The notes under the pieces are model-generated. The model was not told where the DNA came from and searched no databases. It worked only from the letters and a program-made list of their open reading frames with translations. Position numbers and translations under genes: made by a program. This document shows, one piece after another, positions 1-64,000 of a stretch of 64,000 bases of DNA. Source of the DNA: Trinickia dinghuensis (lineage in GTDB: Bacteria; Pseudomonadota; Gammaproteobacteria; Burkholderiales; Burkholderiaceae). Within the stretch, counting starts at the first letter, position 1, and each line of letters begins with the position of its first letter. The stretch covers positions 186,001 to 250,000 of the forward strand of contig NZ_QRGA01000001.1 in the NCBI RefSeq assembly GCF_003367175.1. The letters run 5' to 3'.

Positions 1-348
1 GGACGCATGCCGGGCCACATGAACGTGCTGCTCGCCGAAGCGGAAGTACCGTACGACCAGGTCTACGAAATGGAAGACATCAACGCGGAGTTCGGCCAGA
101 CGGACGTCGTGCTCGTACTCGGGGCGAACGACGTGGTCAATCCCGCTGCGAAGAACGATCCGAAGTCCCCGATCGCGGGTATGCCGATTCTGGAGGCGTA
201 CAAGGCACGCACCGTGATCGTCAACAAACGCTCGATGGCGTCGGGTTATGCCGGTCTCGACAACGACCTCTTCTACATGGATAAAACGATGATGGTTTTC
301 TCCGATGCGAAAAAGGTCATTGAAAGCATGAGCAAGGCGCTCGACTGA
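1..348 (+). CDS. pntB: NAD(P) transhydrogenase subunit beta, C-terminal part (partial)
   Basis: This is the last 115 codons of PntB, cut by the left window edge; the frame is open from base 1. The visible part is the NADP(H)-binding domain III: it begins [14 protein letters not shown], continues with [14 protein letters not shown] and contains [14 protein letters not shown], which are the nucleotide-loop and KRS signatures of PntB. The enzyme is an inner-membrane proton-translocating transhydrogenase that exchanges hydride between NADH and NADP+. The membrane domain lies outside the window. About 150 non-coding bases separate it from the next gene on the same strand. Identity is secure. Confidence 0.95.
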
Positions 349-499
349 CCGCCGCCGTCTCACCGCGGTGTCGCTCAAGCGTCCAAACATAAGCGATGAC
401 TATCGGCCCATACGACTTCGCTCTTTGTCCCCGGGCCGAATCGCCGCTATCGTTTGAATGATCGCTCGTCCTGCGCCTTCCTCTTTAGAGACAATCACC

Positions 500-1534
500 A
501 TGCATGCACTTGTTATTCACGCGCCGCTGGATCTGCGCATCGAAGACGTTCCCACGCCCGAACCCGAAGCGGACCAATTGTTGATCCGGGTTCGCGCCGG
601 CGGCATCTGCGGCTCCGATCTCCACTACTTCAATCACGGTGGATTCGGCACCGTCCGCATTCGTGAACCGATGGTGCTCGGCCATGAGGTTTCGGGTGTC
701 GTCTCGCGCGTGGGATCGGGGGTCACCGCCATGCCCACGGGAACGCGCATCGCGATCAGCCCGAGCCGCCCGTGCGGACAGTGTCGGTACTGCCAGCAGG
801 GTCTCCAGAATCACTGCCTCGACATGCGCTATTACGGCAGCGCGATGCGCATGCCGCACGTGCAGGGCGCGTTTCGTCAAGAGATCGTGATCGACCGTAC
901 GCAGGCGCACGTCGTCGCCGATTCGTTGAGCGACGCCGAAGCGGCCATGGCCGAGCCGCTATCGGTGGCGCTGCACGCGGTACGGCGTGCCGGCCCCATG
1001 CTCGGCAAGCGCGTGCTCGTAACGGGCTGCGGACCGATCGGCGCGCTGATCGTCGCAGCGGCTCGGCGCGCGGGCGCAGCCATGATTGTCGCCACCGACG
1101 TCAATGCGCTACCGCTCGATAGCGCGAAGAAGGTGGGCGCGGATCTCGCTTTCAACGTCGCCGAAACGCCCGATGCGCTGAAGCCGTATGCCGCCGACAA
1201 AGGCAGCTTCGACGTGCTGTTCGAAGCAAGCGGCAACCCGGCGGCCCTGCGTGGCGCGTTCGACGTGCTGCGGCCGCGCGGCATCGTGGTCCAGGTTGGA
1301 CTGGGCGGCGACATTACGTTGCCGATCAACGCGGTCGTGACAAAGGAATTCGATTTGCGCGGCGCGTTCCGCTTTCACGAGGAGTTCGCCGTGGCTGTCG
1401 AGTTGCTGAACAAAGGGCTCATCGACGTCAAGCCGCTGATCTCGGGTGTGTTTCCATATCAGGAATCGCTGAAGGCGTTTCAGACGGCCGGCGATCGCTC
1501 CAAATCGATGAAAGTGTTGATGACGTTCGATTGA
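500..1534 (+). CDS. Zinc-dependent alcohol dehydrogenase, L-idonate 5-dehydrogenase-like
   Basis: A 344-residue medium-chain dehydrogenase. Visible motifs are CGSDLHYFNHGGFG (catalytic zinc Cys), GHEVSGVV, the structural zinc cluster CGQCRYCQQGLQNHC, and the Rossmann loop VTGCGPIGALIV. HYFNHGGFGTVR after the first cysteine is typical of L-idonate/sorbitol-type enzymes that oxidise a polyol or sugar-acid hydroxyl with NAD(P)+. The ATG at 500 starts directly at the conserved MHALVIHAPLDLR; the reading frame opens earlier at 458, but that extension has no family counterpart. It stands alone, convergent with the RraA-like gene across a strong hairpin. The substrate is not proven by sequence; other polyols are possible. 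Confidence 0.82.
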   Translation: MHALVIHAPLDLRIEDVPTPEPEADQLLIRVRAGGICGSDLHYFNHGGFGTVRIREPMVLGHEVSGVVSRVGSGVTAMPTGTRIAISPSRPCGQCRYCQQGLQNHCLDMRYYGSAMRMPHVQGAFRQEIVIDRTQAHVVADSLSDAEAAMAEPLSVALHAVRRAGPMLGKRVLVTGCGPIGALIVAAARRAGAAMIVATDVNALPLDSAKKVGADLAFNVAETPDALKPYAADKGSFDVLFEASGNPAALRGAFDVLRPRGIVVQVGLGGDITLPINAVVTKEFDLRGAFRFHEEFAVAVELLNKGLIDVKPLISGVFPYQESLKAFQTAGDRSKSMKVLMTFD

Positions 1535-1613
1535 CCGATAGGCGCGCGAGGAGACTTGCGCGCTGAAGCGACGATGCGGTGCGAGTCAAGGCTTTTCACG
1601 AAAAGAAGCGAAA

Positions 1614-1648
1614 AAATGCCGACGTCACGGATGTGGACGTCGGCATTT
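1614..1648. terminator. Bidirectional hairpin terminator
   Basis: A perfect 13-bp inverted repeat, AAATGCCGACGTC (1614-1626) and GACGTCGGCATTT (1636-1648) with a 9-base loop, lies between two convergent genes. The A-rich left flank and T-rich right end suit termination on both strands. Confidence 0.85.
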
Positions 1649-1677
1649 CTTTGGGAATGGGCGCCAGCTTCTTGTTT

Positions 1678-2346
1678 TCAGTTATTGCATCGCGCCTCGA
1701 GTTCGTCGACAAACGCACGGCTCCAGCGCCCTTCTCGCATCGCGCGCATCGTTTCAGCCTCTTTCGTCAGCACGACCAGCGCCTTCTCGATGACATCTTC
1801 CGCATCGGCCGGGGGTATTGCAAGCAGCCCGTCCTGATCGCCGACGACGATATCGCCGGGATTTACCACCATACCGCCGACCGATACCGGTACGTTGATT
1901 TCGCCGGGCCCGTCCTTGTACGGGCCACGATGCGTGACACCGCTTGCATAAACGGGAAAGTCTCGGCTGCGAATTTCGGCTACGTCACGAATCGCGCCGT
2001 CGACGATCACCCCGGCCAACCCAACGCTAGCGGCATAGAACGTCAGGATGCCGCCGACGACCGCATTGTTGAGGTCGCCACCAGCGTCGATCACGAGCAC
2101 ATCGCCGGGGCGGCAAACATCCAACGCTCGCAGGAATGTGAGGTTGTCGCCACCGCGCGAGCGCAGCGTGACGGCCGTGCCGGCCATCGTCGATTTTCCC
2201 GGCCGCTGATAGGGTTGGAGGCCTACGGTGCCGATGTTTCGATGCATGCTGTCGCTGAGCGCGGATACAGGGATGTCGCGCAGCGCCATCACGAGTTTGT
2301 CGGCGGCCTGAGCCGCGGAAGGATTCTTTCTGATGGCTTTGTACAT
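1678..2346 (-). CDS. RraA-like protein (HMG/CHA aldolase family)
   Basis: 222 residues from the ATG that gives MYKAIRKNPSA; the frame is open further upstream to 2412 without recognisable homology. Family signatures are VSALSDSMHRNIGTVGLQPYQ near the N-terminus, GDVLVIDAGGDLNNAVVGGILTFYA and GVIVDGAIRDVAEIRSRDFPVYASGVTHRGPYK. The GG...D..R(D) core is the metal/pyruvate-binding site of the RraA/4-hydroxy-4-methyl-2-oxoglutarate aldolase fold. Members either cleave 4-hydroxy-4-carboxy-2-oxo acids to pyruvate or are regulators or demethylmenaquinone-methyltransferase-like proteins. It lies 138 bases downstream of a LysR gene on the same strand, whose divergent partner is an ArgH-family lyase. 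That suggests a role in degrading a hydroxy-oxo acid. Confidence 0.8.
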   Translation of the reverse strand: MYKAIRKNPSAAQAADKLVMALRDIPVSALSDSMHRNIGTVGLQPYQRPGKSTMAGTAVTLRSRGGDNLTFLRALDVCRPGDVLVIDAGGDLNNAVVGGILTFYAASVGLAGVIVDGAIRDVAEIRSRDFPVYASGVTHRGPYKDGPGEINVPVSVGGMVVNPGDIVVGDQDGLLAIPPADAEDVIEKALVVLTKEAETMRAMREGRWSRAFVDELEARCNN

Positions 2347-2484
2347 GTCGGCGTTCGTCTCGCAAGGATCGTCACGCCTATAACAGTACGTATCGGCGAG
2401 TCGCGCCGCCAAGACTGTATTGCTCTGGCGAGATACGAAACTCTTATGGACATCTCGAATGAGCGCCCGCTGCGATTCATGCGT

Positions 2485-3396
2485 TTAGCGGCCCGCATCG
2501 ACCAACTTCAGCTGGGCAAGACGCCGCCGCACGGCCTGAATGAAATCGTCGACTAGTGCGCTTGCCGTCGCGGCCTGTGGTCGCAGGATCGCGAACGAAT
2601 AGTCGATCGCCGGGGAGAACGGCCTCACTACGCACCCGCATTGTTTGGCGACCTGCGCGGTGAAGGGATCGATGACCGACACACCCAGACCGCTCGATAC
2701 CATCGCGCTCACGGCAATGGACCAACCGGCTTCCATTTCCGTCGTGCGATGGATGTTTTCCGACCGGAACGCGCTATCAATTGCGAGCCGGGTGGTGTTG
2801 CCCGATCCGAGGGAGATGAAATTTTCATCCCTGAGATCCGCCGGCGTAACGGTGCGCCGCCTCGCCAGGCGATGTTGCGGCGGCAGAATGCAAACGCATC
2901 GTACCTTCCACAGCGATTCCGCGACGACCTGATCGGTGTCCACGGGGCTCGTTGCGAAGCCCAGATCGAATAGCCCGGAAGCAACCAGGTTGGTAACCTC
3001 GTGAGAGTTGTAGGTCTCGATCGAGACGCTGACCTTTGGATGCTGCTCCCGGAATTCGGCGATCACGGATTGCAGGAACCCACACGATACCGTCGACATC
3101 GCCACGATTCTGAGCCGGCCCTGCTGCCCAAGGCGAATGCGCTCGGCGGTACGCACGACCTGATCCAAGCCCACGAACACTCGCTCGACTTCCACGCAAA
3201 GCGCTTTGGCCTCGGCGGTCGGCAGCAGGCCTCCCTTCCTGCGCGAGAAAAGTTCGAAGCCGACCTCCTGCTCGAACTCCCGCATGATCTTGCTCACCGC
3301 GGACTGCGTCACGAACAGCATCTTTGCCGCCTCGGTCATGCTGTTCCCGAGCATCACCGCTCGAAAAGCATCGATCTGCTTCAACGTGATCATCAT
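2485..3396 (-). CDS. LysR-family transcriptional regulator
   Basis: 303 residues, normal family length. The N-terminal winged helix-turn-helix is clear: LKQIDAFRAVMLGNSMTEAAKMLFVTQSAVSKIMREFE, followed by FELFSRRKGGLLPTAEA. The C-terminal effector domain has the usual two-lobe periplasmic-binding-protein-like fold. It is divergent from the ArgH-like lyase (97-base shared promoter region), the usual arrangement for a LysR that controls its neighbour in response to the pathway substrate. The effector cannot be read from the sequence. Confidence 0.93.
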   Translation of the reverse strand: MMITLKQIDAFRAVMLGNSMTEAAKMLFVTQSAVSKIMREFEQEVGFELFSRRKGGLLPTAEAKALCVEVERVFVGLDQVVRTAERIRLGQQGRLRIVAMSTVSCGFLQSVIAEFREQHPKVSVSIETYNSHEVTNLVASGLFDLGFATSPVDTDQVVAESLWKVRCVCILPPQHRLARRRTVTPADLRDENFISLGSGNTTRLAIDSAFRSENIHRTTEMEAGWSIAVSAMVSSGLGVSVIDPFTAQVAKQCGCVVRPFSPAIDYSFAILRPQAATASALVDDFIQAVRRRLAQLKLVDAGR

Positions 3397-3438
3397 GAGG
3401 TTTCCGACTTTGTAGAGTCATAAATGTAGCTTGACCTC

Positions 3439-3473
3439 ATACCCAGTGAACAGCCCCAATACCCATCATTCAC
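3439..3473. promoter_or_regulatory. Possible operator in the LysR/lyase divergent promoter
   Basis: Two ATACCCA copies (3439-3445 and 3459-3465) are exactly 20 bases apart, and GTGAA (3446-3450) faces TTCAC (3469-3473) as an imperfect inverted pair. Spacing by about two helical turns fits a LysR site, but the region is short and such matches can arise by chance. Confidence 0.3.
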
Positions 3474-3492
3474 CCGATGGAGTCACCTTCTT

Positions 3493-5031
3493 ATGGAATC
3501 GAAAGTCAGCGGTTTCCTGCACGAAGCGCTTTCCGGCGAGGCGCAAAAGGCGATATTTCTGCCGTGGATCGCGCAGTCGTTCGAACCGTCGCTGCCATTG
3601 CTGACGGAGATCAATCGGGCACACGTGGTGATGCTGCACGACACCGGCCTCCTCACGTCCGATACGGCATCCAGACTGCTCGCCGTCGTCGACGAACTCG
3701 CCGACACAGGACCGCCTGCCTTCACATTGGACGGATCGTTCGAAGACGTCTATTTCAACTACGAAGCGCAGGTCATTCGGCGTCTCGGCCAAGACGTCGG
3801 CGGCCGCCTGCACACCGCGCGTAGCCGGAACGACCTTCAGTCCACCTTGGACCGCATGAGGGCACGCAACCTTGCCTTGTCGCTCATCGCCGGAAACCTG
3901 TCGTTGCGGCGGTCTCTGCTCGATCGGGCGAGCCAATACACCGATTGCGTGATGCCGGGCTACACGCATCTTCAGCACGCCCAGCCGATCACCTTCGGCT
4001 TTTATCTTGCCGGCGTGGAAAAAGGCATGCAGCGCGACTTCGATCGGCTGCTGGGCGCATTCCACCGATTGAATCAATGTCCGCTAGGCGCCGGCGCGAT
4101 GGCCGGAACCACCTTTCCCATCGACCGCCAATTCGTCTCGGCGCTTCTGGGGTTTTCCGCACCGGTCGCACATGCGCTGGATGCGGTGGCCAGCAAGGAT
4201 CCGCTGCTTGAATTGCTTTGTGCGGCGTTGTTCGTCGCGACCACCTTCGGACGCCTCGCCCAAGACTTCTATCTGATGTCGACGTTCGAATTTTCGACAC
4301 TTACGCTGCCGGATTCGCTGGCTATTACATCGAGCATCATGCCGCAGAAGAAGAATCAAGCTGTGCTCGAGTTTCTCAAGGGCCGCCAGTCTCACATACT
4401 GGGCGCGCTCGTGACGGGGTTTGCTTCGTTCCGCGCGGCACCTTACTCGCACGTGCTCGACTCGAACGCCGATAGCCTGCATTGGCTTTGGCAAGCCGCC
4501 GACGAGTTGGTCGATACGATCCCGGTCGTGGACCAAGTCATCAATCGGGCAACGCCGAATCGGGAAAGAATGGCTGAGCTCGCAGGGGCGAATTTCTCGA
4601 CGGCGACCGACCTGGCCGATTTCCTCGTGCGGGAAAAAGGGATGTCGTTCAAAGAAGCGCATCACATTACGGGACGCGTCGTCAGGTTGGCCATCGATAC
4701 GGGGCTCGGCGTGGCGGACATTCCGCCGGAACTCGTAGCGCGTGCCGCACTGGAAACCACGGGGCGAATGTTGTCACTGACCAGTGAGGAGATTGCGGAT
4801 GCACTCGATCCGCGCGCCGCGGTCGAGCGCCGAAGAAGCGGCGGCGGCCCGTCAAGCCACGATATGGAATCGCTGATCGAGCAGTCGATGCTGAAGCTTG
4901 CGGCGGATCGTGAAGAACATAAAAGAATCGGCTCGTCGATCGAACGAGCCGGTCATCGGCTTCGCACGCGTGCGGCTGAACTGCGGCGACCAGTCACGGC
5001 CTCTTCGTCGGCGCGGCCGCATTTCGTTTAA
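3493..5031 (+). CDS. Argininosuccinate-lyase family enzyme (fumarase/aspartase superfamily)
   Basis: 512 residues, longer than housekeeping ArgH (about 460). The three conserved superfamily regions are present: HTARSRND (107-114), GYTHLQHAQPITFG with the catalytic His (about 156-169) and the signature loop SSIMPQKKN (280-288) carrying the catalytic Ser. These enzymes cleave a C-N bond to release fumarate. Placement next to a LysR and an RraA-like protein, with no arg gene nearby, suggests a catabolic C-N lyase for an N-succinyl or aminodicarboxylate compound rather than arginine synthesis. The EDDS-lyase type is one known precedent. The ATG at 3493 has GGAG about 9 bases upstream. The C-terminal 40 residues are a family-atypical extension. 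Confidence 0.82.
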   Translation: MESKVSGFLHEALSGEAQKAIFLPWIAQSFEPSLPLLTEINRAHVVMLHDTGLLTSDTASRLLAVVDELADTGPPAFTLDGSFEDVYFNYEAQVIRRLGQDVGGRLHTARSRNDLQSTLDRMRARNLALSLIAGNLSLRRSLLDRASQYTDCVMPGYTHLQHAQPITFGFYLAGVEKGMQRDFDRLLGAFHRLNQCPLGAGAMAGTTFPIDRQFVSALLGFSAPVAHALDAVASKDPLLELLCAALFVATTFGRLAQDFYLMSTFEFSTLTLPDSLAITSSIMPQKKNQAVLEFLKGRQSHILGALVTGFASFRAAPYSHVLDSNADSLHWLWQAADELVDTIPVVDQVINRATPNRERMAELAGANFSTATDLADFLVREKGMSFKEAHHITGRVVRLAIDTGLGVADIPPELVARAALETTGRMLSLTSEEIADALDPRAAVERRRSGGGPSSHDMESLIEQSMLKLAADREEHKRIGSSIERAGHRLRTRAAELRRPVTASSSARPHFV

Positions 5032-5255
5032 CACGCTGATTGCCGAACGCGAGCTGCAGCACTAGGCCCGCCGCTCAGAACAACCTGCGGTTTCCGATTC
5101 CCAAGTGCACTTTTCGGATCGCGGCCGCCCCGTTCTTCCGCCATATTGGGCGTGGGTCCGAGCTTGCGTGCCACGCGATTGGATGGCGTCATCGCGACGC
5201 GTAGGTCTCCTTGCCCACGTTTGCATGGCTTTCCACCTACGTTCGCGGCGCCTTC

Positions 5256-6662
5256 ATGAAAAATGTTCCCTGCGAGGCTAGCGATCAGCTAGATCCCGAC
5301 GAATATCTGGTCACTCGAAACGACGCACAAGGGATCATTACCTATGTAAACGGGCGTTGGTATCCTGCTACGGGCTATGCTCCGTCCGATCTCATCGGCG
5401 CGGCCACGAAGATGCTGTATCACGCCGACATGCCGAGCCAAGTCGGCTCGGACGTATGGGCCACGCTCGCTCGAGGACGCACCTGGAGCGGCTTGCAGAA
5501 GCTGCGGCGCAAAGACGGGAGCGCGTTCTGGGCGTTGGCGATCGTCACGCCCGACTTGCGCAATGGGACCGTCGCCGGCTATATCAGCGTCCGCACCCGC
5601 GCCGATCCGGCTCAGGTCGCCGTGGCCGAAACAGCGTTCGCGCAATGGAAGTCAGGCAAGCGAATCCGCTACAGGATGCGCAACGGCGAAATAGTTCGGC
5701 GCCGCCGGATTTTGCGTTCCGCGCTCGACATGATGCCGGCGCTAAATAGCGCTAGGGCTGATGCCATCGATACGATTAGACTGATGTCGGGTGGAGACTT
5801 GTCTCGCCGCATATCGAATGACCGCGAACGGTCGAACCGCAAGCCGCTCATCGAGAGCCTGGACGTGATGCGCAAGGGCTTTGTGCGTGCGGTTCGGGAT
5901 ATGCGCGCCAGTACTTTGGCCACTCGCAGCGCCGCAAGCGAGATCGCGTCCGCGACAGTCAATCTGTCTCACCGCGCTACGCAGCAATCGGCGTCGCTCG
6001 AGCAGGCCGCCGTTGCAATCGAGCAACTCGATCGATCCGTCCAAAGCATCATCGATGGCACGACGCAAGCCCACGGCAAAACGCAAAGTGCAGCGGCACT
6101 AGCAGCACAAGGCGTGAGCGCCGCACAGCAAGCCGGGCGAACGATGTCCGCCACCGCCGAGCGCGCAACGCGCATTGCCGGGATCTCGTCGATGATCGAA
6201 TCCATCGCATTCCAGACGAGCATTCTCGCGCTGAACGCAAGCGTCGAAGCCGCGCGAGCAGGGATAGAAGGCCGTGGCTTCGCGGTGGTTGCCGCGGAAG
6301 TGCGCGCGCTTTCACAACGAAGTTCCACTGCGGCGCGAGACATTCGAGGGTTAGTGGACGATACTGTTGCACAAATCGAAGCTGGGGCCGGTCAAGTCTT
6401 GACCAACGAAAAGACGATCGAGCAACTTGCGGAAGCGATCATCGGGCTCGAAAAAGTCGTAGCATCCATTGCCGGCGCGACCCATCAACAAGGTATCGCT
6501 ATCAGCGAGGTCAGTCGAAACATTTCCGACCTCAGCGGCGCGGTCGCGCACACCGCCGCGATGGTCGGCCAGGCCGCGACCGCGGCCGAGGCGCTCCTCG
6601 ATCAAAGCAACGCACTCGACGTCTCGATGGCGGCATTTCGATTAAGCGAAACCGACCGCTGA
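5256..6662 (+). CDS. Soluble PAS-containing methyl-accepting chemotaxis protein (Aer-like)
   Basis: About 468 residues from ATG 5256; a TTG at 5211 in frame would add 15. The N-terminal PAS domain resembles the Aer sensor: ITYVNGRWYPATGYAPSDLIG, then HADMPSQV and LRRKDGSAFWALAIVTP. The cytoplasmic signalling domain follows, with the hairpin tip [36 protein letters not shown] (split here: ILALNASVEAARAG, then [14 protein letters not shown]). No hydrophobic membrane segment is visible between PAS and signalling domain, unlike classical Aer. It probably signals intracellular redox or energy state to CheA. It is a lone gene, convergent with the MarR gene 29 bases away. Confidence 0.87.
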   Translation: MKNVPCEASDQLDPDEYLVTRNDAQGIITYVNGRWYPATGYAPSDLIGAATKMLYHADMPSQVGSDVWATLARGRTWSGLQKLRRKDGSAFWALAIVTPDLRNGTVAGYISVRTRADPAQVAVAETAFAQWKSGKRIRYRMRNGEIVRRRRILRSALDMMPALNSARADAIDTIRLMSGGDLSRRISNDRERSNRKPLIESLDVMRKGFVRAVRDMRASTLATRSAASEIASATVNLSHRATQQSASLEQAAVAIEQLDRSVQSIIDGTTQAHGKTQSAAALAAQGVSAAQQAGRTMSATAERATRIAGISSMIESIAFQTSILALNASVEAARAGIEGRGFAVVAAEVRALSQRSSTAARDIRGLVDDTVAQIEAGAGQVLTNEKTIEQLAEAIIGLEKVVASIAGATHQQGIAISEVSRNISDLSGAVAHTAAMVGQAATAAEALLDQSNALDVSMAAFRLSETDR

Positions 6663-6691
6663 ACCGACTGCTAGTGCTCCAACACAGTCAC

Positions 6692-7225
6692 TCAAACGGG
6701 CGGCCGATGCCGCTCGATCAGCGCTCTCAAGATATTTTTCAGGCTGTCGATCTCGCGCGCATCGAACGGCGCAAGGATCGCCCGCTCGTGCTCCTCGGCC
6801 TGCGCGATCAATCCGGTTACGAGGCCTCGCCCCTTGCGCGTCGCCTTCACCTGCGTGTAGCGCCGATCGTCCGCGCTCGTCGCGCGCTCCACGAATCCTT
6901 GCGCTTCGAGCCGCACCAGCAGCCGGGTCACCGTCGGCTGCTTGCTGACGGTCATTTGCGCGAGCGCCGAAATCGTCACCGGGCCGTTGCTGGCCAGCGT
7001 CGACAGCACGCGCCACTCGAGCACGGAGAGACCGTGCTGCTCGACGATTTGATGAAACTCCGTCGACACCAAATGCCACGCCTGCCCCAACAGCGCCGGC
7101 AAGTAGTTGTCGACGAACGCCTTCGTTTTAGTCATTCCCGCCACCGCTCCTTCGTCTTCCGGGCACAGCGGGAATTCTACCGTTCCCGTCTCGTCCGGCG
7201 GCGGCTCGGCGGCGTGGTCCGACAT
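6692..7225 (-). CDS. MarR-family transcriptional regulator
   Basis: 177 residues. The winged-helix core is evident: LSVLEWRVLSTLASNGPVTI, then ALAQMTVSKQPTVTRLLVRLE, then RRYTQVKATRKGRGLV, the beta-wing. It is the last gene of the long catabolic operon that starts at 17943, beginning 2 bases after the maleate isomerase stop codon. MarR proteins usually repress the operon that encodes them and are released by an aromatic acid or acyl-CoA ligand. A perfect AT-rich palindrome 80 bases upstream of the first gene of the operon (18023-18036) is a good candidate operator. Confidence 0.9.
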   Translation of the reverse strand: MSDHAAEPPPDETGTVEFPLCPEDEGAVAGMTKTKAFVDNYLPALLGQAWHLVSTEFHQIVEQHGLSVLEWRVLSTLASNGPVTISALAQMTVSKQPTVTRLLVRLEAQGFVERATSADDRRYTQVKATRKGRGLVTGLIAQAEEHERAILAPFDAREIDSLKNILRALIERHRPPV

Positions 7226-7227
7226 CG

Positions 7228-7986
7228 TTAGTATCGCCCCGACAATAGCGCGCCGAAACCGGGCACTCGCGTATCGAGGCCGAGGCGGCGAAGCATCATG
7301 TAGGTGGTCGCAACCGATGAGGAAAGAACGGGCAATCCGATGCGATCTTCGATCGGCTGGATCGACGCGAGCGACGGCATTTGCACACAGGCGGAGGCCA
7401 CGACCGCATCGACACCGGCGGTGTTCAGCCGCTTCGTGATCTCGATCGGTGCGCGCGAATCCTGACGCCCGACTTCCAGGTTGTCCGGGATTTCAAGCGA
7501 AATGCTGTCGACAACTTCGATGCCCTCATGCTCGATATAGTCGATGACAAGTTGCGTCAACGGCTTCATATAGGGCGTAAGGATCGACACCCTCTTGGCA
7601 CCGATCGCACGCAATCCGTCAACCAGCGCACCTGCGCTCGTCACGACCGGGGCAGGCGCGCCGTTCTCTCGCGTGCGGCCATGCAAGCGTTCCTCCGACA
7701 CACAGTGGTATCCGCGCCCCATGCTCATGATGGCGACGAGGCATGCATAGCCGAGTACGTCGACGCGCGCGTCGGACAGTTCAAGCGCGCAGCGATCGCT
7801 GTCGGCGTCCATCGCGGCCAGCTCTTCCTTGGTCACATGCTTCATCCGCATGCGGCTCGAATGAAACGTGAAGCGTTCCGGCGACAACGCCTCGCGCGCA
7901 CGCAGGATGGCGGGAATTTCGGTTTCCATCGTCGTGTTCGAAGAAGGAACGATTTGACCGATACGATAGGTGCGTGCGTCGCTCAC
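7228..7986 (-). CDS. Maleate cis-trans isomerase
   Basis: 252 residues from a GTG start (VSDARTYRIGQIV). The frame stays open far upstream, but the GTG overlaps the preceding stop as GTGA, which indicates translational coupling. IGQIVPSSNTTMETEIP is the maleate isomerase signature. The two catalytic cysteines of the Asp/Glu racemase fold are C82 (LGYACLVAIM) and C200 (ASACVQMPS). The enzyme converts maleate to fumarate without a cofactor. Its presence downstream of a gentisate-type dioxygenase and an FAH hydrolase implies that ring cleavage ends in maleate, not in fumarylpyruvate as in the isomerase-dependent gentisate route. Confidence 0.9.
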   Translation of the reverse strand: MSDARTYRIGQIVPSSNTTMETEIPAILRAREALSPERFTFHSSRMRMKHVTKEELAAMDADSDRCALELSDARVDVLGYACLVAIMSMGRGYHCVSEERLHGRTRENGAPAPVVTSAGALVDGLRAIGAKRVSILTPYMKPLTQLVIDYIEHEGIEVVDSISLEIPDNLEVGRQDSRAPIEITKRLNTAGVDAVVASACVQMPSLASIQPIEDRIGLPVLSSSVATTYMMLRRLGLDTRVPGFGALLSGRY

Positions 7987-9014
7987 GACTGCGTCTCCTG
8001 AAGGGTTTCGAAAGACGGCTCCTGCGGAGCCTCGGATATGCCGGCTCCGATCGGATCGTCGAAGCGGGCGGGTTGAAGCGGGCGGCGATTGACGCGCAGG
8101 TCGAATACGTCGAACCGGTTGTAATGGCCCGTGATGTCGTGCATCTGGCGCGGCTGAATGCAACGCCCGAGATCGATATCCGCGTAGACGATGCCCTCCT
8201 CGTCGATCAGCGGGCTTCCGATCACTCGTCCGTCGGGGCCGAGCACGCCGGAAAAGGCACTGTTGCGGCGGGCCAAGGTCTCCCGCGCTTGCGGGTGCGA
8301 TGCGGCCATCGCCTCGATGATCTCTTCCGAGACCGTCGAGCACGACACGATCGTGAACACCTTGCCTTCGAAGCTATGCGCCGCCGAGCGGACCTTGATC
8401 GCTTCGGCCATGTCGTAGTCGGGCGGCGCGACGGGCAGCGAGATGTAGCTCGCAACATGAACGAGTTCGCCTTGCGCAAGCAACGCGAAACGCGCGAGCG
8501 TATTGGTGTTCTCGCCGCAAGCGAGCGCGCCGAGCGGCCCGATACTCGTTTCATGGACGCGCAGGGCCGATGCATCGCCCGGTGCCCACGTCAACTTCTC
8601 GGCCCACGTCGGCACGAGCTTGCGATGGCGGCCGAGGATCCGGCCGTCGTCGGCGATCGTTACGATCGTGTTGTAGATCGTACCGATGCCATGCCGGCTC
8701 CGTTCGTTCACCCCGATGACGACGTTGATCCGATGACGTGCGGCGGCCTGCGCGATCTTCGCGATTTCCGGCCCGGGCAGCTCGATCGCCGAGCGCACCA
8801 GCCTCTCGAACCACGGACTGCCTTCGACCGGGTTCATGATCCAACTCCAATACGGGTACCCGGCGACGAACACCTCCGGAAACGCCACCAGTTGGGCGCC
8901 GCTTTCGGCGGCCTCTTCGATGAGGCGGCAGACCTTGTCGACAGTCGCGTCCGTCTGCAGGAACACCGGCGCGGCTTGCACCGCCGCGGCCTTGAAGCGG
9001 GGAAGTTCAAGCAT
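7983..9014 (-). CDS. Nitrilase-superfamily carbon-nitrogen hydrolase (proposed maleamate amidohydrolase)
   Basis: 343 residues. The Glu-Lys-Cys triad is visible: E47 in FPEVFVAGYPYW, K132 in GRHRKLVPTWAEKLTW and C166 in LACGENTNTLARF. The residue after the catalytic Cys is Gly, whereas many true nitrilases have Trp there. Annotation by similarity would be aliphatic nitrilase or cyanide hydratase. Wedged between an FAH-family hydrolase and maleate isomerase, an amide-hydrolysing role (maleamate to maleate plus ammonia) is more sensible in this pathway; that is inference. A strong ribosome site, GGAGGAGATAAACG, precedes the ATG. Confidence 0.8.
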   Translation of the reverse strand: MLELPRFKAAAVQAAPVFLQTDATVDKVCRLIEEAAESGAQLVAFPEVFVAGYPYWSWIMNPVEGSPWFERLVRSAIELPGPEIAKIAQAAARHRINVVIGVNERSRHGIGTIYNTIVTIADDGRILGRHRKLVPTWAEKLTWAPGDASALRVHETSIGPLGALACGENTNTLARFALLAQGELVHVASYISLPVAPPDYDMAEAIKVRSAAHSFEGKVFTIVSCSTVSEEIIEAMAASHPQARETLARRNSAFSGVLGPDGRVIGSPLIDEEGIVYADIDLGRCIQPRQMHDITGHYNRFDVFDLRVNRRPLQPARFDDPIGAGISEAPQEPSFETLQETQS

Positions 9015-9065
9015 CGTTTATCTCCTCCGTTACACGTTTTTCAGCACGCGTTGCACGCATGTGAG

Positions 9066-10004
9066 TCACTCGCTGCGCGCGCGAGCAACGGGCCCTACCG
9101 CAACGACGGGATGTCGCAGTTCGCCGATCTTCTCGAGCCGCGCTTCGATCACGTCGCCCGGCCAGACCCATTCCTGCGGATTGCGTCCCGCGCCTACGCC
9201 CTCGGGCGTGCCCGTCGCGATGATGTCGCCCGGCTCCAGCGTGATGCCCGCACTGATATCCGCGATCAGTGCCGGCACCTTGAACAACATGTAGCGCGTG
9301 TTCGAATCCTGTTTGGTTACGCCGTTGACCTTCAAGCTCAGATCGAGCGCATGCGGATCCGGGATCTCGTCGGCGGTGACGATCACGGGGCCGAACGGCG
9401 CATAGGTGTCTTGCCCCTTCGAGTAGATCCATTGACCCGCTCGGCGGCAGTCGCGCGCGCTCATGTCGATCAGCAGGCTGTAGCCGAACACGTAACGGAG
9501 CGCGTCCGCTTCGCTGACGCGCCTCGCGCGCGTGCCCACGATCACCGCCAGCTCCACCTCCCAATCGAGCTGCTTCGTGATCGCCTCGTTGTGCTCGATC
9601 GCATCGCCAGGGCCGATCACGGTGGTCGGCGGCTTGCTGAAAATCACCGGCTGCTTCGGCAGCTCCTTCGACGTGTCGAGCGTGCGGCTCGACTCAGCCA
9701 CGTGTTCGACGTAATTGAGGCCGATCCCGAAAATGTTCTTGCGCGGGCGCGGAATCGGCGCAAGCAGCTTGACGTTGGGAAGCGGCACGGCCGTGCCGAG
9801 CGGCCAGTTGCTCGCATGCTCGCCGAGCAGCGCTGTCGTCGCCGCGACGGCGTGCGGACCGAGATCGATGAAGTCGAGCATGTTTTCCGGCAACGCATGG
9901 CCGACGTGCGCGCCGAACGATGCGAGATCGACGACCATGTCGTCGACGATCGCCCCGAGACGGGCGGCCGATGTCGGATTGGCACGGTAAGTAACGAGTT
10001 TCAT
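9066..10004 (-). CDS. Fumarylacetoacetate-hydrolase family protein (acylpyruvate hydrolase)
   Basis: 312 residues with an N-terminal FAH_N-like part and a full C-terminal FAH barrel from NIFGIGLNYVEHVAES. The metal triad is E149 and E151 (DWEVELAVIVG) with D180 (LLIDMSARD); the Lys of SKGQDTYAPFGP and the GTPEGVG loop are also present. Enzymes of this group hydrolyse fumaryl-, maleyl- or acylpyruvates to pyruvate plus an acid. Directly downstream of the dioxygenase gene (72-base gap) and with no maleylpyruvate isomerase anywhere in the window, it probably acts directly on the cis ring-cleavage product (maleylpyruvate or maleamylpyruvate). Confidence 0.88.
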   Translation of the reverse strand: MKLVTYRANPTSAARLGAIVDDMVVDLASFGAHVGHALPENMLDFIDLGPHAVAATTALLGEHASNWPLGTAVPLPNVKLLAPIPRPRKNIFGIGLNYVEHVAESSRTLDTSKELPKQPVIFSKPPTTVIGPGDAIEHNEAITKQLDWEVELAVIVGTRARRVSEADALRYVFGYSLLIDMSARDCRRAGQWIYSKGQDTYAPFGPVIVTADEIPDPHALDLSLKVNGVTKQDSNTRYMLFKVPALIADISAGITLEPGDIIATGTPEGVGAGRNPQEWVWPGDVIEARLEKIGELRHPVVAVGPVARARSE

Positions 10005-10076
10005 GTTGCGGTTTCCAGATCCAGAAGATATTGAGTAGGAACGTCCGGTAGGTGCGGTAAGTCCGATGCCGATCGC

Positions 10077-11201
10077 TCACGCGACCGATTGATGGCCGCC
10101 GTTTTCGGCCAGCGCTTCCTCGCGATAGAGACCAAGCTTCTCCATCACGGGCAGATCGCTGAAGCAGAACAAGCAGGCGTCCTCGCTGGCGCTGCCGTTG
10201 ACGTGCTCGTGCCAGGCCCACGACGGCACGCAGAAGATGTCGCGCTCGCGCCAATCGAACCGTTGACCGTCCACGATCGAATAGCCACTGCCTTTCGCGA
10301 CTTGATAGAGAAAACTGCCGGTGTGGCGATGGGCCTTACCGGCGAAGCCGGGCCGAAGCAACTGCATGCTCGCGCCCATCGTCGCCATGACGTGTCCGCC
10401 CGACACCGGATTCGTGTAGTGCATCAGCGCATCGTCGAACGGGCTGCCTTCGCTCGCCTTCGCATAGCGCTGCAGCGCCTCGTACGTCGGTGCCCACTGA
10501 TACTTGAAGAGCGGCGAGTAAGGCTTCGACCAGCCCTGCTGCTGCGGGCGGAGTGCCGGCGCGCCCCAGAGGGCGACCGCATCGTCGACCGGGTAGCCGA
10601 CAGCCTGATTCAGATCGGGATGCACGGCATAGAATCCGGCCTCCAGCGCATTGACGAGCGGAATGTCGAGACCGTCCTGCCAGATGCACGGCAGACCGTC
10701 CTGCTCGACGCCGTGTTCATGCCATGTACCGTTGGGCGTCAGCACGAAGTCGTTCGCGCCGAGCGTCATCTTGTGGCCGTCTACGATCGTGTAGGCGCCC
10801 CGGCCTTCCATGATGAAACGCAGCGCCGACGACGAGTGCGCATGCGCGGAAGCGGCTTCCCCGGGATACATCACTTGCAGGCCCGAGTAGAGCCAGCCCA
10901 CGGCGGCCGACACGTCGCGCCGGCCCGGGTTGTCGAGGTAGACGACGCGTCGCCCGGCCTTCTCCGGTGTCACAAGTTCCACCGAACGCAGCACATGCGC
11001 TCGCAAGTCGCGGTAGCGCCAGAGCACCGGCACCGATGCCGATTTCGGCTGCCACGGCTCGATCTTGTTGGCGACCGTCCACAGCGCGCCTGTCTTCATG
11101 CCGGCCAACTGCTCGTAATACGCAACGAGTTCGGGCGTGTCCTCGACGTCGGCGCGTCCGGCCGTATGCTCCCGATACTGGTCGTATGCGGTCGTTGTCA
11201 T
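10077..11201 (-). CDS. Gentisate 1,2-dioxygenase-type bicupin ring-cleavage dioxygenase
   Basis: 374 residues, two cupin domains. The N-terminal cupin carries the iron ligands H120 and H122 (AHAHSSSALRFIMEG) and a later His in the WHEHG motif (161-163). The C-terminal cupin has RHTGSFLYQ and WAWHEH. This is the family of gentisate, salicylate and 1-hydroxy-2-naphthoate dioxygenases, which open the ring between the carboxyl-bearing carbon and its OH- or NH2-bearing neighbour. Given the upstream CoA-dependent hydroxylase and thioesterase, the substrate is either gentisate or 5-hydroxyanthranilate; the sequence alone does not decide. CAGGAGATACCGCG precedes the ATG. Confidence 0.88.
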   Translation of the reverse strand: MTTTAYDQYREHTAGRADVEDTPELVAYYEQLAGMKTGALWTVANKIEPWQPKSASVPVLWRYRDLRAHVLRSVELVTPEKAGRRVVYLDNPGRRDVSAAVGWLYSGLQVMYPGEAASAHAHSSSALRFIMEGRGAYTIVDGHKMTLGANDFVLTPNGTWHEHGVEQDGLPCIWQDGLDIPLVNALEAGFYAVHPDLNQAVGYPVDDAVALWGAPALRPQQQGWSKPYSPLFKYQWAPTYEALQRYAKASEGSPFDDALMHYTNPVSGGHVMATMGASMQLLRPGFAGKAHRHTGSFLYQVAKGSGYSIVDGQRFDWRERDIFCVPSWAWHEHVNGSASEDACLFCFSDLPVMEKLGLYREEALAENGGHQSVA

Positions 11202-11253
11202 CGCGGTATCTCCTGTATCCGTATATCGTTCGAATCTGGCGGCATTCGCGCCG

Positions 11254-13581
11254 TCACGCCCGATTGCGCGCGAAGCCGCGCTCGATCTGGTCCTTGGCCA
11301 TCAGATAAGCGGGCGGCCATTCGACATCGCTCCAGCCCTGCTTTGCGCACTCGTGCAGCAGCCACGCCGGATTGGCCATATACGGGCGCGACAATGCGCA
11401 CAAGTCGGCCCGTCCCGATGCAACGATCCCGTTGACCTGATCGGCCTCGGTGATCGCGCCGACCGCTATCGTCGGCACGCCCGCTTCGTTGCGGATGCGG
11501 TCCGCCATCGGCGTCTGGTACATGCGTCCGTAGATGGGTTTCTGGTCGGGCGTGACTTCACCGGACGAGACATCGATCAAGTCGGCCCCGGCAAGATGCA
11601 GACGCTTTGCGATTTCGACCGCTTCGTCGACCGTCGTGCCCCCCTGCGCCCAGTCCGTGCTCGAAATGCGCACCGAGATCGGTAGATGCGCGGGCCATGC
11701 CTCGCGCACGACGGCCAACACCTCCAACGGGAATCGCAAGCGGCCGTCGAGCGAGCCACCGTATTCATCGTCGCGTCGGTTAGTCAACGGGGAGATGAAG
11801 CTCGACAGCAAGCAGCCATGCGCGGCCTGCAGTTCGATCCAATCGAAGCCGGCCGCCGCTGCGCGCCGCGCCGCATCCGCGAACTGCATCCGAATGCGTG
11901 CGAGATCCTCACGGCTCGCTTCCCGCGGAACCTGCGATACGCCCGGCAGGTATGGCGTCGGGCTTGCCGATACGAGCGGCCAGTTGCCCTCGACGAGCGG
12001 ATGATCGGGGCACTCCCAACCCAGCTGGGTAGAACCGCGACGGCCCGCGTGATTCAATTGCACGCCGATGCGCGCGCCGCTGTTTGCGTGGACGAAATCG
12101 GTGACGCGCCGCCAAGCCTGCGCCTGTTCGTCGTTCCACAAGCCGGGGCATGCCGGCGTTATCCGTCCGTCGGCCGACACGGCCGTTGCTTCAGTCAGCA
12201 GCAATCCCGCGCCGCCTACCGCCCGGCTCCCCAAATGAACGAGATGGAACGGGCTGGGCACGCCTTCTCGGCTCGAATACAGCAGCGTGGGCGATACGAC
12301 AACGCGATTCTTCAACGTCACGCCGCGCACCGTATAAGGCGTGAGCAGCGGCGGGCGAATCGCCTCGTTGCTTTCCTCCTCAACGCCCGCACGCTGCGCA
12401 AGCCAGCGTTCGTAGCCCGCCAGCCATTGCGAATCGCGCAATCGGAGGTTTTCGTGGGAGATACGCTGCGAGCGGGTCAGCAGCGAATAGGCGAACTGTT
12501 CGGGCTCTAGCGCCGAGTAGCGCGCGACGTTCTCGAACCACTCCGTCGAATTGCGGGCGGCGTTCTGGATCTTCAGCACCTCGACGCTGCGAACCTCTTC
12601 GTAATGCGCCAGCCCTTCGCGAAGATCGCCCGCCCTCGCCTTCAGCGAGTTGGTCAGCTCGATGGCATCTTCGAGCGCGAGCTTCGTGCCCGATCCGATC
12701 GAGAAGTGGGCGGTATGCGCGGCATCGCCCATCAACACGACGGGCACGTCGCGCCCCGTCTCGCCTTCGGGCTTCGTCCAGTGAACCCACTTTCCGCAAA
12801 TCACACGCGGGAAGCGAATCCAGATTGCCGATCCGCGCAGATGCGTGGCATTCGAAATAAGCTTCTCGCCTTCCAGCCAGGGGGCAAACACCCGCTCGCA
12901 AAAGGCGACGCCTTCCTCTTGAGACATGGCATCGATTCCGGCGGCACGCCACGCTTCGTCCGTCGTCTCGACGATGAACGTGGAGCGGCCGTCCTCGAAG
13001 CGATACGCATGCGCCTGAAACCAGCCGTACTCCGTCTGCACGAAAATGAACGTGAAGGCATCGAAGATCTTGTTCGTCCCGAGCCAGACGAAGCGGCAGT
13101 TCCGCTGATCGATGTCGGGACGGAATACGTTCTCGTACCGCGTGCGCGTCGCGCTGTTGATCCCGTCCGATGCGATGACGAGATCGGCGTCGTACTCGCG
13201 GGCTATGGCCTGGTCATCCTTGATTTCGGTTTCGAACACCAACCGCACGCCAACTTCCTCGCATCGCGCCTGCAGGATGTTCAACAGTTTCTTGCGACCG
13301 ATTCCGATGAATCCGTGCCCGCCGCTGCGGATCATGCGATCCTTGAAGTGGATGTCGATGTCATCCCACCGGCTGAACTCGTCCGCGATCTGCTTCGCCG
13401 AAACCGGATCGGCTTCGCGAAGGTTGTCCAGCGTCGCATCCGAAAACACCACGCCCCAGCCAAACGTATCGTACGGACGATTCCGCTCGATAACGATCAC
13501 CTCATTGTCCGGATCCTGCAATTTCATTAGGAGTCCAAAATAAAGCCCGGACGGGCCGCCCCCTATGCAAACGATTCTCAC
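11254..13581 (-). CDS. Anthraniloyl-CoA / salicylyl-CoA monooxygenase, two-domain flavoprotein
   Basis: 775 residues from a GTG start with AAAGGAAATTATC upstream; longer in-frame starts inside the thioesterase gene are unlikely. The N-terminal half (to about residue 400) is a class A flavin monooxygenase: IVCIGGGPSG dinucleotide fold, ADLVIASDGINSATR, and VVLMGDAAHTAHFSIGSG. The C-terminal half is an old-yellow-enzyme barrel: TPYTVRGVTLKNRVVVSPTL, GVQLNHAGRRGS, ELQAAHGCLLSSFISPLTNRR. This fusion is the architecture of 2-aminobenzoyl-CoA monooxygenase/reductase and of the bifunctional salicylyl-CoA 5-hydroxylases. It 5-hydroxylates the CoA thioester; the OYE half may also reduce the ring. It sits between the thioesterase and the dioxygenase genes. 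Confidence 0.9.
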   Translation of the reverse strand: MRIVCIGGGPSGLYFGLLMKLQDPDNEVIVIERNRPYDTFGWGVVFSDATLDNLREADPVSAKQIADEFSRWDDIDIHFKDRMIRSGGHGFIGIGRKKLLNILQARCEEVGVRLVFETEIKDDQAIAREYDADLVIASDGINSATRTRYENVFRPDIDQRNCRFVWLGTNKIFDAFTFIFVQTEYGWFQAHAYRFEDGRSTFIVETTDEAWRAAGIDAMSQEEGVAFCERVFAPWLEGEKLISNATHLRGSAIWIRFPRVICGKWVHWTKPEGETGRDVPVVLMGDAAHTAHFSIGSGTKLALEDAIELTNSLKARAGDLREGLAHYEEVRSVEVLKIQNAARNSTEWFENVARYSALEPEQFAYSLLTRSQRISHENLRLRDSQWLAGYERWLAQRAGVEEESNEAIRPPLLTPYTVRGVTLKNRVVVSPTLLYSSREGVPSPFHLVHLGSRAVGGAGLLLTEATAVSADGRITPACPGLWNDEQAQAWRRVTDFVHANSGARIGVQLNHAGRRGSTQLGWECPDHPLVEGNWPLVSASPTPYLPGVSQVPREASREDLARIRMQFADAARRAAAAGFDWIELQAAHGCLLSSFISPLTNRRDDEYGGSLDGRLRFPLEVLAVVREAWPAHLPISVRISSTDWAQGGTTVDEAVEIAKRLHLAGADLIDVSSGEVTPDQKPIYGRMYQTPMADRIRNEAGVPTIAVGAITEADQVNGIVASGRADLCALSRPYMANPAWLLHECAKQGWSDVEWPPAYLMAKDQIERGFARNRA

Positions 13582-13592
13582 GATAATTTCCT

Positions 13593-14018
13593 TTATTCGT
13601 TGATGGATTCTAGAGTCAGCGCCTCGCGCAGCATCGCGGGAATGTCGATCGCTTGATGCGTGTCCAGCGATGTCGACACCACCACCTGCGTCACGCTCAT
13701 CCGAACCTCTCCGTCGCCGCCCATGCAGGACAGGGAGAGCGTCAGCGACTTCCCGCCAAGACGAATCACTTCGAGACTGAGTTCGACGTCGTCGCCCATG
13801 CGGCTGATCGAACGGAAGTCGGCCTCCAGACGAACGGTGGGCAAGCCGAACCGGTGCTTGCCGATGTACCCGGCGAATCCCCCCGGAAGCAGACCGTCGA
13901 TCCAGGCTTCCATGAGGTTGTTGAACATCACGAAGTACTGTGGATAGAACACGATGCCGGCCGGATCGCATTCGGCGAAGCGAATTCGGTGTCGTTGCGT
14001 CAGCTTGCGTGGATTCAT
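13593..14018 (-). CDS. 4-Hydroxybenzoyl-CoA thioesterase-family (hotdog) acyl-CoA thioesterase
   Basis: 141 residues, normal for the family. The catalytic motif is RIRFAECDPAGIVFYPQYF with Asp18, followed by the helix MFNNLMEAWID. It hydrolyses an aromatic acyl-CoA. Its ATG overlaps the stop codon of the iorB-like gene as ATGA (14015-14018), so the two are translationally coupled. The long in-frame upstream extension lies wholly inside iorB and is not used. In this operon it would release 5-hydroxyanthranilate (or gentisate) from its CoA ester after hydroxylation, feeding the dioxygenase. Confidence 0.9.
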   Translation of the reverse strand: MNPRKLTQRHRIRFAECDPAGIVFYPQYFVMFNNLMEAWIDGLLPGGFAGYIGKHRFGLPTVRLEADFRSISRMGDDVELSLEVIRLGGKSLTLSLSCMGGDGEVRMSVTQVVVSTSLDTHQAIDIPAMLREALTLESINE

Positions 14019-15571
14019 GATGGTTGGCCCTGCCCTTGTCCCTGTGCTTGTGCTCGTGCTTGTTCCTGGTCGGAAAGTGCGTGTCGCTCGATGCACGCGC
14101 GCAGCGCGTTGCCGTGCTCGTCGGCCAACGCCGCGTCGCGCAGCTCGCGCAACGTGACCGGTTTCAGCGAAGCCGCGTGGCGGTCGACGACCGACATGAG
14201 CGTTTCGTAATTTTTCAGCCCGCGCGCGTGGGTGTCTCCGTATCCCTTCACGAGCCGCTGGCATTGCGCGGTTTCCAAGGCAAGCGAAATATCGGTTGCG
14301 GCAAGTTTCCGGATGCGCGACAGCCACGTCTCGATGCGCTCGGTTTCCAGCGCATAGCGCAGCGTGACCCGGCGCCAGCGGCGCCAGCGAGCCAACGAAT
14401 AGAGCAGCAGGAACCCGCCGATCGAACTCGTGCGGATCACTCGCCCGTTTCGTGAGAGCCGGGCAGCGAAGCGATGCACGGCATGAGGACGCAGCAGCCA
14501 ACGACCGAGCGATACCGGCAACGTCTCGGCAATTTCTTCGACGCGCGGGTGCATGAATTCGTTGATCTCGAGCAGCTGATCGGCCTTCGCTCGCACCTCG
14601 CCTTGCACGCGTTCGAAGCGGCTGTCGCGTGTCTTGAGATCCGCTACGCGTATCGTGTCTTCGTACGACATCCAAAGCGCCAGGTGGCGCGCGGTCTCGG
14701 CGAGCAACTCGGCGTTGTTTGCTCGAGGTGTGGAGGCCAAGGCTTCGAGGCGATCGAGATATAGGCCGGCGTAGGCCACGTCCTGATAGTCGATCATTCG
14801 TCGAACCCCTTCGATGGCGATACCCGATGCATCGCCCGGCAACCGGCGGGCCCGCTCGACGAGCGAGGCAACCGCCGGGTGGCGCGGCGAGACATGGACG
14901 GCCGCAGACTCGCCCGCGGCCTTCTTAGGCGCCGCTTCGGCCACTCGCTGGTTCGCATGCGTATAGCCGGCATCGAACGCTTTCAGGCTCCGTTTGACGC
15001 CGATGCCGCCCTGTTCGATCGTTGCTTCGAACTGACCGCGATCGAACGGCAGGACCTCGGCCGCGCAGAGCGCCCCGAACAGCACCGCGCTGATCACGCT
15101 GCCGGTACGCTCGGCCACCTCGGCCATGTCGAAATGGACGAACTGCTTCGCTGCACGCCCGGTTTCCCCAACGAGTACGCTGCTGTCGACTCGGCCGTCG
15201 CCCATGGCCGACTTTTCCGCGATCGAATAGACACGGTGGCTCGACGCGATGAGCGTCGTGCGATCGGCCGTGACGATGCCGCGCTGCACCGCGCGCCCCG
15301 CCTCCATCAGTTCGGAGGCAAGGACGATGTCGACGTCGCCGGGCATCGGCATCAGCGCAAGCACGGGTGCACGATGCGCACCGTCATTAGCACCCGGGAA
15401 CAGTTCGACGTAATAGATCGTGGCGCCCGTACGCTGCGCGACACCGGGCACCGACGTTGTCTGGGCAAAATAGCCGTTGGCCTCGCCCAAGCCGACGATC
15501 CAATCGGCGAGCACACCACCGCCCTCGCCGCCCATGGCGAGAATGGCGATCTTGATCGGCTCAGCATTCAT
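14015..15571 (-). CDS. Indolepyruvate:ferredoxin oxidoreductase beta-like subunit with C-terminal extension
   Basis: 518 residues. The N-terminal 200 are the gamma/pyruvate-ferredoxin-oxidoreductase-type domain that binds CoA: AILAMGGEGGGVLADWIVGLGE, QTTSVPGVAQRTGATIYYVE and DIVLASELMEAGRAVQRG. The remaining 300 (from about 230) form the helical extension found in proteobacterial single-gene IorB homologues. The last 17 residues, from QEQARAQA on, are low-complexity Gln/Ala/Gly. With IorA it should oxidatively decarboxylate a 2-oxo acid to an acyl-CoA. In this context isatinate (2-aminophenylglyoxylate) is a chemically sensible substrate, giving anthraniloyl-CoA; that assignment is inference. 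Confidence 0.87.
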   Translation of the reverse strand: MNAEPIKIAILAMGGEGGGVLADWIVGLGEANGYFAQTTSVPGVAQRTGATIYYVELFPGANDGAHRAPVLALMPMPGDVDIVLASELMEAGRAVQRGIVTADRTTLIASSHRVYSIAEKSAMGDGRVDSSVLVGETGRAAKQFVHFDMAEVAERTGSVISAVLFGALCAAEVLPFDRGQFEATIEQGGIGVKRSLKAFDAGYTHANQRVAEAAPKKAAGESAAVHVSPRHPAVASLVERARRLPGDASGIAIEGVRRMIDYQDVAYAGLYLDRLEALASTPRANNAELLAETARHLALWMSYEDTIRVADLKTRDSRFERVQGEVRAKADQLLEINEFMHPRVEEIAETLPVSLGRWLLRPHAVHRFAARLSRNGRVIRTSSIGGFLLLYSLARWRRWRRVTLRYALETERIETWLSRIRKLAATDISLALETAQCQRLVKGYGDTHARGLKNYETLMSVVDRHAASLKPVTLRELRDAALADEHGNALRACIERHALSDQEQARAQAQGQGQGQPS

Positions 15572-15660
15572 TTCGATTTCCTCATAGCGCTAACGGGTAG
15601 CGATACCCGACGGATGCCTATTCGGCGTCCCTTCTCTCAAGTGCAGGCAACTCGTCCCGT

Positions 15661-17943
15661 TCAGAACGCGTATCGCGCACGACGTCGCGCATCGCTGCGC
15701 TGCAAAGCGCCGATCACCGCATCGCGCACACGTTGGCGCAGACGATCCCAGCGAGTGGGGTTACTGATGATCCCGGCGCGGTAGAACGACGGGCAGAGGA
15801 CAGCCGCATGCGATACCTCGCCGCAAAGACCGCATCCGACGCAACTATCGACCACGGTCGCCACGGGATCCCGGCGCAGCGGATCGGGGTTGGGACGAAT
15901 CGACAGCGACGGACAACCCGACAAGCGGATGCACGAGTGATCGCCGGTGCAGGTATCGGGATCGACGCCGAAGCGTTCCCGCACGACGCGCTCGCCTGCC
16001 GCGATCGCCTTGCGCGCCTTCGGCTTCTCGCGCCGTTGCTTGTTGAGCATGCATTCGCTCTGCGCGATCAGCACCTTCGGCCCCTTGACGTCGGTGGTCA
16101 GTGCCTCGCGCAGCGTGGCGGTCATCGTCTTCAGGTCATAGGTGCGCTTGATCGTTCGCACCCATTTCACGCCGACGCCTTTCACGGCCTGCTCGATTTC
16201 GTGCCCGGTGCTGCGGGTCGGATTGGTGGCCGTCGACGATAGGATGTCCTGACCGCCCGTTGCCGAGGTATAGCTGTTGTCGACGATAACGGTCAGGTTG
16301 TCGCTGCGATTGAACACGGCATTGGCAATCCCGCTCGTCAGGCCGTTGTGCCAGAAGCCGCCGTCGCCCATGACGGAGATCGCACGCTTGCCGTCGGGCG
16401 CGCTCAGCGCCGCGGCACCGGCAGCGCCAAGTCCGTATCCCATCGTCGTATTGCCGAGATTGAACGGCGGCAGGATGGAAAACAAATGGCAGCCGATATC
16501 GGCGCTCACATGGTGCGGGCCGAGTTCCCGCTCGACCAACTTCATCGCGGTAAAGATCGGCCGCTCCGGGCAGCCCGTGCAGAAGCCGGGAGGACGCGCG
16601 TGGACGGCACGCTCCAGGTTGCCCGGCACTTCGTCTCCGCCGCCATCGTCATCGATCGCGGTGTCTATCGTGGAGTCGGTGGCGGTCTCGGTCAACGCCG
16701 CCGATGCGTTCGATTGGCCTACGTTCGATGCGAGGACCGATGCAGCCGATGCGGCCGGTGCCGCGACGATCGGGATGACTCGCCTCGCGGGCGCTTGCGC
16801 GGGCTTCGGCGCGATAACCTTATAGCGCTCGAGGAAAGCTCTCACCCCGGCAAGCACCGTCGCCGTGTTGTATTCCCCGGCCATCGGCAGCAGATCCTTG
16901 CCGTGAAGCGCCGTGGGCAACCCAAGCTGGCGCAGGATATTCGCGACATTTTGTTCGACGAAGTTCGGCTGCCCCTCTTCGAGGACGAGCACGGCACGCT
17001 TGTCTTTGCAGAACCGCTCGAACTCCGCATCGACGAGCGGATAAGCGACGTTCATCACGTACAGCGGGATTTTCGATTCGCCGTAGACATCGGCGAGACC
17101 GAGCTTTTCGAGCGCTCTGATCAGCGTGTTGTACGTGCCACCTTGCAACGCAATGCCGATATCGGCCCCGTCTTCCGAAAAGAACTCGTTGAGCTGCCGT
17201 TCCTGAATGAAGCGAATGGCGGCCGGCCAACGAGCATGCACCTTCTCTTTCTCGTGCAGAAAGCTGGCAGGGGGAAGAACGATTCGGTTCACGTCGCGCG
17301 TCGGATTTTCAAGCGCATCCTTGACCGTGAACGCGGGGCGCCGGTTCGCGGAAGTCACGAACTGCCCATGCACGTGGCATGACCGGATCCGCATCTGCAG
17401 CATCACCGGCGTACTGCTCGCCTCGGACAACTCGAAGCCGTCCTTCACCGCCTGCACGATGCACGGGAGATTGGGACGCGGATCGAGCAGCCACATCTGC
17501 GACTTCATGGCGAACGCGTGGCTGCGTTCTTGCATGATCGACGAGCCTTCGCCGTAGTCTTCGCCGACGATGATGAGCGCGCCGCCCAGTACGCCGCCCG
17601 ATGACAGATTCGCCAAGGCGTCCGACGCGACATTGGTGCCGACCGTCGCCTTGAAGGTCACGGCACCGCGCAGCGGGTAGTTGACCGATGCGGCCAGCGT
17701 GGCCGCCGCCGTCGCCTCGCTCGCGCTATTCTCGAAACGGATTCCGTACTCCGCGAGGATGTCCTGCGCATCGGCAAGCACGTCCATCAAGTGCGAAATG
17801 GGCGCGCCTTGATAGCCCGCGACGTAGGCCACGCCCGACTCGAGCAGCGCCTTCGTCACCGCGAGAATGCCCTCGCCGCTGAACAGCTCGCCCGCGCCCA
17901 GACGCAGCTTCTTCACCTCTTCGACAAACGATCTCTCGGCCAT
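15661..17943 (-). CDS. Indolepyruvate:ferredoxin oxidoreductase alpha-like subunit (ThDP, 4Fe-4S)
   Basis: 760 residues from the ATG giving MAERSFVEEVKKL, which has GAGAGGAACACG upstream; a further in-frame ATG 30 bases earlier is less well placed. Order of domains: pyrimidine-binding domain (GYQGAPISHLMDVLADA, SEATAAATLAASV), central domain, ThDP PP domain (CTGCPERPIF, MGDGGFWHNGLTSGIANAVFN, DNSYTSATGGQD) and a C-terminal ferredoxin-like region with Cys clusters (CTGDHSCIRLSGC and CVGCGLCGEVSHAAVLC). It is the first gene of the nine-gene operon and pairs with the IorB-like subunit. Family members turn arylpyruvates or arylglyoxylates plus CoA into acyl-CoA and CO2. Confidence 0.88.
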   Translation of the reverse strand: MAERSFVEEVKKLRLGAGELFSGEGILAVTKALLESGVAYVAGYQGAPISHLMDVLADAQDILAEYGIRFENSASEATAAATLAASVNYPLRGAVTFKATVGTNVASDALANLSSGGVLGGALIIVGEDYGEGSSIMQERSHAFAMKSQMWLLDPRPNLPCIVQAVKDGFELSEASSTPVMLQMRIRSCHVHGQFVTSANRRPAFTVKDALENPTRDVNRIVLPPASFLHEKEKVHARWPAAIRFIQERQLNEFFSEDGADIGIALQGGTYNTLIRALEKLGLADVYGESKIPLYVMNVAYPLVDAEFERFCKDKRAVLVLEEGQPNFVEQNVANILRQLGLPTALHGKDLLPMAGEYNTATVLAGVRAFLERYKVIAPKPAQAPARRVIPIVAAPAASAASVLASNVGQSNASAALTETATDSTIDTAIDDDGGGDEVPGNLERAVHARPPGFCTGCPERPIFTAMKLVERELGPHHVSADIGCHLFSILPPFNLGNTTMGYGLGAAGAAALSAPDGKRAISVMGDGGFWHNGLTSGIANAVFNRSDNLTVIVDNSYTSATGGQDILSSTATNPTRSTGHEIEQAVKGVGVKWVRTIKRTYDLKTMTATLREALTTDVKGPKVLIAQSECMLNKQRREKPKARKAIAAGERVVRERFGVDPDTCTGDHSCIRLSGCPSLSIRPNPDPLRRDPVATVVDSCVGCGLCGEVSHAAVLCPSFYRAGIISNPTRWDRLRQRVRDAVIGALQRSDARRRARYAF

Positions 17944-18022
17944 CGTGTTCCTCTCACGTGTTTGCTTCGGCACGTCGTGCCCATGAGGCTCACTTTCGTT
18001 TTCCGCGCCGCTCGCGTCAATA

Positions 18023-18036
18023 CATGATTAATCATG
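18023..18036. promoter_or_regulatory. Candidate MarR operator palindrome
   Basis: CATGATTAATCATG is a perfect 14-bp palindrome in otherwise GC-rich DNA, 80 bases upstream of the iorA-like ATG. AT-rich palindromes of this size are typical MarR sites. The only MarR gene in the window is the last gene of this same operon, so autoregulation is likely. Confidence 0.55.
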
Positions 18037-18059
18037 CACCTCCACTTTCCGCAGGCCTT

Positions 18060-18084
18060 GGATATCGACGGCAGAAACCGGATA
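18060..18084 (+). promoter_or_regulatory. Candidate AraC-type direct repeat
   Basis: GGATA occurs at 18060-18064 and 18080-18084 in the same orientation, 20 bases apart (two helical turns). The same GGATA pair with the same spacing lies upstream of the indole-oxygenation operon, and a degenerate copy upstream of the porin. Confidence 0.42.
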
Positions 18085-18307
18085 TTTCGGTCCATTCGAG
18101 GACGGGTTTTCCTGCGTTCTCGCACAAATGGCCTCGGACTACTATCCTTGACAAGCAAGTAGGCTGCGATGCCCGATGCTGCAGTGCACAGCAAGCACGC
18201 CGGGATACCGGCCGAAACCGCGGCACTGCATGAAAAATCATGGAATTCGATGAACGTGTTGCGGTGGCGCCTCGATGCGCCGGCCCACCTGAGCAAAGGT
18301 ATTAGCC

Positions 18308-19324
18308 ATGTTGCACACCGCCACCTTCCCGTCCACGGGCGAGCCCGGCAAATCGCTCGAACGAGGCCAGAGCGGCCCCGGGCAGTTGCTGTTCGCATCG
18401 AACGACGTCGATGAAGTCCGGTCGATGGTCGGCCGCGTGATGAAACCGCATAGCCTAAAAATTACCGGCGGCACGGAGCGTTTGGACGCGCGAATGCATT
18501 TCATGGCGCTGGGCGATGTCTCGCTGAGCCGGCTTCAATACGGCTCTTCCGTCGAGATCAGCCCCGGCCCGCTGGAGGACTTCTTTCTGGTTCAAATGCC
18601 GCTCGCGGGCAGCGCCATCATCGAATGCGGCGCGCAGCGGATCGAATCCTCCCCCGCGCTCGCGTCGATTCTGAGCCCCGACGACGACACCTGCATGCAA
18701 TGGGCCGCGAACAACGACTCGTTGATGGTGCGCATTTCCCGGTCTCTGATCGAGCGGGCGCTAGTGGGCCAGCTCAGCCATCCGCTGGATCGTCCCTTGC
18801 GTTTCGAGCTCGGGTTTCGGTGGCGGGAAAGCCCGCTTTGGCAGTGTCTGTTGAATTACATGATCGAATGCTCGGCGCAATGTGCCGATTTGACCCAGCA
18901 CAAACTGGTCGTTGCCCAGATCGAGCAACTCGTCGCCTCGACGCTGCTCGCCGCGCAGCGGCACAGCTACAGCGACGATCCGCCCGCGCGCCGCGGCACC
19001 ATCCTGCCGCGCCATATCCGGCGCGCGAAGGACTATCTCCGGGCCCACGCTCACGAACCCGTTTCGGCCGAGCAGCTTGCGCAGGCGGCCGGCGTCAGCA
19101 TGCGCAGCCTCTATGCGGGATTCAAGGAATATCTCGGCGTCAGCCCGATGCAGTATCTGCGAGATCTGCGCATGGAGTGCGCGCGGACCGAATTGATGGG
19201 CGGCGAGGCTTGCAACGTGTCGGGCGTCGCGCTGAGGTGGGGTTTCGCGCATTTGGGCCGTTTCAGCAACGACTACAAACTTCGCTACGGCGAAACCCCG
19301 AGCCAAACGCTGCGCCGCGGATAG
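18308..19324 (+). CDS. AraC-family regulator with AraC-binding-like N-terminal domain
   Basis: 338 residues. The N-terminal about 200 residues are the AraC-binding-like domain seen in regulators of aromatic acid and amine catabolism (VGRVMKPHSLKITGG, then LSRLQYGSSVEISPGPLEDFFLVQMPL). The C-terminal double helix-turn-helix is complete: VSAEQLAQAAGVSMRSLYAGFKEYLGVSPMQYLRDLRM and VSGVALRWGFAHLGRFSNDYKLRYGETPSQTL. It is divergent from the iorA-like operon and convergent with the isatin hydrolase gene, so it probably activates one or both in response to indole, isatin or a derived acid. AAAGGTATTAGCC precedes the ATG. Confidence 0.92.
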   Translation: MLHTATFPSTGEPGKSLERGQSGPGQLLFASNDVDEVRSMVGRVMKPHSLKITGGTERLDARMHFMALGDVSLSRLQYGSSVEISPGPLEDFFLVQMPLAGSAIIECGAQRIESSPALASILSPDDDTCMQWAANNDSLMVRISRSLIERALVGQLSHPLDRPLRFELGFRWRESPLWQCLLNYMIECSAQCADLTQHKLVVAQIEQLVASTLLAAQRHSYSDDPPARRGTILPRHIRRAKDYLRAHAHEPVSAEQLAQAAGVSMRSLYAGFKEYLGVSPMQYLRDLRMECARTELMGGEACNVSGVALRWGFAHLGRFSNDYKLRYGETPSQTLRRG

Positions 19325-19369
19325 CGGCCAGCCAGTGGATGGGCGATTCGTTGCCGCCCTAGCTATCGA

Positions 19370-20164
19370 CTAGTTGCCGATCAGTGCCAGCACGCGCAGC
19401 GGGCTTCCCGATCCCTGTTCGATCTTCAGCGGCGCCGCCACGATAAGTGCGCCACGCGGCGGCAGTTGGTCGAGATTCTTCAGACATTGCAGACCGTATC
19501 GGTTCGAGCCGTGCATGAGCGTGTGGCACGGATAAGGCACGGGCCACGAGTACGACTGCCCCGCATCGGTGTTGATCGTTTCCACGCCGAAACCATGTGC
19601 ATCCCGCTCGCGGATCAGCCATTCGACCGCTTCCTGCGTTGGGCCCGGGGTATGGGCGCCGTCCTCGCGCATGTTGAGGAACGCCGCCGGATCCTCGACG
19701 CGCTTCGACCAGTCGGTCCGTAGCAGCACCCATGAACGCTTCGGAATGAGTCCATTGCGCTGCTCCCATTCTTTTAGAAACTCGACGGTCAGCAGCCAGT
19801 CTTCGTTTTCTCTCACTTGTGCGCTGGCATCGAGCACAACGGCCGGCGCGATAAAGTGCGCCGGCTCGATCGTGTCGACGCTGCCGTTCGGATAATCGCG
19901 ACCGCTCACCCAGTGAACAGGCGCATCGAAATGCGTCCCCGTGTGCTCTCCGCACGAGAAGTTGTTCCAATACCAGCCGGGGCCCGCCTCGTCGTAGTGC
20001 GAGATCCGCTCGATCTTGAAACCTTGGACCTGACCGAACTGAGGCGGCAATTGCAGCGCCGGGAACGACGGCGACAGCGTCTGCGTCAGGTCGACGACAC
20101 GGATCGCGCCGCCCGCCAGTTGTTCGGCCATCGCCTGCAGGGTTTGATGCGACTGAGGAATCAT
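19370..20164 (-). CDS. Isatin hydrolase (cyclase family, metal-dependent)
   Basis: 264 residues, the length of characterised isatin hydrolases. The metal-binding motif HTGTHFDAPVH gives ligands H74, H78 and D80, within one residue of the numbering in known isatin hydrolases. An aromatic-rich stretch GPGWYWNNFSCGEH before the motif resembles the substrate pocket. Kynurenine formamidases share the motif but are shorter and lack this context. The ATG at 20164 has GGAG 8-10 bases upstream; the frame stays open upstream into the flavin reductase gene. It is the last gene of the operon with the indole monooxygenase, converting isatin to isatinate. Confidence 0.88.
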   Translation of the reverse strand: MIPQSHQTLQAMAEQLAGGAIRVVDLTQTLSPSFPALQLPPQFGQVQGFKIERISHYDEAGPGWYWNNFSCGEHTGTHFDAPVHWVSGRDYPNGSVDTIEPAHFIAPAVVLDASAQVRENEDWLLTVEFLKEWEQRNGLIPKRSWVLLRTDWSKRVEDPAAFLNMREDGAHTPGPTQEAVEWLIRERDAHGFGVETINTDAGQSYSWPVPYPCHTLMHGSNRYGLQCLKNLDQLPPRGALIVAAPLKIEQGSGSPLRVLALIGN

Positions 20165-20202
20165 CTGTAGCGCTCCATGTGTCTTCCGTCTTCGGAACAT
20201 TG

Positions 20203-20748
20203 TTATAGGGTTGAAGAAAGCGACGTGAACCGCCCGGCATGAAAAACGAGCGGCTCGCCCGCACGGCTTGCCGTCCGCACGACACGGCCGACGAACAGAA
20301 GATGATCGCCCGTATCGCGGCAATGGTCGTGCTCGCATACCAGCGTCGCAAGCGCTTCCTCGATCGCCGGAACGCCTTCCGGTACCGCGTGCCATGCCAC
20401 TTCGGCGAATTTGTCGGGAACAGCTGCGCTGGCGAAGCGGCGTGCAATCGCCTCATGGCCGCTCGACAAAATATTGATCGCGAAGTGCGTGCAGTCTCGG
20501 AACACCTCCAGGCTCGGCGAGTGGTTGACGAGACTCCAGAGCACCAATGGCGGATCCAGCGACAGCGACGCGAACGAATTGATCGTCAGCCCGACCGGAC
20601 GGCCATCGGGTGCGCGCGTCGTGACGACCGCAACGCCCGTCGGATAGGCACCGAGCAGCTTTCGCAGGGTGGCCGGCTGAAGATCCACACTGCCCCAGGA
20701 GGCCTGTTCGGCCGGGCTCACGTCCGGCTCAGCGATGCATTGCGACAT
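20203..20748 (-). CDS. iifD: Flavin reductase for the indole/styrene-type monooxygenase
   Basis: 181 residues of the flavin-reductase-like (split-barrel FMN-binding) family: LRKLLGAYPTGVAVVTTRAPDGRPVGLTINSFASLSLDPPLVLW is the diagnostic N-terminal block (quoted in pieces: GAYPTGVAVVT, GLTINSFASLSLDPPLV) and FAINILSSGHEAIARRFAS follows. It supplies reduced FAD/FMN to the two-component monooxygenase whose gene ends 11 bases upstream. AAGGAGTG lies 7 bases before the ATG at 20748. The symbol follows the indole iif operon of Acinetobacter by position and function and is tentative. Confidence 0.88.
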   Translation of the reverse strand: MSQCIAEPDVSPAEQASWGSVDLQPATLRKLLGAYPTGVAVVTTRAPDGRPVGLTINSFASLSLDPPLVLWSLVNHSPSLEVFRDCTHFAINILSSGHEAIARRFASAAVPDKFAEVAWHAVPEGVPAIEEALATLVCEHDHCRDTGDHLLFVGRVVRTASRAGEPLVFHAGRFTSLSSTL

Positions 20749-20759
20749 GTCCGCACTCC

Positions 20760-22010
20760 TTACGCAGCCGCTGAAACGGAAACGACTTGATGGCTGGATA
20801 TCAAGCGCTCGCATTCGACTTGATCGGCCCACCACGGGAAATAACTTGGCGGATGATTGAAGCCATTGGCGACCACGCCGGCGAGCGAAGGCAGATTGGC
20901 CGCGGCGCCGAGCAACTGCAGCACGTGCGGCGGCGGCGGCGTCAGCAGCGAATTAGTCCACTGCACGACCCAGCGCGCGTAGTCCCAGAACTGTTCGAAC
21001 GTGTGCTCCATCCAGCCGCGCGTATAAGGCTGTTCGCCATGGGCAAGAATCGCGTCGAGATAGACCTTGCAGGCCTTCGTCGCGTTATTCGCGCCCTGCC
21101 CCGTGATGGGATCGTTCGTGACGACCGCATCGCCCAGCCCGAACACGAGCTTGCCCGACGGCAAGGTCATCACCGGCTTGCGCACGGTCGGTGCAAACGC
21201 GCCGGCGAGAATACCGTTGTCGTCGGTCAGTTCGGCGCGGCGCGCGCGGTCCGCTTCCCAAGGCAGGTACGTTTCGAGAAAGCGCTTGCTCGCGGCAAGA
21301 TGCTCTTGCGGCGTGCGGATATCGCGCCAGAAATCGAGCGGGCCGCCCGGCACGCCTTCGAACACCATGATGTCGCACGGCCCCGAGAGCGTCAGCGCGG
21401 GAAACACGAAGTACTCGCCCACACCGGGAATCAGATTGAACGCCACACGCGAATACTCGGGCGTTTTCTCCAAGCCGTGCACGTAGGTCAATGCCAGCGC
21501 GCGCTGCGGCTTATCGAACGGCGAGCGGGCGGCGTCGCGTTCGAACAGCCGAACGACTTCCCCTTTGCCCGCGGCGAGAAGCACGAGATCGTGGCTATCG
21601 GCCAGTGCTTCGAGTTCCGCGACGCCGGCATCCTGGATCAGTACCCGGCCACCGCGCGCTTCGACTTGCTCGAGCCACACCGGCATCTTCACGCGCTGAT
21701 CCACGGATTGCGCAGGGCGATCGAGCCGCGCGCTCCAATCGATCAGCTTTGCTCCTTTCGACTCGGGATGGGGGACGGCGAAGCCGATCCCTTCGACGGG
21801 CGGACAGGCGGCCTCCCATTGATTCAAGCCCAGATCGCGTTCGATCTGCAGCGAAGGATCGAACATGCACTGACTCGACATGACCTTGCCGCGATGAATG
21901 TCGTCCGGCGTGCGATTGGTCACCACCGTGACCTCATAGCCCTTGCTCAGCAGTCCTAACGCAAGCGGCAATCCCGCCTGGCCTCCACCTACGATTGCGA
22001 TTCGACGCAT
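20760..22010 (-). CDS. iifC: Styrene/indole monooxygenase oxygenase component (StyA-type)
   Basis: 416 residues, essentially the length of StyA. FAD fold: RRIAIVGGGQAGLPLALGLL at the N-terminus; KVMSSQCMFDPSLQIERDLGLNQWE and the second FAD motif FGLGDAVVTNDPITGQGANNA are typical of the two-component group E flavoprotein monooxygenases. These use reduced FAD from a separate reductase to epoxidise styrene or oxygenate indole. Context (SDR, flavin reductase, isatin hydrolase) points to indole. AAGGAGA precedes the ATG at 22010; earlier in-frame starts fall within the SDR gene. The symbol is assigned by analogy with the Acinetobacter iif operon. Confidence 0.9.
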   Translation of the reverse strand: MRRIAIVGGGQAGLPLALGLLSKGYEVTVVTNRTPDDIHRGKVMSSQCMFDPSLQIERDLGLNQWEAACPPVEGIGFAVPHPESKGAKLIDWSARLDRPAQSVDQRVKMPVWLEQVEARGGRVLIQDAGVAELEALADSHDLVLLAAGKGEVVRLFERDAARSPFDKPQRALALTYVHGLEKTPEYSRVAFNLIPGVGEYFVFPALTLSGPCDIMVFEGVPGGPLDFWRDIRTPQEHLAASKRFLETYLPWEADRARRAELTDDNGILAGAFAPTVRKPVMTLPSGKLVFGLGDAVVTNDPITGQGANNATKACKVYLDAILAHGEQPYTRGWMEHTFEQFWDYARWVVQWTNSLLTPPPPHVLQLLGAAANLPSLAGVVANGFNHPPSYFPWWADQVECERLISSHQVVSVSAAA

Positions 22011-22056
22011 CGATGTTCTCCTTGATGAATGGTTCGGGGCGCTCAGAGCGAGCCGC

Positions 22057-22845
22057 TTACTCGGCGAGCCGGGGAATGGCAGGCTGGGCCTGCTCCGGTC
22101 CCATGACCGAATAGCCGCCGTCGACGGCATAATCGGCGCCGGTCACGAACGATGCGTGCCCCGACAGCAGGAATGCGACGACGTCGGCCACCTCCGACGG
22201 ATTCGCCACGCGGCCGAGCAAGTGGTAATCGGCGGCCACGCGATCGGTTTTCGCGCGATCGCCATGCGTGAGTTCGTCCATGACGCGCGACCACGTCCAC
22301 CCCGGCGACACCGAGTTGACGCGAATGCCGTCGGCGGCGAAATCCATCGCCATGTTGCGCGTGAGCTGCACGAGCGCCGCCTTCGATACCGGGTACAGCC
22401 AACGTCCCGTTTGCGCGACCTTCGAGGAGATGCTCGTGAAATTGACGATCGCCCCGCCGCCGGCCTTGACCATGTAGGGATGGACGGCCCGGGCCGCCAT
22501 CACGGCGCTGACCACATTGACGTCGAGTGCCGACAGCCAATCACGCCGGCCGGAGCGTGCACCATCGTCGAGATAGGTCGCGGCCAAATTCACCAGAAAA
22601 TCGACCCGCCCGTAATGCGCGGCGACTTCGGCAATACCGGATTCCAATTGCTCGTCGTTGAGAATATCGATGGGCCAAAAACGCGTATGCACGGGATCGG
22701 CCGATGCGACCCGTTCGCCACCGGCGGCATCGATGTCGAAGACAGCCACTTTGACGCCGTAGTTTCGCAGCGCTTCGACCACCGCTGCGCCGATGATCGT
22801 CGCACCGCCTGTCACGATGGCAACCTTGCCTTCAAGCTCTTTCAT
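22057..22845 (-). CDS. iifB: Short-chain dehydrogenase, indole-2,3-dihydrodiol dehydrogenase-like
   Basis: 262 residues, classical SDR. Nucleotide motif TGGATIIG (12-19), NLAA at 85-88, catalytic Ser in FTSISS (about 136-140), and Y150/K154 in YPVSK; the C-terminal GADYAVDGGYSVMG is the usual SDR end. It is the first gene of the oxygenation operon. In the Acinetobacter iif system the SDR oxidises the indole dihydrodiol to 3-hydroxyindolin-2-one. Here, with isatin hydrolase as partner, oxidation onward to isatin is implied. No counterpart of IifA, the cofactor-free oxygenase, is seen nearby. Confidence 0.87.
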   Translation of the reverse strand: MKELEGKVAIVTGGATIIGAAVVEALRNYGVKVAVFDIDAAGGERVASADPVHTRFWPIDILNDEQLESGIAEVAAHYGRVDFLVNLAATYLDDGARSGRRDWLSALDVNVVSAVMAARAVHPYMVKAGGGAIVNFTSISSKVAQTGRWLYPVSKAALVQLTRNMAMDFAADGIRVNSVSPGWTWSRVMDELTHGDRAKTDRVAADYHLLGRVANPSEVADVVAFLLSGHASFVTGADYAVDGGYSVMGPEQAQPAIPRLAE

Positions 22846-23003
22846 GTGGATTCACCTTGCTCAGGGAAATGACGCGTCCGTTGTGTGCCAGAGGTGCACC
22901 AGGCGCGTATCGATCGTTTCCCCTGCGATGCGTTCTCTTGCGAGGGGCTTCGATCGCACCTGTGTGCTTGACTTCATAATGGATCGTCAAATCGGGTTGC
23001 AGG

Positions 23004-23031
23004 TATCCGCATCGTGCAGCGACTATCCGCA
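23004..23031 (-). promoter_or_regulatory. Candidate AraC-type direct repeat upstream of the indole operon
   Basis: On the minus strand, TGCGGATA occurs twice (23031-23024 and 23011-23004), exactly 20 bases apart and in the operon's direction, about 160-185 bases upstream of the SDR start. An eight-base exact direct repeat at two helical turns is a typical AraC-family half-site pair. Confidence 0.55.
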
Positions 23032-23064
23032 CACTGCCGGTTTTGAAGCGAACCGGAAATCAGA

Positions 23065-24168
23065 TCAGAACAGGTGCCGCAAGCCCACCCGCAAGGCCAT
23101 CTGATTGCGGCCGTCGGACGGTCCGAACAGGACGATTTGCGCTTGTGCGTTGTTGCCGCTCGCACGCTGGTACGTGACGCTCGTGTAGACATCGGTCCGC
23201 TTGGAGAGCGAATAGTCGAGCGTCATGTTGACCTGGTGGGCCTTGTTTCCACTCAGCACCGCGTTGCCGTCCATGAACTGGTATGCGGCGGCAAGACGCA
23301 GGAACGGGCTGAACGGGTACATGCCGCCCACCTCGTACACGCCGACGCTCGCACCCGTGAACGTATTCTTCGTGTTGGTATAGAGCGCGTCGAGATAGGC
23401 CGGTCCGACGAAGACACCACCGCCCACGCCGAAGTTGCGAATCCCGGAGTTGCCGTTGTTGATGCCCGGGTAGCGTACGTAGGTGTATGCGGCGTCGAGG
23501 TTGAATTGCCGGTTGCCGTAGTCGAGCGCAAAGCTTTGTGCGCTGTCCTGAGCCAACGCGCCTGCGACGCCGCCGAGCCCGTACATGGCGCCGAAGCTGA
23601 ACCCGTTGAAATCGGGGCTCTCGTATTTGACCGAGTTCGTGATGCGTTCACCGGCTACTCGATCGAAATCGAAAGCGCCGCTAGGCTGGTTGGGAACACC
23701 CAATCCGTTGAACGGCCCTTGGCGCAGATTCTGGAGAGAGATAAACGGAAATTCCGGACCGTAGCGCTTCACGGCCAGCGACGTGAACATGAAGTCGTAC
23801 TGGTTGCCCGCGGTCAGGCTGCCCCACTTGTTGTCCTTCAATCCCACGTAGGATTGGCGGCCGAAGAAATTGCCGATCGACGCCCCGGTGCCCTCGTTGA
23901 ACTGCCCTTCGAGAACGAAGATCGCAGCAAGCCCGCCGCCCAGGTCCTCCTTGCCGCGGAAGCCGAACAAGTTCGGCGCCAGCACGCCGGTCCCGAGCGA
24001 GACTTGATGGTTGCCGCCCACGTTGGTGACGAAGTCGATCCCCGAATCGATCAACCCGTACATCGTGACGCTGCTCTGGGCCTGCGCAGCAGCCGCATAC
24101 CCAACACCCGACATGGCAACCGCAATGCTAAGCGCCGCCGACTTGCCCTTCACATACTTCCGCTTCAT
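23065..24168 (-). CDS. Outer-membrane porin (Gram-negative general porin family)
   Basis: 367 residues. A signal peptide is clear (MKRKYVKGKSAALSIAVAM, ending AAAQAQ), then SSVTMYGLIDSGIDFVTN, the mature start shared by Burkholderia porins. EDLGGGLAAIFVLEGQFN and GRQSYVGLKDNKWGSLTAGNQYD are family blocks, and the chain ends in Phe (RVGLRHLF) as needed for BAM assembly. AGGAGAGGGG precedes the ATG at 24168. Sitting between the indole operon and an AraC regulator, with a degenerate copy of the same repeat in its promoter, it may admit indole derivatives or aromatic acids. Confidence 0.92.
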   Translation of the reverse strand: MKRKYVKGKSAALSIAVAMSGVGYAAAAQAQSSVTMYGLIDSGIDFVTNVGGNHQVSLGTGVLAPNLFGFRGKEDLGGGLAAIFVLEGQFNEGTGASIGNFFGRQSYVGLKDNKWGSLTAGNQYDFMFTSLAVKRYGPEFPFISLQNLRQGPFNGLGVPNQPSGAFDFDRVAGERITNSVKYESPDFNGFSFGAMYGLGGVAGALAQDSAQSFALDYGNRQFNLDAAYTYVRYPGINNGNSGIRNFGVGGGVFVGPAYLDALYTNTKNTFTGASVGVYEVGGMYPFSPFLRLAAAYQFMDGNAVLSGNKAHQVNMTLDYSLSKRTDVYTSVTYQRASGNNAQAQIVLFGPSDGRNQMALRVGLRHLF

Positions 24169-24284
24169 CCCCTCTCTCCTCATGCTGACCATATTGAACT
24201 TTGGAACCTGCGCGCCTGCGCTCGATATCGCTATCGGATATCGACGGGCACGTGAGGATCATCGGAATTCAAAAGTCGGCCAGC

Positions 24285-24310
24285 TATCCGATTCCCGCAG
24301 CGTTCGTCCG
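24285..24310 (-). promoter_or_regulatory. Degenerate copy of the AraC-type direct repeat upstream of the porin
   Basis: On the minus strand CGGACG (24310-24305) and CGGATA (24290-24285) are 20 bases apart, with CGCTGC between them at the same offset as in the copy upstream of the SDR gene. It lies 117-142 bases upstream of the porin ATG. Confidence 0.4.
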
Positions 24311-24440
24311 AAAGAGGAAAGAGAAGCGTGTTGCGGTTCGGCGAGCGGCGCGCATGTCAGCGCACGCTCGTTGCCCGAGTGCGGAATTTCTGCGAGGTTG
24401 TCTTCGAGGTCGCGGCGCGGGTGCGCGCCGAGCCTGATGA

Positions 24441-25463
24441 CTAGCTGCGTGGCGCGTTCAGCGTGTCTTGAGGGCGAACGCCGAAGCGCCGCCGATAGTG
24501 GGCCGAGAAGTGCCCGTAATGCGAGAACCCCCAGCGCATCGCGACGTCCGTGAGTCGTACCGATGCCGGATCGCCCGACTTCAGTTCGGCATGGACGGCT
24601 TTCAAACGAAGTTCGCGTAGATAGGACATCGGCGAGCGATCGTAGGTCTGGCGAAACGCATGGAACAGCGCACGCGAACTCACGCCAACGGTGCGCGCGA
24701 TTTCATCGACCGACGTGATATCGGCAAGATGCTCGCGCATGTAGTCTTCCGCCCGTTTGACGTACGCGGGCCTAACCGTCCTGCGCCCGGGCATACCATT
24801 CAAGTACTCCGAACAGTTGTTCGCCTGCGCCAGGATCAGCGTGTCGATCAATAGCCGTTCACAGCGCTCGGCGTAGGACGGCATGCCGAGCAAATCCGGA
24901 AACGCCACGCTCCCTTCGAGCACATAGGCGAGCGCACCGCACCACGCGCGGCCGGCCGGGCCGTTTAAATCGAGCGCCGGATTGAAACGCAGGCCTCGTT
25001 CGGGAAGCAAATCGATATGTTCGATGCAGGCGCGATGCAATGCCTCTTGATCGATGCGAACGATGACTTGGCTAAGATCGGCCGAGAATTGGAAGCGCGT
25101 GGCTTCCTGCGGGGATATCACCGCCGCCACATCGTTGCTGCCCGACACCAGCTGCTTTCCGCAGCTATAGCGTGCCGCGCCGCGAACCGGCATCTGGACG
25201 AGCGTAAAGCCGTTCAACTCGCCCGGATCGACGCTGACTTCCGCGCCATATTGGAGGTAGAAAATTTGCAAGCCGCCGATCTTCAGCGAACGCAAGGTCG
25301 CATCGAGCTCACCGGCTCGCCCGGCGATGGACATGCTGTGGGGTTTGAACGCACGCCCCACGGTGTCGATGACGTGCCCCGTATCGACCTTGCCTTCGAA
25401 CTCGACGCTGAAATGACGAAACGCGCCCGGCGTGCCGTCGTAGAACCGAGAAAGATTGTCCAT
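24441..25463 (-). CDS. AraC-family regulator, paralogue of the one at 18308-19324
   Basis: 340 residues with the same plan as the other AraC gene: VGRAFKPHSMSIAG and LQIFYLQYGAEVSVDPGELNGFTLVQMPVRG in the N-terminal sensing domain, then the double helix-turn-helix ITSVDEIARTVGVSSRALFHAFRQ and LTDVAMRWGFSHYGHFSAHYRRRFGVRP. The matching N-terminal blocks suggest related ligands. It is upstream of the porin on the same strand with a 272-base gap carrying a candidate repeat, so it likely controls the porin and/or the indole operon. Confidence 0.92.
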   Translation of the reverse strand: MDNLSRFYDGTPGAFRHFSVEFEGKVDTGHVIDTVGRAFKPHSMSIAGRAGELDATLRSLKIGGLQIFYLQYGAEVSVDPGELNGFTLVQMPVRGAARYSCGKQLVSGSNDVAAVISPQEATRFQFSADLSQVIVRIDQEALHRACIEHIDLLPERGLRFNPALDLNGPAGRAWCGALAYVLEGSVAFPDLLGMPSYAERCERLLIDTLILAQANNCSEYLNGMPGRRTVRPAYVKRAEDYMREHLADITSVDEIARTVGVSSRALFHAFRQTYDRSPMSYLRELRLKAVHAELKSGDPASVRLTDVAMRWGFSHYGHFSAHYRRRFGVRPQDTLNAPRS

Positions 25464-25565
25464 GGTTTCACCCCGATGCGAAGGCCAGGAGCATCATGCA
25501 GTAAAAAAAACGGCGTAGATCAAGTGTGATCGCGCCTACACGCCCGGCCGGGGCAGCTGTCCAAC

Positions 25566-27158
25566 TCAACTCAGCCGATTCGCGATCATCCAGCCGGACG
25601 CGCCGCCGAGGCCCGGCCCAGGATGCGTCGAGGCGCCAATCTGATACAGATTGCGATACGGCGTATCGTGGCCGCGACGTCCCTTGACTCCCGCAAGCGG
25701 ACGCAGCCAGAAAAACTGATCGGGCGAGCATACGCCCGAATACGGGTCGCCGCCAACCAGATTGCAATTGAGCGCTTCCAGATCGGCAGGCGAATACGCC
25801 CGCCGCCCGACGATCTTTGCGGAGAGCCCCGGCATGACGGTTTCCAATCGGCGCTGTATCCGATCGGCAACGCGCTCTCGAACGGCCTCGGTCCAGCGCC
25901 CATCGGCCGGTACGGCAATTTCACCGAGCGCATCGCCGCGCAAGCGCGACGGCATCTCTTGCATTTGGAGCCAAAGGATCGCGCCGCCGGCAGGGGCACG
26001 GCTCGGATCGACAGCGGTCGGCTGCCCGATTGCGATCGTCGGCTGTGCGGGAATCAGGCCGTTGTTGGCTTGCGTCACCGACAAGCAAACCGTCTCCATG
26101 CTCTCGGTCAGGTGAACGAGGGGAACGCGGCCGAGTTCGGCGTCGCACCAGTCGGGAGGCGAGGACAGCGCGAAGTGAATTTGCATGTCGCCACGACCAA
26201 AATGGTAGGCGTCTGCGCGCTCCCGCCATGGCGCGGGGGCATCGGGCAGGAGCCGGCCGTACAACTGCCGAGGCGTCACATTGCAGACCACCGCGTCACG
26301 CGCGCGCCAGGTGCGGCCGCCGGCGACCACACCAACGGCACGCCCTCGCTCCAGCAGGACCTTCTCGACGTCGGTACCGGTCACGAAGATGCCGCCGCGC
26401 TGCTCGATGACGGTTCGGAAGGATTTCACGATATTGGCGCTGCCCCCTTTGACGACCGGCATACCGCCCGCGATCACCGCCGCGAAGGTCAGCTTGCCGA
26501 TCAACGCGGAGCAGGCATCGTCGGGACCGAGGCCCGTGTGGAGCGCCCACGGCGCGATGGCGGCGCGCGCGAGATCCGAGCCCAGCGACCGGTTGCCCCA
26601 TCGCCGAAAACTCTCGAGCGCGCTGCCGACGAAGGCCGTCAGACCGTCCGTGCCGCGGCGGCGCCACTCGCGCCACAACAGCTTGACCATGTTCCAGCCG
26701 TACGGGTTTTCGCCGAGCAGCCCGAACGTCAACCGCGCGTCTTCGCCGAACAGGCGGCCCGCCATCGCCGCGAATGCCGCACCGTCGCCCGGACACTCGG
26801 TGTCGAGCCGATTCGCCGTGTCGGTTAGATCTTGCCGAAAAGCCATCGCACGGCCGTCGGGCGTCACGATGCCGGTGGCGTACTCGCCCTGTGCAAACGT
26901 GAGCCCCGCGCCGATCAAATCGTCCTTGAGATCGGCATAAGCGGGACTGCCTACGAACAGCGGATACCAAGACGAAAGCACGTCGTGGATATAGCCGGGA
27001 AACAGTTCCTGGCTGCGGATGCAGCCTCCCGGCTCGGCATTGCGTTCGATTACGACCACACGCTTGCCGCGCTTGCTCAGCACCGCGGCGCAGACGAGCG
27101 AATTGATTCCGCTGCCGACGATGACGACGTCCGATTCTTCTCTCATCGAATTGCTCAC
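25566..27158 (-). CDS. Phytoene-desaturase-like FAD/NAD(P)-dependent oxidoreductase
   Basis: 530 residues. The N-terminal FAD fold is VVIVGSGINSLVCAAVLSKRGKRVVVIERN followed by EPGGCIRSQ (in pieces: VGSGINSLVCAA, VVVIERNAEPGG). GGMPVVKGGSANIVKSFRTVIEQRGG and the C-terminal ASTHPGPGLGGASGWM are typical of the PYROXD2/CrtI-like group. A GTG start at 27158 overlaps the VOC stop as GTGA (27155-27158); an ATG 12 bases later is the alternative. It forms a unit with the VOC protein and the NCS1 permease. The substrate is unknown; an amine or cyclic compound imported by the permease is plausible. Confidence 0.82.
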   Translation of the reverse strand: MSNSMREESDVVIVGSGINSLVCAAVLSKRGKRVVVIERNAEPGGCIRSQELFPGYIHDVLSSWYPLFVGSPAYADLKDDLIGAGLTFAQGEYATGIVTPDGRAMAFRQDLTDTANRLDTECPGDGAAFAAMAGRLFGEDARLTFGLLGENPYGWNMVKLLWREWRRRGTDGLTAFVGSALESFRRWGNRSLGSDLARAAIAPWALHTGLGPDDACSALIGKLTFAAVIAGGMPVVKGGSANIVKSFRTVIEQRGGIFVTGTDVEKVLLERGRAVGVVAGGRTWRARDAVVCNVTPRQLYGRLLPDAPAPWRERADAYHFGRGDMQIHFALSSPPDWCDAELGRVPLVHLTESMETVCLSVTQANNGLIPAQPTIAIGQPTAVDPSRAPAGGAILWLQMQEMPSRLRGDALGEIAVPADGRWTEAVRERVADRIQRRLETVMPGLSAKIVGRRAYSPADLEALNCNLVGGDPYSGVCSPDQFFWLRPLAGVKGRRGHDTPYRNLYQIGASTHPGPGLGGASGWMIANRLS

Positions 27159-27715
27159 TGTTTATTGCTCAGCCGGTCGCGCGCGTAGAGCGGCGCATCG
27201 GTCCCATCCATGAACGGCAGATGTCCGTATTCGACCAATTCCAATTGATTGCCGAATGGGTCGAGAAAGTAGTTCACGCGCAGCCCGGCGCACGGCCCGC
27301 TGTCGATCACGATGGGTCCCGCCATCACGCGGATGCCGCCCTCTCGCAGGAATTCCAGGGCTGCGTCCAAGTTCTCCACCTTCAGCGCGATATGGCTAGC
27401 ACCGACGTCGCAATTGCGCGGAGGCGTAGTCACGGCATCGTTCGGCCGCTCATAGCGGAACAGTTCGAGCATCAGGTTCTTGCCGAGCGCCATCATCACG
27501 AAGCGCAGACGCGCTTTAGCAATATTGAGGTGCGCCTGCGTCCAATCGGTGCCGTCGGGCATTTTGGGCAACTCGTCGGCATCGAAAGGCCCCATCCGAT
27601 AGAGTTCGATCGCACCGAGCACGCCGCCATAGAACCCGACGGCTTCGTCCAGATCGGGCACGGTCAGCGCAACGTGGTCCACGTGCATCAAACCCGGCAG
27701 CGTTTTGCCTTGCAT
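27155..27715 (-). CDS. VOC-superfamily (glyoxalase/ring-cleavage dioxygenase fold) protein
   Basis: 186 residues with two beta-alpha-beta-beta-beta modules: MHVDHVALTVPDLDEAVGFYGGVLG and GASHIALKVENLDAALEFLREGG. Candidate metal ligands are the His residues in HVDH and SHIAL and Glu in QLELVEYG near the C-terminus. Members include glyoxalases, epimerases and extradiol dioxygenases; a single-module pair of this length does not distinguish them. CGGAGACGCACA precedes the ATG. It lies between the NCS1 permease (42-base gap) and the FAD oxidoreductase, with which it overlaps. Confidence 0.8.
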   Translation of the reverse strand: MQGKTLPGLMHVDHVALTVPDLDEAVGFYGGVLGAIELYRMGPFDADELPKMPDGTDWTQAHLNIAKARLRFVMMALGKNLMLELFRYERPNDAVTTPPRNCDVGASHIALKVENLDAALEFLREGGIRVMAGPIVIDSGPCAGLRVNYFLDPFGNQLELVEYGHLPFMDGTDAPLYARDRLSNKQ

Positions 27716-27757
27716 TGTGCGTCTCCGGTTATATGAACAGGCATTGACGGTTACGAC

Positions 27758-29197
27758 TCAAACGCCGGCTGCCGCGGGGCCGCCGCGGTATGCGGGTTTA
27801 AATATCGTGAGGCGCAGAACCGGATAGACGACAAGGCAGATTCCGATCGTGCTGATGGCTTCGACGGGAACGACACGCGCGAGAACATAGTGAGAGAGCA
27901 CGACGGCAGCGATCGACGTCACGACTCCGGCCCAATTCACGATCTCCGCTGGCCGATCGAGGTTCATGTCCGGTTCGCGAGACAACCGCCTGACGATGAA
28001 GAAGTCCGCCACGATGACGCCCGCGAACGCCGTCGTCAGCACACCGAGGATCGTGATCCACGAGTTGACCAGCGCGAGGATCTTTCCGTAGAGCATGATC
28101 AGCCCGATGATGTTGGCCACGATAACGAACGTGAGCCTTCCGGGTCTGAAGTCGAACGCATCGAATAGATTGGAAAGCGATAACGACGCGCTGTACGTGT
28201 TGATGACTTGCGCTTTGCTTTGGGCCAAAACCATAAGGAGGGCACCCAACGCGCCGCCGAACACCACGAACGCAGCCGCGATGCTATCCGGGCTTTGCAG
28301 CGAGGCATGCAGCGCGGCCTCGTGGGTCATGCCGGCCGTGTGCATATAGAAATCCACGAGCGCGGGAATGCCGGCGTACATGATGATGCCGCCCAGGCCG
28401 AGCATCAGCACATCCATCATGAGATTGCCGATCAGCGCGGCGATTCCGATGTCGGCGGAGCGGCGGGCGAACCGGCCGAGGTCGGCATCGACCAGCGCGA
28501 GCGCGCCGGCGGAGCCGATCAGTACGTTGACCGCGAAGATGAATTTCTGCACGTCGCTGGTCGCGCCCATCGAACCGAGCACGCTGGCCGGAAACTGCGA
28601 GCCGAACGAGAAGAGATCGGAGGACGAAACAGCGGCACCGGAAATGACGACGTGCGTGATGTACGCGAGTACGGCCAGGAACAGCACGAGCGTGATGGAG
28701 GACACTCGGGCGACCAGCGAGAACCCATAGGCCGTCAGCAGTATCCAGGCAATGCTCAGCAAGCCGTAGATGACGATTCTCGTCGTCACCGTATCGGCAA
28801 TGCCGAAGTAGAAGATGAATCCTCGGTACAGCAGCGCGTTTTCGAGTGCGAGAAAGCCGATGATCATGAACGCGAAAATCAGCGAGGAAATGATCGAGCC
28901 TTTCTGGCCGAACCCGAAATGGCGCGACATGACGGTACTGGAAAACCCTGACCGGTATGCCACGTGGCCGCATGCCCAGCCCAGCAGTGCGCCGACTACC
29001 GTAACCGTCACGCCTGCCAGCAGGGCGATTTTCAGCCCGGCAACGAACGTGACGAGCGCACCCAGGAATAGTTGGACCAGTGTCGTGGCGACGCCGGCCG
29101 TATTCCACGACAGCGCAAGCCATCCTTGGCGCGCATCCGCCGGGACTCGCTCGAGTGCGTGGTCTTCCATCGTTGCACTCAATGTCTCCTCTTTCAT
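27758..29197 (-). CDS. NCS1-family permease (cytosine/purine/allantoin-type)
   Basis: 479 residues and about 12 hydrophobic segments. N-terminal WLALSWNTAGVATTLVQLFLGALVTFVAGLK and the stretch GWACGHVAYRSGFSSTVMSRHFGFGQKGS (given in pieces: WNTAGVATTLVQLFLGAL, GFSSTVMSRHFGFGQKGS) match the first helices and the substrate loop of NCS1 proton/sodium symporters of the CodB branch. GAGGAGTCGAGA precedes the ATG. As first gene of a three-gene unit directly next to the indole locus it probably imports an N-heterocycle or a related amine, but the sequence does not identify it. Confidence 0.88.
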   Translation of the reverse strand: MKEETLSATMEDHALERVPADARQGWLALSWNTAGVATTLVQLFLGALVTFVAGLKIALLAGVTVTVVGALLGWACGHVAYRSGFSSTVMSRHFGFGQKGSIISSLIFAFMIIGFLALENALLYRGFIFYFGIADTVTTRIVIYGLLSIAWILLTAYGFSLVARVSSITLVLFLAVLAYITHVVISGAAVSSSDLFSFGSQFPASVLGSMGATSDVQKFIFAVNVLIGSAGALALVDADLGRFARRSADIGIAALIGNLMMDVLMLGLGGIIMYAGIPALVDFYMHTAGMTHEAALHASLQSPDSIAAAFVVFGGALGALLMVLAQSKAQVINTYSASLSLSNLFDAFDFRPGRLTFVIVANIIGLIMLYGKILALVNSWITILGVLTTAFAGVIVADFFIVRRLSREPDMNLDRPAEIVNWAGVVTSIAAVVLSHYVLARVVPVEAISTIGICLVVYPVLRLTIFKPAYRGGPAAAGV

Positions 29198-29380
29198 TCT
29201 CGACTCCTCTTTTGACGCTCGTTGTCTATGCGGCGGCTAATGGTCTCTCGTCGGCGCACGGCCAGCCTCGTGCCCGAGCGTATCCTCGGGGGCCACAAAT
29301 CCACTGGCGATCCCGTTTCGGCAACGAACGTCCCGTGAGCGAAGGAAGGTGTGCCGGCCTTGTCGGCAAGGCCCTGCTGG

Positions 29381-29575
29381 CTAGGCGAACGACTTTTTTG
29401 CCGTGGCGGGTCCCATCTGGGCCGGCGCGGCCGCCGCGATCGACACCAGGAGCGCGTCGGCGAAACGCTGAAGCGCTTCGATCGATCCGTAGACGCTCCG
29501 GTATTCCTCGCGTCCGATTCGGGCGTCCAGCGTCACCTGCATGCCGCAGTGCTGGGCAAGATCCAAGACGTCCAT
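29381..29575 (-). CDS. Small hypothetical protein (64 aa)
   Basis: Begins MDVLDLAQHCGMQVTLDAR and continues with GREEYRSVYGSIEALQRFAD. It has a balanced, soluble, alpha-helical composition, unlike the Arg/Ala-rich antisense frames around it. A good ribosome site, AGGGGAGC, lies 5 bases before the ATG. No domain recognised. The ribosome site can pair with an upstream complementary sequence, which is reported separately. Confidence 0.6.
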   Translation of the reverse strand: MDVLDLAQHCGMQVTLDARIGREEYRSVYGSIEALQRFADALLVSIAAAAPAQMGPATAKKSFA

Positions 29576-29580
29576 GGTCT

Positions 29581-29653
29581 GCTCCCCTAGGAATTGGTCG
29601 GATCGCGCAACGCCGCGATTTGGCGTTGCGTTAAGAGAAAGATAGAGGGGAGC
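29581..29653 (-). promoter_or_regulatory. Candidate structured 5' leader masking the ribosome site of the 64-aa gene
   Basis: Read on the minus strand, GCTCCCCT (29653-29646) is complementary to AGGGGAGC (29588-29581), which contains the Shine-Dalgarno of the gene starting at 29575. Between them sits a second hairpin, CGCAACGCC/GGCGTTGCG (29630-29622 and 29614-29606, 7-base loop). Together they form a nested stem able to hide the ribosome site. Confidence 0.45.
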
Positions 29654-29826
29654 GAGGGGCGGACGTTATCCGGGGATGGCAGTGGCTATCCGGGGGCTGC
29701 AGGATTCGGAGGGCGCAGGGATGGGCTTATGAGCGACCGCAGCCCGCGGCGAGCGCGACCGAAATAGCTCGAAGGAGGTTTGCCTTATGCTCGATGTTGC
29801 GTTGCAGTAACGACTCTTCGAGCGAA

Positions 29827-30120
29827 TTACCGCGATCGGCGGAGTTCGACTAACGTATCTGCTCGCCGCCGGCTTGGCCATTTGTCGGACGGTTCGACGC
29901 CGAACGACTCAGTTTCATTCTTCGCCGCGCGTATCGCGTCGTAAAAGGTCAGCTCCGTCGCGACATGTGTCCGATCGACGTGCACGACCCAGCTACCGAA
30001 CATGTAGCGCCAGCGGATTCGGCGCTCTTCGAGAAAAACGGAAAACCAACGCCAGACCGCCGCATCTTCCGCATTGGCCTCAGCGGCGGCAGCGAGGCGA
30101 ACTCGTTGCATGGCGTCCAT
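29827..30120 (-). CDS. Hypothetical protein (97 aa)
   Basis: Starts MDAMQRVRLAAAAEANAED from the ATG at 30120, which has AGAGGATCCG upstream; an ATG 18 bases earlier is in frame but worse placed. The centre FLEERRIRWRYMFGSWVVHVDR is amphipathic and the C-terminus is basic (PSRRRADTLVELRRSR). No domain recognised. It lies 68 bases downstream of the CoA-transferase gene on the same strand. Confidence 0.55.
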   Translation of the reverse strand: MDAMQRVRLAAAAEANAEDAAVWRWFSVFLEERRIRWRYMFGSWVVHVDRTHVATELTFYDAIRAAKNETESFGVEPSDKWPSRRRADTLVELRRSR

Positions 30121-30188
30121 CGGATCCTCTCGCTTCAAGAAGCCTCAGCCGAATAAGAGCAATACCGCGGCACCCATCGGCACCGCAT

Positions 30189-31427
30189 TCATATCGCCTT
30201 CTTCGCTCGCAAAGCGTCGATCTCCGCCGCGCTCGCTTCGAGCCAATCGGCCAGCACCTCTTCCGTATGCTGGCCGAGCGTAGGCGGCGCGTTCCGATAC
30301 TGCACGGGAGACTCGGAGAGCCGAATCGGATTCGCCACGAGCGGCACCTCCTTCGCCAGCGGATGCGACATCTCGATGCGCGTGCCGCGGGCCTGCACAT
30401 GCGGATCAGCAAACACCCGATCGAGCGTGTTGATCGGCCCACACGGCACGCCTGCCGCTTCCATCGCGGCAACCCATTCGTCGGTCGTGCGTTGCACCGT
30501 CTTCCCGTGAATCAGCGCGATCAACTCGCTCCGATGCTTCACGCGCTGCGGATTGGTGACGAAGCGCTCATCGCTAGACCATTCCGGGTTACCCAACGTC
30601 TTGCACAAACTCGCGAACTGACTATCGTTGCCGACGGCCACGATCATGTATCCGTCGGCAGTCGGAAACTCTTGATACGGCACGATGTTCGGATGCGCAT
30701 TGCCCATGCGCCGGGGCACGATCCCGCCCACCAAATAATTCGCCGCTTGGTTTGCAAGACATGCGATCTGCACGTCGAGCAGCGCCAGATCGACATGCTG
30801 CCCCTCGCCGGATTGCTCCCTACGCTTCAATGCGGCCAACACAGCAACCGTCGCATAGAGCCCCGTCATGATGTCCGTCAACGCCACGCCGACTTTCATC
30901 GGGCCACCGCCCTCCGTACCGTCGGGACGGCCGGTCAGGCTCATCAAACCGCCCATTCCTTGAATCAGGAAATCGTAGCCGGCGCGCGTGGAGTAAGGTC
31001 CGCTCTGCCCAAAACCGGTAATCGAGCAATAGACGAGTCGCGGATTGATCGCCTTGAGGCTCGCGTAATCGAGCCCGTATTGCTCGAGTCCGCCCACCTT
31101 GAAGTTCTCGAGCACGACGTCGGCCTTGCTCGCCAACGCTCGTACGAGGCGCCGCCCCTCCGCGCTCGCGATATCGATCGTCACCGATCGCTTATTGCGG
31201 TTGGCGCTCAGATAGTAGGCCGACTCGCCCGTTGAATTCCCATCGGGATCGTTCAACCAAGGCGGCCCCCAAGCGCGGGTATCGTCACCGGCGCCCGGAC
31301 GCTCCACCTTGACGACGTCGGCGCCGAGATCGGCGAGCAACTGACCGGCCCACGGGCCGGCCAGCACGCGCGAGAGATCGAGGACGCGCACGCCGGCAAG
31401 CGCCCCCGCTTGCAAGATATCGTTCAT
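30189..31427 (-). CDS. CaiB/BaiF family CoA-transferase (probable glutarate CoA-transferase)
   Basis: 412 residues, class III CoA-transferase. The N-terminal GVRVLDLSRVLAGPWAGQLLADLGADVVKVERP is diagnostic (in parts: RVLDLSRVLAGPWAGQ, LADLGADVVKVE); GFGQSGPYSTRAGYDFLIQGMGG and the catalytic-Asp segment VGVALTDIMTGLYATVA follow. It ends 20 bases before the glutaryl-CoA dehydrogenase stop on the same strand, making a two-gene operon. In mammals and bacteria such pairs activate glutarate with succinyl-CoA and then oxidise it, the end of lysine and related dicarboxylate catabolism. A divergent LysR controls it. Confidence 0.9.
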   Translation of the reverse strand: MNDILQAGALAGVRVLDLSRVLAGPWAGQLLADLGADVVKVERPGAGDDTRAWGPPWLNDPDGNSTGESAYYLSANRNKRSVTIDIASAEGRRLVRALASKADVVLENFKVGGLEQYGLDYASLKAINPRLVYCSITGFGQSGPYSTRAGYDFLIQGMGGLMSLTGRPDGTEGGGPMKVGVALTDIMTGLYATVAVLAALKRREQSGEGQHVDLALLDVQIACLANQAANYLVGGIVPRRMGNAHPNIVPYQEFPTADGYMIVAVGNDSQFASLCKTLGNPEWSSDERFVTNPQRVKHRSELIALIHGKTVQRTTDEWVAAMEAAGVPCGPINTLDRVFADPHVQARGTRIEMSHPLAKEVPLVANPIRLSESPVQYRNAPPTLGQHTEEVLADWLEASAAEIDALRAKKAI

Positions 31428-31447
31428 GACGATCGCAATTTAGAACG

Positions 31448-32635
31448 TTAGAACGCGGCAATCCCAGTCATGGCGCGGCCGAGAATCAGCGCGTGAATGT
31501 CGTGCGTCCCTTCGTACGTGTTCACCACTTCGAGATTCACGAGATGACGGGCAATGCCGAATTCGTCGCTGATGCCGTTGCCACCAAGCATGTCGCGCGC
31601 CATGCGAGCGATGTCGAGCGCCTTGCCGCACGAGTTGCGCTTCATGATCGACGTGATCTCGACGGAAGCCGTTCCTTCGTCCTTCATGCGGCCGAGCCGC
31701 AAGCAGCCTTGCAAACCGAGCGTGATTTCGGTCTGCATATCCGCGAGCTTCTTTTGAATGAGTTGGTTCGCCGCGAGCGGTTTACCGAATTGCTTACGAT
31801 CGATCACGTATTGGCGCGCGCGGTGCCAGCAATCCTCGGCCGCGCCGAGCGCGCCCCAAGCGATCCCGAAGCGCGCGCTGTTCAGGCAAGTGAACGGCCC
31901 CTTCAAGCCGCGCACGTCGGCGAAGGCGTTTTCTTCCGGACAGAAGACTTCGTCCATGACGATCTCGCCCGTAATCGAGGCCCGCAATCCGACCTTCCCG
32001 TGAATCGCCGGCGCCGACAGTCCCTTCCAACCCTTTTCCAACACGAAGCCGCGGATCGCGCCTTCATCGTCCTTCGCCCAAACGACGAACACATCCGCAA
32101 TCGGGCTGTTCGTGATCCACATCTTGCTGCCCGTCAGCTGATACCCGCCCGCCACCTTGCGTGCGCGCGTCACCATGCTTCCCGGGTCCGAACCGTGATT
32201 CGGCTCCGTCAATCCGAAGCAGCCGATCCACTCGCCCGTCGCGAGCTTCGGCAGGTATTTCTGTTTGACGGCTTCGCTGCCGAACTCGTTGATCGGCACC
32301 ATCACGAGCGAGGACTGAACGCTCATCATCGAGCGATAGCCCGAATCGACACGTTCCACTTCACGCGCCACGAGACCGTAGCTGACATAGTTGAGGCCCG
32401 CGCCGCCGTAAGCCTCGGGAATCGTCACGCCGAGCAGCCCGAGATCGCCCATCTCGCGGAAGATGGCCGGATCCGTCTGCTCGTGGCGGAACGCCTCGAG
32501 CACACGCGGGGCGAGGCGCTCTTGGCAATAGGTGCGCGCCGATTCGACGACCATCCGCTCCTCTTCGCTCAACTGCTGCGTCAGCAGTAAAGGATCATCC
32601 CATTGGAACGGCGAGGACTTGTGCTGTTGGCTCAT
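31448..32635 (-). CDS. gcdH: Glutaryl-CoA dehydrogenase
   Basis: 395 residues from ATG 32635 ([18 protein letters not shown], the usual start of bacterial GcdH). Acyl-CoA dehydrogenase fold: [16 protein letters not shown] for FAD/substrate, [17 protein letters not shown], and the catalytic base in [17 protein letters not shown] (Glu near residue 375), which with VARHLVNLE is specific to GcdH rather than other acyl-CoA dehydrogenases. It oxidatively decarboxylates glutaryl-CoA to crotonyl-CoA. First gene of the operon with the CoA-transferase; the operator palindrome lies about 80 bases upstream. Confidence 0.95.
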
Positions 32636-32715
32636 TTCTGACTCGGAAGGTATTGATCGTGGTGTCAATCTAGCGGCTGCTCCGCGTCGAAGCAAACGAT
32701 TTCTTGTCAGCAACC

Positions 32716-32732
32716 TGTGCGAAAATCGCACA
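32716..32732. promoter_or_regulatory. Palindromic LysR operator between gcdH and its regulator
   Basis: TGTGCGA (32716-32722), AAA, TCGCACA (32726-32732) is a perfect 7-bp inverted repeat with a 3-base centre, in the 122-base gap between gcdH and the divergent LysR gene and 25 bases before the LysR ATG. Position and form suit an autoregulated LysR site. Confidence 0.68.
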
Positions 32733-32757
32733 AGTTAGCCGCCCGAGGGTTTGTGCC

Positions 32758-33669
32758 ATGCGCCGAAAAATTCCGTCCACCCTCGCCCTGTCCGCCTTCG
32801 AGGCGGCAGCGCGCCACCAGAGCTTCACGAAAGCCGCCGATGAACTGGCGGTGACGCAAAGCGCTATCTGCAGACAAATCGCCTCGTTGGAAGACTTTCT
32901 CGGCCTGAAGCTGTTTCGCCGCGATCGGCGAGGGGTGGCGCTGACCGAAGCCGGCGTTGCCTATAGCCGCAAGGTGGCGTCACGGCTCGACGATGTCGAG
33001 CGGGACACGGTGGAGTTGATGGGCCGGGGCGGCACGGGCGGCACGCTCGAAGTCGCCGTGGTGCCTACGTTCGCGACGAAGTGGCTGCTCCCGCGCATGC
33101 CGCAATTCATGGAGGCCCACCCGGACATCACGATCAACCTGACGACGCGCACTCGTCCGTTCCTGTTCGGCGACACGGAGTTCGATGCCGCACTTTACGC
33201 GGGCCCCGCAACGTGGCCGGGGACGGGAAGCCGATTCCTGATGCGCGAGAGTTTGATCCCCGTGTGCAGTCCCACCCTGATTGCCCCCCGAAAAAAACTC
33301 AATGCCGCCGACTGGTCTCGCTATCGCCTATTGCAGCAGAGCACACGGCCCTATGCGTGGCGCGACTGGTTCGCATCGCTCGGCATGCGGGTCGAAGGCG
33401 ATATGTCGGGGCCGAGGTTCGAGCTGTTTTCGATGCACACGGAAGCGGCCATTCAGGGAATCGGCATCGCCCTGCTGCCCCGCCTGTTGATCGAGGACGA
33501 GCTGAGACGTGGCGCTTTGATCTCCGTCGTTCAGCATGACTATCTGAGCGACCGGTCGTACTACCTCATCTACCCGGAGCAGAAGTCCGACAGCGCGCCG
33601 CTGGTCACTTTTCGCGAATGGATCGAAGAGGAGGCTCGCAGCTATCGCGAGCCGTTGGGGCTGGGGTGA
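32758..33669 (+). CDS. LysR-family regulator of the glutarate operon (GcvA/GcdR-like)
   Basis: 303 residues. The helix-turn-helix LSAFEAAARHQSFTKAADELAVTQSAICRQIASLE is of the GcvA subgroup (in parts: FEAAARHQSFTKAADEL, VTQSAICRQIASLE), followed by LGLKLFRRDRRGVALTEAG. The effector domain begins LEVAVVPTFATKWLLPRMPQF. ATG 32758 is preferred over an in-frame ATG 54 bases earlier because the conserved RRKIPSTLALSAFE block starts there and GAGGG precedes it. Divergent from gcdH with the palindrome between them. Confidence 0.92.
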   Translation: MRRKIPSTLALSAFEAAARHQSFTKAADELAVTQSAICRQIASLEDFLGLKLFRRDRRGVALTEAGVAYSRKVASRLDDVERDTVELMGRGGTGGTLEVAVVPTFATKWLLPRMPQFMEAHPDITINLTTRTRPFLFGDTEFDAALYAGPATWPGTGSRFLMRESLIPVCSPTLIAPRKKLNAADWSRYRLLQQSTRPYAWRDWFASLGMRVEGDMSGPRFELFSMHTEAAIQGIGIALLPRLLIEDELRRGALISVVQHDYLSDRSYYLIYPEQKSDSAPLVTFREWIEEEARSYREPLGLG

Positions 33670-33706
33670 TCTCCGGCTGCGAGCGACGAGCGGCGCGCGA
33701 GGCTTG

Positions 33707-35032
33707 CTATGGAGCATTCTCATGATGCCGCGGCGCATAGCGCTCGGACAGCGCTTCGTACAAGGGCGGGGCAAAGAACCGAGAAACGCGGCTGGCAATT
33801 AGCGCAGTCGCCATCAGCGAAATCACGAGGGCGTGCCCGTTGATCATCTCGATCACGATGACGAAGGCCGTGATGGGGCTTTGCGTCACCGCGGCCAGAT
33901 AGCCGACCATCCCCAGCGCGATCAGCATCGGCAGTTGCATCTGTGAAAACAGCATGTGCAACGCATTGCCGACACCCGCGCCGATCGCCAGCGACGGTGC
34001 GAACAACCCGCCAGGCACCCCCGGCAGATACGACCCCACCATCGTGATCATTTTGAATGCCGGATAGAGCGCGGTGACATGCCCGTGGCCTTCCAGCATG
34101 GAGCGCGCTTCCGCATAGCCGCTGCCGAAGGTATGCCCCGAACTGGCGATCCCGATTATCGCGATCAGCAATCCGCACGCGGCACCGAATACAACTGGGC
34201 GTTGTGCCCGTATGCGCAAAACGGTCTGCGGCATCCAGCGCTTCGTGTTGAGCAGCAACCAGCAAAAGATGCCTCCAGCGATACCCGTAAGCAGTCCCAT
34301 CAACGGCACCGCACCGACGAGAAGGTCCGGAAGGCGCGGACCGATGTCGATCGTTCCGAAATACACGTAATTGCCTTGAAGCCCGAGCGATACGACACCG
34401 GCGAAGATGATCGCGGTGATGAGGACACCGCTCGTGCGGGCTTCGAAACTGCGCGTGAGCTCTTCAATGGCGAACACGACGCCCGCGAGGGGCGCGTTGA
34501 ATGCCGCGGAAAGACCTGCGGCCGCGCCGGCCAGCGTGAGCCTGCGCTCGAGCGCAGCGCCGTGGATTGCGTTGAAACGCGCCGGGTAGAACCGCCGCAA
34601 GCTGAACATCAGCGAAGCGCCGACGTGAATGGTGGGCCCTTCTCGCCCTATCGTCAGACCGCCGAGGATTGCCAGGAACGAAACGAAAATCTTGCCGATC
34701 AAGATTGGAATCGTCAGCAGGCGCTGGCCCAATTCCCTCGGACCATGCAATGCGGCGATCACCTGCGGGATGCCGCTACCTTCCGCACCGTCGAAGAAAC
34801 GCCTCGTTATCCAGACACATGCCGCGCTGATCGCAGGCGTCACGAGCAACGGCAGCCATCGGTTGTGTGCTACGCGATGCAGAAAGAGGTCGTAGCCGAA
34901 ATCGATCAAGCGGGCATAAAGCACGGCGATCAACCCCGCGACAATGGCGCCGATCCAGAACACCCCGTAGTGAAGCCAAAGTTTGTAGGCGTGCTGAAAG
35001 GACCACTTGTCCGTCGGAACTCGGAGATGCAT
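33707..35032 (-). CDS. clcA: ClC-family chloride channel/transporter
   Basis: 441 residues, multi-pass membrane protein. The three ClC selectivity-filter motifs are present: GSGIP (GAEGSGIPQVIAALHG), GREGP (GGLTIGREGPTIHVGASL) and GxFAP (PGVPGGLFAPSLAIGAG). The Glu of GREGP is the gating glutamate that characterises proton-coupled exchangers. The start at 35032 begins at MHLRVPTDKW; an in-frame start 57 bases upstream adds a non-conserved tail. Convergent with the LysR gene (37 bases). Likely supports acid resistance or chloride homeostasis. Confidence 0.93.
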   Translation of the reverse strand: MHLRVPTDKWSFQHAYKLWLHYGVFWIGAIVAGLIAVLYARLIDFGYDLFLHRVAHNRWLPLLVTPAISAACVWITRRFFDGAEGSGIPQVIAALHGPRELGQRLLTIPILIGKIFVSFLAILGGLTIGREGPTIHVGASLMFSLRRFYPARFNAIHGAALERRLTLAGAAAGLSAAFNAPLAGVVFAIEELTRSFEARTSGVLITAIIFAGVVSLGLQGNYVYFGTIDIGPRLPDLLVGAVPLMGLLTGIAGGIFCWLLLNTKRWMPQTVLRIRAQRPVVFGAACGLLIAIIGIASSGHTFGSGYAEARSMLEGHGHVTALYPAFKMITMVGSYLPGVPGGLFAPSLAIGAGVGNALHMLFSQMQLPMLIALGMVGYLAAVTQSPITAFVIVIEMINGHALVISLMATALIASRVSRFFAPPLYEALSERYAPRHHENAP

Positions 35033-35769
35033 GACTTTTGATTTTGCGCGAAAGCGCAAGTATACCGGCCCAGTCTTGCCTCCGGCCACCTGCCGATTCA
35101 GGTGCGCGTTCGCCGCGTATTGGTCGCGGGGCCGATACGTGTAAATGAGGATACGTGCGACTGCTTATGCGTATTACTATTGGACATCCGGTTGCCGCGT
35201 TGAACGACGGTAACCCGTAGCTCGCGCGCGACACTCCGTTGATCGCGATCCGGCCCATAACAGGGTGATCTCACGGCGGTGAACCTTGTACATACGAAGG
35301 CAACGATGCGGCCACCTTTCGCTGAGCTGACTAAAGCCGTCGTCATCTTCGTTACCGCTTTTTGCGGCAACGTGAACGCCACGGCCCCGAGTCGGATCTT
35401 GGACGAAACCGTTCAGGTGAACCCTTCCGAGTCACCCATCGCGGTGAAATCGGAGCGGCGCACAGGGGAGCGCGCACGCCGCGTGGTTGTGGCATCGCAT
35501 AGTCACCGTGAGGAACGAATGGATCGCCGGCGGGCTGCGGAGACCCTTGCGGACGACAACCGGGAGTTACTGAGCCCCTCTTCCGATCACTACATAATGC
35601 CGCGCACGCTATTCGGCGCCGGGAGCATCGCCCTGAGCGCGTTGGGTGACGGCGCGCCTGATTTCGTCGCGCGCTCTTGATGGATGCGCGCCGTCCGGGT
35701 GAATCCTTTTTCATCCGGGCAGGCACAAAATTGGCTGCTGCCAAAAGCGACTCGAACTGAGAGCTTCCG
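35033..35769. other. 737-base stretch without a supported gene
   Basis: Open frames exist on both strands (133 codons at 35279-35680 plus; 159-176 codons on minus) but they overlap one another, have poor ribosome sites and no recognisable protein features. A short inverted pair, TTGCGC and GCGCAA, near 35043-35061 sits just upstream of clcA. Otherwise I see nothing assignable. Confidence 0.5.
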
Positions 35770-35814
35770 GTGCGCCGCGCCTTTGCGCAGGCAGCCGAAC
35801 AGCTCGCCTGCCTT

Positions 35815-36312
35815 ATGAATCGCTTGAGTAACGGTCTCGACTCTTTCGGAACAGTGCTGCTCGTCGACGACGACGAGGCCACGAGGGCCGCCTTTTCGGC
35901 GATGCTGGCGCCAATCGGCTACTTCGTTTTCTGCGCGCCCAACGGCGCGGCCGCGCTCGAAAGTCTTCGGATGGCGCGTCCGGATGCCGTCGTCACCGAT
36001 CTGGACATGCCCTTGCTGGGTGGCATCGACCTGTGCCTGGCGATCCGCGCGGACCAGCGATTCCGCCATTTACCGGTCATCGCGGCGTCGTCGCTGCAGC
36101 CGGACGAATCCACGCAGTCGGCCCTGTTCGACCTGTACCTGCGCAAGCCGGTCCCGCCAGAACGGCTCGTCTCGGCCGTAGCCGCGTTCGTCCAAAGCCG
36201 GCCGGGAGCGATCGCCTTGGCTTCCATGCCTCACTCGCAGGAAGAAGAGAGCGAGCCGAACGCCGCATGCATCGCGTTTTGCGGCGCAGCGCGCTCGCCG
36301 GGAAACCGCTAA
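35815..36312 (+). CDS. CheY-like receiver-domain response regulator
   Basis: 165 residues from ATG 35815; a GTG at 35770 with GAGAG upstream would add 15. A single receiver domain: VLLVDDDEATR (acidic pocket), phosphoacceptor Asp in AVVTDLDMPLLGG, conserved Lys in LYLRKPVPPERL. After the receiver comes a C-terminal tail with no output domain. It probably works by protein-protein contact in a phosphorelay. No kinase lies beside it, so it is an orphan. Confidence 0.82.
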   Translation: MNRLSNGLDSFGTVLLVDDDEATRAAFSAMLAPIGYFVFCAPNGAAALESLRMARPDAVVTDLDMPLLGGIDLCLAIRADQRFRHLPVIAASSLQPDESTQSALFDLYLRKPVPPERLVSAVAAFVQSRPGAIALASMPHSQEEESEPNAACIAFCGAARSPGNR

Positions 36313-36362
36313 CTACGGTCGATGGCCCATGACGGCCATCGATCCCCTAATGCGGCGCCCAG

Positions 36363-36893
36363 TCACTCCTTCGGCTGGAGCGCGTGCAAGCTCATGGCGA
36401 GCGACACCGAAGTGAAATAGCCGATCGTGACTAGCAATTCGGCTATCACGGCGCGGCCAAGCTCGGCATCGTAGCGGGCAAAGCGCGCGTCGTCGATCAC
36501 GCCACCGGCCAACATATCGTTGACCGCATCGCACACCGCGCCGAAGCGCCCGCTCTCCCCCTCGAAGTGCCGCTGATCGAGAATCGCAGCGACCACATCC
36601 TCGGGAACGCCGGCCTTCAGTGCATGCCGGCGGTGATTGGCGATCACATACTTTGCATTCCAAAACACCGCCGTCGACAGGATCGCCACTTCGCTCTCCG
36701 CCTCGGTCAGCACCGGCGAGCGATCGACGTGGGTGCCGATGATTTCCATCCCTTCGGCCAGATTCGGGTTGTGCAGCCAAATGTTGAACGGCGTGGGAAT
36801 GCGTCCCCGTCCTTCGCCGAGCTTCGCGATGACCTTCTTTTGCGCGTCGCCGGCGTGTTCCGGGTCGATACGTTGGAGTCGATTGTCCGCCAT
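36363..36893 (-). CDS. Carboxymuconolactone decarboxylase-family protein
   Basis: 176 residues from ATG 36893 (MADNRLQRIDPEHAGD). All-helical AhpD/CMD fold: FNIWLHNPNLAEGMEIIGTHV then LTEAESEVAILSTAVFWNAKYVIANHRRHALKAGVPEDVV. The CxxC of peroxidase AhpD is absent (the position reads A-K-Y with H in IANHRRHA), as in decarboxylase-type members. Last gene of the operon tctC-amidohydrolase-tctAB-CMD. Probably acts on a lactone or keto acid of the imported substrate; exact reaction unknown. Confidence 0.82.
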   Translation of the reverse strand: MADNRLQRIDPEHAGDAQKKVIAKLGEGRGRIPTPFNIWLHNPNLAEGMEIIGTHVDRSPVLTEAESEVAILSTAVFWNAKYVIANHRRHALKAGVPEDVVAAILDQRHFEGESGRFGAVCDAVNDMLAGGVIDDARFARYDAELGRAVIAELLVTIGYFTSVSLAMSLHALQPKE

Positions 36894-36914
36894 GCTATTT
36901 CCCATTCCTTCAAA

Positions 36915-38921
36915 TTATCCGATGAGGCTGCTCGGCCAGGGCATATGAATGATCTGGTCGAAGACGCCGTAGACGATCGCGGTCACGCAAGCCGCGAGAA
37001 TCAAACTGAGTTTCCAGGACTCGCGCCCTTCGATGCGCATGTACGCCACGATCATCAGCGGCACCGTCGCGATCATCCCGATCACCGACGTACAGACGAG
37101 AAACGCGACGAACCAGCCGAAGAACCTTGCCGCGCGCAGCAGGACAGTCTTGGTCGACAGCGATACGTCGTGCTGGCCGGCGATGTCCATGTGAATCCCG
37201 CCGCTGCCGCCCGCCCCCGCCTGTGCCGGCGTGAAGAAGACCTTGTACGCGAGACTGATGCCGCCCGCGATGACGAGGATGCTCGCGACCACCGTGGGGC
37301 CCATGCGCGCCATGGGCAGCCAGCCCTGGCAGCTCACGAGCATGTAGAGACCCACGCCGAGGAAGAACACGTAAGCGAGGTCTTCGGCCTTGAGCACGAT
37401 CTTCCCGCTCAACCGCAGGCGCATGAGCCCGCCGCTGCGCAACAGCTTGAACAACGGCTTGAAAAAGACCACCGCCGAGAGACAAAGCAGAACCAGGACA
37501 ACCGGCCGCGTCAGCCAATCCAGGCCGTAGCGCATCACGGAAATCGACATGTAGCGCTCCAGCAGCACGCCGAGGACCAGGCCGAGAATCAGCGGCGGAC
37601 GTGCCCATTTCAAGCGCTTCATCGCCCAGCCGATCACTCCGGTAATGAGCAGCACGAACAGATCGCCCCAGCTACGCGAGCCTTGGAACGCACCCACATA
37701 AATGATGGGCATGATGACGGGCAGAATGAGCGTATAGCGCAGCGTCGAGATCTTCGCGAACTGCCCGCTGAGCAGGAAGCACAAGCCGGCCCCGAAGATG
37801 TTCGCGAGCGCGATCGACCAGACCATCGAATAAGTCAGCGCGAGATGCTTGGTCAGCATGTCGGGCCCGGGGATGAAGCCGTGCACCATCAATGCGCCGA
37901 GCAGAATCGCCTGTGCCGCGCCACCCGGCACGCCGAAAGCCAGCATCGGCACGAGACTGCCGCCCTCTCTCGCGTTATTGGCCGCCTCCGGCGCGATCAC
38001 GCCGCGCACGTCGCCCTTCGTAAAAGTATCCTTGGCGCCGCGCGCGGTTTGCATCGCATGGCCATAGGCGATCCAGTCGGTCACCGCGCCGGTAATGCCC
38101 GGGATAGCGCCGAGCACCGAGCCCAATCCCCCGCAGCGCAGAACGAGAAACCAGTTGCGCAGACTGTCGAGCACGCCTTGGCGCATGCCTTCCCGCGAAC
38201 TGAACTGCACGTTCTCGGCGATCGCGGTGCGTCGAATGGCAAGTTCGCACAGTTCCGGCAGCGCGAAGATACCGAGGATGATCGGCACCAGCGGAATCCG
38301 GTCCTGCAGATAGAGCGTCCCACCCGTCCAACGCAACTGCCCGGTCTCGATGTTCGTGCCGATCATGCCGACCAGAATGCCGAAGCAGGCCGCGACGACG
38401 CCCTTCAAGGGCGCGTTGCCCGACAAGGCCGACACCATCGAGATGCCGAATATCGTCAGTGCGAGCATCTCGGGCGTGCCGATCGAGAGGACGAGCGGGC
38501 GCACCAACGGCAGCGAGACCCCCAGGATGACCGCCCCGATCAACCCGCCGAACAACGACGACATATAGCAGGCGCTAAGCGCGCGCGACGCTTCACCGCG
38601 CTGGGTCATCGGCAGGCCGTCGAGCACGGTCGCCTGCGAAGCGGCGTGCCCCGGTACGCCGAACAGCACCGCCGGGATCACGTCGGAAGTCGTGATGACC
38701 GACGCCATGCCGAGCAGCATCGCGAAGGCCGCGTACGGGTCCATCGTGTAGGTGAACGGCACCAGCAGCGCGAATCCGGTCAGCCCGCCGATCCCGGGCA
38801 ACAGTCCAATCGCCAGCCCGACGAGCACGCCGAACCACAGAAAGACCAAACGGTTGAATTGCAAGATTATCGACAGCGCATGGCCCGCTGCGGATAGAGT
38901 TGCGTGGTCGAAGAAATGCAT
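36915..38921 (-). CDS. Tripartite tricarboxylate transporter permease, TctA-TctB fusion
   Basis: 668 residues, against about 500 for TctA alone. Residues 1 to about 490 are TctA: GLLPGIGGLTGFALLVPFTY, GVPGHAASQATVLDGLPM (the conserved GxPGxxA loops) and AREGGSLVPMLAFGVPGGAAQAILLGALMVHGFIPGP (in pieces). From about 510 to the end come four more hydrophobic segments (LAYVFFLGVGLYMLVS, GPTVVASILVIAGGISLAY, FGWFVAFLVCTSVIGMIAT, SLILAACVTAIVYGVFDQI), the plan of the small TctB subunit. No separate tctB gene is present. It works with the TctC-type receptor encoded upstream. Confidence 0.88.
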   Translation of the reverse strand: MHFFDHATLSAAGHALSIILQFNRLVFLWFGVLVGLAIGLLPGIGGLTGFALLVPFTYTMDPYAAFAMLLGMASVITTSDVIPAVLFGVPGHAASQATVLDGLPMTQRGEASRALSACYMSSLFGGLIGAVILGVSLPLVRPLVLSIGTPEMLALTIFGISMVSALSGNAPLKGVVAACFGILVGMIGTNIETGQLRWTGGTLYLQDRIPLVPIILGIFALPELCELAIRRTAIAENVQFSSREGMRQGVLDSLRNWFLVLRCGGLGSVLGAIPGITGAVTDWIAYGHAMQTARGAKDTFTKGDVRGVIAPEAANNAREGGSLVPMLAFGVPGGAAQAILLGALMVHGFIPGPDMLTKHLALTYSMVWSIALANIFGAGLCFLLSGQFAKISTLRYTLILPVIMPIIYVGAFQGSRSWGDLFVLLITGVIGWAMKRLKWARPPLILGLVLGVLLERYMSISVMRYGLDWLTRPVVLVLLCLSAVVFFKPLFKLLRSGGLMRLRLSGKIVLKAEDLAYVFFLGVGLYMLVSCQGWLPMARMGPTVVASILVIAGGISLAYKVFFTPAQAGAGGSGGIHMDIAGQHDVSLSTKTVLLRAARFFGWFVAFLVCTSVIGMIATVPLMIVAYMRIEGRESWKLSLILAACVTAIVYGVFDQIIHMPWPSSLIG

Positions 38922-38977
38922 GAGTCATCCTGATTGGCGAGCTGGCCGAAGCGGGCGCACGCTGCGATGCGATAGGG

Positions 38978-39829
38978 TCAGGCAAGCGTGGGGTAAAGCA
39001 CCTTTGCCGTACGGCCCCAGACCCACGCGCTCTCCTCCTCGCTCAAGCTCGCGAAACAGGCATGCCCTTGGTCGATCAGCTTCTTCAACGGCCCTGCGGA
39101 CGCCGGGTAGTTCGAGCCGAACGCCAGATGGTGCGCGCCGAATACCTTGACCAGATGCGGGAAGAACGCATCCGCGCCGCCCGGCGCCGCCTGCGCGAGA
39201 TCGAACGTGCGCGGCGTGATCTTCAAGTAGACGTTCTCGTATTTCGCGAGAGCGAACAATTCGGCGCAGGCCGTATAGGGCGCCCCGCCGTCGAGCACGG
39301 GACGCGCGCAGTGATCGAGCGCGATGTTCACCGTAGGAAAACGCTCGGCCAGTTCGACCACCATCGGCAAACCGTCCGTTGTCGTCTGAACCACCATCGT
39401 CATGCCGATGTCCGCGCAACGCTCCCAGATCGGAAAGGTTGCTGGATTGACCAGCCAGCGTCCGTCGCTTTGATGCGTGGCGCCGCCCGTGAACAAGCGA
39501 ATCCCGCCCATTCCGTTGGCCAGCCAATGATCGAACGTCTTCAACGCATCGGGCGCGAGCAAATCGAACGAGTAGACGCCGGTGAATCGCTTCGGGTCCG
39601 TCGCCACGCTATCGGCCACGTACGAATTGTTGTGACCGTAGGTCGTCGAGGAATGCACGATCGCGGCTTTGGCCACCCCCGCCTCATCCATCTCGGCGAT
39701 CATCTGCTCGAACGTCACCGGACGCGTGGCGGACCAATTCGAGCGATGCCCATGCTGGGGAGCGATGGGATAGCGAACCGTATCGGTTGAAATGATATGG
39801 GGGTGAATGTCGATGATTTCTGGCTTCAT
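38978..39829 (-). CDS. Amidohydrolase-family (TIM-barrel) hydrolase or decarboxylase
   Basis: 283 residues from ATG 39829. The N-terminal metal motif is IDIHPHIIS; further barrel features are AKAAIVHSSTTYGHN, GGIRLFTGGATHQ, VNIALDHCARPVL and the end FGSNYPASAGPLKKLI. This is the COG2159/3618-like amidohydrolase group (lactonases, decarboxylases, hydratases of aromatic catabolism). It closely resembles the protein at 52289-53134. Located between the TctC receptor gene and the TctAB permease gene in one operon. It is not recognisably LigI. Confidence 0.85.
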   Translation of the reverse strand: MKPEIIDIHPHIISTDTVRYPIAPQHGHRSNWSATRPVTFEQMIAEMDEAGVAKAAIVHSSTTYGHNNSYVADSVATDPKRFTGVYSFDLLAPDALKTFDHWLANGMGGIRLFTGGATHQSDGRWLVNPATFPIWERCADIGMTMVVQTTTDGLPMVVELAERFPTVNIALDHCARPVLDGGAPYTACAELFALAKYENVYLKITPRTFDLAQAAPGGADAFFPHLVKVFGAHHLAFGSNYPASAGPLKKLIDQGHACFASLSEEESAWVWGRTAKVLYPTLA

Positions 39830-39869
39830 GGGATAAAACCTCTTGCTCAATTTTGCTCAGCTGCTGTCG

Positions 39870-40910
39870 TTACTGGGCACTGAAGATAAGCTTGCGCGCA
39901 CCCTCTATCTCGGGTTGGGGCGTCGCGTACAGCTTGCTCACGATCTGTTCCACCGCGTCCCCGTCGATCGGATCGATCGGGAAGCCTTGCTTTTTCATCA
40001 CGGCGATAAATTCGGGATCCGCGATCGCCTTCGCGAAGGCCGTGCGCAACGCCTGCAGACGATCGGGAGGGACGCCTTGCGGCACGGCGATCGGTCGCCC
40101 CGCGGCGAACGGCGCCAGGAACAGATCGAACAAAGCTTTGACGTCGGGGTTCGTGATGTAGGCACTGAGATTGGGGACGCCGGGCAGGCTCGGCGACGTC
40201 GTCCAACCCAAATCCAACAGCACCTTCAATTTGCCGTTGGCTAGCATGTGCGCCGGCTCGCCGACGGCCAGCCCGTCGACCGTCGAGGCCCAGCCGTCCA
40301 CCTCGCCGCGCTGCATCGCCAGATACACTTCGCCTCGCCCCGTGTAGCCGGGAACGATCGTCATCTTCGTGCCGAGGTATCGATTGAGCAGCGCGGGCAG
40401 CGTGCGATCCTCGTTGGAGAAACCGGTCGCGCCGATGTACAGCTTTTTCTTGAAGAGATCGTTCGCGGTCGTGACGCCCGACCGGGTCATCGCCACCAAG
40501 CAGTAGTCGACCTTGTCGAGACTGCCGAGCCACCTGACTTTTCTCGGATCGAAGCTGTTCTGCCTCGTATCGAGCAACGGAATGTAGAGGTTGTTGCGCT
40601 GCAGGAAGCCGACCACCGTGCCGTCGTTCGGCTGGCTGGATTGAAGCGATGCCGCCGCCACCATGCCGCCCGCGCCCACGACGTTCATGACGACCGCATC
40701 GGGCTTCCCGGGAAGGTATTTGACGAAGAAACGCGCGAACTGACGCGCGAGAATATCGGTCGGCGTGCCGGCGTCGGCGCTGACGATCAGCGTGACGGTC
40801 TTACCCCGATAGAACTGCGCGACGGACTGACCGAACGCGGGTGCGGCGAGCGTCATCGCGACAACGCTGATCAGCGCGATGCAGGCGCGAATGGCGGTCC
40901 GAAAGTTCAT
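39870..40910 (-). CDS. Bug-family tripartite tricarboxylate transporter substrate-binding protein
   Basis: 346 residues with a signal peptide (FRTAIRACIALISVVAMTLA, cleavage near APAFGQS). Mature start FYRGKTVTLIVSADAGTPTDILARQFARFF, then GAGGMVAAASLQSSQPNDGTVVGFL, typical of the Bug/TctC receptors expanded in Burkholderiales (fragments: GKTVTLIVSADAGTPTDI, VVGAGGMVAAASL). Periplasmic binding of a carboxylate for the TctAB permease. First gene of its operon; a conserved regulatory element sits 137-178 bases upstream. Confidence 0.9.
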   Translation of the reverse strand: MNFRTAIRACIALISVVAMTLAAPAFGQSVAQFYRGKTVTLIVSADAGTPTDILARQFARFFVKYLPGKPDAVVMNVVGAGGMVAAASLQSSQPNDGTVVGFLQRNNLYIPLLDTRQNSFDPRKVRWLGSLDKVDYCLVAMTRSGVTTANDLFKKKLYIGATGFSNEDRTLPALLNRYLGTKMTIVPGYTGRGEVYLAMQRGEVDGWASTVDGLAVGEPAHMLANGKLKVLLDLGWTTSPSLPGVPNLSAYITNPDVKALFDLFLAPFAAGRPIAVPQGVPPDRLQALRTAFAKAIADPEFIAVMKKQGFPIDPIDGDAVEQIVSKLYATPQPEIEGARKLIFSAQ

Positions 40911-41046
40911 GGTCGTGCCTGTCTCCTCTTACCGTGATCCGAGGTAATGGCAAGCCGGAGACGATTACCGTCCGGGCGTTGGATCACGTGTCTCCGCTTG
41001 CTTGTTGAATGAACGCACTGACATTCTGCCAGCGCGTTCTCGCAGG

Positions 41047-41087
41047 TCTATTGAGAAAAACGGCCCGGGGTTTGAGGAAATGGTTAA
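41047..41087 (-). promoter_or_regulatory. Conserved operator-like element, copy 1 (upstream of the tctC operon)
   Basis: On the plus strand it reads TCTATTGA (41047-41054), TTTGAG (21 bases after the first TTGA) and GGTTAA (41082-41087). The same three blocks with the same offsets occur at 44851, 55334 and 57641. The controlled gene is on the minus strand, start 40910. Confidence 0.62.
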
Positions 41088-41150
41088 CGCCCGGGTTGGG
41101 GTGCCGGATAGCTCGCGTGCCGTCGCGCCTTCGCCGGCGCCGGCAACCCC

Positions 41151-42137
41151 TTAAGATCGCTTCGTCTTGACCGGATGGGCAACCGGGCTCGGTACCGCAC
41201 CGGGCCCTGCCTGCAATTGCTGCGCGGCTTCCTCCAGGCACGACACCATGAGTCGCGCGCTCGGCGTCAGCCCTCGATTGCGATTCCACAGCACACCGGT
41301 CGGACGCAGGAGCCGAGGCAAGCTCAACGGGAGAATATGAAGCGGCTGCGTGACGTCGCTGGCAGGCGAGCCGGCCATGACCGCAATGAACTCCGAGACC
41401 TGCAGATGCGCGCGCGCGACGTGGACCGAGAGCGTCTCGATGTAGTTGTTGGTCAGCGGCACTTCGTGCGCCTCGAGTGCGCGCTCGAGCGGGTCGCGCA
41501 AGATCGAGCCGGGCGGCGGCAGTATCCAGGGATAGGAGCGCAGATCGTCCCACGTCAGGGACTTCTTGCGCGCCAGCGGATGATGCCGGCCCGTGACGAG
41601 CACCACCGGTTCTTCGAGAAGCTCCAATTCCTCGAAGCTGCCGAGCGTATCGGGCGGAGGCAGGCGGCCCACCACCAAGTCGAGATGGCCTTGCCACAGT
41701 TCAGGCAACAGCAGCGCTGTCGTGCCTTCGCTGACCATGGCGTTCGTACCCGGCGAGCGCTGCTTGAGGATGCCGAGCGCATGCGGCAGCAGCACGGAAG
41801 CCGAGGCCGGCAGCATGCCGATATTGATCTTGCCCTCGGTTCCGGAGCTAAGGGCTTTCAGCTCGTCCCTGGCCTGGTGCAGGATCGTCAACATCGATTT
41901 CGCGTGACGAATCAAGCACTCGCCGTAGGGTGTGGGCATCAACCCTTGGCCCGTGCGCGAGAACAACGTGAGCCCGAGCCCTCGTTCGAGCTCGGCCAGC
42001 GACTTGGACACTGCAGGGACGGTCACATGCGTGACGTCGGCCACTTGCGTGAGATTGCGATACGTGTCGATCGTCACGAGCAAGCGCAGGTGACGGGCTT
42101 TTAAATTGACCTGCAGGTACCAATCGAATTCGGACAC
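41151..42137 (-). CDS. LysR-family regulator (duplicated pair, copy A)
   Basis: 328 residues. I choose the GTG at 42137 because GGAGG lies 8 bases before it; the in-frame GTG at 42152 overlaps that ribosome site. The helix-turn-helix is ARHLRLLVTIDTYRNLTQVADVTHVTVPAVSKSLAELE (in parts: TYRNLTQVADVTHV, TVPAVSKSLAELERGLG). The effector domain starts GKINIGMLPASASVLLP, typical of the GbpR/CbpR-like group. It is nearly identical to the LysR at 44984-45940 throughout. Divergent from the binding-protein gene at 42355. Confidence 0.93.
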   Translation of the reverse strand: MSEFDWYLQVNLKARHLRLLVTIDTYRNLTQVADVTHVTVPAVSKSLAELERGLGLTLFSRTGQGLMPTPYGECLIRHAKSMLTILHQARDELKALSSGTEGKINIGMLPASASVLLPHALGILKQRSPGTNAMVSEGTTALLLPELWQGHLDLVVGRLPPPDTLGSFEELELLEEPVVLVTGRHHPLARKKSLTWDDLRSYPWILPPPGSILRDPLERALEAHEVPLTNNYIETLSVHVARAHLQVSEFIAVMAGSPASDVTQPLHILPLSLPRLLRPTGVLWNRNRGLTPSARLMVSCLEEAAQQLQAGPGAVPSPVAHPVKTKRS

Positions 42138-42354
42138 CGTGTGTACCTCCACGGTATGGAGTTTACTGTCTAGTTAAGCACGCAGCAATTTTATTCAATC
42201 GACTCGGTCATTGCCCGCGGGGCATGCTCGGGAAACCACCCATCAAAAAACGGGGTCAACCACCGTCGTTTCCCACTGGCATGGAATCCGATGTGCGCAG
42301 CCAGGGTTCGACGGGCCGCCGATAGGCTCCGACCCCGACACGGAGACAACACCC

Positions 42355-43380
42355 ATGACTCAACCGTTCGACCGCCGCCGATTCTTGCGCAGCGCGGGCC
42401 TGCTCGGGCTCAGCGTTGCCGCCGGTGGGCTCGCGGCACCCTATGTTGCGCGAGCCGCCGCCACCCAGGCCACCCGGATCAGGATCGTCAGCAATCCGGG
42501 GCTGGAAAACGCCACGATGAACGCGCTGATGGAGCAACAAGGCTACTTCAAGCGCTTCGGCGTCGACGCGGTGATCGTTCAAGCCCCCGGCGCCACTGGA
42601 CCGTTCGACGCGATCGTCGGCGGAAAAGCGGACGTCTGCATGGTGTCGGGCTACGACGGGGTGCTTTCTCGGATCGCGCAAGGCGCGCCCGTCAAGATCG
42701 TCGGCGCCGGGATGAAAAAGGTCGCATTGACCGTCTTTGCGAAACCCGAAGGCATCGCGACACTGGCCGATCTACAAGGCAAGACGGTCGCGGTCGGTCC
42801 GGCCCGAGGACTGCTGCATTCGTTGATGCTGCAGCTATTGAAGGAAAAGGGTATCGACGCATCGCGGATCGCGTTCGTCGACAAGGGCAGCAACGACCAG
42901 TGCCACGAAGCGGTGGTGAAGGGCGAAGCCGATGCCTGCTGCTCGAGCATCTCGCATCTGAACGATAACGATGGGCTCGCCGTGATCAAAGAAGGCGACA
43001 TGTGGCAAGCGCTGCCGAAATGCGTCTTCCAAACCGCCTATGCCTCCGATGACGCGCTCACGAACAAACAGCAGGGGCTGATTGCGGTCATGGCCGCCTA
43101 CGGCGCGCTCTACGAATACCTGATGTCGCCGGCGTCTCGCGACGCCTTCTTCGAAGCACGCAAGCGCGCGCAGAAGACATTCGACGACGCTTCGGCGCGC
43201 GCCATTTGGACCTTCGATCAAGCGCAACGGCCCTACTCCAAAGACCTTTCGTTGACCGACGGCGACATCGGCTATCTGCAGGACATGTACGTCGGCCTGG
43301 ACACCTTGAAGCGTAAGCAGCCGATCGACGAGGTAGCCGATATGTCGGCGGCCAAAGCCGCGGCAAAGTTGCTGGGCTGA
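42355..43380 (+). CDS. ABC-type (NMT1/SsuA-like) substrate-binding protein with Tat signal
   Basis: 341 residues. Twin-arginine signal DRRRFLRSAGLLGLSVAAGG followed by an Ala-rich cleavage region (APYVARAAA). Mature part: RIRIVSNPGLENATMNALMEQQGYFKRFGVDA, GGKADVCMVSGYDGVL and LQGKTVAVGPARG, the NMT1/taurine-receptor fold. ATG 42355 follows CGGAGACAACACCC; the frame opens earlier at 42211 but without a signal peptide. No ABC permease or ATPase is encoded nearby, so it is an orphan receptor. Divergent from LysR copy A. Confidence 0.88.
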   Translation: MTQPFDRRRFLRSAGLLGLSVAAGGLAAPYVARAAATQATRIRIVSNPGLENATMNALMEQQGYFKRFGVDAVIVQAPGATGPFDAIVGGKADVCMVSGYDGVLSRIAQGAPVKIVGAGMKKVALTVFAKPEGIATLADLQGKTVAVGPARGLLHSLMLQLLKEKGIDASRIAFVDKGSNDQCHEAVVKGEADACCSSISHLNDNDGLAVIKEGDMWQALPKCVFQTAYASDDALTNKQQGLIAVMAAYGALYEYLMSPASRDAFFEARKRAQKTFDDASARAIWTFDQAQRPYSKDLSLTDGDIGYLQDMYVGLDTLKRKQPIDEVADMSAAKAAAKLLG

Positions 43381-43510
43381 TTCGATCGCGGCGGGGAAGT
43401 CGCGTCTTCCCCCTTGTTATTCCCGAATCAATCGAAACATTCCGATTCAATCGACGACCGCAGGCACTTCAGCGCTTCGCCGCATCAACCGTTCAACGCT
43501 TCAAACCAAT

Positions 43511-43550
43511 GAGCCCGGCGATCAAGCTTCAAAACTCGATCGCCGGGCTC
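43511..43550. terminator. Bidirectional hairpin terminator
   Basis: GAGCCCGGCGATC (43511-43523) pairs perfectly with GATCGCCGGGCTC (43538-43550) across a 14-base loop, between the convergent binding-protein and porin genes. No long T-tract is visible. Confidence 0.72.
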
Positions 43551-43583
43551 ACGTGCGCGGCTTCCCGCACCGATGTCAAAACA

Positions 43584-44723
43584 TCAGAACGTGTGCCGAA
43601 TCCCCGCGATGATCGAGATCTGCGAGCCGCCGGGCACCGCACCGGGAACCGGCGAGAGATTGCTCGCCGACAGTGCGAGCTTGCCGCCGTTCTTGATGTG
43701 CTCCCCGGTCAAGTAGACCGCGGTGGTCTTCGAAAGGAAGTACTGGCCGCGCAATACGAGCACCAACGCCTTATTGGGCGAGCCGTCGTATTTCAGTTGC
43801 GCCACCATGCTGTCGATTGACACGGAAGGCATCACGCGCACCTTGCTCGACAGCCAGAACAGATTGCTCTTCGGCGTCGCAATCCCTTCGTCGTCACGCC
43901 GGATCCAGCCCGCACCGATCGAGGCTTTACTGATGTCGACGTGACCGCTGATAATGAACCGGCTGTCCGTCTTCTTAGGCGAAGTGAGGCCGCCCCACGT
44001 TGCCGAAGTACCGCCGTACTGCCGCTCGTAGGAGTTGGTGATGCCCCAGTTCTTCCCTTCGTACTTGAGCAGCGTCGAGTATTCGCGGCACTCCGTCGAG
44101 GGAGTCGTTTCGCCCGGGCAGTCCGATGCGACCGAAGTCGTGCCGACAACCGTATCGCGGCCGAAACTGTAATTCAACCCAGCTTCGAACCCACCCAAGT
44201 GAACGCGATAGCTGACGGCATTATCCGCGCGGGCATTGGCAAATCCGTTGTCCAAAGTCGTGAGACCTTGCGCGCCGGTGCCGAACGGATTGCCTTCGTG
44301 GTTCGCGAAGAACCGCATCGTATATTGACGGCCGAACGTCAGGCGGCCATAGGGGCCATCGAGTCCGACATACGACTGCCGTCCGAACAAACGTCCGCCC
44401 TGCAGCGAGCTGCCGGTGTTCGGTGCAAAGCCGGCTTGCAAATCGAAGATGGCGTGTGTCCCGCCTCCCAGATCCTCGCTACCTCGCATTCCGAAGTAGG
44501 AGGTCGCCGTCCCCGCCCCTTCACGCACGGCGTTGGAAGTCGTTTTACCGGTTGGGACGTTGTTGACGAACTCCACGCCTTGATCGATCAAACCGTAAAT
44601 GGTCACCGCGCTCCCGCTCGGGTAGCTTGGGTAGCCGGCGCTCGTGTTCTCCCCCGTTTCGCCACCCCATGCCGGGGCAGTACAAATCAGCGCCGCGAAA
44701 GCGCATGCTGCGATCTTTTTCAT
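43584..44723 (-). CDS. Outer-membrane porin (Gram-negative general porin family)
   Basis: 379 residues from ATG 44723, with signal peptide MKKIAACAFAALICTAPAWG. Family blocks: VTIYGLIDQGVEFVNN, SYFGMRGSEDLGGGTHAIFDLQAGF (in part), GRLFGRQSYVGLDGPYGRL, and the terminal Phe in AGIRHTF. Residues 225-240 carry an inserted loop with two Cys (SDCPGETTPSTECREY), unusual for porins and possibly disulfide-bonded. Its promoter has copy 2 of the conserved element, so it belongs with the neighbouring catabolic genes and probably admits their substrate. Confidence 0.92.
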   Translation of the reverse strand: MKKIAACAFAALICTAPAWGGETGENTSAGYPSYPSGSAVTIYGLIDQGVEFVNNVPTGKTTSNAVREGAGTATSYFGMRGSEDLGGGTHAIFDLQAGFAPNTGSSLQGGRLFGRQSYVGLDGPYGRLTFGRQYTMRFFANHEGNPFGTGAQGLTTLDNGFANARADNAVSYRVHLGGFEAGLNYSFGRDTVVGTTSVASDCPGETTPSTECREYSTLLKYEGKNWGITNSYERQYGGTSATWGGLTSPKKTDSRFIISGHVDISKASIGAGWIRRDDEGIATPKSNLFWLSSKVRVMPSVSIDSMVAQLKYDGSPNKALVLVLRGQYFLSKTTAVYLTGEHIKNGGKLALSASNLSPVPGAVPGGSQISIIAGIRHTF

Positions 44724-44850
44724 AGCCCTGCCTGTCTCCTGATGATGCTCGGCCATCGTGGCGCGCTTGTCGGCGACTTCCATCGTGGCGGATTGCTTCC
44801 GCTCGGTATTGAGTGAACGCACTTAATGGTTGCTTGCGCCCCTCTTGTAA

Positions 44851-44891
44851 TCCATTGAAAAAATCGGCCTCTTGTTTGAGTGAACGGTTAA
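44851..44891 (-). promoter_or_regulatory. Conserved operator-like element, copy 2 (upstream of the porin)
   Basis: TCCATTGA (44851-44858), TTTGAG at the same offset as copy 1, GGTTAA (44886-44891). Roughly 32 of 41 positions match copy 1. It lies 128-168 bases upstream of the porin start at 44723. Confidence 0.62.
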
Positions 44892-44983
44892 GTGCTAAGC
44901 GGCAGATAGGAGCGAGCGCGATATCGCGGATCGTGCGGAGGGAAAACCACTAGCGATGAACGACATGGAAGTGATGCGAAAAA

Positions 44984-45940
44984 CTAACGGCCGCTGCCGG
45001 GCTCGTGACCCATCGTCAACTGCTCGGCAGCCTCTTCCAAGCACGACACCATGAGCCGCGCGCTGGGCGTGAGTCCTCGGTTACGATTCCACAGCACGCC
45101 CGTCGGACGCAGCAGCCGAGGCAAGCTCAGCGGCAGCACGTGAAACGGGTGCGTCGGGTCGTTGGCGGGGATACCGGACATCACGGCGATGAAATCCGAG
45201 ACCTGCAGGTGAGCGCGCGCAACGTGAATCGAGAGCGTCTCGATGTAGTTGTTGGTCAACGGCACCTCATGCGCCTCGAGCGCGCGTTCCAACGGATCGC
45301 GCAGTATCGAGCCGAGCGGCGGCAGTATCCAGGGATAGGAACGCAGATCGGCCCACGTCAGCGTCTTCTTGCGTGCCAGCGGATGGTGACGGCCCGTCAT
45401 GAGCATCACCGGCTCTTCGAGCAGCTCCTTCTCCTCGAAGCTGCCGAGCGTATCGGGCGGCGGCAGGCGGCCCACCACCAAGTCCAAATGGCCTTGCCAC
45501 AGTTCGGGCAGCAGCGACGACGTCGTGCCTTCGCTCACCATCACGTTCGTACCCGGCGATCGCTGCTTGAGGATGCTCAGCGCATGCGGCAACAGCACGG
45601 AGGCGGAAGCCGGCAACATGCCGACGTGAACCTTGCCCTCTGTGCCCGAACTCAGCGCCTTCAACTCGTCCCGGGCCTGATGCAGGACCGACAATATCGA
45701 GCGCGCGTGGCGAATCAGGCACTCTCCATAGGGCGTGGGCAGCACCCCCTGCGCGGTGCGCGAGAACAGCGTCAGCCCAAGCCCCCGTTCCAGCTCGGCC
45801 AACGACTTCGAAACCGCGGGCACGGTCACATGGGTGACGTCGGCCACTTGTGTCAGATTGCGATAAGTGTCGATCGTCACGAGCAAGCGCAAGTGCCGCG
45901 CTTTCAAGTTGATCTGTAGATACCAGTCGAGTTCTGACAC
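44984..45940 (-). CDS. LysR-family regulator (duplicated pair, copy B)
   Basis: 318 residues from the GTG at 45940, which has GGAG 8 bases upstream (the corresponding position to copy A). The helix-turn-helix region TYRNLTQVADVTHVTVPAVS is identical to copy A, and the two proteins match at roughly nine of ten positions up to the last 15 residues, where they diverge. Such close paralogues should bind the same DNA and perhaps respond to the same or related acids. It follows the long operon 55212-46094 but is separated by a hairpin and short tandem repeats, so it probably has its own promoter. Confidence 0.93.
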   Translation of the reverse strand: MSELDWYLQINLKARHLRLLVTIDTYRNLTQVADVTHVTVPAVSKSLAELERGLGLTLFSRTAQGVLPTPYGECLIRHARSILSVLHQARDELKALSSGTEGKVHVGMLPASASVLLPHALSILKQRSPGTNVMVSEGTTSSLLPELWQGHLDLVVGRLPPPDTLGSFEEKELLEEPVMLMTGRHHPLARKKTLTWADLRSYPWILPPLGSILRDPLERALEAHEVPLTNNYIETLSIHVARAHLQVSDFIAVMSGIPANDPTHPFHVLPLSLPRLLRPTGVLWNRNRGLTPSARLMVSCLEEAAEQLTMGHEPGSGR

Positions 45941-45970
45941 GTCGTGTACTCCATTGATACGGTTTGCTGC

Positions 45971-46008
45971 TTCAAGCTTCAAGCTTCGAACTACGAACTA
46001 CGAACTAC
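45971..46008. repeat. Short tandem repeats upstream of LysR copy B
   Basis: TTCAAGC twice (45971-45984) followed by GAACTAC three times (45988-46008), both 7-base units. They lie 31-68 bases upstream of the LysR start codon, so copy-number change could alter its expression. Confidence 0.75.
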
Positions 46009-46061
46009 GATCAAGCGCGGGCGGGGGCGTGCTCGAATCGATCGACGGCGTCTAGCTCCGC

Positions 46062-46080
46062 ATGGCGGCATGGCCGCCAT
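46062..46080. terminator. Small hairpin after the MFS gene
   Basis: ATGGCGGC (46062-46069) and GCCGCCAT (46073-46080) with a 3-base loop, 14-32 bases downstream of the minus-strand stop at 46094. No T-tract, so termination is uncertain. Confidence 0.4.
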
Positions 46081-46093
46081 CCGTCGCGTTCAA

Positions 46094-47335
46094 TCACTGC
46101 AACGCGTCTCGTCTTGCGAGCGGCTTGAACAAGCGACTCCAAGCCAAGCTGACGAGAATCGTCGCGCAGCCGCCCAATACGACCGACCCAACCGCGCCGA
46201 ATACCGCGGCCGTCACCCCGGATTCGAATTCTCCAAGCTGATTGCTCGCGCCGATGAACAGCGTATTGACCGCGGCGACGCGTCCGCGCATGTGATCGGG
46301 CGTTTCGAGCTGAATCAACGTCTGCCGCACCACCACACTGATCGTGTCCGCACCGCCTGAAATCGCCAGCAAAACAAGCGACACCGGAAAAGAGCGAGAA
46401 AACCCGAAAGCGACCGTGCATGCGCCGTAGGTGGCCACGGCGATCAACAGCTTCTTGCCCACGCCTTTTCCGATCGACCGGTGCGAGAGTGCAAGGCCTA
46501 CGCACAGCGCGCCCACGGCCGGCGCGGCGCGCATCAATCCCAGTCCTTGCGGCCCGACATGTAGAATCGATTTCGCGTAGATGGGCAGCAGCGCGGTGGC
46601 GCCGCCGAACAGAACGGCAAACAGATCGAGGGAGATGGCTCCGAGCAGCAACGGGCGGCTCCAAACGAAGCGCAGGCCGGCGAGCACCGTTTCCGCCGTG
46701 ACGGGCACCCGCGACGGCGCGACATAGTCGTAGCGCACGAGGACGTATAGCGCAGCACTCACCAGGAACAATGCCGCGCAAGTGAAGTACACGACATCGA
46801 TGCCGATCGAGAACAGCAGCCCGCCCAGCGCGGGCCCGGCAATCACGGCCATCTGCTGGGTCGAAGTACTCAGCGCCAACGAACGGGCCAGCAGTCTCGG
46901 CGATACGAGCATGGGCAGCAGCGCCTGCTGCCCGGACATTTGGAAGGGCCGAATGGCGCCGAGAACGAGCGAGAGAAAGAGCAGTTCATCCCTCGATGCG
47001 AAATGCATCGTCGTCGACGCGGCAAGCAGCACCGCGGTGGCGCCTTGAGCCGCGACGCAAACCGCAACCATGCGGCCGCGATGCAAGCGATCGGCGAAAT
47101 GGCCGGCGACGAACGTCGTGGCGAGCCCGGGAAGGAATTGAAAGAGCCCGACGAGACCGAGATCCCACGCGCTCGAAGTCAGGTCGTACATGTGCCAGCT
47201 GATCGCCAGCATCAGCATCTGCTGGGCGGCGACCGAACCGACGCGGGCGATGAGAAAGCGGGTAAACGGCGCATGGCGCAGCAAGTGCGCCGGGCTGCGA
47301 TCCGTCGGGTCGTCCCCGGTTTGAATGGGTGGCAT
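46094..47335 (-). CDS. MFS transporter, EntS/MFS_3-like exporter type
   Basis: 413 residues, about 12 membrane helices. The start at 47335 (MPPIQTGDDPTDRS) lies 11 bases after the previous stop; the longer open frame extends into the upstream MFS gene and is not used. Blocks: FLIARVGSVAAQQMLMLAISW, GLFQFLPGLATTFVAGHFADR, and QTLIQLETPDHMRGRVAAVN, the last typical of the EntS/MFS_3 branch of drug and siderophore exporters. Last gene of the nine-kilobase operon; may export an intermediate. Confidence 0.87.
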   Translation of the reverse strand: MPPIQTGDDPTDRSPAHLLRHAPFTRFLIARVGSVAAQQMLMLAISWHMYDLTSSAWDLGLVGLFQFLPGLATTFVAGHFADRLHRGRMVAVCVAAQGATAVLLAASTTMHFASRDELLFLSLVLGAIRPFQMSGQQALLPMLVSPRLLARSLALSTSTQQMAVIAGPALGGLLFSIGIDVVYFTCAALFLVSAALYVLVRYDYVAPSRVPVTAETVLAGLRFVWSRPLLLGAISLDLFAVLFGGATALLPIYAKSILHVGPQGLGLMRAAPAVGALCVGLALSHRSIGKGVGKKLLIAVATYGACTVAFGFSRSFPVSLVLLAISGGADTISVVVRQTLIQLETPDHMRGRVAAVNTLFIGASNQLGEFESGVTAAVFGAVGSVVLGGCATILVSLAWSRLFKPLARRDALQ

Positions 47336-47346
47336 GTCGATCGCCC

Positions 47347-48738
47347 CTATCGCCCGCCGTCGTGCGTCGATCGATCCTTCGACGTCAGCGGATCGGCGTA
47401 TGGCAAAGTGCCTACCAACAGGTCCCGAATCTGCTGCTCGTCGTATCCGCCGACATTGACCTTCGGCGCCCACTCTCTTCTCAGCAGGACGATCGTGCTC
47501 GTCGCCCCGAGGATCAGGAAGACGAAGATCGCCATCATCGGCAACGTGTAGCTGCCCCCGACATGAAGCAGCCACCCGGACAGGCTGGCCGAAACACCGC
47601 CCGCGAGACTGGTTGCCACTTGCTGCAGGCCTGTATTCAACCCGACGGCTTGCTTCGGAATCAACGTGAGCTTGACGAGCGCCAGGTTGTTCGCGGTGGT
47701 CAAGCCCAAGAGCGAGAGCGACACGACGTTCCAAAGCAAGGCCATATCCGGCGACTGCGTATAAGCGCCGAGCAAAACCGTCGTGCCGCCGATGAATCCG
47801 GCCACGATAAAGGATTTTCGCACCGTCACGGCATCGCGGCCCCGCGCGATCAGTCGATCCGCGGCCCAGCCGGCCAGTGCCGCGACGATGGCAATGCCCG
47901 CGAAGCTAAAAAATGTGTACAAGCCCGACTGCTTCAGCGACAGGCCGCGTTGTTCGACCAGATAAGCGGGCATCCAAGTCATGCAGTAGAACGCGAAATA
48001 GCTGTAGCAGAAATTCGTGATCAAGCCGCCCCACACCACCGGGCTCGCTAGGAGATTGGAAAGCGGCACCGTGCCGGCGCGCTGCTTGGCGGCCGCGAGT
48101 TCGGATGGGGTTGGGAAATCGTTGCGAAGCATCAGGAGCCAAGGCAGCAGCCAAAGCAGCCCGAGCAGGCCCGTCACGATGAACATCGCCTTCCACGAAT
48201 ACGTGACGATCAGCCAAGCCGCGATCGGCGCGCCGAGCGCCGGCCCCATCTTGCCGCCAATGGAATAAATCCCGAGGGCCGTGCCCTTTTGGGTCTCGTC
48301 GAAGTGATTCGCCAGGTAGCGATACGTCGCGGGCACCACGACCGCCTCGGCGGCGCCGATCAGCAGGCGCATCAGAATCAGCGCGGAAAGCGTGCCGGCC
48401 ATGCCCGTAGCGGCAGCGGCGAGACACCAGATGAAGAAGCAGAGCGCGTAGGGCCATTTCACGCCATAGCGATCCACGAGCCAGCCCATGGCGATCTGCA
48501 GCACACCGTAGGACCAATACACGGCGGAGCCGAGCCAGCCGCGCTCGACATGGGTCAGCGCAAATTCGTGCACGAAACGATGATCGGCAAATGCCGCCGA
48601 CATGCTCGATCGGTCCATCCACGCGATCATCAGCCCGAGCGCCAGCAGCACGACGATGCCCCAGCGATTCTCGGTCTCCTCTCCCGTCCGGCGAGTGGCT
48701 TGGTTCAATTTGTCTCCGTCCCTACTCATGCTCTGCAT
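47347..48738 (-). CDS. MFS transporter, anion:cation symporter family (phthalate/hexuronate type)
   Basis: 463 residues, 12 helices. The N-terminal RWGIVVLLALGLMIAWMDRSSMS and GWLGSAVYWSYGVLQIAMGWLVDRYGVKW (in part) are typical of the ACS family that imports phthalate, 4-hydroxyphenylacetate, glucarate and similar acids; ATYRYLANHFDETQKGTALG matches the family loop. It lies in the operon with two 4,5-dihydroxyphthalate-decarboxylase-like genes, so an aromatic or polycarboxylic acid is the likely cargo. A second in-frame ATG 9 bases downstream is an alternative start. Confidence 0.88.
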   Translation of the reverse strand: MQSMSRDGDKLNQATRRTGEETENRWGIVVLLALGLMIAWMDRSSMSAAFADHRFVHEFALTHVERGWLGSAVYWSYGVLQIAMGWLVDRYGVKWPYALCFFIWCLAAAATGMAGTLSALILMRLLIGAAEAVVVPATYRYLANHFDETQKGTALGIYSIGGKMGPALGAPIAAWLIVTYSWKAMFIVTGLLGLLWLLPWLLMLRNDFPTPSELAAAKQRAGTVPLSNLLASPVVWGGLITNFCYSYFAFYCMTWMPAYLVEQRGLSLKQSGLYTFFSFAGIAIVAALAGWAADRLIARGRDAVTVRKSFIVAGFIGGTTVLLGAYTQSPDMALLWNVVSLSLLGLTTANNLALVKLTLIPKQAVGLNTGLQQVATSLAGGVSASLSGWLLHVGGSYTLPMMAIFVFLILGATSTIVLLRREWAPKVNVGGYDEQQIRDLLVGTLPYADPLTSKDRSTHDGGR

Positions 48739-48867
48739 CGATTCGATGCGAGCATTTTATTGTGTCGACGACTTGGCGAGCAGAATTGCCCGTGCAGTCG
48801 CCGACCACGGCCGCGAGGAACGTATCACGAAGCGAGGACGCCAACGCGCCTCGCGGCCTTACATCGC

Positions 48868-49761
48868 TTACCCCAGGCTGCCGGTTACGTCGTCGAACAA
48901 CTCGTCGACGGAGAGCCGCCGCGGAATGATCTTCTGATCGAGCGCCCAGTCGATCGCCAACTGCAAGCCCTTGCGGTTCGCTTCGAACCCGATCGGCGGG
49001 AACACGGCCGGCACCCCTTCGGCGAGCGAGCGGCTCTCGACGATCATTCGATACAGTTCGCGAACGACGTCGGGCCGCTGCTTCGATACGTTCTCGTGCA
49101 CGGCGAACATATGGTTGATCGGGACGACACCCGTGCGGGCGAACCAGTCCTTCGCCGCATTCTGCGCATCGGGCACCAGCGTGCGTACGCGCGCATCCTT
49201 CGGCATGTCCTCGCCGAGCAATGCCGCGGCCAATTCGCCGTCGAGCATCATTTGCGGAATCGACGAGCCCTTCGGCAAGCGCTGGCAGTTGGCCGGATCG
49301 CTGTATTCGGCGAGGTGGCCGTCGCCGAGCGTCATCCACGTCACCTTGTCGAGATCGACGCCGTACTCGTGGCGCAGAATGCCGCGGATCCACAGCGCGG
49401 TTGTCTGCGTATAGGTTCGCACGCCCACCTTCTTACCCTCGATGTCTTTCGGATCGAGATGGCCGAAGTCGATGTTGAAGCCCGCGCAGTGATGCTGGAA
49501 GCGTCCGGAGATCGGCGTCGGCAGCAAGACGTAAGGCTTGCCGTAGGCCTTCGCCTGCAAGAACGTGACGATCGCGAGTTCGCCCGCGTCGAACTCGTTT
49601 TCCCGCACCATCGCCTTGAAGCCGTTGTGCGCCGGCGTCGGCCCACAGAAATCGAGCGCGACGACGTCCGACTTCACGCGTCCGTCCCGCATCGCCTTCG
49701 TCACCGCGTATTCCGCGAGATTGGTGCGCAGCGTCGGCACCCCATCCAAATTCGTTGTCAT
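48868..49761 (-). CDS. 4,5-Dihydroxyphthalate decarboxylase-like protein (copy 1)
   Basis: 297 residues with no signal peptide; periplasmic-binding-protein-II fold used as a cytoplasmic enzyme in the Pht5 family. Blocks: GFKAMVRENEFDAGELAIVTFLQAKAYGKPYVLLP (in parts: VRENEFDAGELAIVTF), DIEGKKVGVRTYTQTTALWIRG, and HMFAVHENVSKQRPDVVRELY. GAGGAGCGGTATTC precedes the ATG. Same family as the protein at 54235-55212, with which it shares the KKVGVR.Y..TT..W.R segment. Whether it decarboxylates a dihydroxyphthalate-like acid or is a binding protein cannot be told from sequence. Confidence 0.8.
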   Translation of the reverse strand: MTTNLDGVPTLRTNLAEYAVTKAMRDGRVKSDVVALDFCGPTPAHNGFKAMVRENEFDAGELAIVTFLQAKAYGKPYVLLPTPISGRFQHHCAGFNIDFGHLDPKDIEGKKVGVRTYTQTTALWIRGILRHEYGVDLDKVTWMTLGDGHLAEYSDPANCQRLPKGSSIPQMMLDGELAAALLGEDMPKDARVRTLVPDAQNAAKDWFARTGVVPINHMFAVHENVSKQRPDVVRELYRMIVESRSLAEGVPAVFPPIGFEANRKGLQLAIDWALDQKIIPRRLSVDELFDDVTGSLG

Positions 49762-49831
49762 GAATACCGCTCCTCTTGCAAATTTCTTATGGATACCCTT
49801 TTGAATGCCTTTTGATGCCGTGCGTGTCGAA

Positions 49832-51400
49832 CTAAAGGCGGACCTCGATGAGGCAAGGGCCGCTCTCTCGCGTCGAATTCACCATCGCCTTGTGAAAGTC
49901 CTCGGCCGTCTGCACTGCCACCGACGGCACGCCCATGCTCTTGGCCATCGCGAGCCAGTCGATGCGCGGACGATCGATGTCGATCATCGACAATGCGCGT
50001 TCGCTAGGAGCGCCGGCACCCATGTTGGCGTACTCGGCCTTCAGAATCGCGTAGCTGTTGTTGGCGAAAATGATCGTCGTGACGTTCAAGTTCTCGCGCG
50101 CCTGGGTCCAAAGCGACTGGATCGTGTACATCGCGCTGCCGTCGCCGACCATGCAGAACACGCGGCGGTCGGGGCAGGCTAGCGCCGCGCCCGTCGCCAC
50201 CGGCGTGGCATAGCCGATGGAGCCGCCCATGTTGTTGATGAGGTCGTGCGGCTGCGCGCCCATCGTCAAGCCCATGGACTCGCGGCCCGTCGTCAGCGAT
50301 TCGTCGACGACAATGCAATGCTCCGGCAGCGCCGCCGCCAAAGCGTGCGCGATGCTCATGGGGTTGAGCGCGCCCGTCGGCGCCGGCGTCTCGATGCGCG
50401 GCTGCAGGAGCGGTGCTTGGTTCGCTGCGCCGAGCGCCTGCAACAGCATGTCGAAGGCCAGTTCGCTGTCCTCGTCGTCTTCGACGAGCGGATGCACGAG
50501 CGTGCCCTCGGCCTTCAGCAAACTCGGCTTGTCCGGGTAGGCGAAGAACGCGACGGGCTCCTTCGTCTCGACCGTGACGATGTGCTTGAAATCCTTCAGA
50601 AAGGCCGTGGCCTGCGCGACCGCGTACGGAATGCGCGAGATCGGCACGCGGCCCGCGCCGCGTTCGATACGCGCCGTGAAGAATTGCGAGCCCAGCCGTG
50701 CGCCGGTGGCGGCAGCCACGCGTCCGGCCTTCTCGAGCGCCACGCCGCGCGTCGCTCGGTTGGCCAATACAATCAGCGTCGGCTCACCCGAGCGCAGCAC
50801 GCGGGCGACGTGTTCGATGCGCTCGGCGCTCGGCGTCTTGCGCTTCGCGGCAGGCGGCGCAGGTGTAAATGAAGGTTCAGGTGCAGCCGAGGTGGCGCCC
50901 ACCTGCTGCCAGGAGGTATCGCCGGGCAAGATCAAGGTGGCGATCTGCCCCGGATGCTCGCTGGCCTTCGCCACCGCCTGAGCAGCGTCCCACGCGATGG
51001 TGTCCGAGGATTCGGCGCGGCGCACCCAGTGGCACAGCGGCCGCGCCAAGCCCTCGATATCGGAGGTCAGCGGCGGGTCGTACTTCAGGTGCGACACCGA
51101 ATGCTCGCCGACGACGTTGACCATCCCCGACGAAGCACGCTTGGCATTGTGGATGTTCGCGAGGCCGTTGGCCAAGCCGGGCCCGAGATGCAGCAGCGTC
51201 GAGGCCGGCTTTTCCTTCATCCGGTACCAGCCGTCGGCGGCGCCGGTCGCCACGCCTTCGAAAAGACACAGCACGCTGCGCATCTTCGGGTTGCCGCCCA
51301 GCGCCGCGAGAAAGTGCATCTCCGAGGTGCCCGGGTTGGCGAAGCAGATATCCACGCCCTGATCGACCAGGGTCGCGACGAGACTTTCGGCGCCGTTCAT
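49832..51400 (-). CDS. ThDP-dependent enzyme of the acetolactate synthase/benzoylformate decarboxylase group
   Basis: 522 residues. The pyrimidine domain has the catalytic Glu in VLCLFEGVATGAADG and the start GAESLVATLVDQGVDICFANPG. The central domain follows, then the PP domain with the ThDP motif MVGDGSAMYTIQSLWTQA and the paired Asn in IIFANNSYAIL. It lacks the FAD/valine-sensitive features of biosynthetic AHAS, and no regulatory subunit gene is adjacent. In this operon it would decarboxylate or ligate a 2-oxo acid from the aldolase or hydratase steps. CGGAGAACGATCTG precedes the ATG. Confidence 0.85.
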   Translation of the reverse strand: MNGAESLVATLVDQGVDICFANPGTSEMHFLAALGGNPKMRSVLCLFEGVATGAADGWYRMKEKPASTLLHLGPGLANGLANIHNAKRASSGMVNVVGEHSVSHLKYDPPLTSDIEGLARPLCHWVRRAESSDTIAWDAAQAVAKASEHPGQIATLILPGDTSWQQVGATSAAPEPSFTPAPPAAKRKTPSAERIEHVARVLRSGEPTLIVLANRATRGVALEKAGRVAAATGARLGSQFFTARIERGAGRVPISRIPYAVAQATAFLKDFKHIVTVETKEPVAFFAYPDKPSLLKAEGTLVHPLVEDDEDSELAFDMLLQALGAANQAPLLQPRIETPAPTGALNPMSIAHALAAALPEHCIVVDESLTTGRESMGLTMGAQPHDLINNMGGSIGYATPVATGAALACPDRRVFCMVGDGSAMYTIQSLWTQARENLNVTTIIFANNSYAILKAEYANMGAGAPSERALSMIDIDRPRIDWLAMAKSMGVPSVAVQTAEDFHKAMVNSTRESGPCLIEVRL

Positions 51401-51416
51401 CAGATCGTTCTCCGAA

Positions 51417-52274
51417 TCAGTAACCGGCCATTTCGCGTGCGAGACCGACTACGCCGTAGGTCCGCTGCGGCGCCGACATCAGGAAGCGATAGCCCTCGTC
51501 CTGCAGGCGGCGATGGTTCTTGGCCGTGACGTGCGGATTGCCGACGACTACGTTGCGCTTATGGCAGGTCTCGGCGATCCGGCGCATCGCATCGACCACT
51601 TCCGGATGATCGTACTGGCGCGGAAGCCCGAGTTCCTGGCTAAGGTCGCCTTCGCCGATCAGAATGAAGCCGACACCGGGCACGTTGGCCAACATGTCGT
51701 CGAGATTCTCGATCGCCTGCGTGCTCTCGCACATCAAGCCGACCAAGATTTCTCCCTGCGGAGCGAGCGGCCATACATCGGCCTTCGTGTAGTACTCCGC
51801 CATCGAGAGGCCCCAGTACCGCGCCGCGTTGGCCGGGCCGTCGCCGCGCACGCCTTTCGGCTCGTACAGCGGCGCGTTCTTCGGCCGCGCGTAGCGGCAC
51901 GATGCCACGGCGTTATACGCTTGCTCGACGGTCGCAACGTGCGGCCAGATCACGCCGTAGACGCCGCGGTCGAGCACCTGCTTGGCGAAGCTCTGGTTCA
52001 TCTCGGCACCGTTGGCCGGAATGCGCGCCAGCGGCGTCACCTTCGGCGCCACCGAGCCGGACTCGGCGATCTGCTTGCGGCTCAGCATGTATTGCAGCGC
52101 GTCGCCGAGGGCGCTCACGTCGTACGGGTTGTGCTCCATTTCGAAGACGAGGCCGTCATAGGGCGAGTCGCTCATCTCGATGGCCGTCTGCTTGTCGAGC
52201 TTGGCGAAGGCGGCATGCGCGGCCTTGCCCGATTCGAAAGCGCGGATGATGCTGTTCAAGCGCGTGGTGGACAT
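51417..52274 (-). CDS. HpcH/HpaI-family class II pyruvate aldolase
   Basis: 285 residues from ATG 52274. Features: DGLVFEMEHNPYDVSALGDAL (metal-binding Glu region), YGVIWPHVATVEQA, VGLMCESTQAIENLDDML (second metal ligand block) and FILIGEGDLSQELGLPRQYDHPEVV (in part). These metal-dependent aldolases split 4-hydroxy-2-oxo acids to pyruvate/oxaloacetate and an aldehyde or oxo acid. It sits 14 bases after the amidohydrolase stop and 16 bases before the ThDP gene, tightly within the operon. Confidence 0.87.
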   Translation of the reverse strand: MSTTRLNSIIRAFESGKAAHAAFAKLDKQTAIEMSDSPYDGLVFEMEHNPYDVSALGDALQYMLSRKQIAESGSVAPKVTPLARIPANGAEMNQSFAKQVLDRGVYGVIWPHVATVEQAYNAVASCRYARPKNAPLYEPKGVRGDGPANAARYWGLSMAEYYTKADVWPLAPQGEILVGLMCESTQAIENLDDMLANVPGVGFILIGEGDLSQELGLPRQYDHPEVVDAMRRIAETCHKRNVVVGNPHVTAKNHRRLQDEGYRFLMSAPQRTYGVVGLAREMAGY

Positions 52275-52288
52275 GTGACTCTCTCTTC

Positions 52289-53134
52289 TCAGTTCAATGC
52301 GGGGTAGAGCTTCAGTGCGGTCTTGCCGAAGATCCACACGCGGTCTTCCTCGCTCAGGCATGCGAGCCCCCTCTGGGCCGTTGCCAAGATCTCCGTGAGC
52401 GTGCCGGTCGAAGTCGGGAAGTTAGAGCCCCAGGCCAGACGCTGCGCGCCGAAAGCTTCCACAACGCGCGGAAAGAACGTTTCGGCGCTGGCTTTTTCCT
52501 TCTTCACGTCGCCGAAAATGCGCGGCGTGAGCTTCATGTAGAGGTTCGGCAAATCGGCCAGCGCGAACAGGCTGGCAGCGTTCGCGTAGGGCGCGCCGTC
52601 GAGCACGTCCGGGCGGCCCAGGTGGTCGAGGATGATCTTCACGCTCGGGAATTTCTCCGCCAGCATGCGCACCTGCGGCAGCCCGATCGGGCCCGTCTGG
52701 ATGCACATGGGCAAGTTCAGCTCGGCGAGCATCTCCCACGCCTTGAACGATTTCGGGTTGTCCAGCTCGCTCGGATCGAAGTCCTTGGTCGAGCCGCCGG
52801 TGAAGATGCGCAGGCCGGCCAGGCCCTTGTCGGCCCATCCCTTGATCACGGCCGGCACGTCGTCGGCCAGCATGTTCACGGAGCCGACGGCCGCGAGACG
52901 GTCCTTGTACTGGTTGCAGCCGTCGACGACATAGCGGTTGTCGAAGCCGTAAGTCGTCGACGAATGCACGACAGCGGCCTTCGCGACGCCGGCCTCGTCC
53001 ATGGCCGCGATCAGCGCCTCGACCGTGTTGGGCCGCTCCTGCGACCAGTCGGAGCGCTTGCCGAACAGCGGCGCGGGAGGATAGCGCTTCTCGTCATCCG
53101 AGATGATGTGCGGATGGATGTCGATGATGTTCAT
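52289..53134 (-). CDS. Amidohydrolase-family (TIM-barrel) protein, paralogue of 38978-39829
   Basis: 281 residues from ATG 53134 (MNIIDIHPHIISDDEKRYPP). It shares with the 38978-39829 product the metal motif IDIHPHIIS, the stretch MDEAGVAKAAVVHSSTTYG, and the end AWGSNFPTSTGTLTEIL. Metal-dependent hydrolase, lactonase or decarboxylase of the aromatic-catabolism type. That two copies sit in two separately promoted operons sharing the same operator element suggests parallel substrates or a dosage effect. Confidence 0.86.
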   Translation of the reverse strand: MNIIDIHPHIISDDEKRYPPAPLFGKRSDWSQERPNTVEALIAAMDEAGVAKAAVVHSSTTYGFDNRYVVDGCNQYKDRLAAVGSVNMLADDVPAVIKGWADKGLAGLRIFTGGSTKDFDPSELDNPKSFKAWEMLAELNLPMCIQTGPIGLPQVRMLAEKFPSVKIILDHLGRPDVLDGAPYANAASLFALADLPNLYMKLTPRIFGDVKKEKASAETFFPRVVEAFGAQRLAWGSNFPTSTGTLTEILATAQRGLACLSEEDRVWIFGKTALKLYPALN

Positions 53135-53189
53135 GATTGGTTTTACGTATTCGCGTTCGGATTCGTGTTTGCCCACGGCACGACTTCGC

Positions 53190-54215
53190 TCAGAGGCCCT
53201 TGGCCTTCAGGTGTTTGTCCAGACGCGGGTAGACGCGCCGTGCGTTCCCCTCGAAGATCGCTTGCCGATCGGCGTCGCTCAGCGCCGAGCACGCATCGAT
53301 GTAGCGCTTCGTGTCGTCGAAGTACTCGCCGGTGTTCGGATCGCGGCCGCGCACGGCACCGATCATTTCCGAGCCGAACAGCACGTTGCTCGTCGGCACG
53401 ACCTTGGTCAGCAATTCGACGCCCGGGTGGTGGTAGACGCAGGTGTCGAAGAAGATGTTGTCGAGCAGCCCTTCGAGCGGGCGCTTCGCCATCTCGAGCG
53501 ACATGCCGCGATAACGTCCCCAGTGATACGGCACCGCGCCGCCCCCGTGCGGGATGACGAGGCGCAGCGTCGGGAAATCCTTGAACAGATCGCCCTGCAG
53601 CAGTTGCATGAACACCGACGTGTCGGCATTCAGGTAATGCGCGCCGGTGCCGTGATGGCAGGGGTTGCACGAGGCCGCGACGTGAATCATCGCCGGCACG
53701 TCGAGATCGCAGAGCGCTTCGTAGAGCGGGTACCACTCGCGATCGGTCATCGGCTTGCCGGTCCAGTAGCCGCCGCTCGGGTCCGGGTTCAGATTGGCGC
53801 CGACGAAGCCCATCTCCTCGACGCAGCGGCGCAGTTCGGCCACCGAATTCTTGGGCGGCGCCAGCGGCGATTGCGGCAGTTGGCAAACCGGCACGAAGTT
53901 GTCCGAGTAGAGGTCGCACACCCGGCGCACCAGGTTGTTCGACACTTCGGCCCATTCGAGGCTCGTGCGTTCGTTGCCGAGGTGGTGACTCATCAGGCCG
54001 GCGATCGGCGAAAACAGCGTGAGGTCGCCGCCGCGCTCCTTTTGCAGGCGCAACTGGCCGTTGCCGACGCCTTCCCGGATCTCGTCGTCGCTGACGTGAG
54101 CCCCCGAAAGCGGCGGCGCGCTGGCCGGGTCGTTGGCTGCCGCGATCTGCTTGGCGCGCCAATCGCGGAAGGAGGCCGGGACGGTCGTGAAGTGACCGTG
54201 GCAATCGATGATCAT
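53190..54215 (-). CDS. 4-Oxalomesaconate hydratase-like amidohydrolase (LigJ family)
   Basis: 341 residues, the length of LigJ. It begins MIIDCHGHFTTVPASFRDWR with the HxH metal site; later PQSPLAPPKNSVAELRRCVEEMGFVGANLNPDPSGGYW (in part: VGANLNPDPSGGYW) and the diagnostic IPHGGGAVPYHWGRYRGMS. LigJ adds water to 4-oxalomesaconate in protocatechuate 4,5-cleavage. The rest of that pathway (ring-cleavage dioxygenase, CHMS dehydrogenase) is not in the window, so the true substrate here may be a related unsaturated polycarboxylate. ACMSD-type decarboxylases are the main alternative. Confidence 0.82.
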   Translation of the reverse strand: MIIDCHGHFTTVPASFRDWRAKQIAAANDPASAPPLSGAHVSDDEIREGVGNGQLRLQKERGGDLTLFSPIAGLMSHHLGNERTSLEWAEVSNNLVRRVCDLYSDNFVPVCQLPQSPLAPPKNSVAELRRCVEEMGFVGANLNPDPSGGYWTGKPMTDREWYPLYEALCDLDVPAMIHVAASCNPCHHGTGAHYLNADTSVFMQLLQGDLFKDFPTLRLVIPHGGGAVPYHWGRYRGMSLEMAKRPLEGLLDNIFFDTCVYHHPGVELLTKVVPTSNVLFGSEMIGAVRGRDPNTGEYFDDTKRYIDACSALSDADRQAIFEGNARRVYPRLDKHLKAKGL

Positions 54216-54234
54216 TTTTGGTTCCGTACGAAGT

Positions 54235-55212
54235 TCAAACGAGGGGATCGACGAACAGCTCGCTCATGGACATGCGCCGCGGCGTCAGCCCTTGCTTGAA
54301 GGCGGTGGCTTCGAGCGCCTCGATGGTCTTGCGGTTTTCCTCGATGCCGTAGGGCAGCGGGTCATGGCCGACGATCTTGCGCAGCTCCAGATACTTCTTG
54401 TCGCTCTTGGACGCGGCCTCGCCGGAATCGAGCTTGGCCAGCCATTGCTGCTTCGCCTTGTCGAACGCGTCGTAGATCGACTTGGCCACCCACGGATGCT
54501 CGGCCAGCACCGAATCCTTGACGACGATCGTGCCGTGCATCGGATAGACGCCGGTGCGGCCGTAATACTCGGCCTCGAGTTCGGCCGCGTTCGGCAGCAG
54601 ATCGGGGTAATCGGCCTCGACTTCCTTCCAGTCGCCCGTCGGCGCGCCGGTGCGGCCGATGCCCGCATTGGCGCCGAAGCCCGCCGACAACTCGCCGCTC
54701 GCCATCATGTCCGCGAGCGACGTGCCTGCCGGCGCGTGGATCACGTTCGGCGGCAGTTGCAGCTGCGTGACGTGCTCCTCGTCGTCGACCACCCACGTGA
54801 CCTTCGACGAATCGAGGCCGAACTCGTCGATCAGCACCTGACGCGTCCATACGCCCGTCGTGACCGAGTAGGCGCGCACGCCCACCTTCTTGCCTTCGAG
54901 GTCCTTGGGGGTCTTGATCCCCGCGTCCGGACGCACGAGCAGCCCGGCGTGGTGAAAGCGCCGCACGACGAAAATCGGCAAGCCGACGAACGGTGCACCG
55001 TAGGCGCGGGCGATGATGTAGGTCGTCGGCGCCAGTTCGCAGACGCCGAACTCGACGTCGCGCACCATCCGGCGGAACGCGCCGATCTGCGGCTTGACGG
55101 TGACGAATTCGGCATCCACCCCTTCGATGGGGATGGAGCCGTCGCGGATGGCGGAAGTGTTCGGATGCTCGGCGATGGCGATCTTGAGCTGGACTTTCTT
55201 GGTCAACTTCAT
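54235..55212 (-). CDS. 4,5-Dihydroxyphthalate decarboxylase-like protein (copy 2)
   Basis: 325 residues. Blocks: VQLKIAIAEHPNTSAIRDGSI, MVRDVEFGVCELAPTTYIIA, DLEGKKVGVRAYSVTTGVWTRQ and YGIEENRKTIEALEATAFKQG (in part), typical of the Pht5/DDP decarboxylase family. First gene of the long operon. The ATG at 55212 abuts its AAAGGAG with no spacer; the TTG at 55206 has a 6-base spacer and may be the real start. Copy 3 of the conserved element lies 122-162 bases upstream. A longer open frame to 55506 has no support. Confidence 0.82.
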   Translation of the reverse strand: MKLTKKVQLKIAIAEHPNTSAIRDGSIPIEGVDAEFVTVKPQIGAFRRMVRDVEFGVCELAPTTYIIARAYGAPFVGLPIFVVRRFHHAGLLVRPDAGIKTPKDLEGKKVGVRAYSVTTGVWTRQVLIDEFGLDSSKVTWVVDDEEHVTQLQLPPNVIHAPAGTSLADMMASGELSAGFGANAGIGRTGAPTGDWKEVEADYPDLLPNAAELEAEYYGRTGVYPMHGTIVVKDSVLAEHPWVAKSIYDAFDKAKQQWLAKLDSGEAASKSDKKYLELRKIVGHDPLPYGIEENRKTIEALEATAFKQGLTPRRMSMSELFVDPLV

Positions 55213-55698
55213 CTCCTTTGGGTGGGTCCGATCGCCCTGCCTTTCATTGCCGCGCCATGCCGGGAAAGGGACACGTAGCGCGGCGGTACAGGCGATCTCG
55301 TTGACTACATCTTCTTTCGGCCCCTGTCGTCCGTCTATTGAATTAACCTGCGGGGGTGTTAACCGTTCGGTAAAGGCATGACGTTTTAAGGGTCGATCCC
55401 TTGTATGCGCCCGCTCCGAAGGCGTTGCCCGCCGCCTTGGCACGGGCAGATCACCGGCAATGCGTGGATCGCTCAGGGACGATTCGTGGTCAGCTAAGTG
55501 GTTCAAATTCCTCGCTTTACCTCCCGGCTCGCGTTAACCCTTTTCTCATCTGCCACGCCGTTTTTTTCAATGGCCAGGCTCCGGCGCGCAGGCAGAATTT
55601 CCAGACGAACTGCCGTCGCCGGCCTCGGCGTCGGCATCGGTGAATCCGGACATAGACACAAACCCGCCCTCAGGGCGCTTCGCTTCATAAGGTGGTCA
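55213..55698. other. Divergent intergenic region (operon 55212 / chemoreceptor 55699)
   Basis: 486 bases without a supported gene. It holds copy 3 of the conserved element near the operon side and AAGGTGGTC as ribosome site for the chemoreceptor. An in-frame extension of the chemoreceptor upstream to 55498 is Arg-rich and not credible. Confidence 0.6.
55334..55374 (-). promoter_or_regulatory. Conserved operator-like element, copy 3 (upstream of the 55212 operon)
   Basis: TCTATTGA (55334-55341), TTAACCG 22 bases after the A of ATTGA, GGTAAA (55369-55374). The middle block TTAACCG is shared exactly with copy 4, whereas copies 1 and 2 have TTGAG there. Confidence 0.6.
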
Positions 55699-57231
55699 AT
55701 GAAACTCACGCATCAACTTCCGCTGGCGCTCGGCTGCGCGTTGCTGGTCACGTCGGGTGCGGGGCTCTTCGGCGTGGCCCAGATGAACAATGCCGCGAGC
55801 ACATTCGAGCAACTCATCAAGGTCGACGATGCCCAAGCGCGCGAGGTCGACGATGCGCTCGTCGCATTCAAGAACCAAGTGCAGAACAGCAAGGACATCG
55901 TGCTGCGCGGCAAGGACCCGAAGCAATTCGATAAATACTGGAGTCAGTTTCAGAAATACGAGGAAGCGGCGCAGACCGTGACCGAAAAGCTCGCCGGTGA
56001 ATTGCCGCCCGGCGAGGCCCGTACGAAAATCGAGCGGTTCAACGTGCTTCACAAGGCGATGGGAAAATCGATCCGCGACGCGATCGAGCAATTCAAAGCG
56101 TCGGGCTTCGACATCGCCGTGGGCGACCAGGCCATGAGCGGCCTAGACCGCGATTCCGCGATCACGCTGCGCGAATCGGGTGCCGCGATCGTCAAACGGA
56201 CGTCCGCCGCCATCGAAGTAGCGAAAGCACGGCAAAAGCGTGCATTGGCCGCATGCCTGGGTGTGATGGCGGCCGTCATGCTTGGAGGCATTGCGCTTGC
56301 CTTGGCCTTTTCGCGCGCAATCACGCGCAAACTCGGCGGCGAGCCCGACGACGCGCGCCAGGCGGCTCGACAGATCGCGACGGGCAACCTGACGGTCGAT
56401 CTGCCGCTGCGGCCCGGCGATGACGACAGCCTGATGGCCGCCATGCAGGACATGGTGACCGCCCTGCGCGGCATCGTCGGCCAAGTCCGCGGCGCAAGCG
56501 ATGCGATCGCCACGAGTTCGGCGCAAATCGCATCGGGCAATGCGTACCTGAGCGAGCGAACCGAGGAGCAGGCGAGCGCACTCGAGCAAACGGCTGCGTC
56601 GATGGAGCAGTTCGGTGCCGCTGTGAAACAGAATGCCGAAAATGCGCTCGCAGCGAACGCGCTGGCGGCCGACGCTTCGTCGATCGCCACGCAAGGCGGC
56701 AACGTCGTAGGCACCGTCGTCGAGACGATGAAAGGGATCGACGAGAGTTCGCGCAGGATCGGCGATATCGTCGGCATCATCAACGACCTCGCCGCGCAAA
56801 CCAATATCCTCGCGCTGAACGCCGCTGTCGAAGCGGCGCGCGCCGGCGAACAAGGCCGCGGCTTCGCCGTCGTCGCGGCCGAAGTGCGCGCCCTCGCGCA
56901 GCGCAGCGCGCAAGCCGCCCACGAGATTCGAACGCTGATCGCGTCGAGCGTCGAGCGCGTCGGTCATGGCAGCGCTTATGCGAACGACGCCGGCGCGACG
57001 ATGACGCAAATCGTCGGCGCCATCCAGCGCGTCAGCATCATCGTCGACGAAATCAGCAGGGCCAGCGCCGAGCAAAGCGTCGGCGTCGAACAAGTGGGCG
57101 ATGCGGTCAATCAAATGGATCAGGCGACGCAGCAAAACGCGGCGCTCGTCGAGGAGAGCGCCGCCGCGGCCGAAAGCCTTAAACAACAATCCGCGCAACT
57201 CATCGAGTGCGTCGCGCGGTTTCGCCTTTGA
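55699..57231 (+). CDS. Methyl-accepting chemotaxis protein (transmembrane)
   Basis: 510 residues. First membrane helix [20 protein letters not shown] (about 6-25), a periplasmic four-helix-type sensor ([20 protein letters not shown] onward), second helix [23 protein letters not shown] (about 190-212), HAMP, then the signalling domain with tip [20 protein letters not shown] and [20 protein letters not shown]. It ends FRL without a CheR-docking pentapeptide. ATG 55699 follows AAGGTGGTCA. Divergent from the catabolic operon; it may sense that operon's substrate, which is inference from position only. Confidence 0.93.
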
Positions 57232-57275
57232 GGAAGAGAGACGAGAAAGGTCGACAGCCGCGGAAACACGAATGG

Positions 57276-57512
57276 CTAGGTCAGAACCCAATTCGTCGCG
57301 GGCTGAACCGTCGAGGGCGGGTAGACACACCAAGAGCCGTCGTCGTGCCGGAAGAAGACGATCGCAAGCATTCCGGACGAACGCGCGACTTCGATTCTCA
57401 CCGCTCGCCACGGCATCTTTCTCGAACGATCCGGCCGAGTCACACGAAGATTCTCGCCATTGCCGAACCAATCGGTGACGAGGCCCCGGAGGGATTTGCT
57501 TCCACCACTCAT
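57276..57512 (-). CDS. Small hypothetical protein (78 aa)
   Basis: The ATG at 57512 has GGAG 6 bases upstream. It reads MSGGSKSLRGLVTDWFGNGE and ends with a compact, aromatic-rich segment MLAIVFFRHDDGSWCVYPP, which looks like a real folded beta-rich core rather than an antisense shadow (no real gene lies opposite). Copy 4 of the conserved element is 129-169 bases upstream, the same distance as for the other three targets. No domain recognised. Confidence 0.5.
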   Translation of the reverse strand: MSGGSKSLRGLVTDWFGNGENLRVTRPDRSRKMPWRAVRIEVARSSGMLAIVFFRHDDGSWCVYPPSTVQPATNWVLT

Positions 57513-57900
57513 ACACTTCTCCATGCCGCGCATGGCTGCCGACCCACAAACCATTCGTGCGATTCCGCGCCGCATCGGACCGCCCGCCATGCAAGGCGGC
57601 CGAGGTGGCATCGTCATCATCGAGCTACGTTTCTTCGTCGTCTATTGAACTTAAAGGCCGATGCCTTAACCGCTGCGTTAACTCGCCGCCCGGCCATCGA
57701 CAGCCACCGCCCCGCCGTGCGTTCCCGCCCCCTGCCCGACTCATGTACTTATGCCGGAATATCGTTTAGCCGCCGCGCTCGACCGCGAAATAATGGCTCC
57801 ATCCCTGTCATGACCACGACATACGAATTCTGCGAAATACGGACCCATCCGTTTATCACGCCCTTCCAATTTTTTTCGATAGCGGCTATAAAAATTGTTT
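57513..57900. other. Intergenic region before the GNAT-like gene
   Basis: 388 bases between the small minus-strand gene and the gene at 57901. Contents: copy 4 of the conserved element and, just before 57901, an AT-rich stretch (57870-57900) that could hold the promoter. No supported gene. Confidence 0.5.
57641..57681 (-). promoter_or_regulatory. Conserved operator-like element, copy 4
   Basis: TCTATTGA (57641-57648), TTAACCG at the same offset as in copy 3, CGTTAA (57676-57681). Spacing from ATTGA to the last block is 32 bases in all four copies. Confidence 0.5.
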
Positions 57901-58650
57901 ATGGATCGCACTCTTCGTTTTGCTACGCCTTTTCCGTCTCGCGCCATTACGCATGAGCATGCGCATGAGCACGAGCGCGTTTATGCGCGTTTTTTGAATT
58001 CCCGTGACGTGCCGGCCTTGCTCGATCTCGAGCACGAGAAATGGAACGAGGTTCAGGCCGCGTCCGAGGCGCAGCTTCGCGCTCGTATCGAAGCGCATCC
58101 CGATCTAGCCGTCGGCGCCTTCTGCCCGCAATCGGATCGTCTGCTCGCCTCGCTGTTCATGCGCCCAGTCGCCGACGATTTTCATCGGCGCGCGCAAACC
58201 TGGCAGGACTACGCGTCATTGCCCGCGCCGCATCACAGTTCGACGCTGTTCGGGATCAGCTTGACGAGCCGTGATAAGACCGGCGTCTCGGCATTGCTCG
58301 AATTTTTCTGGCCGCATGCGCTCAAGCGCGGCTGGCGCCACATCTATCTCGGCTCGCCTGTGCCGGGGCTGCGCCAATGGCTAGCCGAACACCCCGAAGG
58401 ACGCATCGAGGACTATGTCCGTGCGCGGCGTGCCGGGCTGCCGCTCGATCCGCAATTGCGCTACTACGGATCGCGCGGCTTCTCCAAGATCGTCGCGGTC
58501 AAAGCGAACTACTTTCCGCATCACCGCTCGCTCGATTTCGGCGTACTGCTTCGCGGCACCATCCCCCTATCGGGCCTCCGGCCACTGTGGGCCTCCTTGC
58601 CCCTGCCCTCGGTACGGCGCGCCACGCGGCTGCTCGCCGGCCTACTTTGA
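57901..58650 (+). CDS. GNAT-like acyltransferase-type protein
   Basis: 249 residues. FLNSRDVPALLDLEHEKW resembles the first strand and helices of a GNAT fold; LFGISLTSRDKTGVSALLEFFWPHALKRGWRHIYLGSPVPGL (in part) suits the acetyl-CoA loop and following helix, and QLRYYGSRGFSKIVAVKANYF the end of the core. ATG 57901 is used; a TTG two codons earlier is in frame. A His-rich segment THEHAHEHERVY lies at residues 18-29. First of a three-gene set with the desaturase and the ferritin-like protein, 11 bases before the desaturase. Substrate unknown. Confidence 0.6.
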   Translation: MDRTLRFATPFPSRAITHEHAHEHERVYARFLNSRDVPALLDLEHEKWNEVQAASEAQLRARIEAHPDLAVGAFCPQSDRLLASLFMRPVADDFHRRAQTWQDYASLPAPHHSSTLFGISLTSRDKTGVSALLEFFWPHALKRGWRHIYLGSPVPGLRQWLAEHPEGRIEDYVRARRAGLPLDPQLRYYGSRGFSKIVAVKANYFPHHRSLDFGVLLRGTIPLSGLRPLWASLPLPSVRRATRLLAGLL

Positions 58651-58661
58651 ATCCGATCGTC

Positions 58662-59579
58662 ATGGCCGCCACGATCCGCCTAACCGCTAGCCGAAGACAC
58701 ACCGATCTTCCGAGCGTACTGTTTCTCATAGCAGTCCTAATCAATACGATCGTCATTTCCGTTACCTCGAGCACGTGGCTCGCCGCCATGCTGGCCCTTC
58801 CTCAAGCCATATTGATGGCCGGATGCCAGGAAGCCAAGCACCTTTGCGTACACGGAACGTTCATCGGCAACCGCTACTTGAACGACGCCATCGGCACCGC
58901 CTGCGCGGCACTCTTCGGCGTGAACTTCGTCGCTTACCGCTACTTTCACTTAGCGCATCATCACGCCGCCTGCACGGTAGCCGACCCTGAAGGGCAGCTC
59001 TACGCGCGCAGTTGGCGCACGCGCTGGATCTGGCTGCTGGCACCGCTCGAACTGCCTTGGGTGGCGTGGCATATCGGCCGGACAGGCTGGGCCATGGTTC
59101 CGCGCAACAAGCGCACGCAGCGCAACGCCACGCTCGTCTCGACCGCGGCATTCGCCGCCCTTGTCGTCGCCGGTTTGCACTACGCGCCGCGGGCGATCGT
59201 GTGCGCCTATCTGATCCCGCTCGTCCTCTTTTCCTGGTTCGATTTCGTCCTCACGCAGGCTGAGCATTACGGCGTGGCGATCACGCTTTCATCCAATCGG
59301 CGCGAACCGGGCGCGCTCACGCATGACATCGTGCTGCCGCCGGGCCTCGGCTGGATGACGCTGCATCGAACGCTGCATCGCGTTCATCACCGCGCACCAG
59401 CCTCGCCATGGTTCGAGGCGCCGCGTCGCTTGGAGAGCGACGCGACGGCCGCGCCGATCCCTTATGGCGTATTCATTCGCCGCTGGTTCGCCGGCGGTCC
59501 GAGGCTGTGGTTGACCGCGCACGGTACGCAAGCGGGGACGACGTCTCCCCCCCGGGTTCGATCGAGCGGCCAAGCATGA
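58662..59579 (+). CDS. Membrane fatty acid desaturase-like di-iron protein
   Basis: 305 residues with several hydrophobic segments (LPSVLFLIAVLINTIVISV, WLAAMLALPQAILMAG, AFAALVVAGLHYAP). The three histidine boxes are KHLCVHGTF, HLAHHHAACT and HRVHHRAP, the di-iron ligands of the FA_desaturase family. Start at ATG 58662; the frame extends upstream inside the GNAT-like gene. Its stop overlaps the next start as ATGA. It probably oxidises a lipid-like or CoA/ACP-bound chain; the product cannot be inferred. Confidence 0.82.
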   Translation: MAATIRLTASRRHTDLPSVLFLIAVLINTIVISVTSSTWLAAMLALPQAILMAGCQEAKHLCVHGTFIGNRYLNDAIGTACAALFGVNFVAYRYFHLAHHHAACTVADPEGQLYARSWRTRWIWLLAPLELPWVAWHIGRTGWAMVPRNKRTQRNATLVSTAAFAALVVAGLHYAPRAIVCAYLIPLVLFSWFDFVLTQAEHYGVAITLSSNRREPGALTHDIVLPPGLGWMTLHRTLHRVHHRAPASPWFEAPRRLESDATAAPIPYGVFIRRWFAGGPRLWLTAHGTQAGTTSPPRVRSSGQA

Positions 59580-60313
59580 GCGATGGTGCCCACGAAGACA
59601 GTCCTCCCGCCCGGCACCGATATTGGAATCGGACATGCGTGCGCAGCCGCGTCTTCGATGCGCTTTCGCTCCTGCTGCCCGCCGGCGAGGTCTTCTTCAT
59701 CGATACGCTCGAAAAGTGGCGCGTGCGCTCCGAACTGCCTCCCGACACAATACTTCATGCCGAAATCGATCGATTCATTCGCGAGGAGAACGCTCATCGG
59801 CAAGCACACGAGCGCTACAACGAATCGCTCACGGCTGAACTACCGGAGGCAAGGGCCCTAGCGCAGCGTGCAAGCCGAGTGACCGAGGACTTGGCCAAGC
59901 TGAGCTTGCCGATGCAACTCGCGTTCGTAGCGGCGTTCGAGCATTTGACGACTGTCCTCGCCGAGGAAATCGGCACGCACGCTGATTTGATCGCCGACGA
60001 CGCGTCGCGCCCGAGCAGGCTGTGGCACTGGCACGCGCGCGAGGAACTCGGGCATCGCGATGTCGCCATGGATGTCGCTGCGCACGCCGGCCTGCGGCGC
60101 CGCTCGCTCACGCTCGCCCTGTTGCTCGCCACGGCGTATCTGGCCACCGATGTTCTGCGCTACACGTTCGCGCTTTGTCGCTGCGATATTCGCCAGGGCG
60201 CCGGCCGCACAGCCATGCTGATCGATGCCGTGCGGTTCGCCTTCGGCGCCGTGCCGTCGCTGCTGCGCATGACGCGCGGCTGGTGGCGCTATCGGCGCGC
60301 GCCGAACGGATAG
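59576..60313 (+). CDS. Predicted metal-dependent hydrolase (PF10118-like, ferritin-like helical protein)
   Basis: 245 residues. Candidate metal ligands: Glu and His in FIREENAHRQAHERYN, Glu-His in FEHLTTVLAEEI, and HAREELGHRDVAMDV. The FFIDTLEKWRV segment and the pattern EE..H...H...E...H match the uncharacterised family PF10118. The ATG at 59576 overlaps the desaturase stop (ATGA). Two hydrophobic stretches (LTLALLLATAYLATDVL) follow. Co-translation with a desaturase suggests a shared lipid or acyl modification. Confidence 0.75.
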   Translation: MSDGAHEDSPPARHRYWNRTCVRSRVFDALSLLLPAGEVFFIDTLEKWRVRSELPPDTILHAEIDRFIREENAHRQAHERYNESLTAELPEARALAQRASRVTEDLAKLSLPMQLAFVAAFEHLTTVLAEEIGTHADLIADDASRPSRLWHWHAREELGHRDVAMDVAAHAGLRRRSLTLALLLATAYLATDVLRYTFALCRCDIRQGAGRTAMLIDAVRFAFGAVPSLLRMTRGWWRYRRAPNG

Positions 60314-60691
60314 CCCATCGCATACGAGGCCGGATATCCGATCGCATAAGGACGATGCCCCGGAAAGCCGCCGACATGAACGACAGCGCACGTCGCCCAG
60401 CGAAATTTCGATGCTTCCTATCGGTTAGGACAGCGAATTTGTAACAATATCGAAACTGTCGCAACCGTCACGGCAATTCCTCTGTCGCTACACATCCGCC
60501 TCGCCTATCATTTGTCGGAAAATCCCTACAAGCAAAACAAGCCATCCCTACCGCTACTTTGCGCTTGTTCTTATCGAGCCGGGCTCTGTATTCGCGTAGC
60601 ATAAAACTTAGCGTAAAACTCGCCCCGCCAAAGGCGCAGGCCGCCTGCAGCGGGAATTGCAGCTTATGAATCGGAAAACAGGAGAACTTCG
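60314..60691. other. Intergenic region before the 74-aa gene
   Basis: 378 bases with no supported gene. Locally lower GC; it carries a 12-base tandem repeat (60597-60620) and the AGGAGAACTTCG ribosome site at its right end. Confidence 0.55.
60597..60620 (+). repeat. 12-bp direct tandem repeat in the promoter of the 74-aa gene
   Basis: TAGCATAAAACT (60597-60608) is followed at once by TAGCGTAAAACT (60609-60620), one mismatch, 72 bases before the start codon. It could be a regulator site or include a -10 box (TAAAAC/TAGCAT). Confidence 0.6.
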
Positions 60692-60916
60692 ATGATGCAC
60701 GTCTCGATCCTCGACCCCGATGCGCTGGGGCTGCCGGAGCATGAACTGGCATTGCGGCAATGGATGCTCGACTGGTATGACCGTGCCGTGACGGAAGGCC
60801 ACATCTACTCGACGTATGAACTCGATATGCCGACGGCCGAGCGGCTCGAAGCGTATTTCAAAGTGGGCCTGACGCCGGGCGACGGCGTGGATGCCCTATT
60901 CGGTACCCTGCACTGA
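60692..60916 (+). CDS. Small hypothetical acidic protein (74 aa)
   Basis: Two adjacent ATG codons after an excellent ribosome site AGGAGAACTTCG. The product is acidic and helical: ILDPDALGLPEHELALRQWM, DWYDRAVTEGHIYSTYELDM, then PTAERLEAYFKVGLTPGDG. It has its own promoter-like upstream region and a strong terminator 3 bases after the stop. No domain recognised, but all signals say it is expressed. Confidence 0.75.
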   Translation: MMHVSILDPDALGLPEHELALRQWMLDWYDRAVTEGHIYSTYELDMPTAERLEAYFKVGLTPGDGVDALFGTLH

Positions 60917-60918
60917 AA

Positions 60919-60953
60919 TCGAAGCGGCCGGCAACGCATGCCGGCCGCTTCGA
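60919..60953. terminator. Strong bidirectional terminator
   Basis: TCGAAGCGGCCGGCA (60919-60933) pairs perfectly with TGCCGGCCGCTTCGA (60939-60953) over a 5-base loop, between the 74-aa gene and the convergent response regulator. Confidence 0.88.
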
Positions 60954-60973
60954 AACCGCCCCGCGCCAGCCGT

Positions 60974-61606
60974 TCATTGCGCCGCGAGGCCGTGGCGAAT
61001 GGAGTAACGGAACAGCTCGGCGTTGTTGCTGACGCCGAGTTTCTGCATCAGACGCCGCTTGTGCGTGCTGATCGTCTTCGCGCTCAATGCGAATGCCTCT
61101 GCGATATCGTTGACGCTGCGGCCGCTCGCCAGCAAACGCAGCACTTCGAATTCGCGATCCGACAATATTTCATGCGGCGGCAAATCGGAAGAATGCCGCT
61201 CGAAAACGACGGCGTCGACGAGCGTCGGATCGATGAATCGGCCGCCCGTCACGAGCTTTCGAATCGCAGCCAGCAACACCTCGGGATCGCTGTCCTTCGT
61301 GACGTAGCCGCTCGCGCCCGCGCGCAATGCCCGCGAAACGACTTGCGGCTCGTTATGAATGCTGAGAATCAGAATCGGCATCTCAGGATATTCGCCATAC
61401 ACGCGGCGGATCAGATCGACACCGCTGATCCCCGGCATCGTGATGTCGAGCATCAGCAAATCGACCTGAATGCCGCGCAGCTTGCTCAAGACATCGGCGC
61501 CGCTCGCGGCTTCGTCGATGACCGTCATGTCGGCGGCCGTCGCCACAATTTGCTTCAAACCGCTGCGGACTACCGCGTGATCATCCGCGATCAGAATCTT
61601 GATCAT
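60974..61606 (-). CDS. NarL/FixJ-family response regulator
   Basis: 210 residues. Receiver: KILIADDHAVVRSGLKQI, phosphoacceptor D54 in LLMLDITMPG, conserved Lys in GYVTKDSDPEVL. LuxR-type helix-turn-helix: LSDREFEVLRLLASGRSVND and ALSAKTISTHKRRLMQKLGVS. Its start overlaps the end of the histidine kinase gene by 26 bases, so the pair is co-translated. Partner of that kinase. Confidence 0.94.
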   Translation of the reverse strand: MIKILIADDHAVVRSGLKQIVATAADMTVIDEAASGADVLSKLRGIQVDLLMLDITMPGISGVDLIRRVYGEYPEMPILILSIHNEPQVVSRALRAGASGYVTKDSDPEVLLAAIRKLVTGGRFIDPTLVDAVVFERHSSDLPPHEILSDREFEVLRLLASGRSVNDIAEAFALSAKTISTHKRRLMQKLGVSNNAELFRYSIRHGLAAQ

Positions 61607-63569
61607 CTTCTCTTCCGTTTTCCACGGGAATACTAATCGACACCACCGTTCCGGAGCCGATCGCGCTGTCGATTTGCAACGACGCGCCGATCAGCCGCGC
61701 GCGCTCGCTCATGCCGAGCAGGCCGTACGAGCCGCGCTTGCAGGCCGCCGGATCGAAGCCGCAGCCATTGTCGCTCACGTTCAAGACGAGCCCGCTCTCG
61801 TCGTGCATCATCGTCACGTGCACGCGCGTGGCGCGCGCATGACGCGCGATGTTGGTCGTGGACTCTTGCACGACACGAAACAAGGCCGTGGCGTGAGCAT
61901 CGGTGAGATCCGGTTCGTCGGCGTTCAACACGAGCCTGCACACGATGCCCGTTCGCTTGCCGAAATCCTCGGTCAGCCACTCCAGCGCCGATACGAGCCC
62001 AAAGTTAAGCGCGGCCGGACGCAAGTGATTCGCCACGTTGCGCACCATGAGCATCGTCTGCTCGACGAGATCGCGCATGGCGATCACCTTCTTCAACAGC
62101 TCCGGCTGGCCGCCCAAGCTCATCTTGAGCAATGATACGTCCATCTTCAGCGCGGTCAGCAATTGGCCCAGTTCGTCGTGAATCTCGAGGGCAATGCGTT
62201 TGCGCTCTTCCTCGCGAATCGCCTCCATATGGGCGCTCAGCAGCCGCAGCTGCTCGCGCGATTCGAGCAGTTCCTGCTCGATGCGCTTACGCTCCGTCAC
62301 GTCGTGGAACCCGACGTAGATCGCGGGCTCGTCCTGAAACGCAGCCAACCGCGCCGTGATCGTCGCCCAGAACGGCGCTCCGTCTCGCCGGCGTACCGGC
62401 ACTTCGGTATCGGTAACCCTGCCGCCCAGCGCGATCCGCTCGAGCAGCTTGCGCCGCCCGTCTTGTTCGACGTAGAACTCATCGAGGCTGATATGGGGCA
62501 GCTCGGATTCGGCCACGCCGAACAATTCCCGCCATTGCTCGTTTGCGTAGAGCATGCGAGGCTCGGCCAGCGAGCCGATGGAAAGCGGTATCGGACTCAC
62601 TTCGACGATTTCGCGCAACCGAGCCTCGTTGAGCGCCAGCCGTGCTTGCGCGCGTTCGCGCTCGGCGATCTGTTCGCGCAGCTCGTCGTTCGCCCGCGCC
62701 AGTTGTTCCGTGCGGCGCGTCACGCGTAATTCGAGCTCGTCGCGCGCGGCTTCGGCCGCGTGCCGCGCTTGGCGTTCGGCACTCGCGTAGCGCTCGTCGA
62801 GATAGGCGCGATAGACGCGCGCCGCCATCGCGTTGATGGCGGACACGACGCGGTCGAGCTCGTCGGGCACGGGCCGCTCCCGGCGGTCGAGGATCAACGG
62901 CATCGGCAAATCCCGATGATCGTAGCCCGCGACCGCTCGGGCGATCGCCGCGAGATGCCGCGTCACGATCCGATTGAGCAGCCACGTGATGAACAGCGCC
63001 ACGAGAAACGTATTGGTGGCTTGATTCACGAGTATCAGCGCCGCGGTATTCGCAAGCGAGCGATACAGATCGCTCAGCGTCGCCTCGACGTGCAGTGTGC
63101 CGATCATGCGTTGAGCGCCCTGCACTTCGCGCATGATCGGAAAGTCGCGGGAGATGACCGCCGCGCCGCCGGCGGGATGGCCTGCCGATACAACAAGCGG
63201 ATCGCCACCGGATTCGCGCACCTGTACCGCGCTGATATCGGACAGCCGCAGCATCCCCTCGAGTTCGAGCGTGACCTGTGCTTGATCGAGCCGCCATAAA
63301 GCTTCGGCCAGGGAGCCTCGGTAAATGCGGTCGACCTCGGCGAGCTGGTCCTGCACGCGAGCGACACCATGCCGATACTCGCGATACAGCTGCATGGCCG
63401 TGAGGGCAACGGTGACGGCGCAACTGAATACGAAGACGACGACGAAGAGCCGCAGCACCACGCTGCCGCGCAGATTTTCGATCAGGCGCCGCCCGGACAT
63501 CAGCGAGGTCAGGCTCATGTTCGCATCAGGGAAAGCCCCTTGCTCGTGCTCACGCTTGCGTCGAATCAT
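61581..63569 (-). CDS. PAS-containing sensor histidine kinase (HisKA_3 type)
   Basis: 662 residues. First membrane helix VVLRLFVVVFVFSCAVTVAL (about 37-56), a periplasmic sensor, second helix about 185-205 (LILVNQATNTFLVALFITWL), HAMP-like linker, coiled coil rich in Arg/Glu, PAS with PAC motif (VRRRDGAPFWATITARL), then HisKA_3 with the phospho-His in RIALEIHDELGQLLTALKMD and HATPase_c (VSDNGCGFDP, SYGLLGMSERARLI). The ATG at 63569 overlaps the preceding stop as ATGA. It signals to the NarL-type regulator. Confidence 0.93.
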   Translation of the reverse strand: MIRRKREHEQGAFPDANMSLTSLMSGRRLIENLRGSVVLRLFVVVFVFSCAVTVALTAMQLYREYRHGVARVQDQLAEVDRIYRGSLAEALWRLDQAQVTLELEGMLRLSDISAVQVRESGGDPLVVSAGHPAGGAAVISRDFPIMREVQGAQRMIGTLHVEATLSDLYRSLANTAALILVNQATNTFLVALFITWLLNRIVTRHLAAIARAVAGYDHRDLPMPLILDRRERPVPDELDRVVSAINAMAARVYRAYLDERYASAERQARHAAEAARDELELRVTRRTEQLARANDELREQIAERERAQARLALNEARLREIVEVSPIPLSIGSLAEPRMLYANEQWRELFGVAESELPHISLDEFYVEQDGRRKLLERIALGGRVTDTEVPVRRRDGAPFWATITARLAAFQDEPAIYVGFHDVTERKRIEQELLESREQLRLLSAHMEAIREEERKRIALEIHDELGQLLTALKMDVSLLKMSLGGQPELLKKVIAMRDLVEQTMLMVRNVANHLRPAALNFGLVSALEWLTEDFGKRTGIVCRLVLNADEPDLTDAHATALFRVVQESTTNIARHARATRVHVTMMHDESGLVLNVSDNGCGFDPAACKRGSYGLLGMSERARLIGASLQIDSAIGSGTVVSISIPVENGREDDQDSDRG

Positions 63570-64000
63570 CGGGGCATCCAGTATTCGCTCGGAATGTCAC
63601 GATCGGCTTCCGACAGATAGCGGTTGTCGAGATAGATGATGGTGCGGTGAGCGAGCAGCGCCCGCTCGAACACCTGCTTGACGCAGTGCTGCGAATCGAA
63701 CAGCCGCATGTACGACCCGTCGCGATACGCCGCGCGCAGCCCGGCCTCGATCGTCCGCGCGAGCCGCTCGTCGCGTTTGCTCGTGTAAAAGATCGTGTCG
63801 GAGCGGTAGACGAGCAACAAGTGGTTCTCGACAGCGAGATCGGGATTGCCCGCGCGCTGAGCCTGCAATTCCGTCCACGCTTCGACGACACCGCGCGGGA
63901 AGTAATCGATCCGGCCTGCCTCGGTCATCCGAAACAGCGAATCGTAGGTCGCCGTTTCAACGTCCAATCCCGCATCGCGAAGAATCCCCGTATCGACCCA
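63566..64000 (-). CDS. Substrate-binding (SBP_bac_3-like) protein, C-terminal part (partial)
   Basis: 144 codons are visible and the frame is open to the right window edge, so the N-terminus is missing. TEAGRIDYFPRGVVEAWTEL and HLLLVYRSDTIFYTSKRDER resemble the second lobe of family 3 periplasmic binding proteins; the rest (FERALLAHRTIIYLDNRYLS) is the usual C-terminal helix and strand. Its stop overlaps the kinase start (ATGA), so receptor, kinase and regulator form one transcript. It likely binds the ligand and presents it to the kinase's periplasmic domain. Confidence 0.72.
   Translation of the reverse strand, partial: WVDTGILRDAGLDVETATYDSLFRMTEAGRIDYFPRGVVEAWTELQAQRAGNPDLAVENHLLLVYRSDTIFYTSKRDERLARTIEAGLRAAYRDGSYMRLFDSQHCVKQVFERALLAHRTIIYLDNRYLSEADRDIPSEYWMPR

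Follow-up and report, generated by a model that had tools for sequence, protein, structure and literature searches.

The window (64,000 nucleotides of Trinickia dinghuensis, contig NZ_QRGA01000001.1, positions 186,001 to 250,000) contains a long run of catabolic genes, all on the minus strand except for one AraC-family regulator gene. All of the genes named in the initial annotation were found there, in a stretch that had been drawn too short: genes for an FAD oxidoreductase, a VOC protein and an NCS1 transporter lie upstream of 25463. The gene at 6692 encodes a MarR regulator rather than an enzyme, and the hydrolase called an amidohydrolase is a hydrolase of a different family, the carbon-nitrogen hydrolases (PF00795). 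The features are:

6692..7225, minus: MarR-family regulator (HpaR-type MarR match of 72 bits, under cut-off)
7228..7986, minus: maleate cis-trans isomerase, predicted to convert maleate to fumarate (GTG start; PDB 4fq7, E 8.2e-104)
7983..9014, minus: nitrilase-superfamily hydrolase, predicted maleamate amidohydrolase (PF00795, 141.6 bits)
9066..10004, minus: FAH-family hydrolase, predicted to split maleamylpyruvate into pyruvate and maleamate (PF01557, 236 bits)
10077..11201, minus: gentisate-type bicupin dioxygenase, predicted 5-hydroxyanthranilate dioxygenase (PDB 3bu7, E 8e-172)
11254..13581, minus: predicted anthraniloyl-CoA 5-monooxygenase (salicylyl/anthraniloyl-CoA monooxygenase, ACM) with an altered old-yellow-enzyme half (GTG start; NF006101, 1308 bits, cut-off 1078)
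13593..14018, minus: 4HBT acyl-CoA thioesterase (PF13279, 45.5 bits)
14015..15571, minus: IorB-like subunit with DUF6537 (NF006179, 708 bits, cut-off 348; PF01558, PF20169)
15661..17943, minus: IorA-like subunit, a TPP enzyme bearing an Fe-S tail and predicted to be a CoA-acylating isatinate:acceptor oxidoreductase (TIGR03336, 285 bits, cut-off 651)
18308..19324, plus: AraC-family regulator, AndR-like, divergent from IorA (NF041686, 197 bits, cut-off 350)
19370..20164, minus: isatin hydrolase (PDB 5nmp, an isatin hydrolase, E 3.7e-148)
20203..20748, minus: flavin reductase of the indole monooxygenase (StyB/HpaC-type matches, all under cut-off; start refined)
20760..22010, minus: StyA-type indole monooxygenase (PF17885, 152 bits; PDB 7z4x, E 6.1e-187)
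22057..22845, minus: short-chain dehydrogenase (SDR), IifB/GS-B-like (NF006121, 421 bits, cut-off 294; operon partner in relatives)
23065..24192, minus: porin (weak PorB match; relatives of 71-80% in loci L060, L102 and L103)
24441..25463, minus: AraC-family regulator (NF041686, 171 bits, under cut-off)
25566..27158, minus: FAD oxidoreductase of carotenoid-desaturase type, GS-O-like, candidate dioxindole-to-isatin oxidase (absent from the initial annotation)
27155..27715, minus: VOC-family protein (kept in L104 and L108)
27758..29197, minus: NCS1-type transporter, possibly for substrate uptake (adjoins isatin hydrolase in L103; in stretches L104, L108, L118 and L133)

The gene order recurs in three other genomes (G506, G316 and G348, with one extra gene inserted in G316), and part of it recurs in Providencia, Vibrio, Pseudomonas gessardii and others, so the arrangement is more than chance. 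Relatives of the MarR gene adjoin the cluster in other fetched loci.

The upstream half resembles known indole pathways. The SDR, monooxygenase, flavin reductase and isatin hydrolase all have relatives assayed elsewhere, and the first three, with an AraC regulator, are also found in the iif/ind (dho/ipo) clusters of Acinetobacter, Cupriavidus and Pseudomonas (PMC6221969, PMC12538310). By analogy with those relatives, monooxygenase, flavin reductase and SDR would convert indole to 3-hydroxyindolin-2-one (dioxindole). The window differs from the iif/ind clusters in having an FAD oxidoreductase, isatin hydrolase and IorAB, and in that no IifA was found. Using a query that is IifA-like by its place in the operon, not a published IifA sequence, we detected the 409-aa gene next to the monooxygenase in 12 of 14 fetched loci (monooxygenases 41-70% identical to the window's), and found none in the window, in the remaining loci of that comparison or, save for two 25% matches (L126, L129), among 80 further loci. 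The genome itself has only a half-length match (residues 8-227 of 409, 42%), consistent with the earlier view that IifA is missing.

Isatin hydrolase, followed by CoA-dependent oxidative decarboxylation of isatinate, had been proposed to replace IifA. The hydrolase is present, but it does not appear to act as the replacement alone, since the FAD oxidoreductase tracks the switch: of nine genomes whose monooxygenase cluster is linked to isatin hydrolase, eight have the oxidoreductase gene and the ninth has a fragment, and it was found in none of the other 54 genomes with a monooxygenase. It thus follows isatin-type rather than IifA-type clusters, and we think that it belongs to the system. It is a candidate for the oxidation of dioxindole to isatin, the weakest step of the scheme, which may also be spontaneous. 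The enzyme may not be needed, because a four-gene Providencia strain without GS-O still went yellow on tryptophan (PMC9871250). It is also present in 3 of 11 genomes without a monooxygenase, two of which (G289 and G526) have neither isatin hydrolase nor IorA.

The isatin hydrolase, most similar to solved isatin hydrolases, keeps the metal motif HxG[T/A]HxDxPxH (taken from PMC6117287) and the equivalents of Trp59/61/80; as for assayed members of its family, its product would be isatinate. Its distribution is tied to that of IorA. Among 299 Burkholderiaceae-family genomes, 29 have both genes, 268 have neither, one has IorA only and one has isatin hydrolase only, an agreement in 297 of 299 (Fisher p 5e-38, relatedness ignored). 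The two genes are on one contig and at most 15.8 kb apart in 27 of the 29. Isatin hydrolase lies within the stretch of 48 of 61 IorA loci, including those of Sulfitobacter (Alphaproteobacteria) and Tsukamurella (Actinomycetota). Fetched loci also show the two genes alongside the indole monooxygenase, and published auxin loci contain them as iadA/B with iadI (PMC9613470, PMC12633357). For 27 genomes with no isatin hydrolase in the fetched monooxygenase stretch, both genes were found outside it in 26. This agreement supports the original suggestion that isatin hydrolase would be followed by IorAB acting on isatinate. There are exceptions: one locus (L072, genome G458) has IorAB without isatin hydrolase, and Ruegeria has IorAB with ring-cleavage genes and neither ACM nor isatin hydrolase in the examined stretch. 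For many IorAB-isatin hydrolase loci without a monooxygenase, the source of isatin was not found; iadC/D/E-like genes are present in 2 of the 61 IorA loci (L074 and L178, the latter also carrying a monooxygenase).

IorAB has the features of the 2-oxoacid:ferredoxin oxidoreductase superfamily (PF02775 and PF01558; a TPP-binding motif, Fe-S cysteines and a POR-type domain), including GDG...DN at 526 and seven cysteines in the tail of IorA. Database family names and similarity to TIGR03336 could indicate a standard ferredoxin oxidoreductase of amino-acid catabolism, acting on indolepyruvate or arylpyruvate and next to isatin hydrolase by chance. We consider this very improbable: IorA scores less than half of the equivalog cut-off, on which ground that assignment was rejected, and 269 of the 299 genomes showed no IorA, its presence matching that of isatin hydrolase. 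IorAB also adjoins a CoA monooxygenase under two downstream modules, one of dioxygenase type and one of beta-oxidation type. IorA occurs with an intact ACMR and ECH/ACAD genes, and no ligase-like gene in the stretch, in L140, L178 and L195; L074 has the same combination with one AMP-binding gene and no isatin hydrolase seen in the stretch. Together with the co-occurrence and the chemistry of the family, these two contexts fit oxidative decarboxylation of isatinate (2-aminophenylglyoxylate) with CoA to anthraniloyl-CoA by IorAB. We found no report of this step in the literature searched.

The iad auxin loci of Variovorax and Bradyrhizobium share with the window the IorA/IorB homologues iadA/iadB, a formamidase-annotated hydrolase (iadI) around isatin and MarR regulation; they differ in having a Rieske oxygenase upstream and free anthranilate as the published end product (PMC9613470, PMC12633357). 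A search of the window for this oxygenase, iadCDE, gave no hit above the thresholds applied. The main text of a 2025 preprint on iad does not name iadA/iadB. A Variovorax locus deletion regained anthranilate when given an iadC-K2 fragment, whose name does not list iadA/B (PMC12633357), so IorAB-like proteins seem dispensable for reaching anthranilate there. Strong accumulation of the isatinate formula was confined to strains that overexpressed the fragment (PMC12633357), which would also be expected if IadAB were missing.

The next enzyme, ACM, carries an altered motif. Its old-yellow-enzyme motif H-x-x-H-G-Y, intact in canonical ACMR, reads Q-A-A-H-G-C. In a set of 50 ACM rows, 13 of them uncalled, all 22 rows linked to a dioxygenase had the altered signature, Gln+Thr, and all 15 rows linked to ECH/ACAD (beta-oxidation) genes had the intact one, His+Met. 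The Gln-type rows form one clade (support 100/98), indicating that the altered signature arose once and that its rows are not independent. We predict from the altered reductase half that the local ACM hydroxylates C5 of anthraniloyl-CoA and leaves the ring aromatic, giving 5-hydroxyanthraniloyl-CoA. A normal monooxygenase/reductase sending a dearomatized product to beta-oxidation, with the dioxygenase branch serving gentisate or salicylate, might be suggested by NF006101, which places both ACM types above its cut-off, and by the gentisate dioxygenase name of 3bu7. That arrangement is hardly more probable than an ordinary role for IorAB, given the motif change in every dioxygenase-linked row and the lack of ECH/ACAD-type neighbors within 12 kb of the local ACM; an amidase and IorAB would also be superfluous for such a route. 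The 2-aminobenzoyl-CoA pathway of Azoarcus evansii likewise uses a CoA thioester and an ACMR-family enzyme, but starts with an ATP-dependent ligase and sends a non-aromatic product to beta-oxidation (PMC4539516), whereas the window's cluster has no CoA ligase or ECH/ACAD genes, an altered reductase half and ring-cleavage genes.

The absence of a CoA ligase, as first claimed, holds within the window for the benzoate-CoA-ligase family (TIGR02262: 21 matches in the genome, none in the window) but not for the genome, where a ligase-like gene (C1:619041-620570; 356 bits, cut-off 375) adjoins a second ACM cluster, of intact type. Free anthranilate is probably still handled by the host through these genes. 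Ligase-like genes lie within 12 kb of 3 of 33 ACM rows with IorAB vs 9 of 18 rows without, several stretches being short, which favors the earlier proposal that the IorAB route would need no ligase. The proposed bypass of free anthranilate need not be general: five fetched loci have IorAB, thioesterase, MarR and isatin hydrolase with no ACM within the fetched stretch, suggesting that the thioesterase may release anthranilate there. These loci, and the host's ligase-like gene beside its second ACM cluster, are what would be expected if anthraniloyl-CoA made by IorAB were hydrolyzed to anthranilate, then re-activated by that ligase and the second ACM or oxidized otherwise, with the local ACM branch secondary. 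We regard this as unlikely, though the most credible of the alternatives. Thioesterase and ACM adjoin within one gene run, ligase-like genes are rare near IorAB-linked ACM, and the ten Burkholderiaceae-family loci fetched that carry ACM all keep the order thioesterase-ACM-dioxygenase-FAH-amidase-isomerase, apart from one in which the contig stops after FAH.

Following local hydroxylation by ACM, the thioesterase would release 5-hydroxyanthranilate, judging by family fit. The bicupin scores 322 bits to the gentisate 1,2-dioxygenase model (TIGR02272, cut-off 442) and 575 bits to 3bu7, its closest solved relative; it would cut 5-hydroxyanthranilate at C1-C2 to maleamylpyruvate. The FAH hydrolase would yield pyruvate and maleamate. 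The predicted amidase, which would convert maleamate to maleate and ammonia, has nitrilases as its closest solved relatives and Glu/Lys/Cys candidates in FPE45, HRK130 and CGEN166. The putative isomerase forming fumarate has full-length homology to solved maleate isomerases, with Cys82 and Cys200 at what we take to be the expected place of the catalytic pair. Dioxygenase, FAH hydrolase, amidase and isomerase are the set required by an amide-bearing cleavage product. The gentisate-type anthranilate route of Nocardia opaca also has 5-hydroxyanthranilate as an intermediate (Cain 1968, cited in PMC4539516); it differs in that gentisate and maleylpyruvate were reported, in a passage that names no genes, whereas amide-bearing intermediates are predicted here.

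We conclude, with a probability of roughly two in three, that this is a complete aerobic indole catabolic locus running through isatin and anthraniloyl-CoA to pyruvate, ammonia and fumarate. At the genomic level the pathway proposed initially stands, with several corrections. A broader interpretation is more tentative, at slightly less than even odds: that IorAB linked to isatin hydrolase is a new enzyme, a CoA-acylating isatinate:acceptor oxidoreductase forming a node at which the degradation of indole and that of auxin meet in at least two phyla; that a desaturase-like flavoenzyme makes isatin, a true intermediate and no dead end; and that an ACM clade has lost ring reduction and supplies a ring-cleavage route leading through maleamate to fumarate. 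A 2018 review lists as open questions whether isatin is a genuine intermediate in the breakdown of indole and which genes encode the gentisate-type branch (PMC6221969). The locus supplies named candidate genes for both and a candidate fate for isatinate in indole, perhaps auxin, breakdown, and the ACM signature parts two predicted fates of anthraniloyl-CoA. The proposed steps would account for several old puzzles of indole degradation.

The upstream half has been published in Providencia rettgeri GS-2 as the cluster GS-A/B/C/D/O/E/R (Li 2023, PMC9871250), comprising, like the window, an SDR, StyA-type monooxygenase, flavin reductase, cyclase-family hydrolase, oxidoreductase (GS-O) and AraC regulator. 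Its published gene numbers follow the order of the Providencia loci that we examined, in which protein identity to the window ranges from 59 to 75%. The pathway proposed for GS-2 runs through N-formylanthranilate and catechol, unlike the isatinate route predicted here, and the published gene list has no entry past AraC (PMC9871250). In P. rettgeri RB151 (L157), IorA, IorB, thioesterase, ACM and dioxygenase genes come after the upstream genes, suggesting that only the upstream half of the Providencia cluster employed for Tyrian purple has been described. Isatinate and N-formylanthranilate have the same formula, C8H7NO3.

The genes assigned to indole degradation lie in two neighbouring runs on the - strand, within C1:186001-250000 of a 7.37 Mb genome.

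Gene layout of the locus (window coordinates)
22845 down to 19370, - strand: upstream run; SDR, StyA-type monooxygenase, flavin reductase, isatin hydrolase
Between the two runs, + strand: AraC gene
17943 down to 6692, - strand: downstream run; IorA, IorB, thioesterase, salicylyl/anthraniloyl-CoA monooxygenase (ACM), bicupin dioxygenase, FAH hydrolase, carbon-nitrogen hydrolase, maleate-isomerase-like protein, MarR
25566-29197: FAD oxidoreductase, VOC protein, NCS1 transporter; upstream of the region covered by the initial annotation

Family scans backed each assignment in both runs at family level and, with the gene calls, bore out the claim of the initial annotation that an indole-pathway gene set is present in one locus. 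We give the overall reading, in which indole would be converted through isatin, isatinate and anthraniloyl-CoA to fumarate, a probability of roughly 0.7. A wider reading, in which IorAB-like proteins linked to isatin hydrolase would be a new enzyme shared by indole and auxin breakdown, is given slightly less than even odds, and a rival route through free anthranilate is considered unlikely. These weightings take into account that the FAD oxidoreductase also occurs without the monooxygenase and that a Providencia four-gene strain lacking GS-O turned yellow. Close matches among solved enzymes were found for the monooxygenase (7z4x, an indole monooxygenase of Variovorax; E 6e-187), the bicupin dioxygenase (3bu7; E 8e-172), the isatin hydrolase (5nmp, an isatin hydrolase; E 3.7e-148) and the maleate-isomerase-like protein (4fq7, a maleate cis-trans isomerase; E 8e-104). 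In the isatin hydrolase of the window, the metal and Trp residues known from PMC6117287 are conserved. IorA had no relative at E 0.001 in the search of solved sequences. An argininosuccinate-lyase family protein (3493-5031, + strand; 377 bits against a cut-off of 279.5) adjoins the locus.

In silico, the main inference of the initial annotation, that isatin hydrolase and IorAB replace IifA, was well supported. The FAD oxidoreductase and an altered ACM are added to it, and the ligase cluster carried by the same genome qualifies it. Among loci fetched for more distant monooxygenases, an IifA-like gene adjoined the monooxygenase in 12 of 14; of the other two, one lies on a truncated contig and one has a 41% monooxygenase. 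We named this 409-aa protein IifA-like by its place in iif-type operons and by the 'cofactor-independent oxygenase' label of dhoA/iifA in PMC12538310, not by a sequence match to published IifA. No IifA-like gene was found in the isatin-hydrolase-linked monooxygenase operons, where the FAD oxidoreductase is present instead. A location elsewhere in the host genome was rejected, since a whole-genome search with the IifA-like protein gave a half-length match only, in line with the predicted absence of IifA.

The FAD oxidoreductase was detected in 11 of the 299 Burkholderiaceae-family genomes, including eight of the nine that have isatin-hydrolase-linked monooxygenase clusters; in the remaining one, G535, there is a fragment. 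No monooxygenase was matched in the other three of the 11 (G289, G485 and G526), two of which, G289 and G526, also had neither isatin hydrolase nor IorA. We scanned genome contigs for further relatives and took the best 80 of 579 as loci, to which the following counts refer. The monooxygenase was present in 49 of these 80 loci, with isatin hydrolase in 22 of the 49 and an IifA-like gene in none. In whole-genome searches for the remaining 27, both isatin hydrolase and IorA were found in 26; neither was found in the last, an Acidimicrobiia metagenome bin. Because the FAD oxidoreductase tracks the isatin-hydrolase-linked monooxygenase clusters in which no IifA-like gene was found, we propose that it would convert dioxindole to isatin. 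According to PMC9871250, the Providencia counterpart (GS-O) gave no pigment from tryptophan when alone, a four-gene strain without GS-O was yellow on tryptophan, and isatin formation is, in the authors' view, spontaneous. The FAD oxidoreductase may therefore accelerate or protect a step that can also run unaided.

We read locus types from the sequence around IorA, in stretches no longer than 20 kb. The indole operon with the full downstream run was found in the window and in genomes G506, G316 and G348; in G535, the indole operon and IorAB-thioesterase are on two contigs, and no ACM run was seen. Another arrangement, in which the monooxygenase has 56-58% identity, occurs in G492, G503, G533 and G558, its pieces split over two contigs in G558. 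G397, G510 and G522 have the downstream run and isatin hydrolase, with no monooxygenase found. Five loci (L046, L047, L051, L066 and L068) have IorAB, thioesterase, MarR and isatin hydrolase, with no ACM run in the fetched stretch, and could possibly be isatin-to-anthranilate modules. At 12 loci, IorAB and isatin hydrolase were present and neither thioesterase nor ACM was found in the stretch. On a Deinococcus psychrotolerans plasmid (L080), an isatin-hydrolase-like gene (49%) is beside a gene for a TPP-binding protein and an AMP-binding gene within an ACM cluster, perhaps an alternative way of handling isatinate.

IorA (E ≤ 1e-40) and isatin hydrolase (E ≤ 1e-50) were each detected in 30 of the 299 genomes and together in 29, on a single contig in 27 of those 29. 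This co-occurrence led us to reject the possibility that IorAB is a chance neighbour. The genome with IorA and without isatin hydrolase is G458 (IorA match 58-61%); by eye, the neighbours of its IorAB (L072) are an alpha-hydroxy-acid oxidase-like gene and ABC transporter genes, and this IorAB is perhaps an arylglyoxylate user. The genome with isatin hydrolase and without IorA is G420, where isatin hydrolase (L103) adjoins an NCS1 transporter, a porin and an AraC2 gene, all resembling those of the window. Among 61 IorA loci, the stretch included isatin hydrolase in 48, ACM in 32 and iadC/D/E-like genes in two (L074 and L178), L178 also having the monooxygenase. For many IorAB loci without the monooxygenase, no source of isatin was found in the stretches examined.

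IorAB would also be part of auxin loci, mainly on the basis of iadA/iadB in PMC9613470. An Azospirillum locus has IorAB with iad genes, and isatin hydrolase is absent from the fetched stretch of that locus. That the whole gene set of the window is an iad auxin locus was rejected, as no Rieske genes were found in the window. A match on the Variovorax WDL1 plasmid has IorA and a partial IorB flanked by transposase genes and was set aside as uninformative. The first Fe-S motif in the IorA tail is C-T-G-D in 57 of the 61 loci and C-S-G-D in one, with three not readable; the Asp of this motif stands where Cys would be expected. The tail of the window IorA (15661-17943) has seven Cys.

Downstream, the neighbours of IorAB are either the ring-cleavage set or an intact ACM (ACMR) with ECH/ACAD genes (L074, L140, L178, L186, L191 and L195; IorB was not seen in L195). 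The two metabolites common to these contexts, one on each side, are isatinate and anthraniloyl-CoA. Conversion of a 2-oxoacid and CoA to an acyl-CoA is the chemistry of the IorAB superfamily, and isatinate is an arylglyoxylate. IorAB would thus be predicted to convert isatinate and CoA to anthraniloyl-CoA, which, if shown, would be a new enzyme activity.

Of the ACM rows, 3 of the 33 that have IorAB and 9 of the 18 that lack it include a ligase-like gene no more than 12 kb from ACM (Fisher p 0.0018), taking early-ending stretches as they stand, counting L067 and L078 twice, and scoring L101, the far end of the G533 locus (L062), as 'without IorAB'. For rows extending 5 kb or more on each side, the counts were 3 of 14 with IorAB and 8 of 11 without it (p 0.017). 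IorAB and a ligase-like gene occur together in L186 and L191. These neighbour calls, like those for the ACM signature and the IorA partners, used identity thresholds chosen by the analyst. A benzoate-type ligase in the window was rejected: none of the 21 matches in the genome falls there, in agreement with the earlier statement that the window has no CoA ligase. Elsewhere in the same genome (C1:612210-620570, L073) is a second ACM cluster with an intact reductase motif and a benzoate-CoA-ligase-like gene, and with SDR, enoyl-CoA hydratase and acyl-CoA dehydrogenase genes named by eye and by relatives. This cluster is probably an ordinary anthranilate route.

ACM has a hydroxylase half and an old-yellow-enzyme half. 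In the old-yellow-enzyme fold, the His and Tyr of H-x-x-H-G-Y bind and protonate the substrate. All 22 dioxygenase-linked ACM rows (21 distinct, as L067 and L078 are apparently one plasmid) have Gln for the first His and Thr in SPT, and all 15 ECH/ACAD-linked rows have His and Met. The other 13 of the 50 rows, with neither neighbour in reach, comprise 7 with His and Met, 4 with Gln and Thr and 2 with Gln and Met. Among 28 Gln rows, Tyr is also lost in six and the second His in three. The Gln rows form a single clade nested in the His rows (27 rows after merging; support 100/98). The Azoarcus enzyme of this family makes a non-aromatic product (PMC4539516). The simplest reading of the sequences is a single loss of ring reduction, associated with the replacement of beta-oxidation by ring cleavage. 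The matches of a class-wide NF006101 search were mostly partial and confined to the old-yellow-enzyme half; 12 of 274 genomes were above cut-off.

The upstream half of the pathway has been published for Providencia rettgeri GS-2 (PMC9871250); its authors took the hydrolase product for N-formylanthranilate and proposed a catechol route. Two P. rettgeri genomes (L157 and L159) have IorA-IorB-thioesterase-ACM-dioxygenase after the upstream half. According to a review (PMC6221969), it is an open question what role isatin plays and which genes encode the gentisate-type branch; the review also states that a 2-aminobenzoyl-CoA cluster was vital to a Cupriavidus strain (Qu 2017), and some genes of that cluster could be those of the present locus. 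Our literature search, with subscription papers mostly outside its scope, found no published proposal of the IorAB step. The locus would be a form of known aromatic catabolism, new, if shown, in its proposed isatinate reaction.

In the proposed ring cleavage, 5-hydroxyanthranilate would be cleaved between C1 and C2 with the amino group left as an amide, and the product would be converted to pyruvate and maleamate, maleamate to maleate and ammonia, and maleate to fumarate. An amide-bearing product would explain the presence of the carbon-nitrogen hydrolase and maleate isomerase in the cluster. The putative amidase is the softest of these assignments because its nearest solved relatives are nitrilases. 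A cupin on the Ruegeria pomeroyi megaplasmid (L201, 9797-10921) matched the solved 'gentisate dioxygenase' 3bu7 with 901 bits over 374 residues and, judged by this match, is most likely the 3bu7 protein. With a carbon-nitrogen hydrolase, FAH, Asp/Glu racemase and IorAB as its neighbours, it may have 5-hydroxyanthranilate as its natural substrate.
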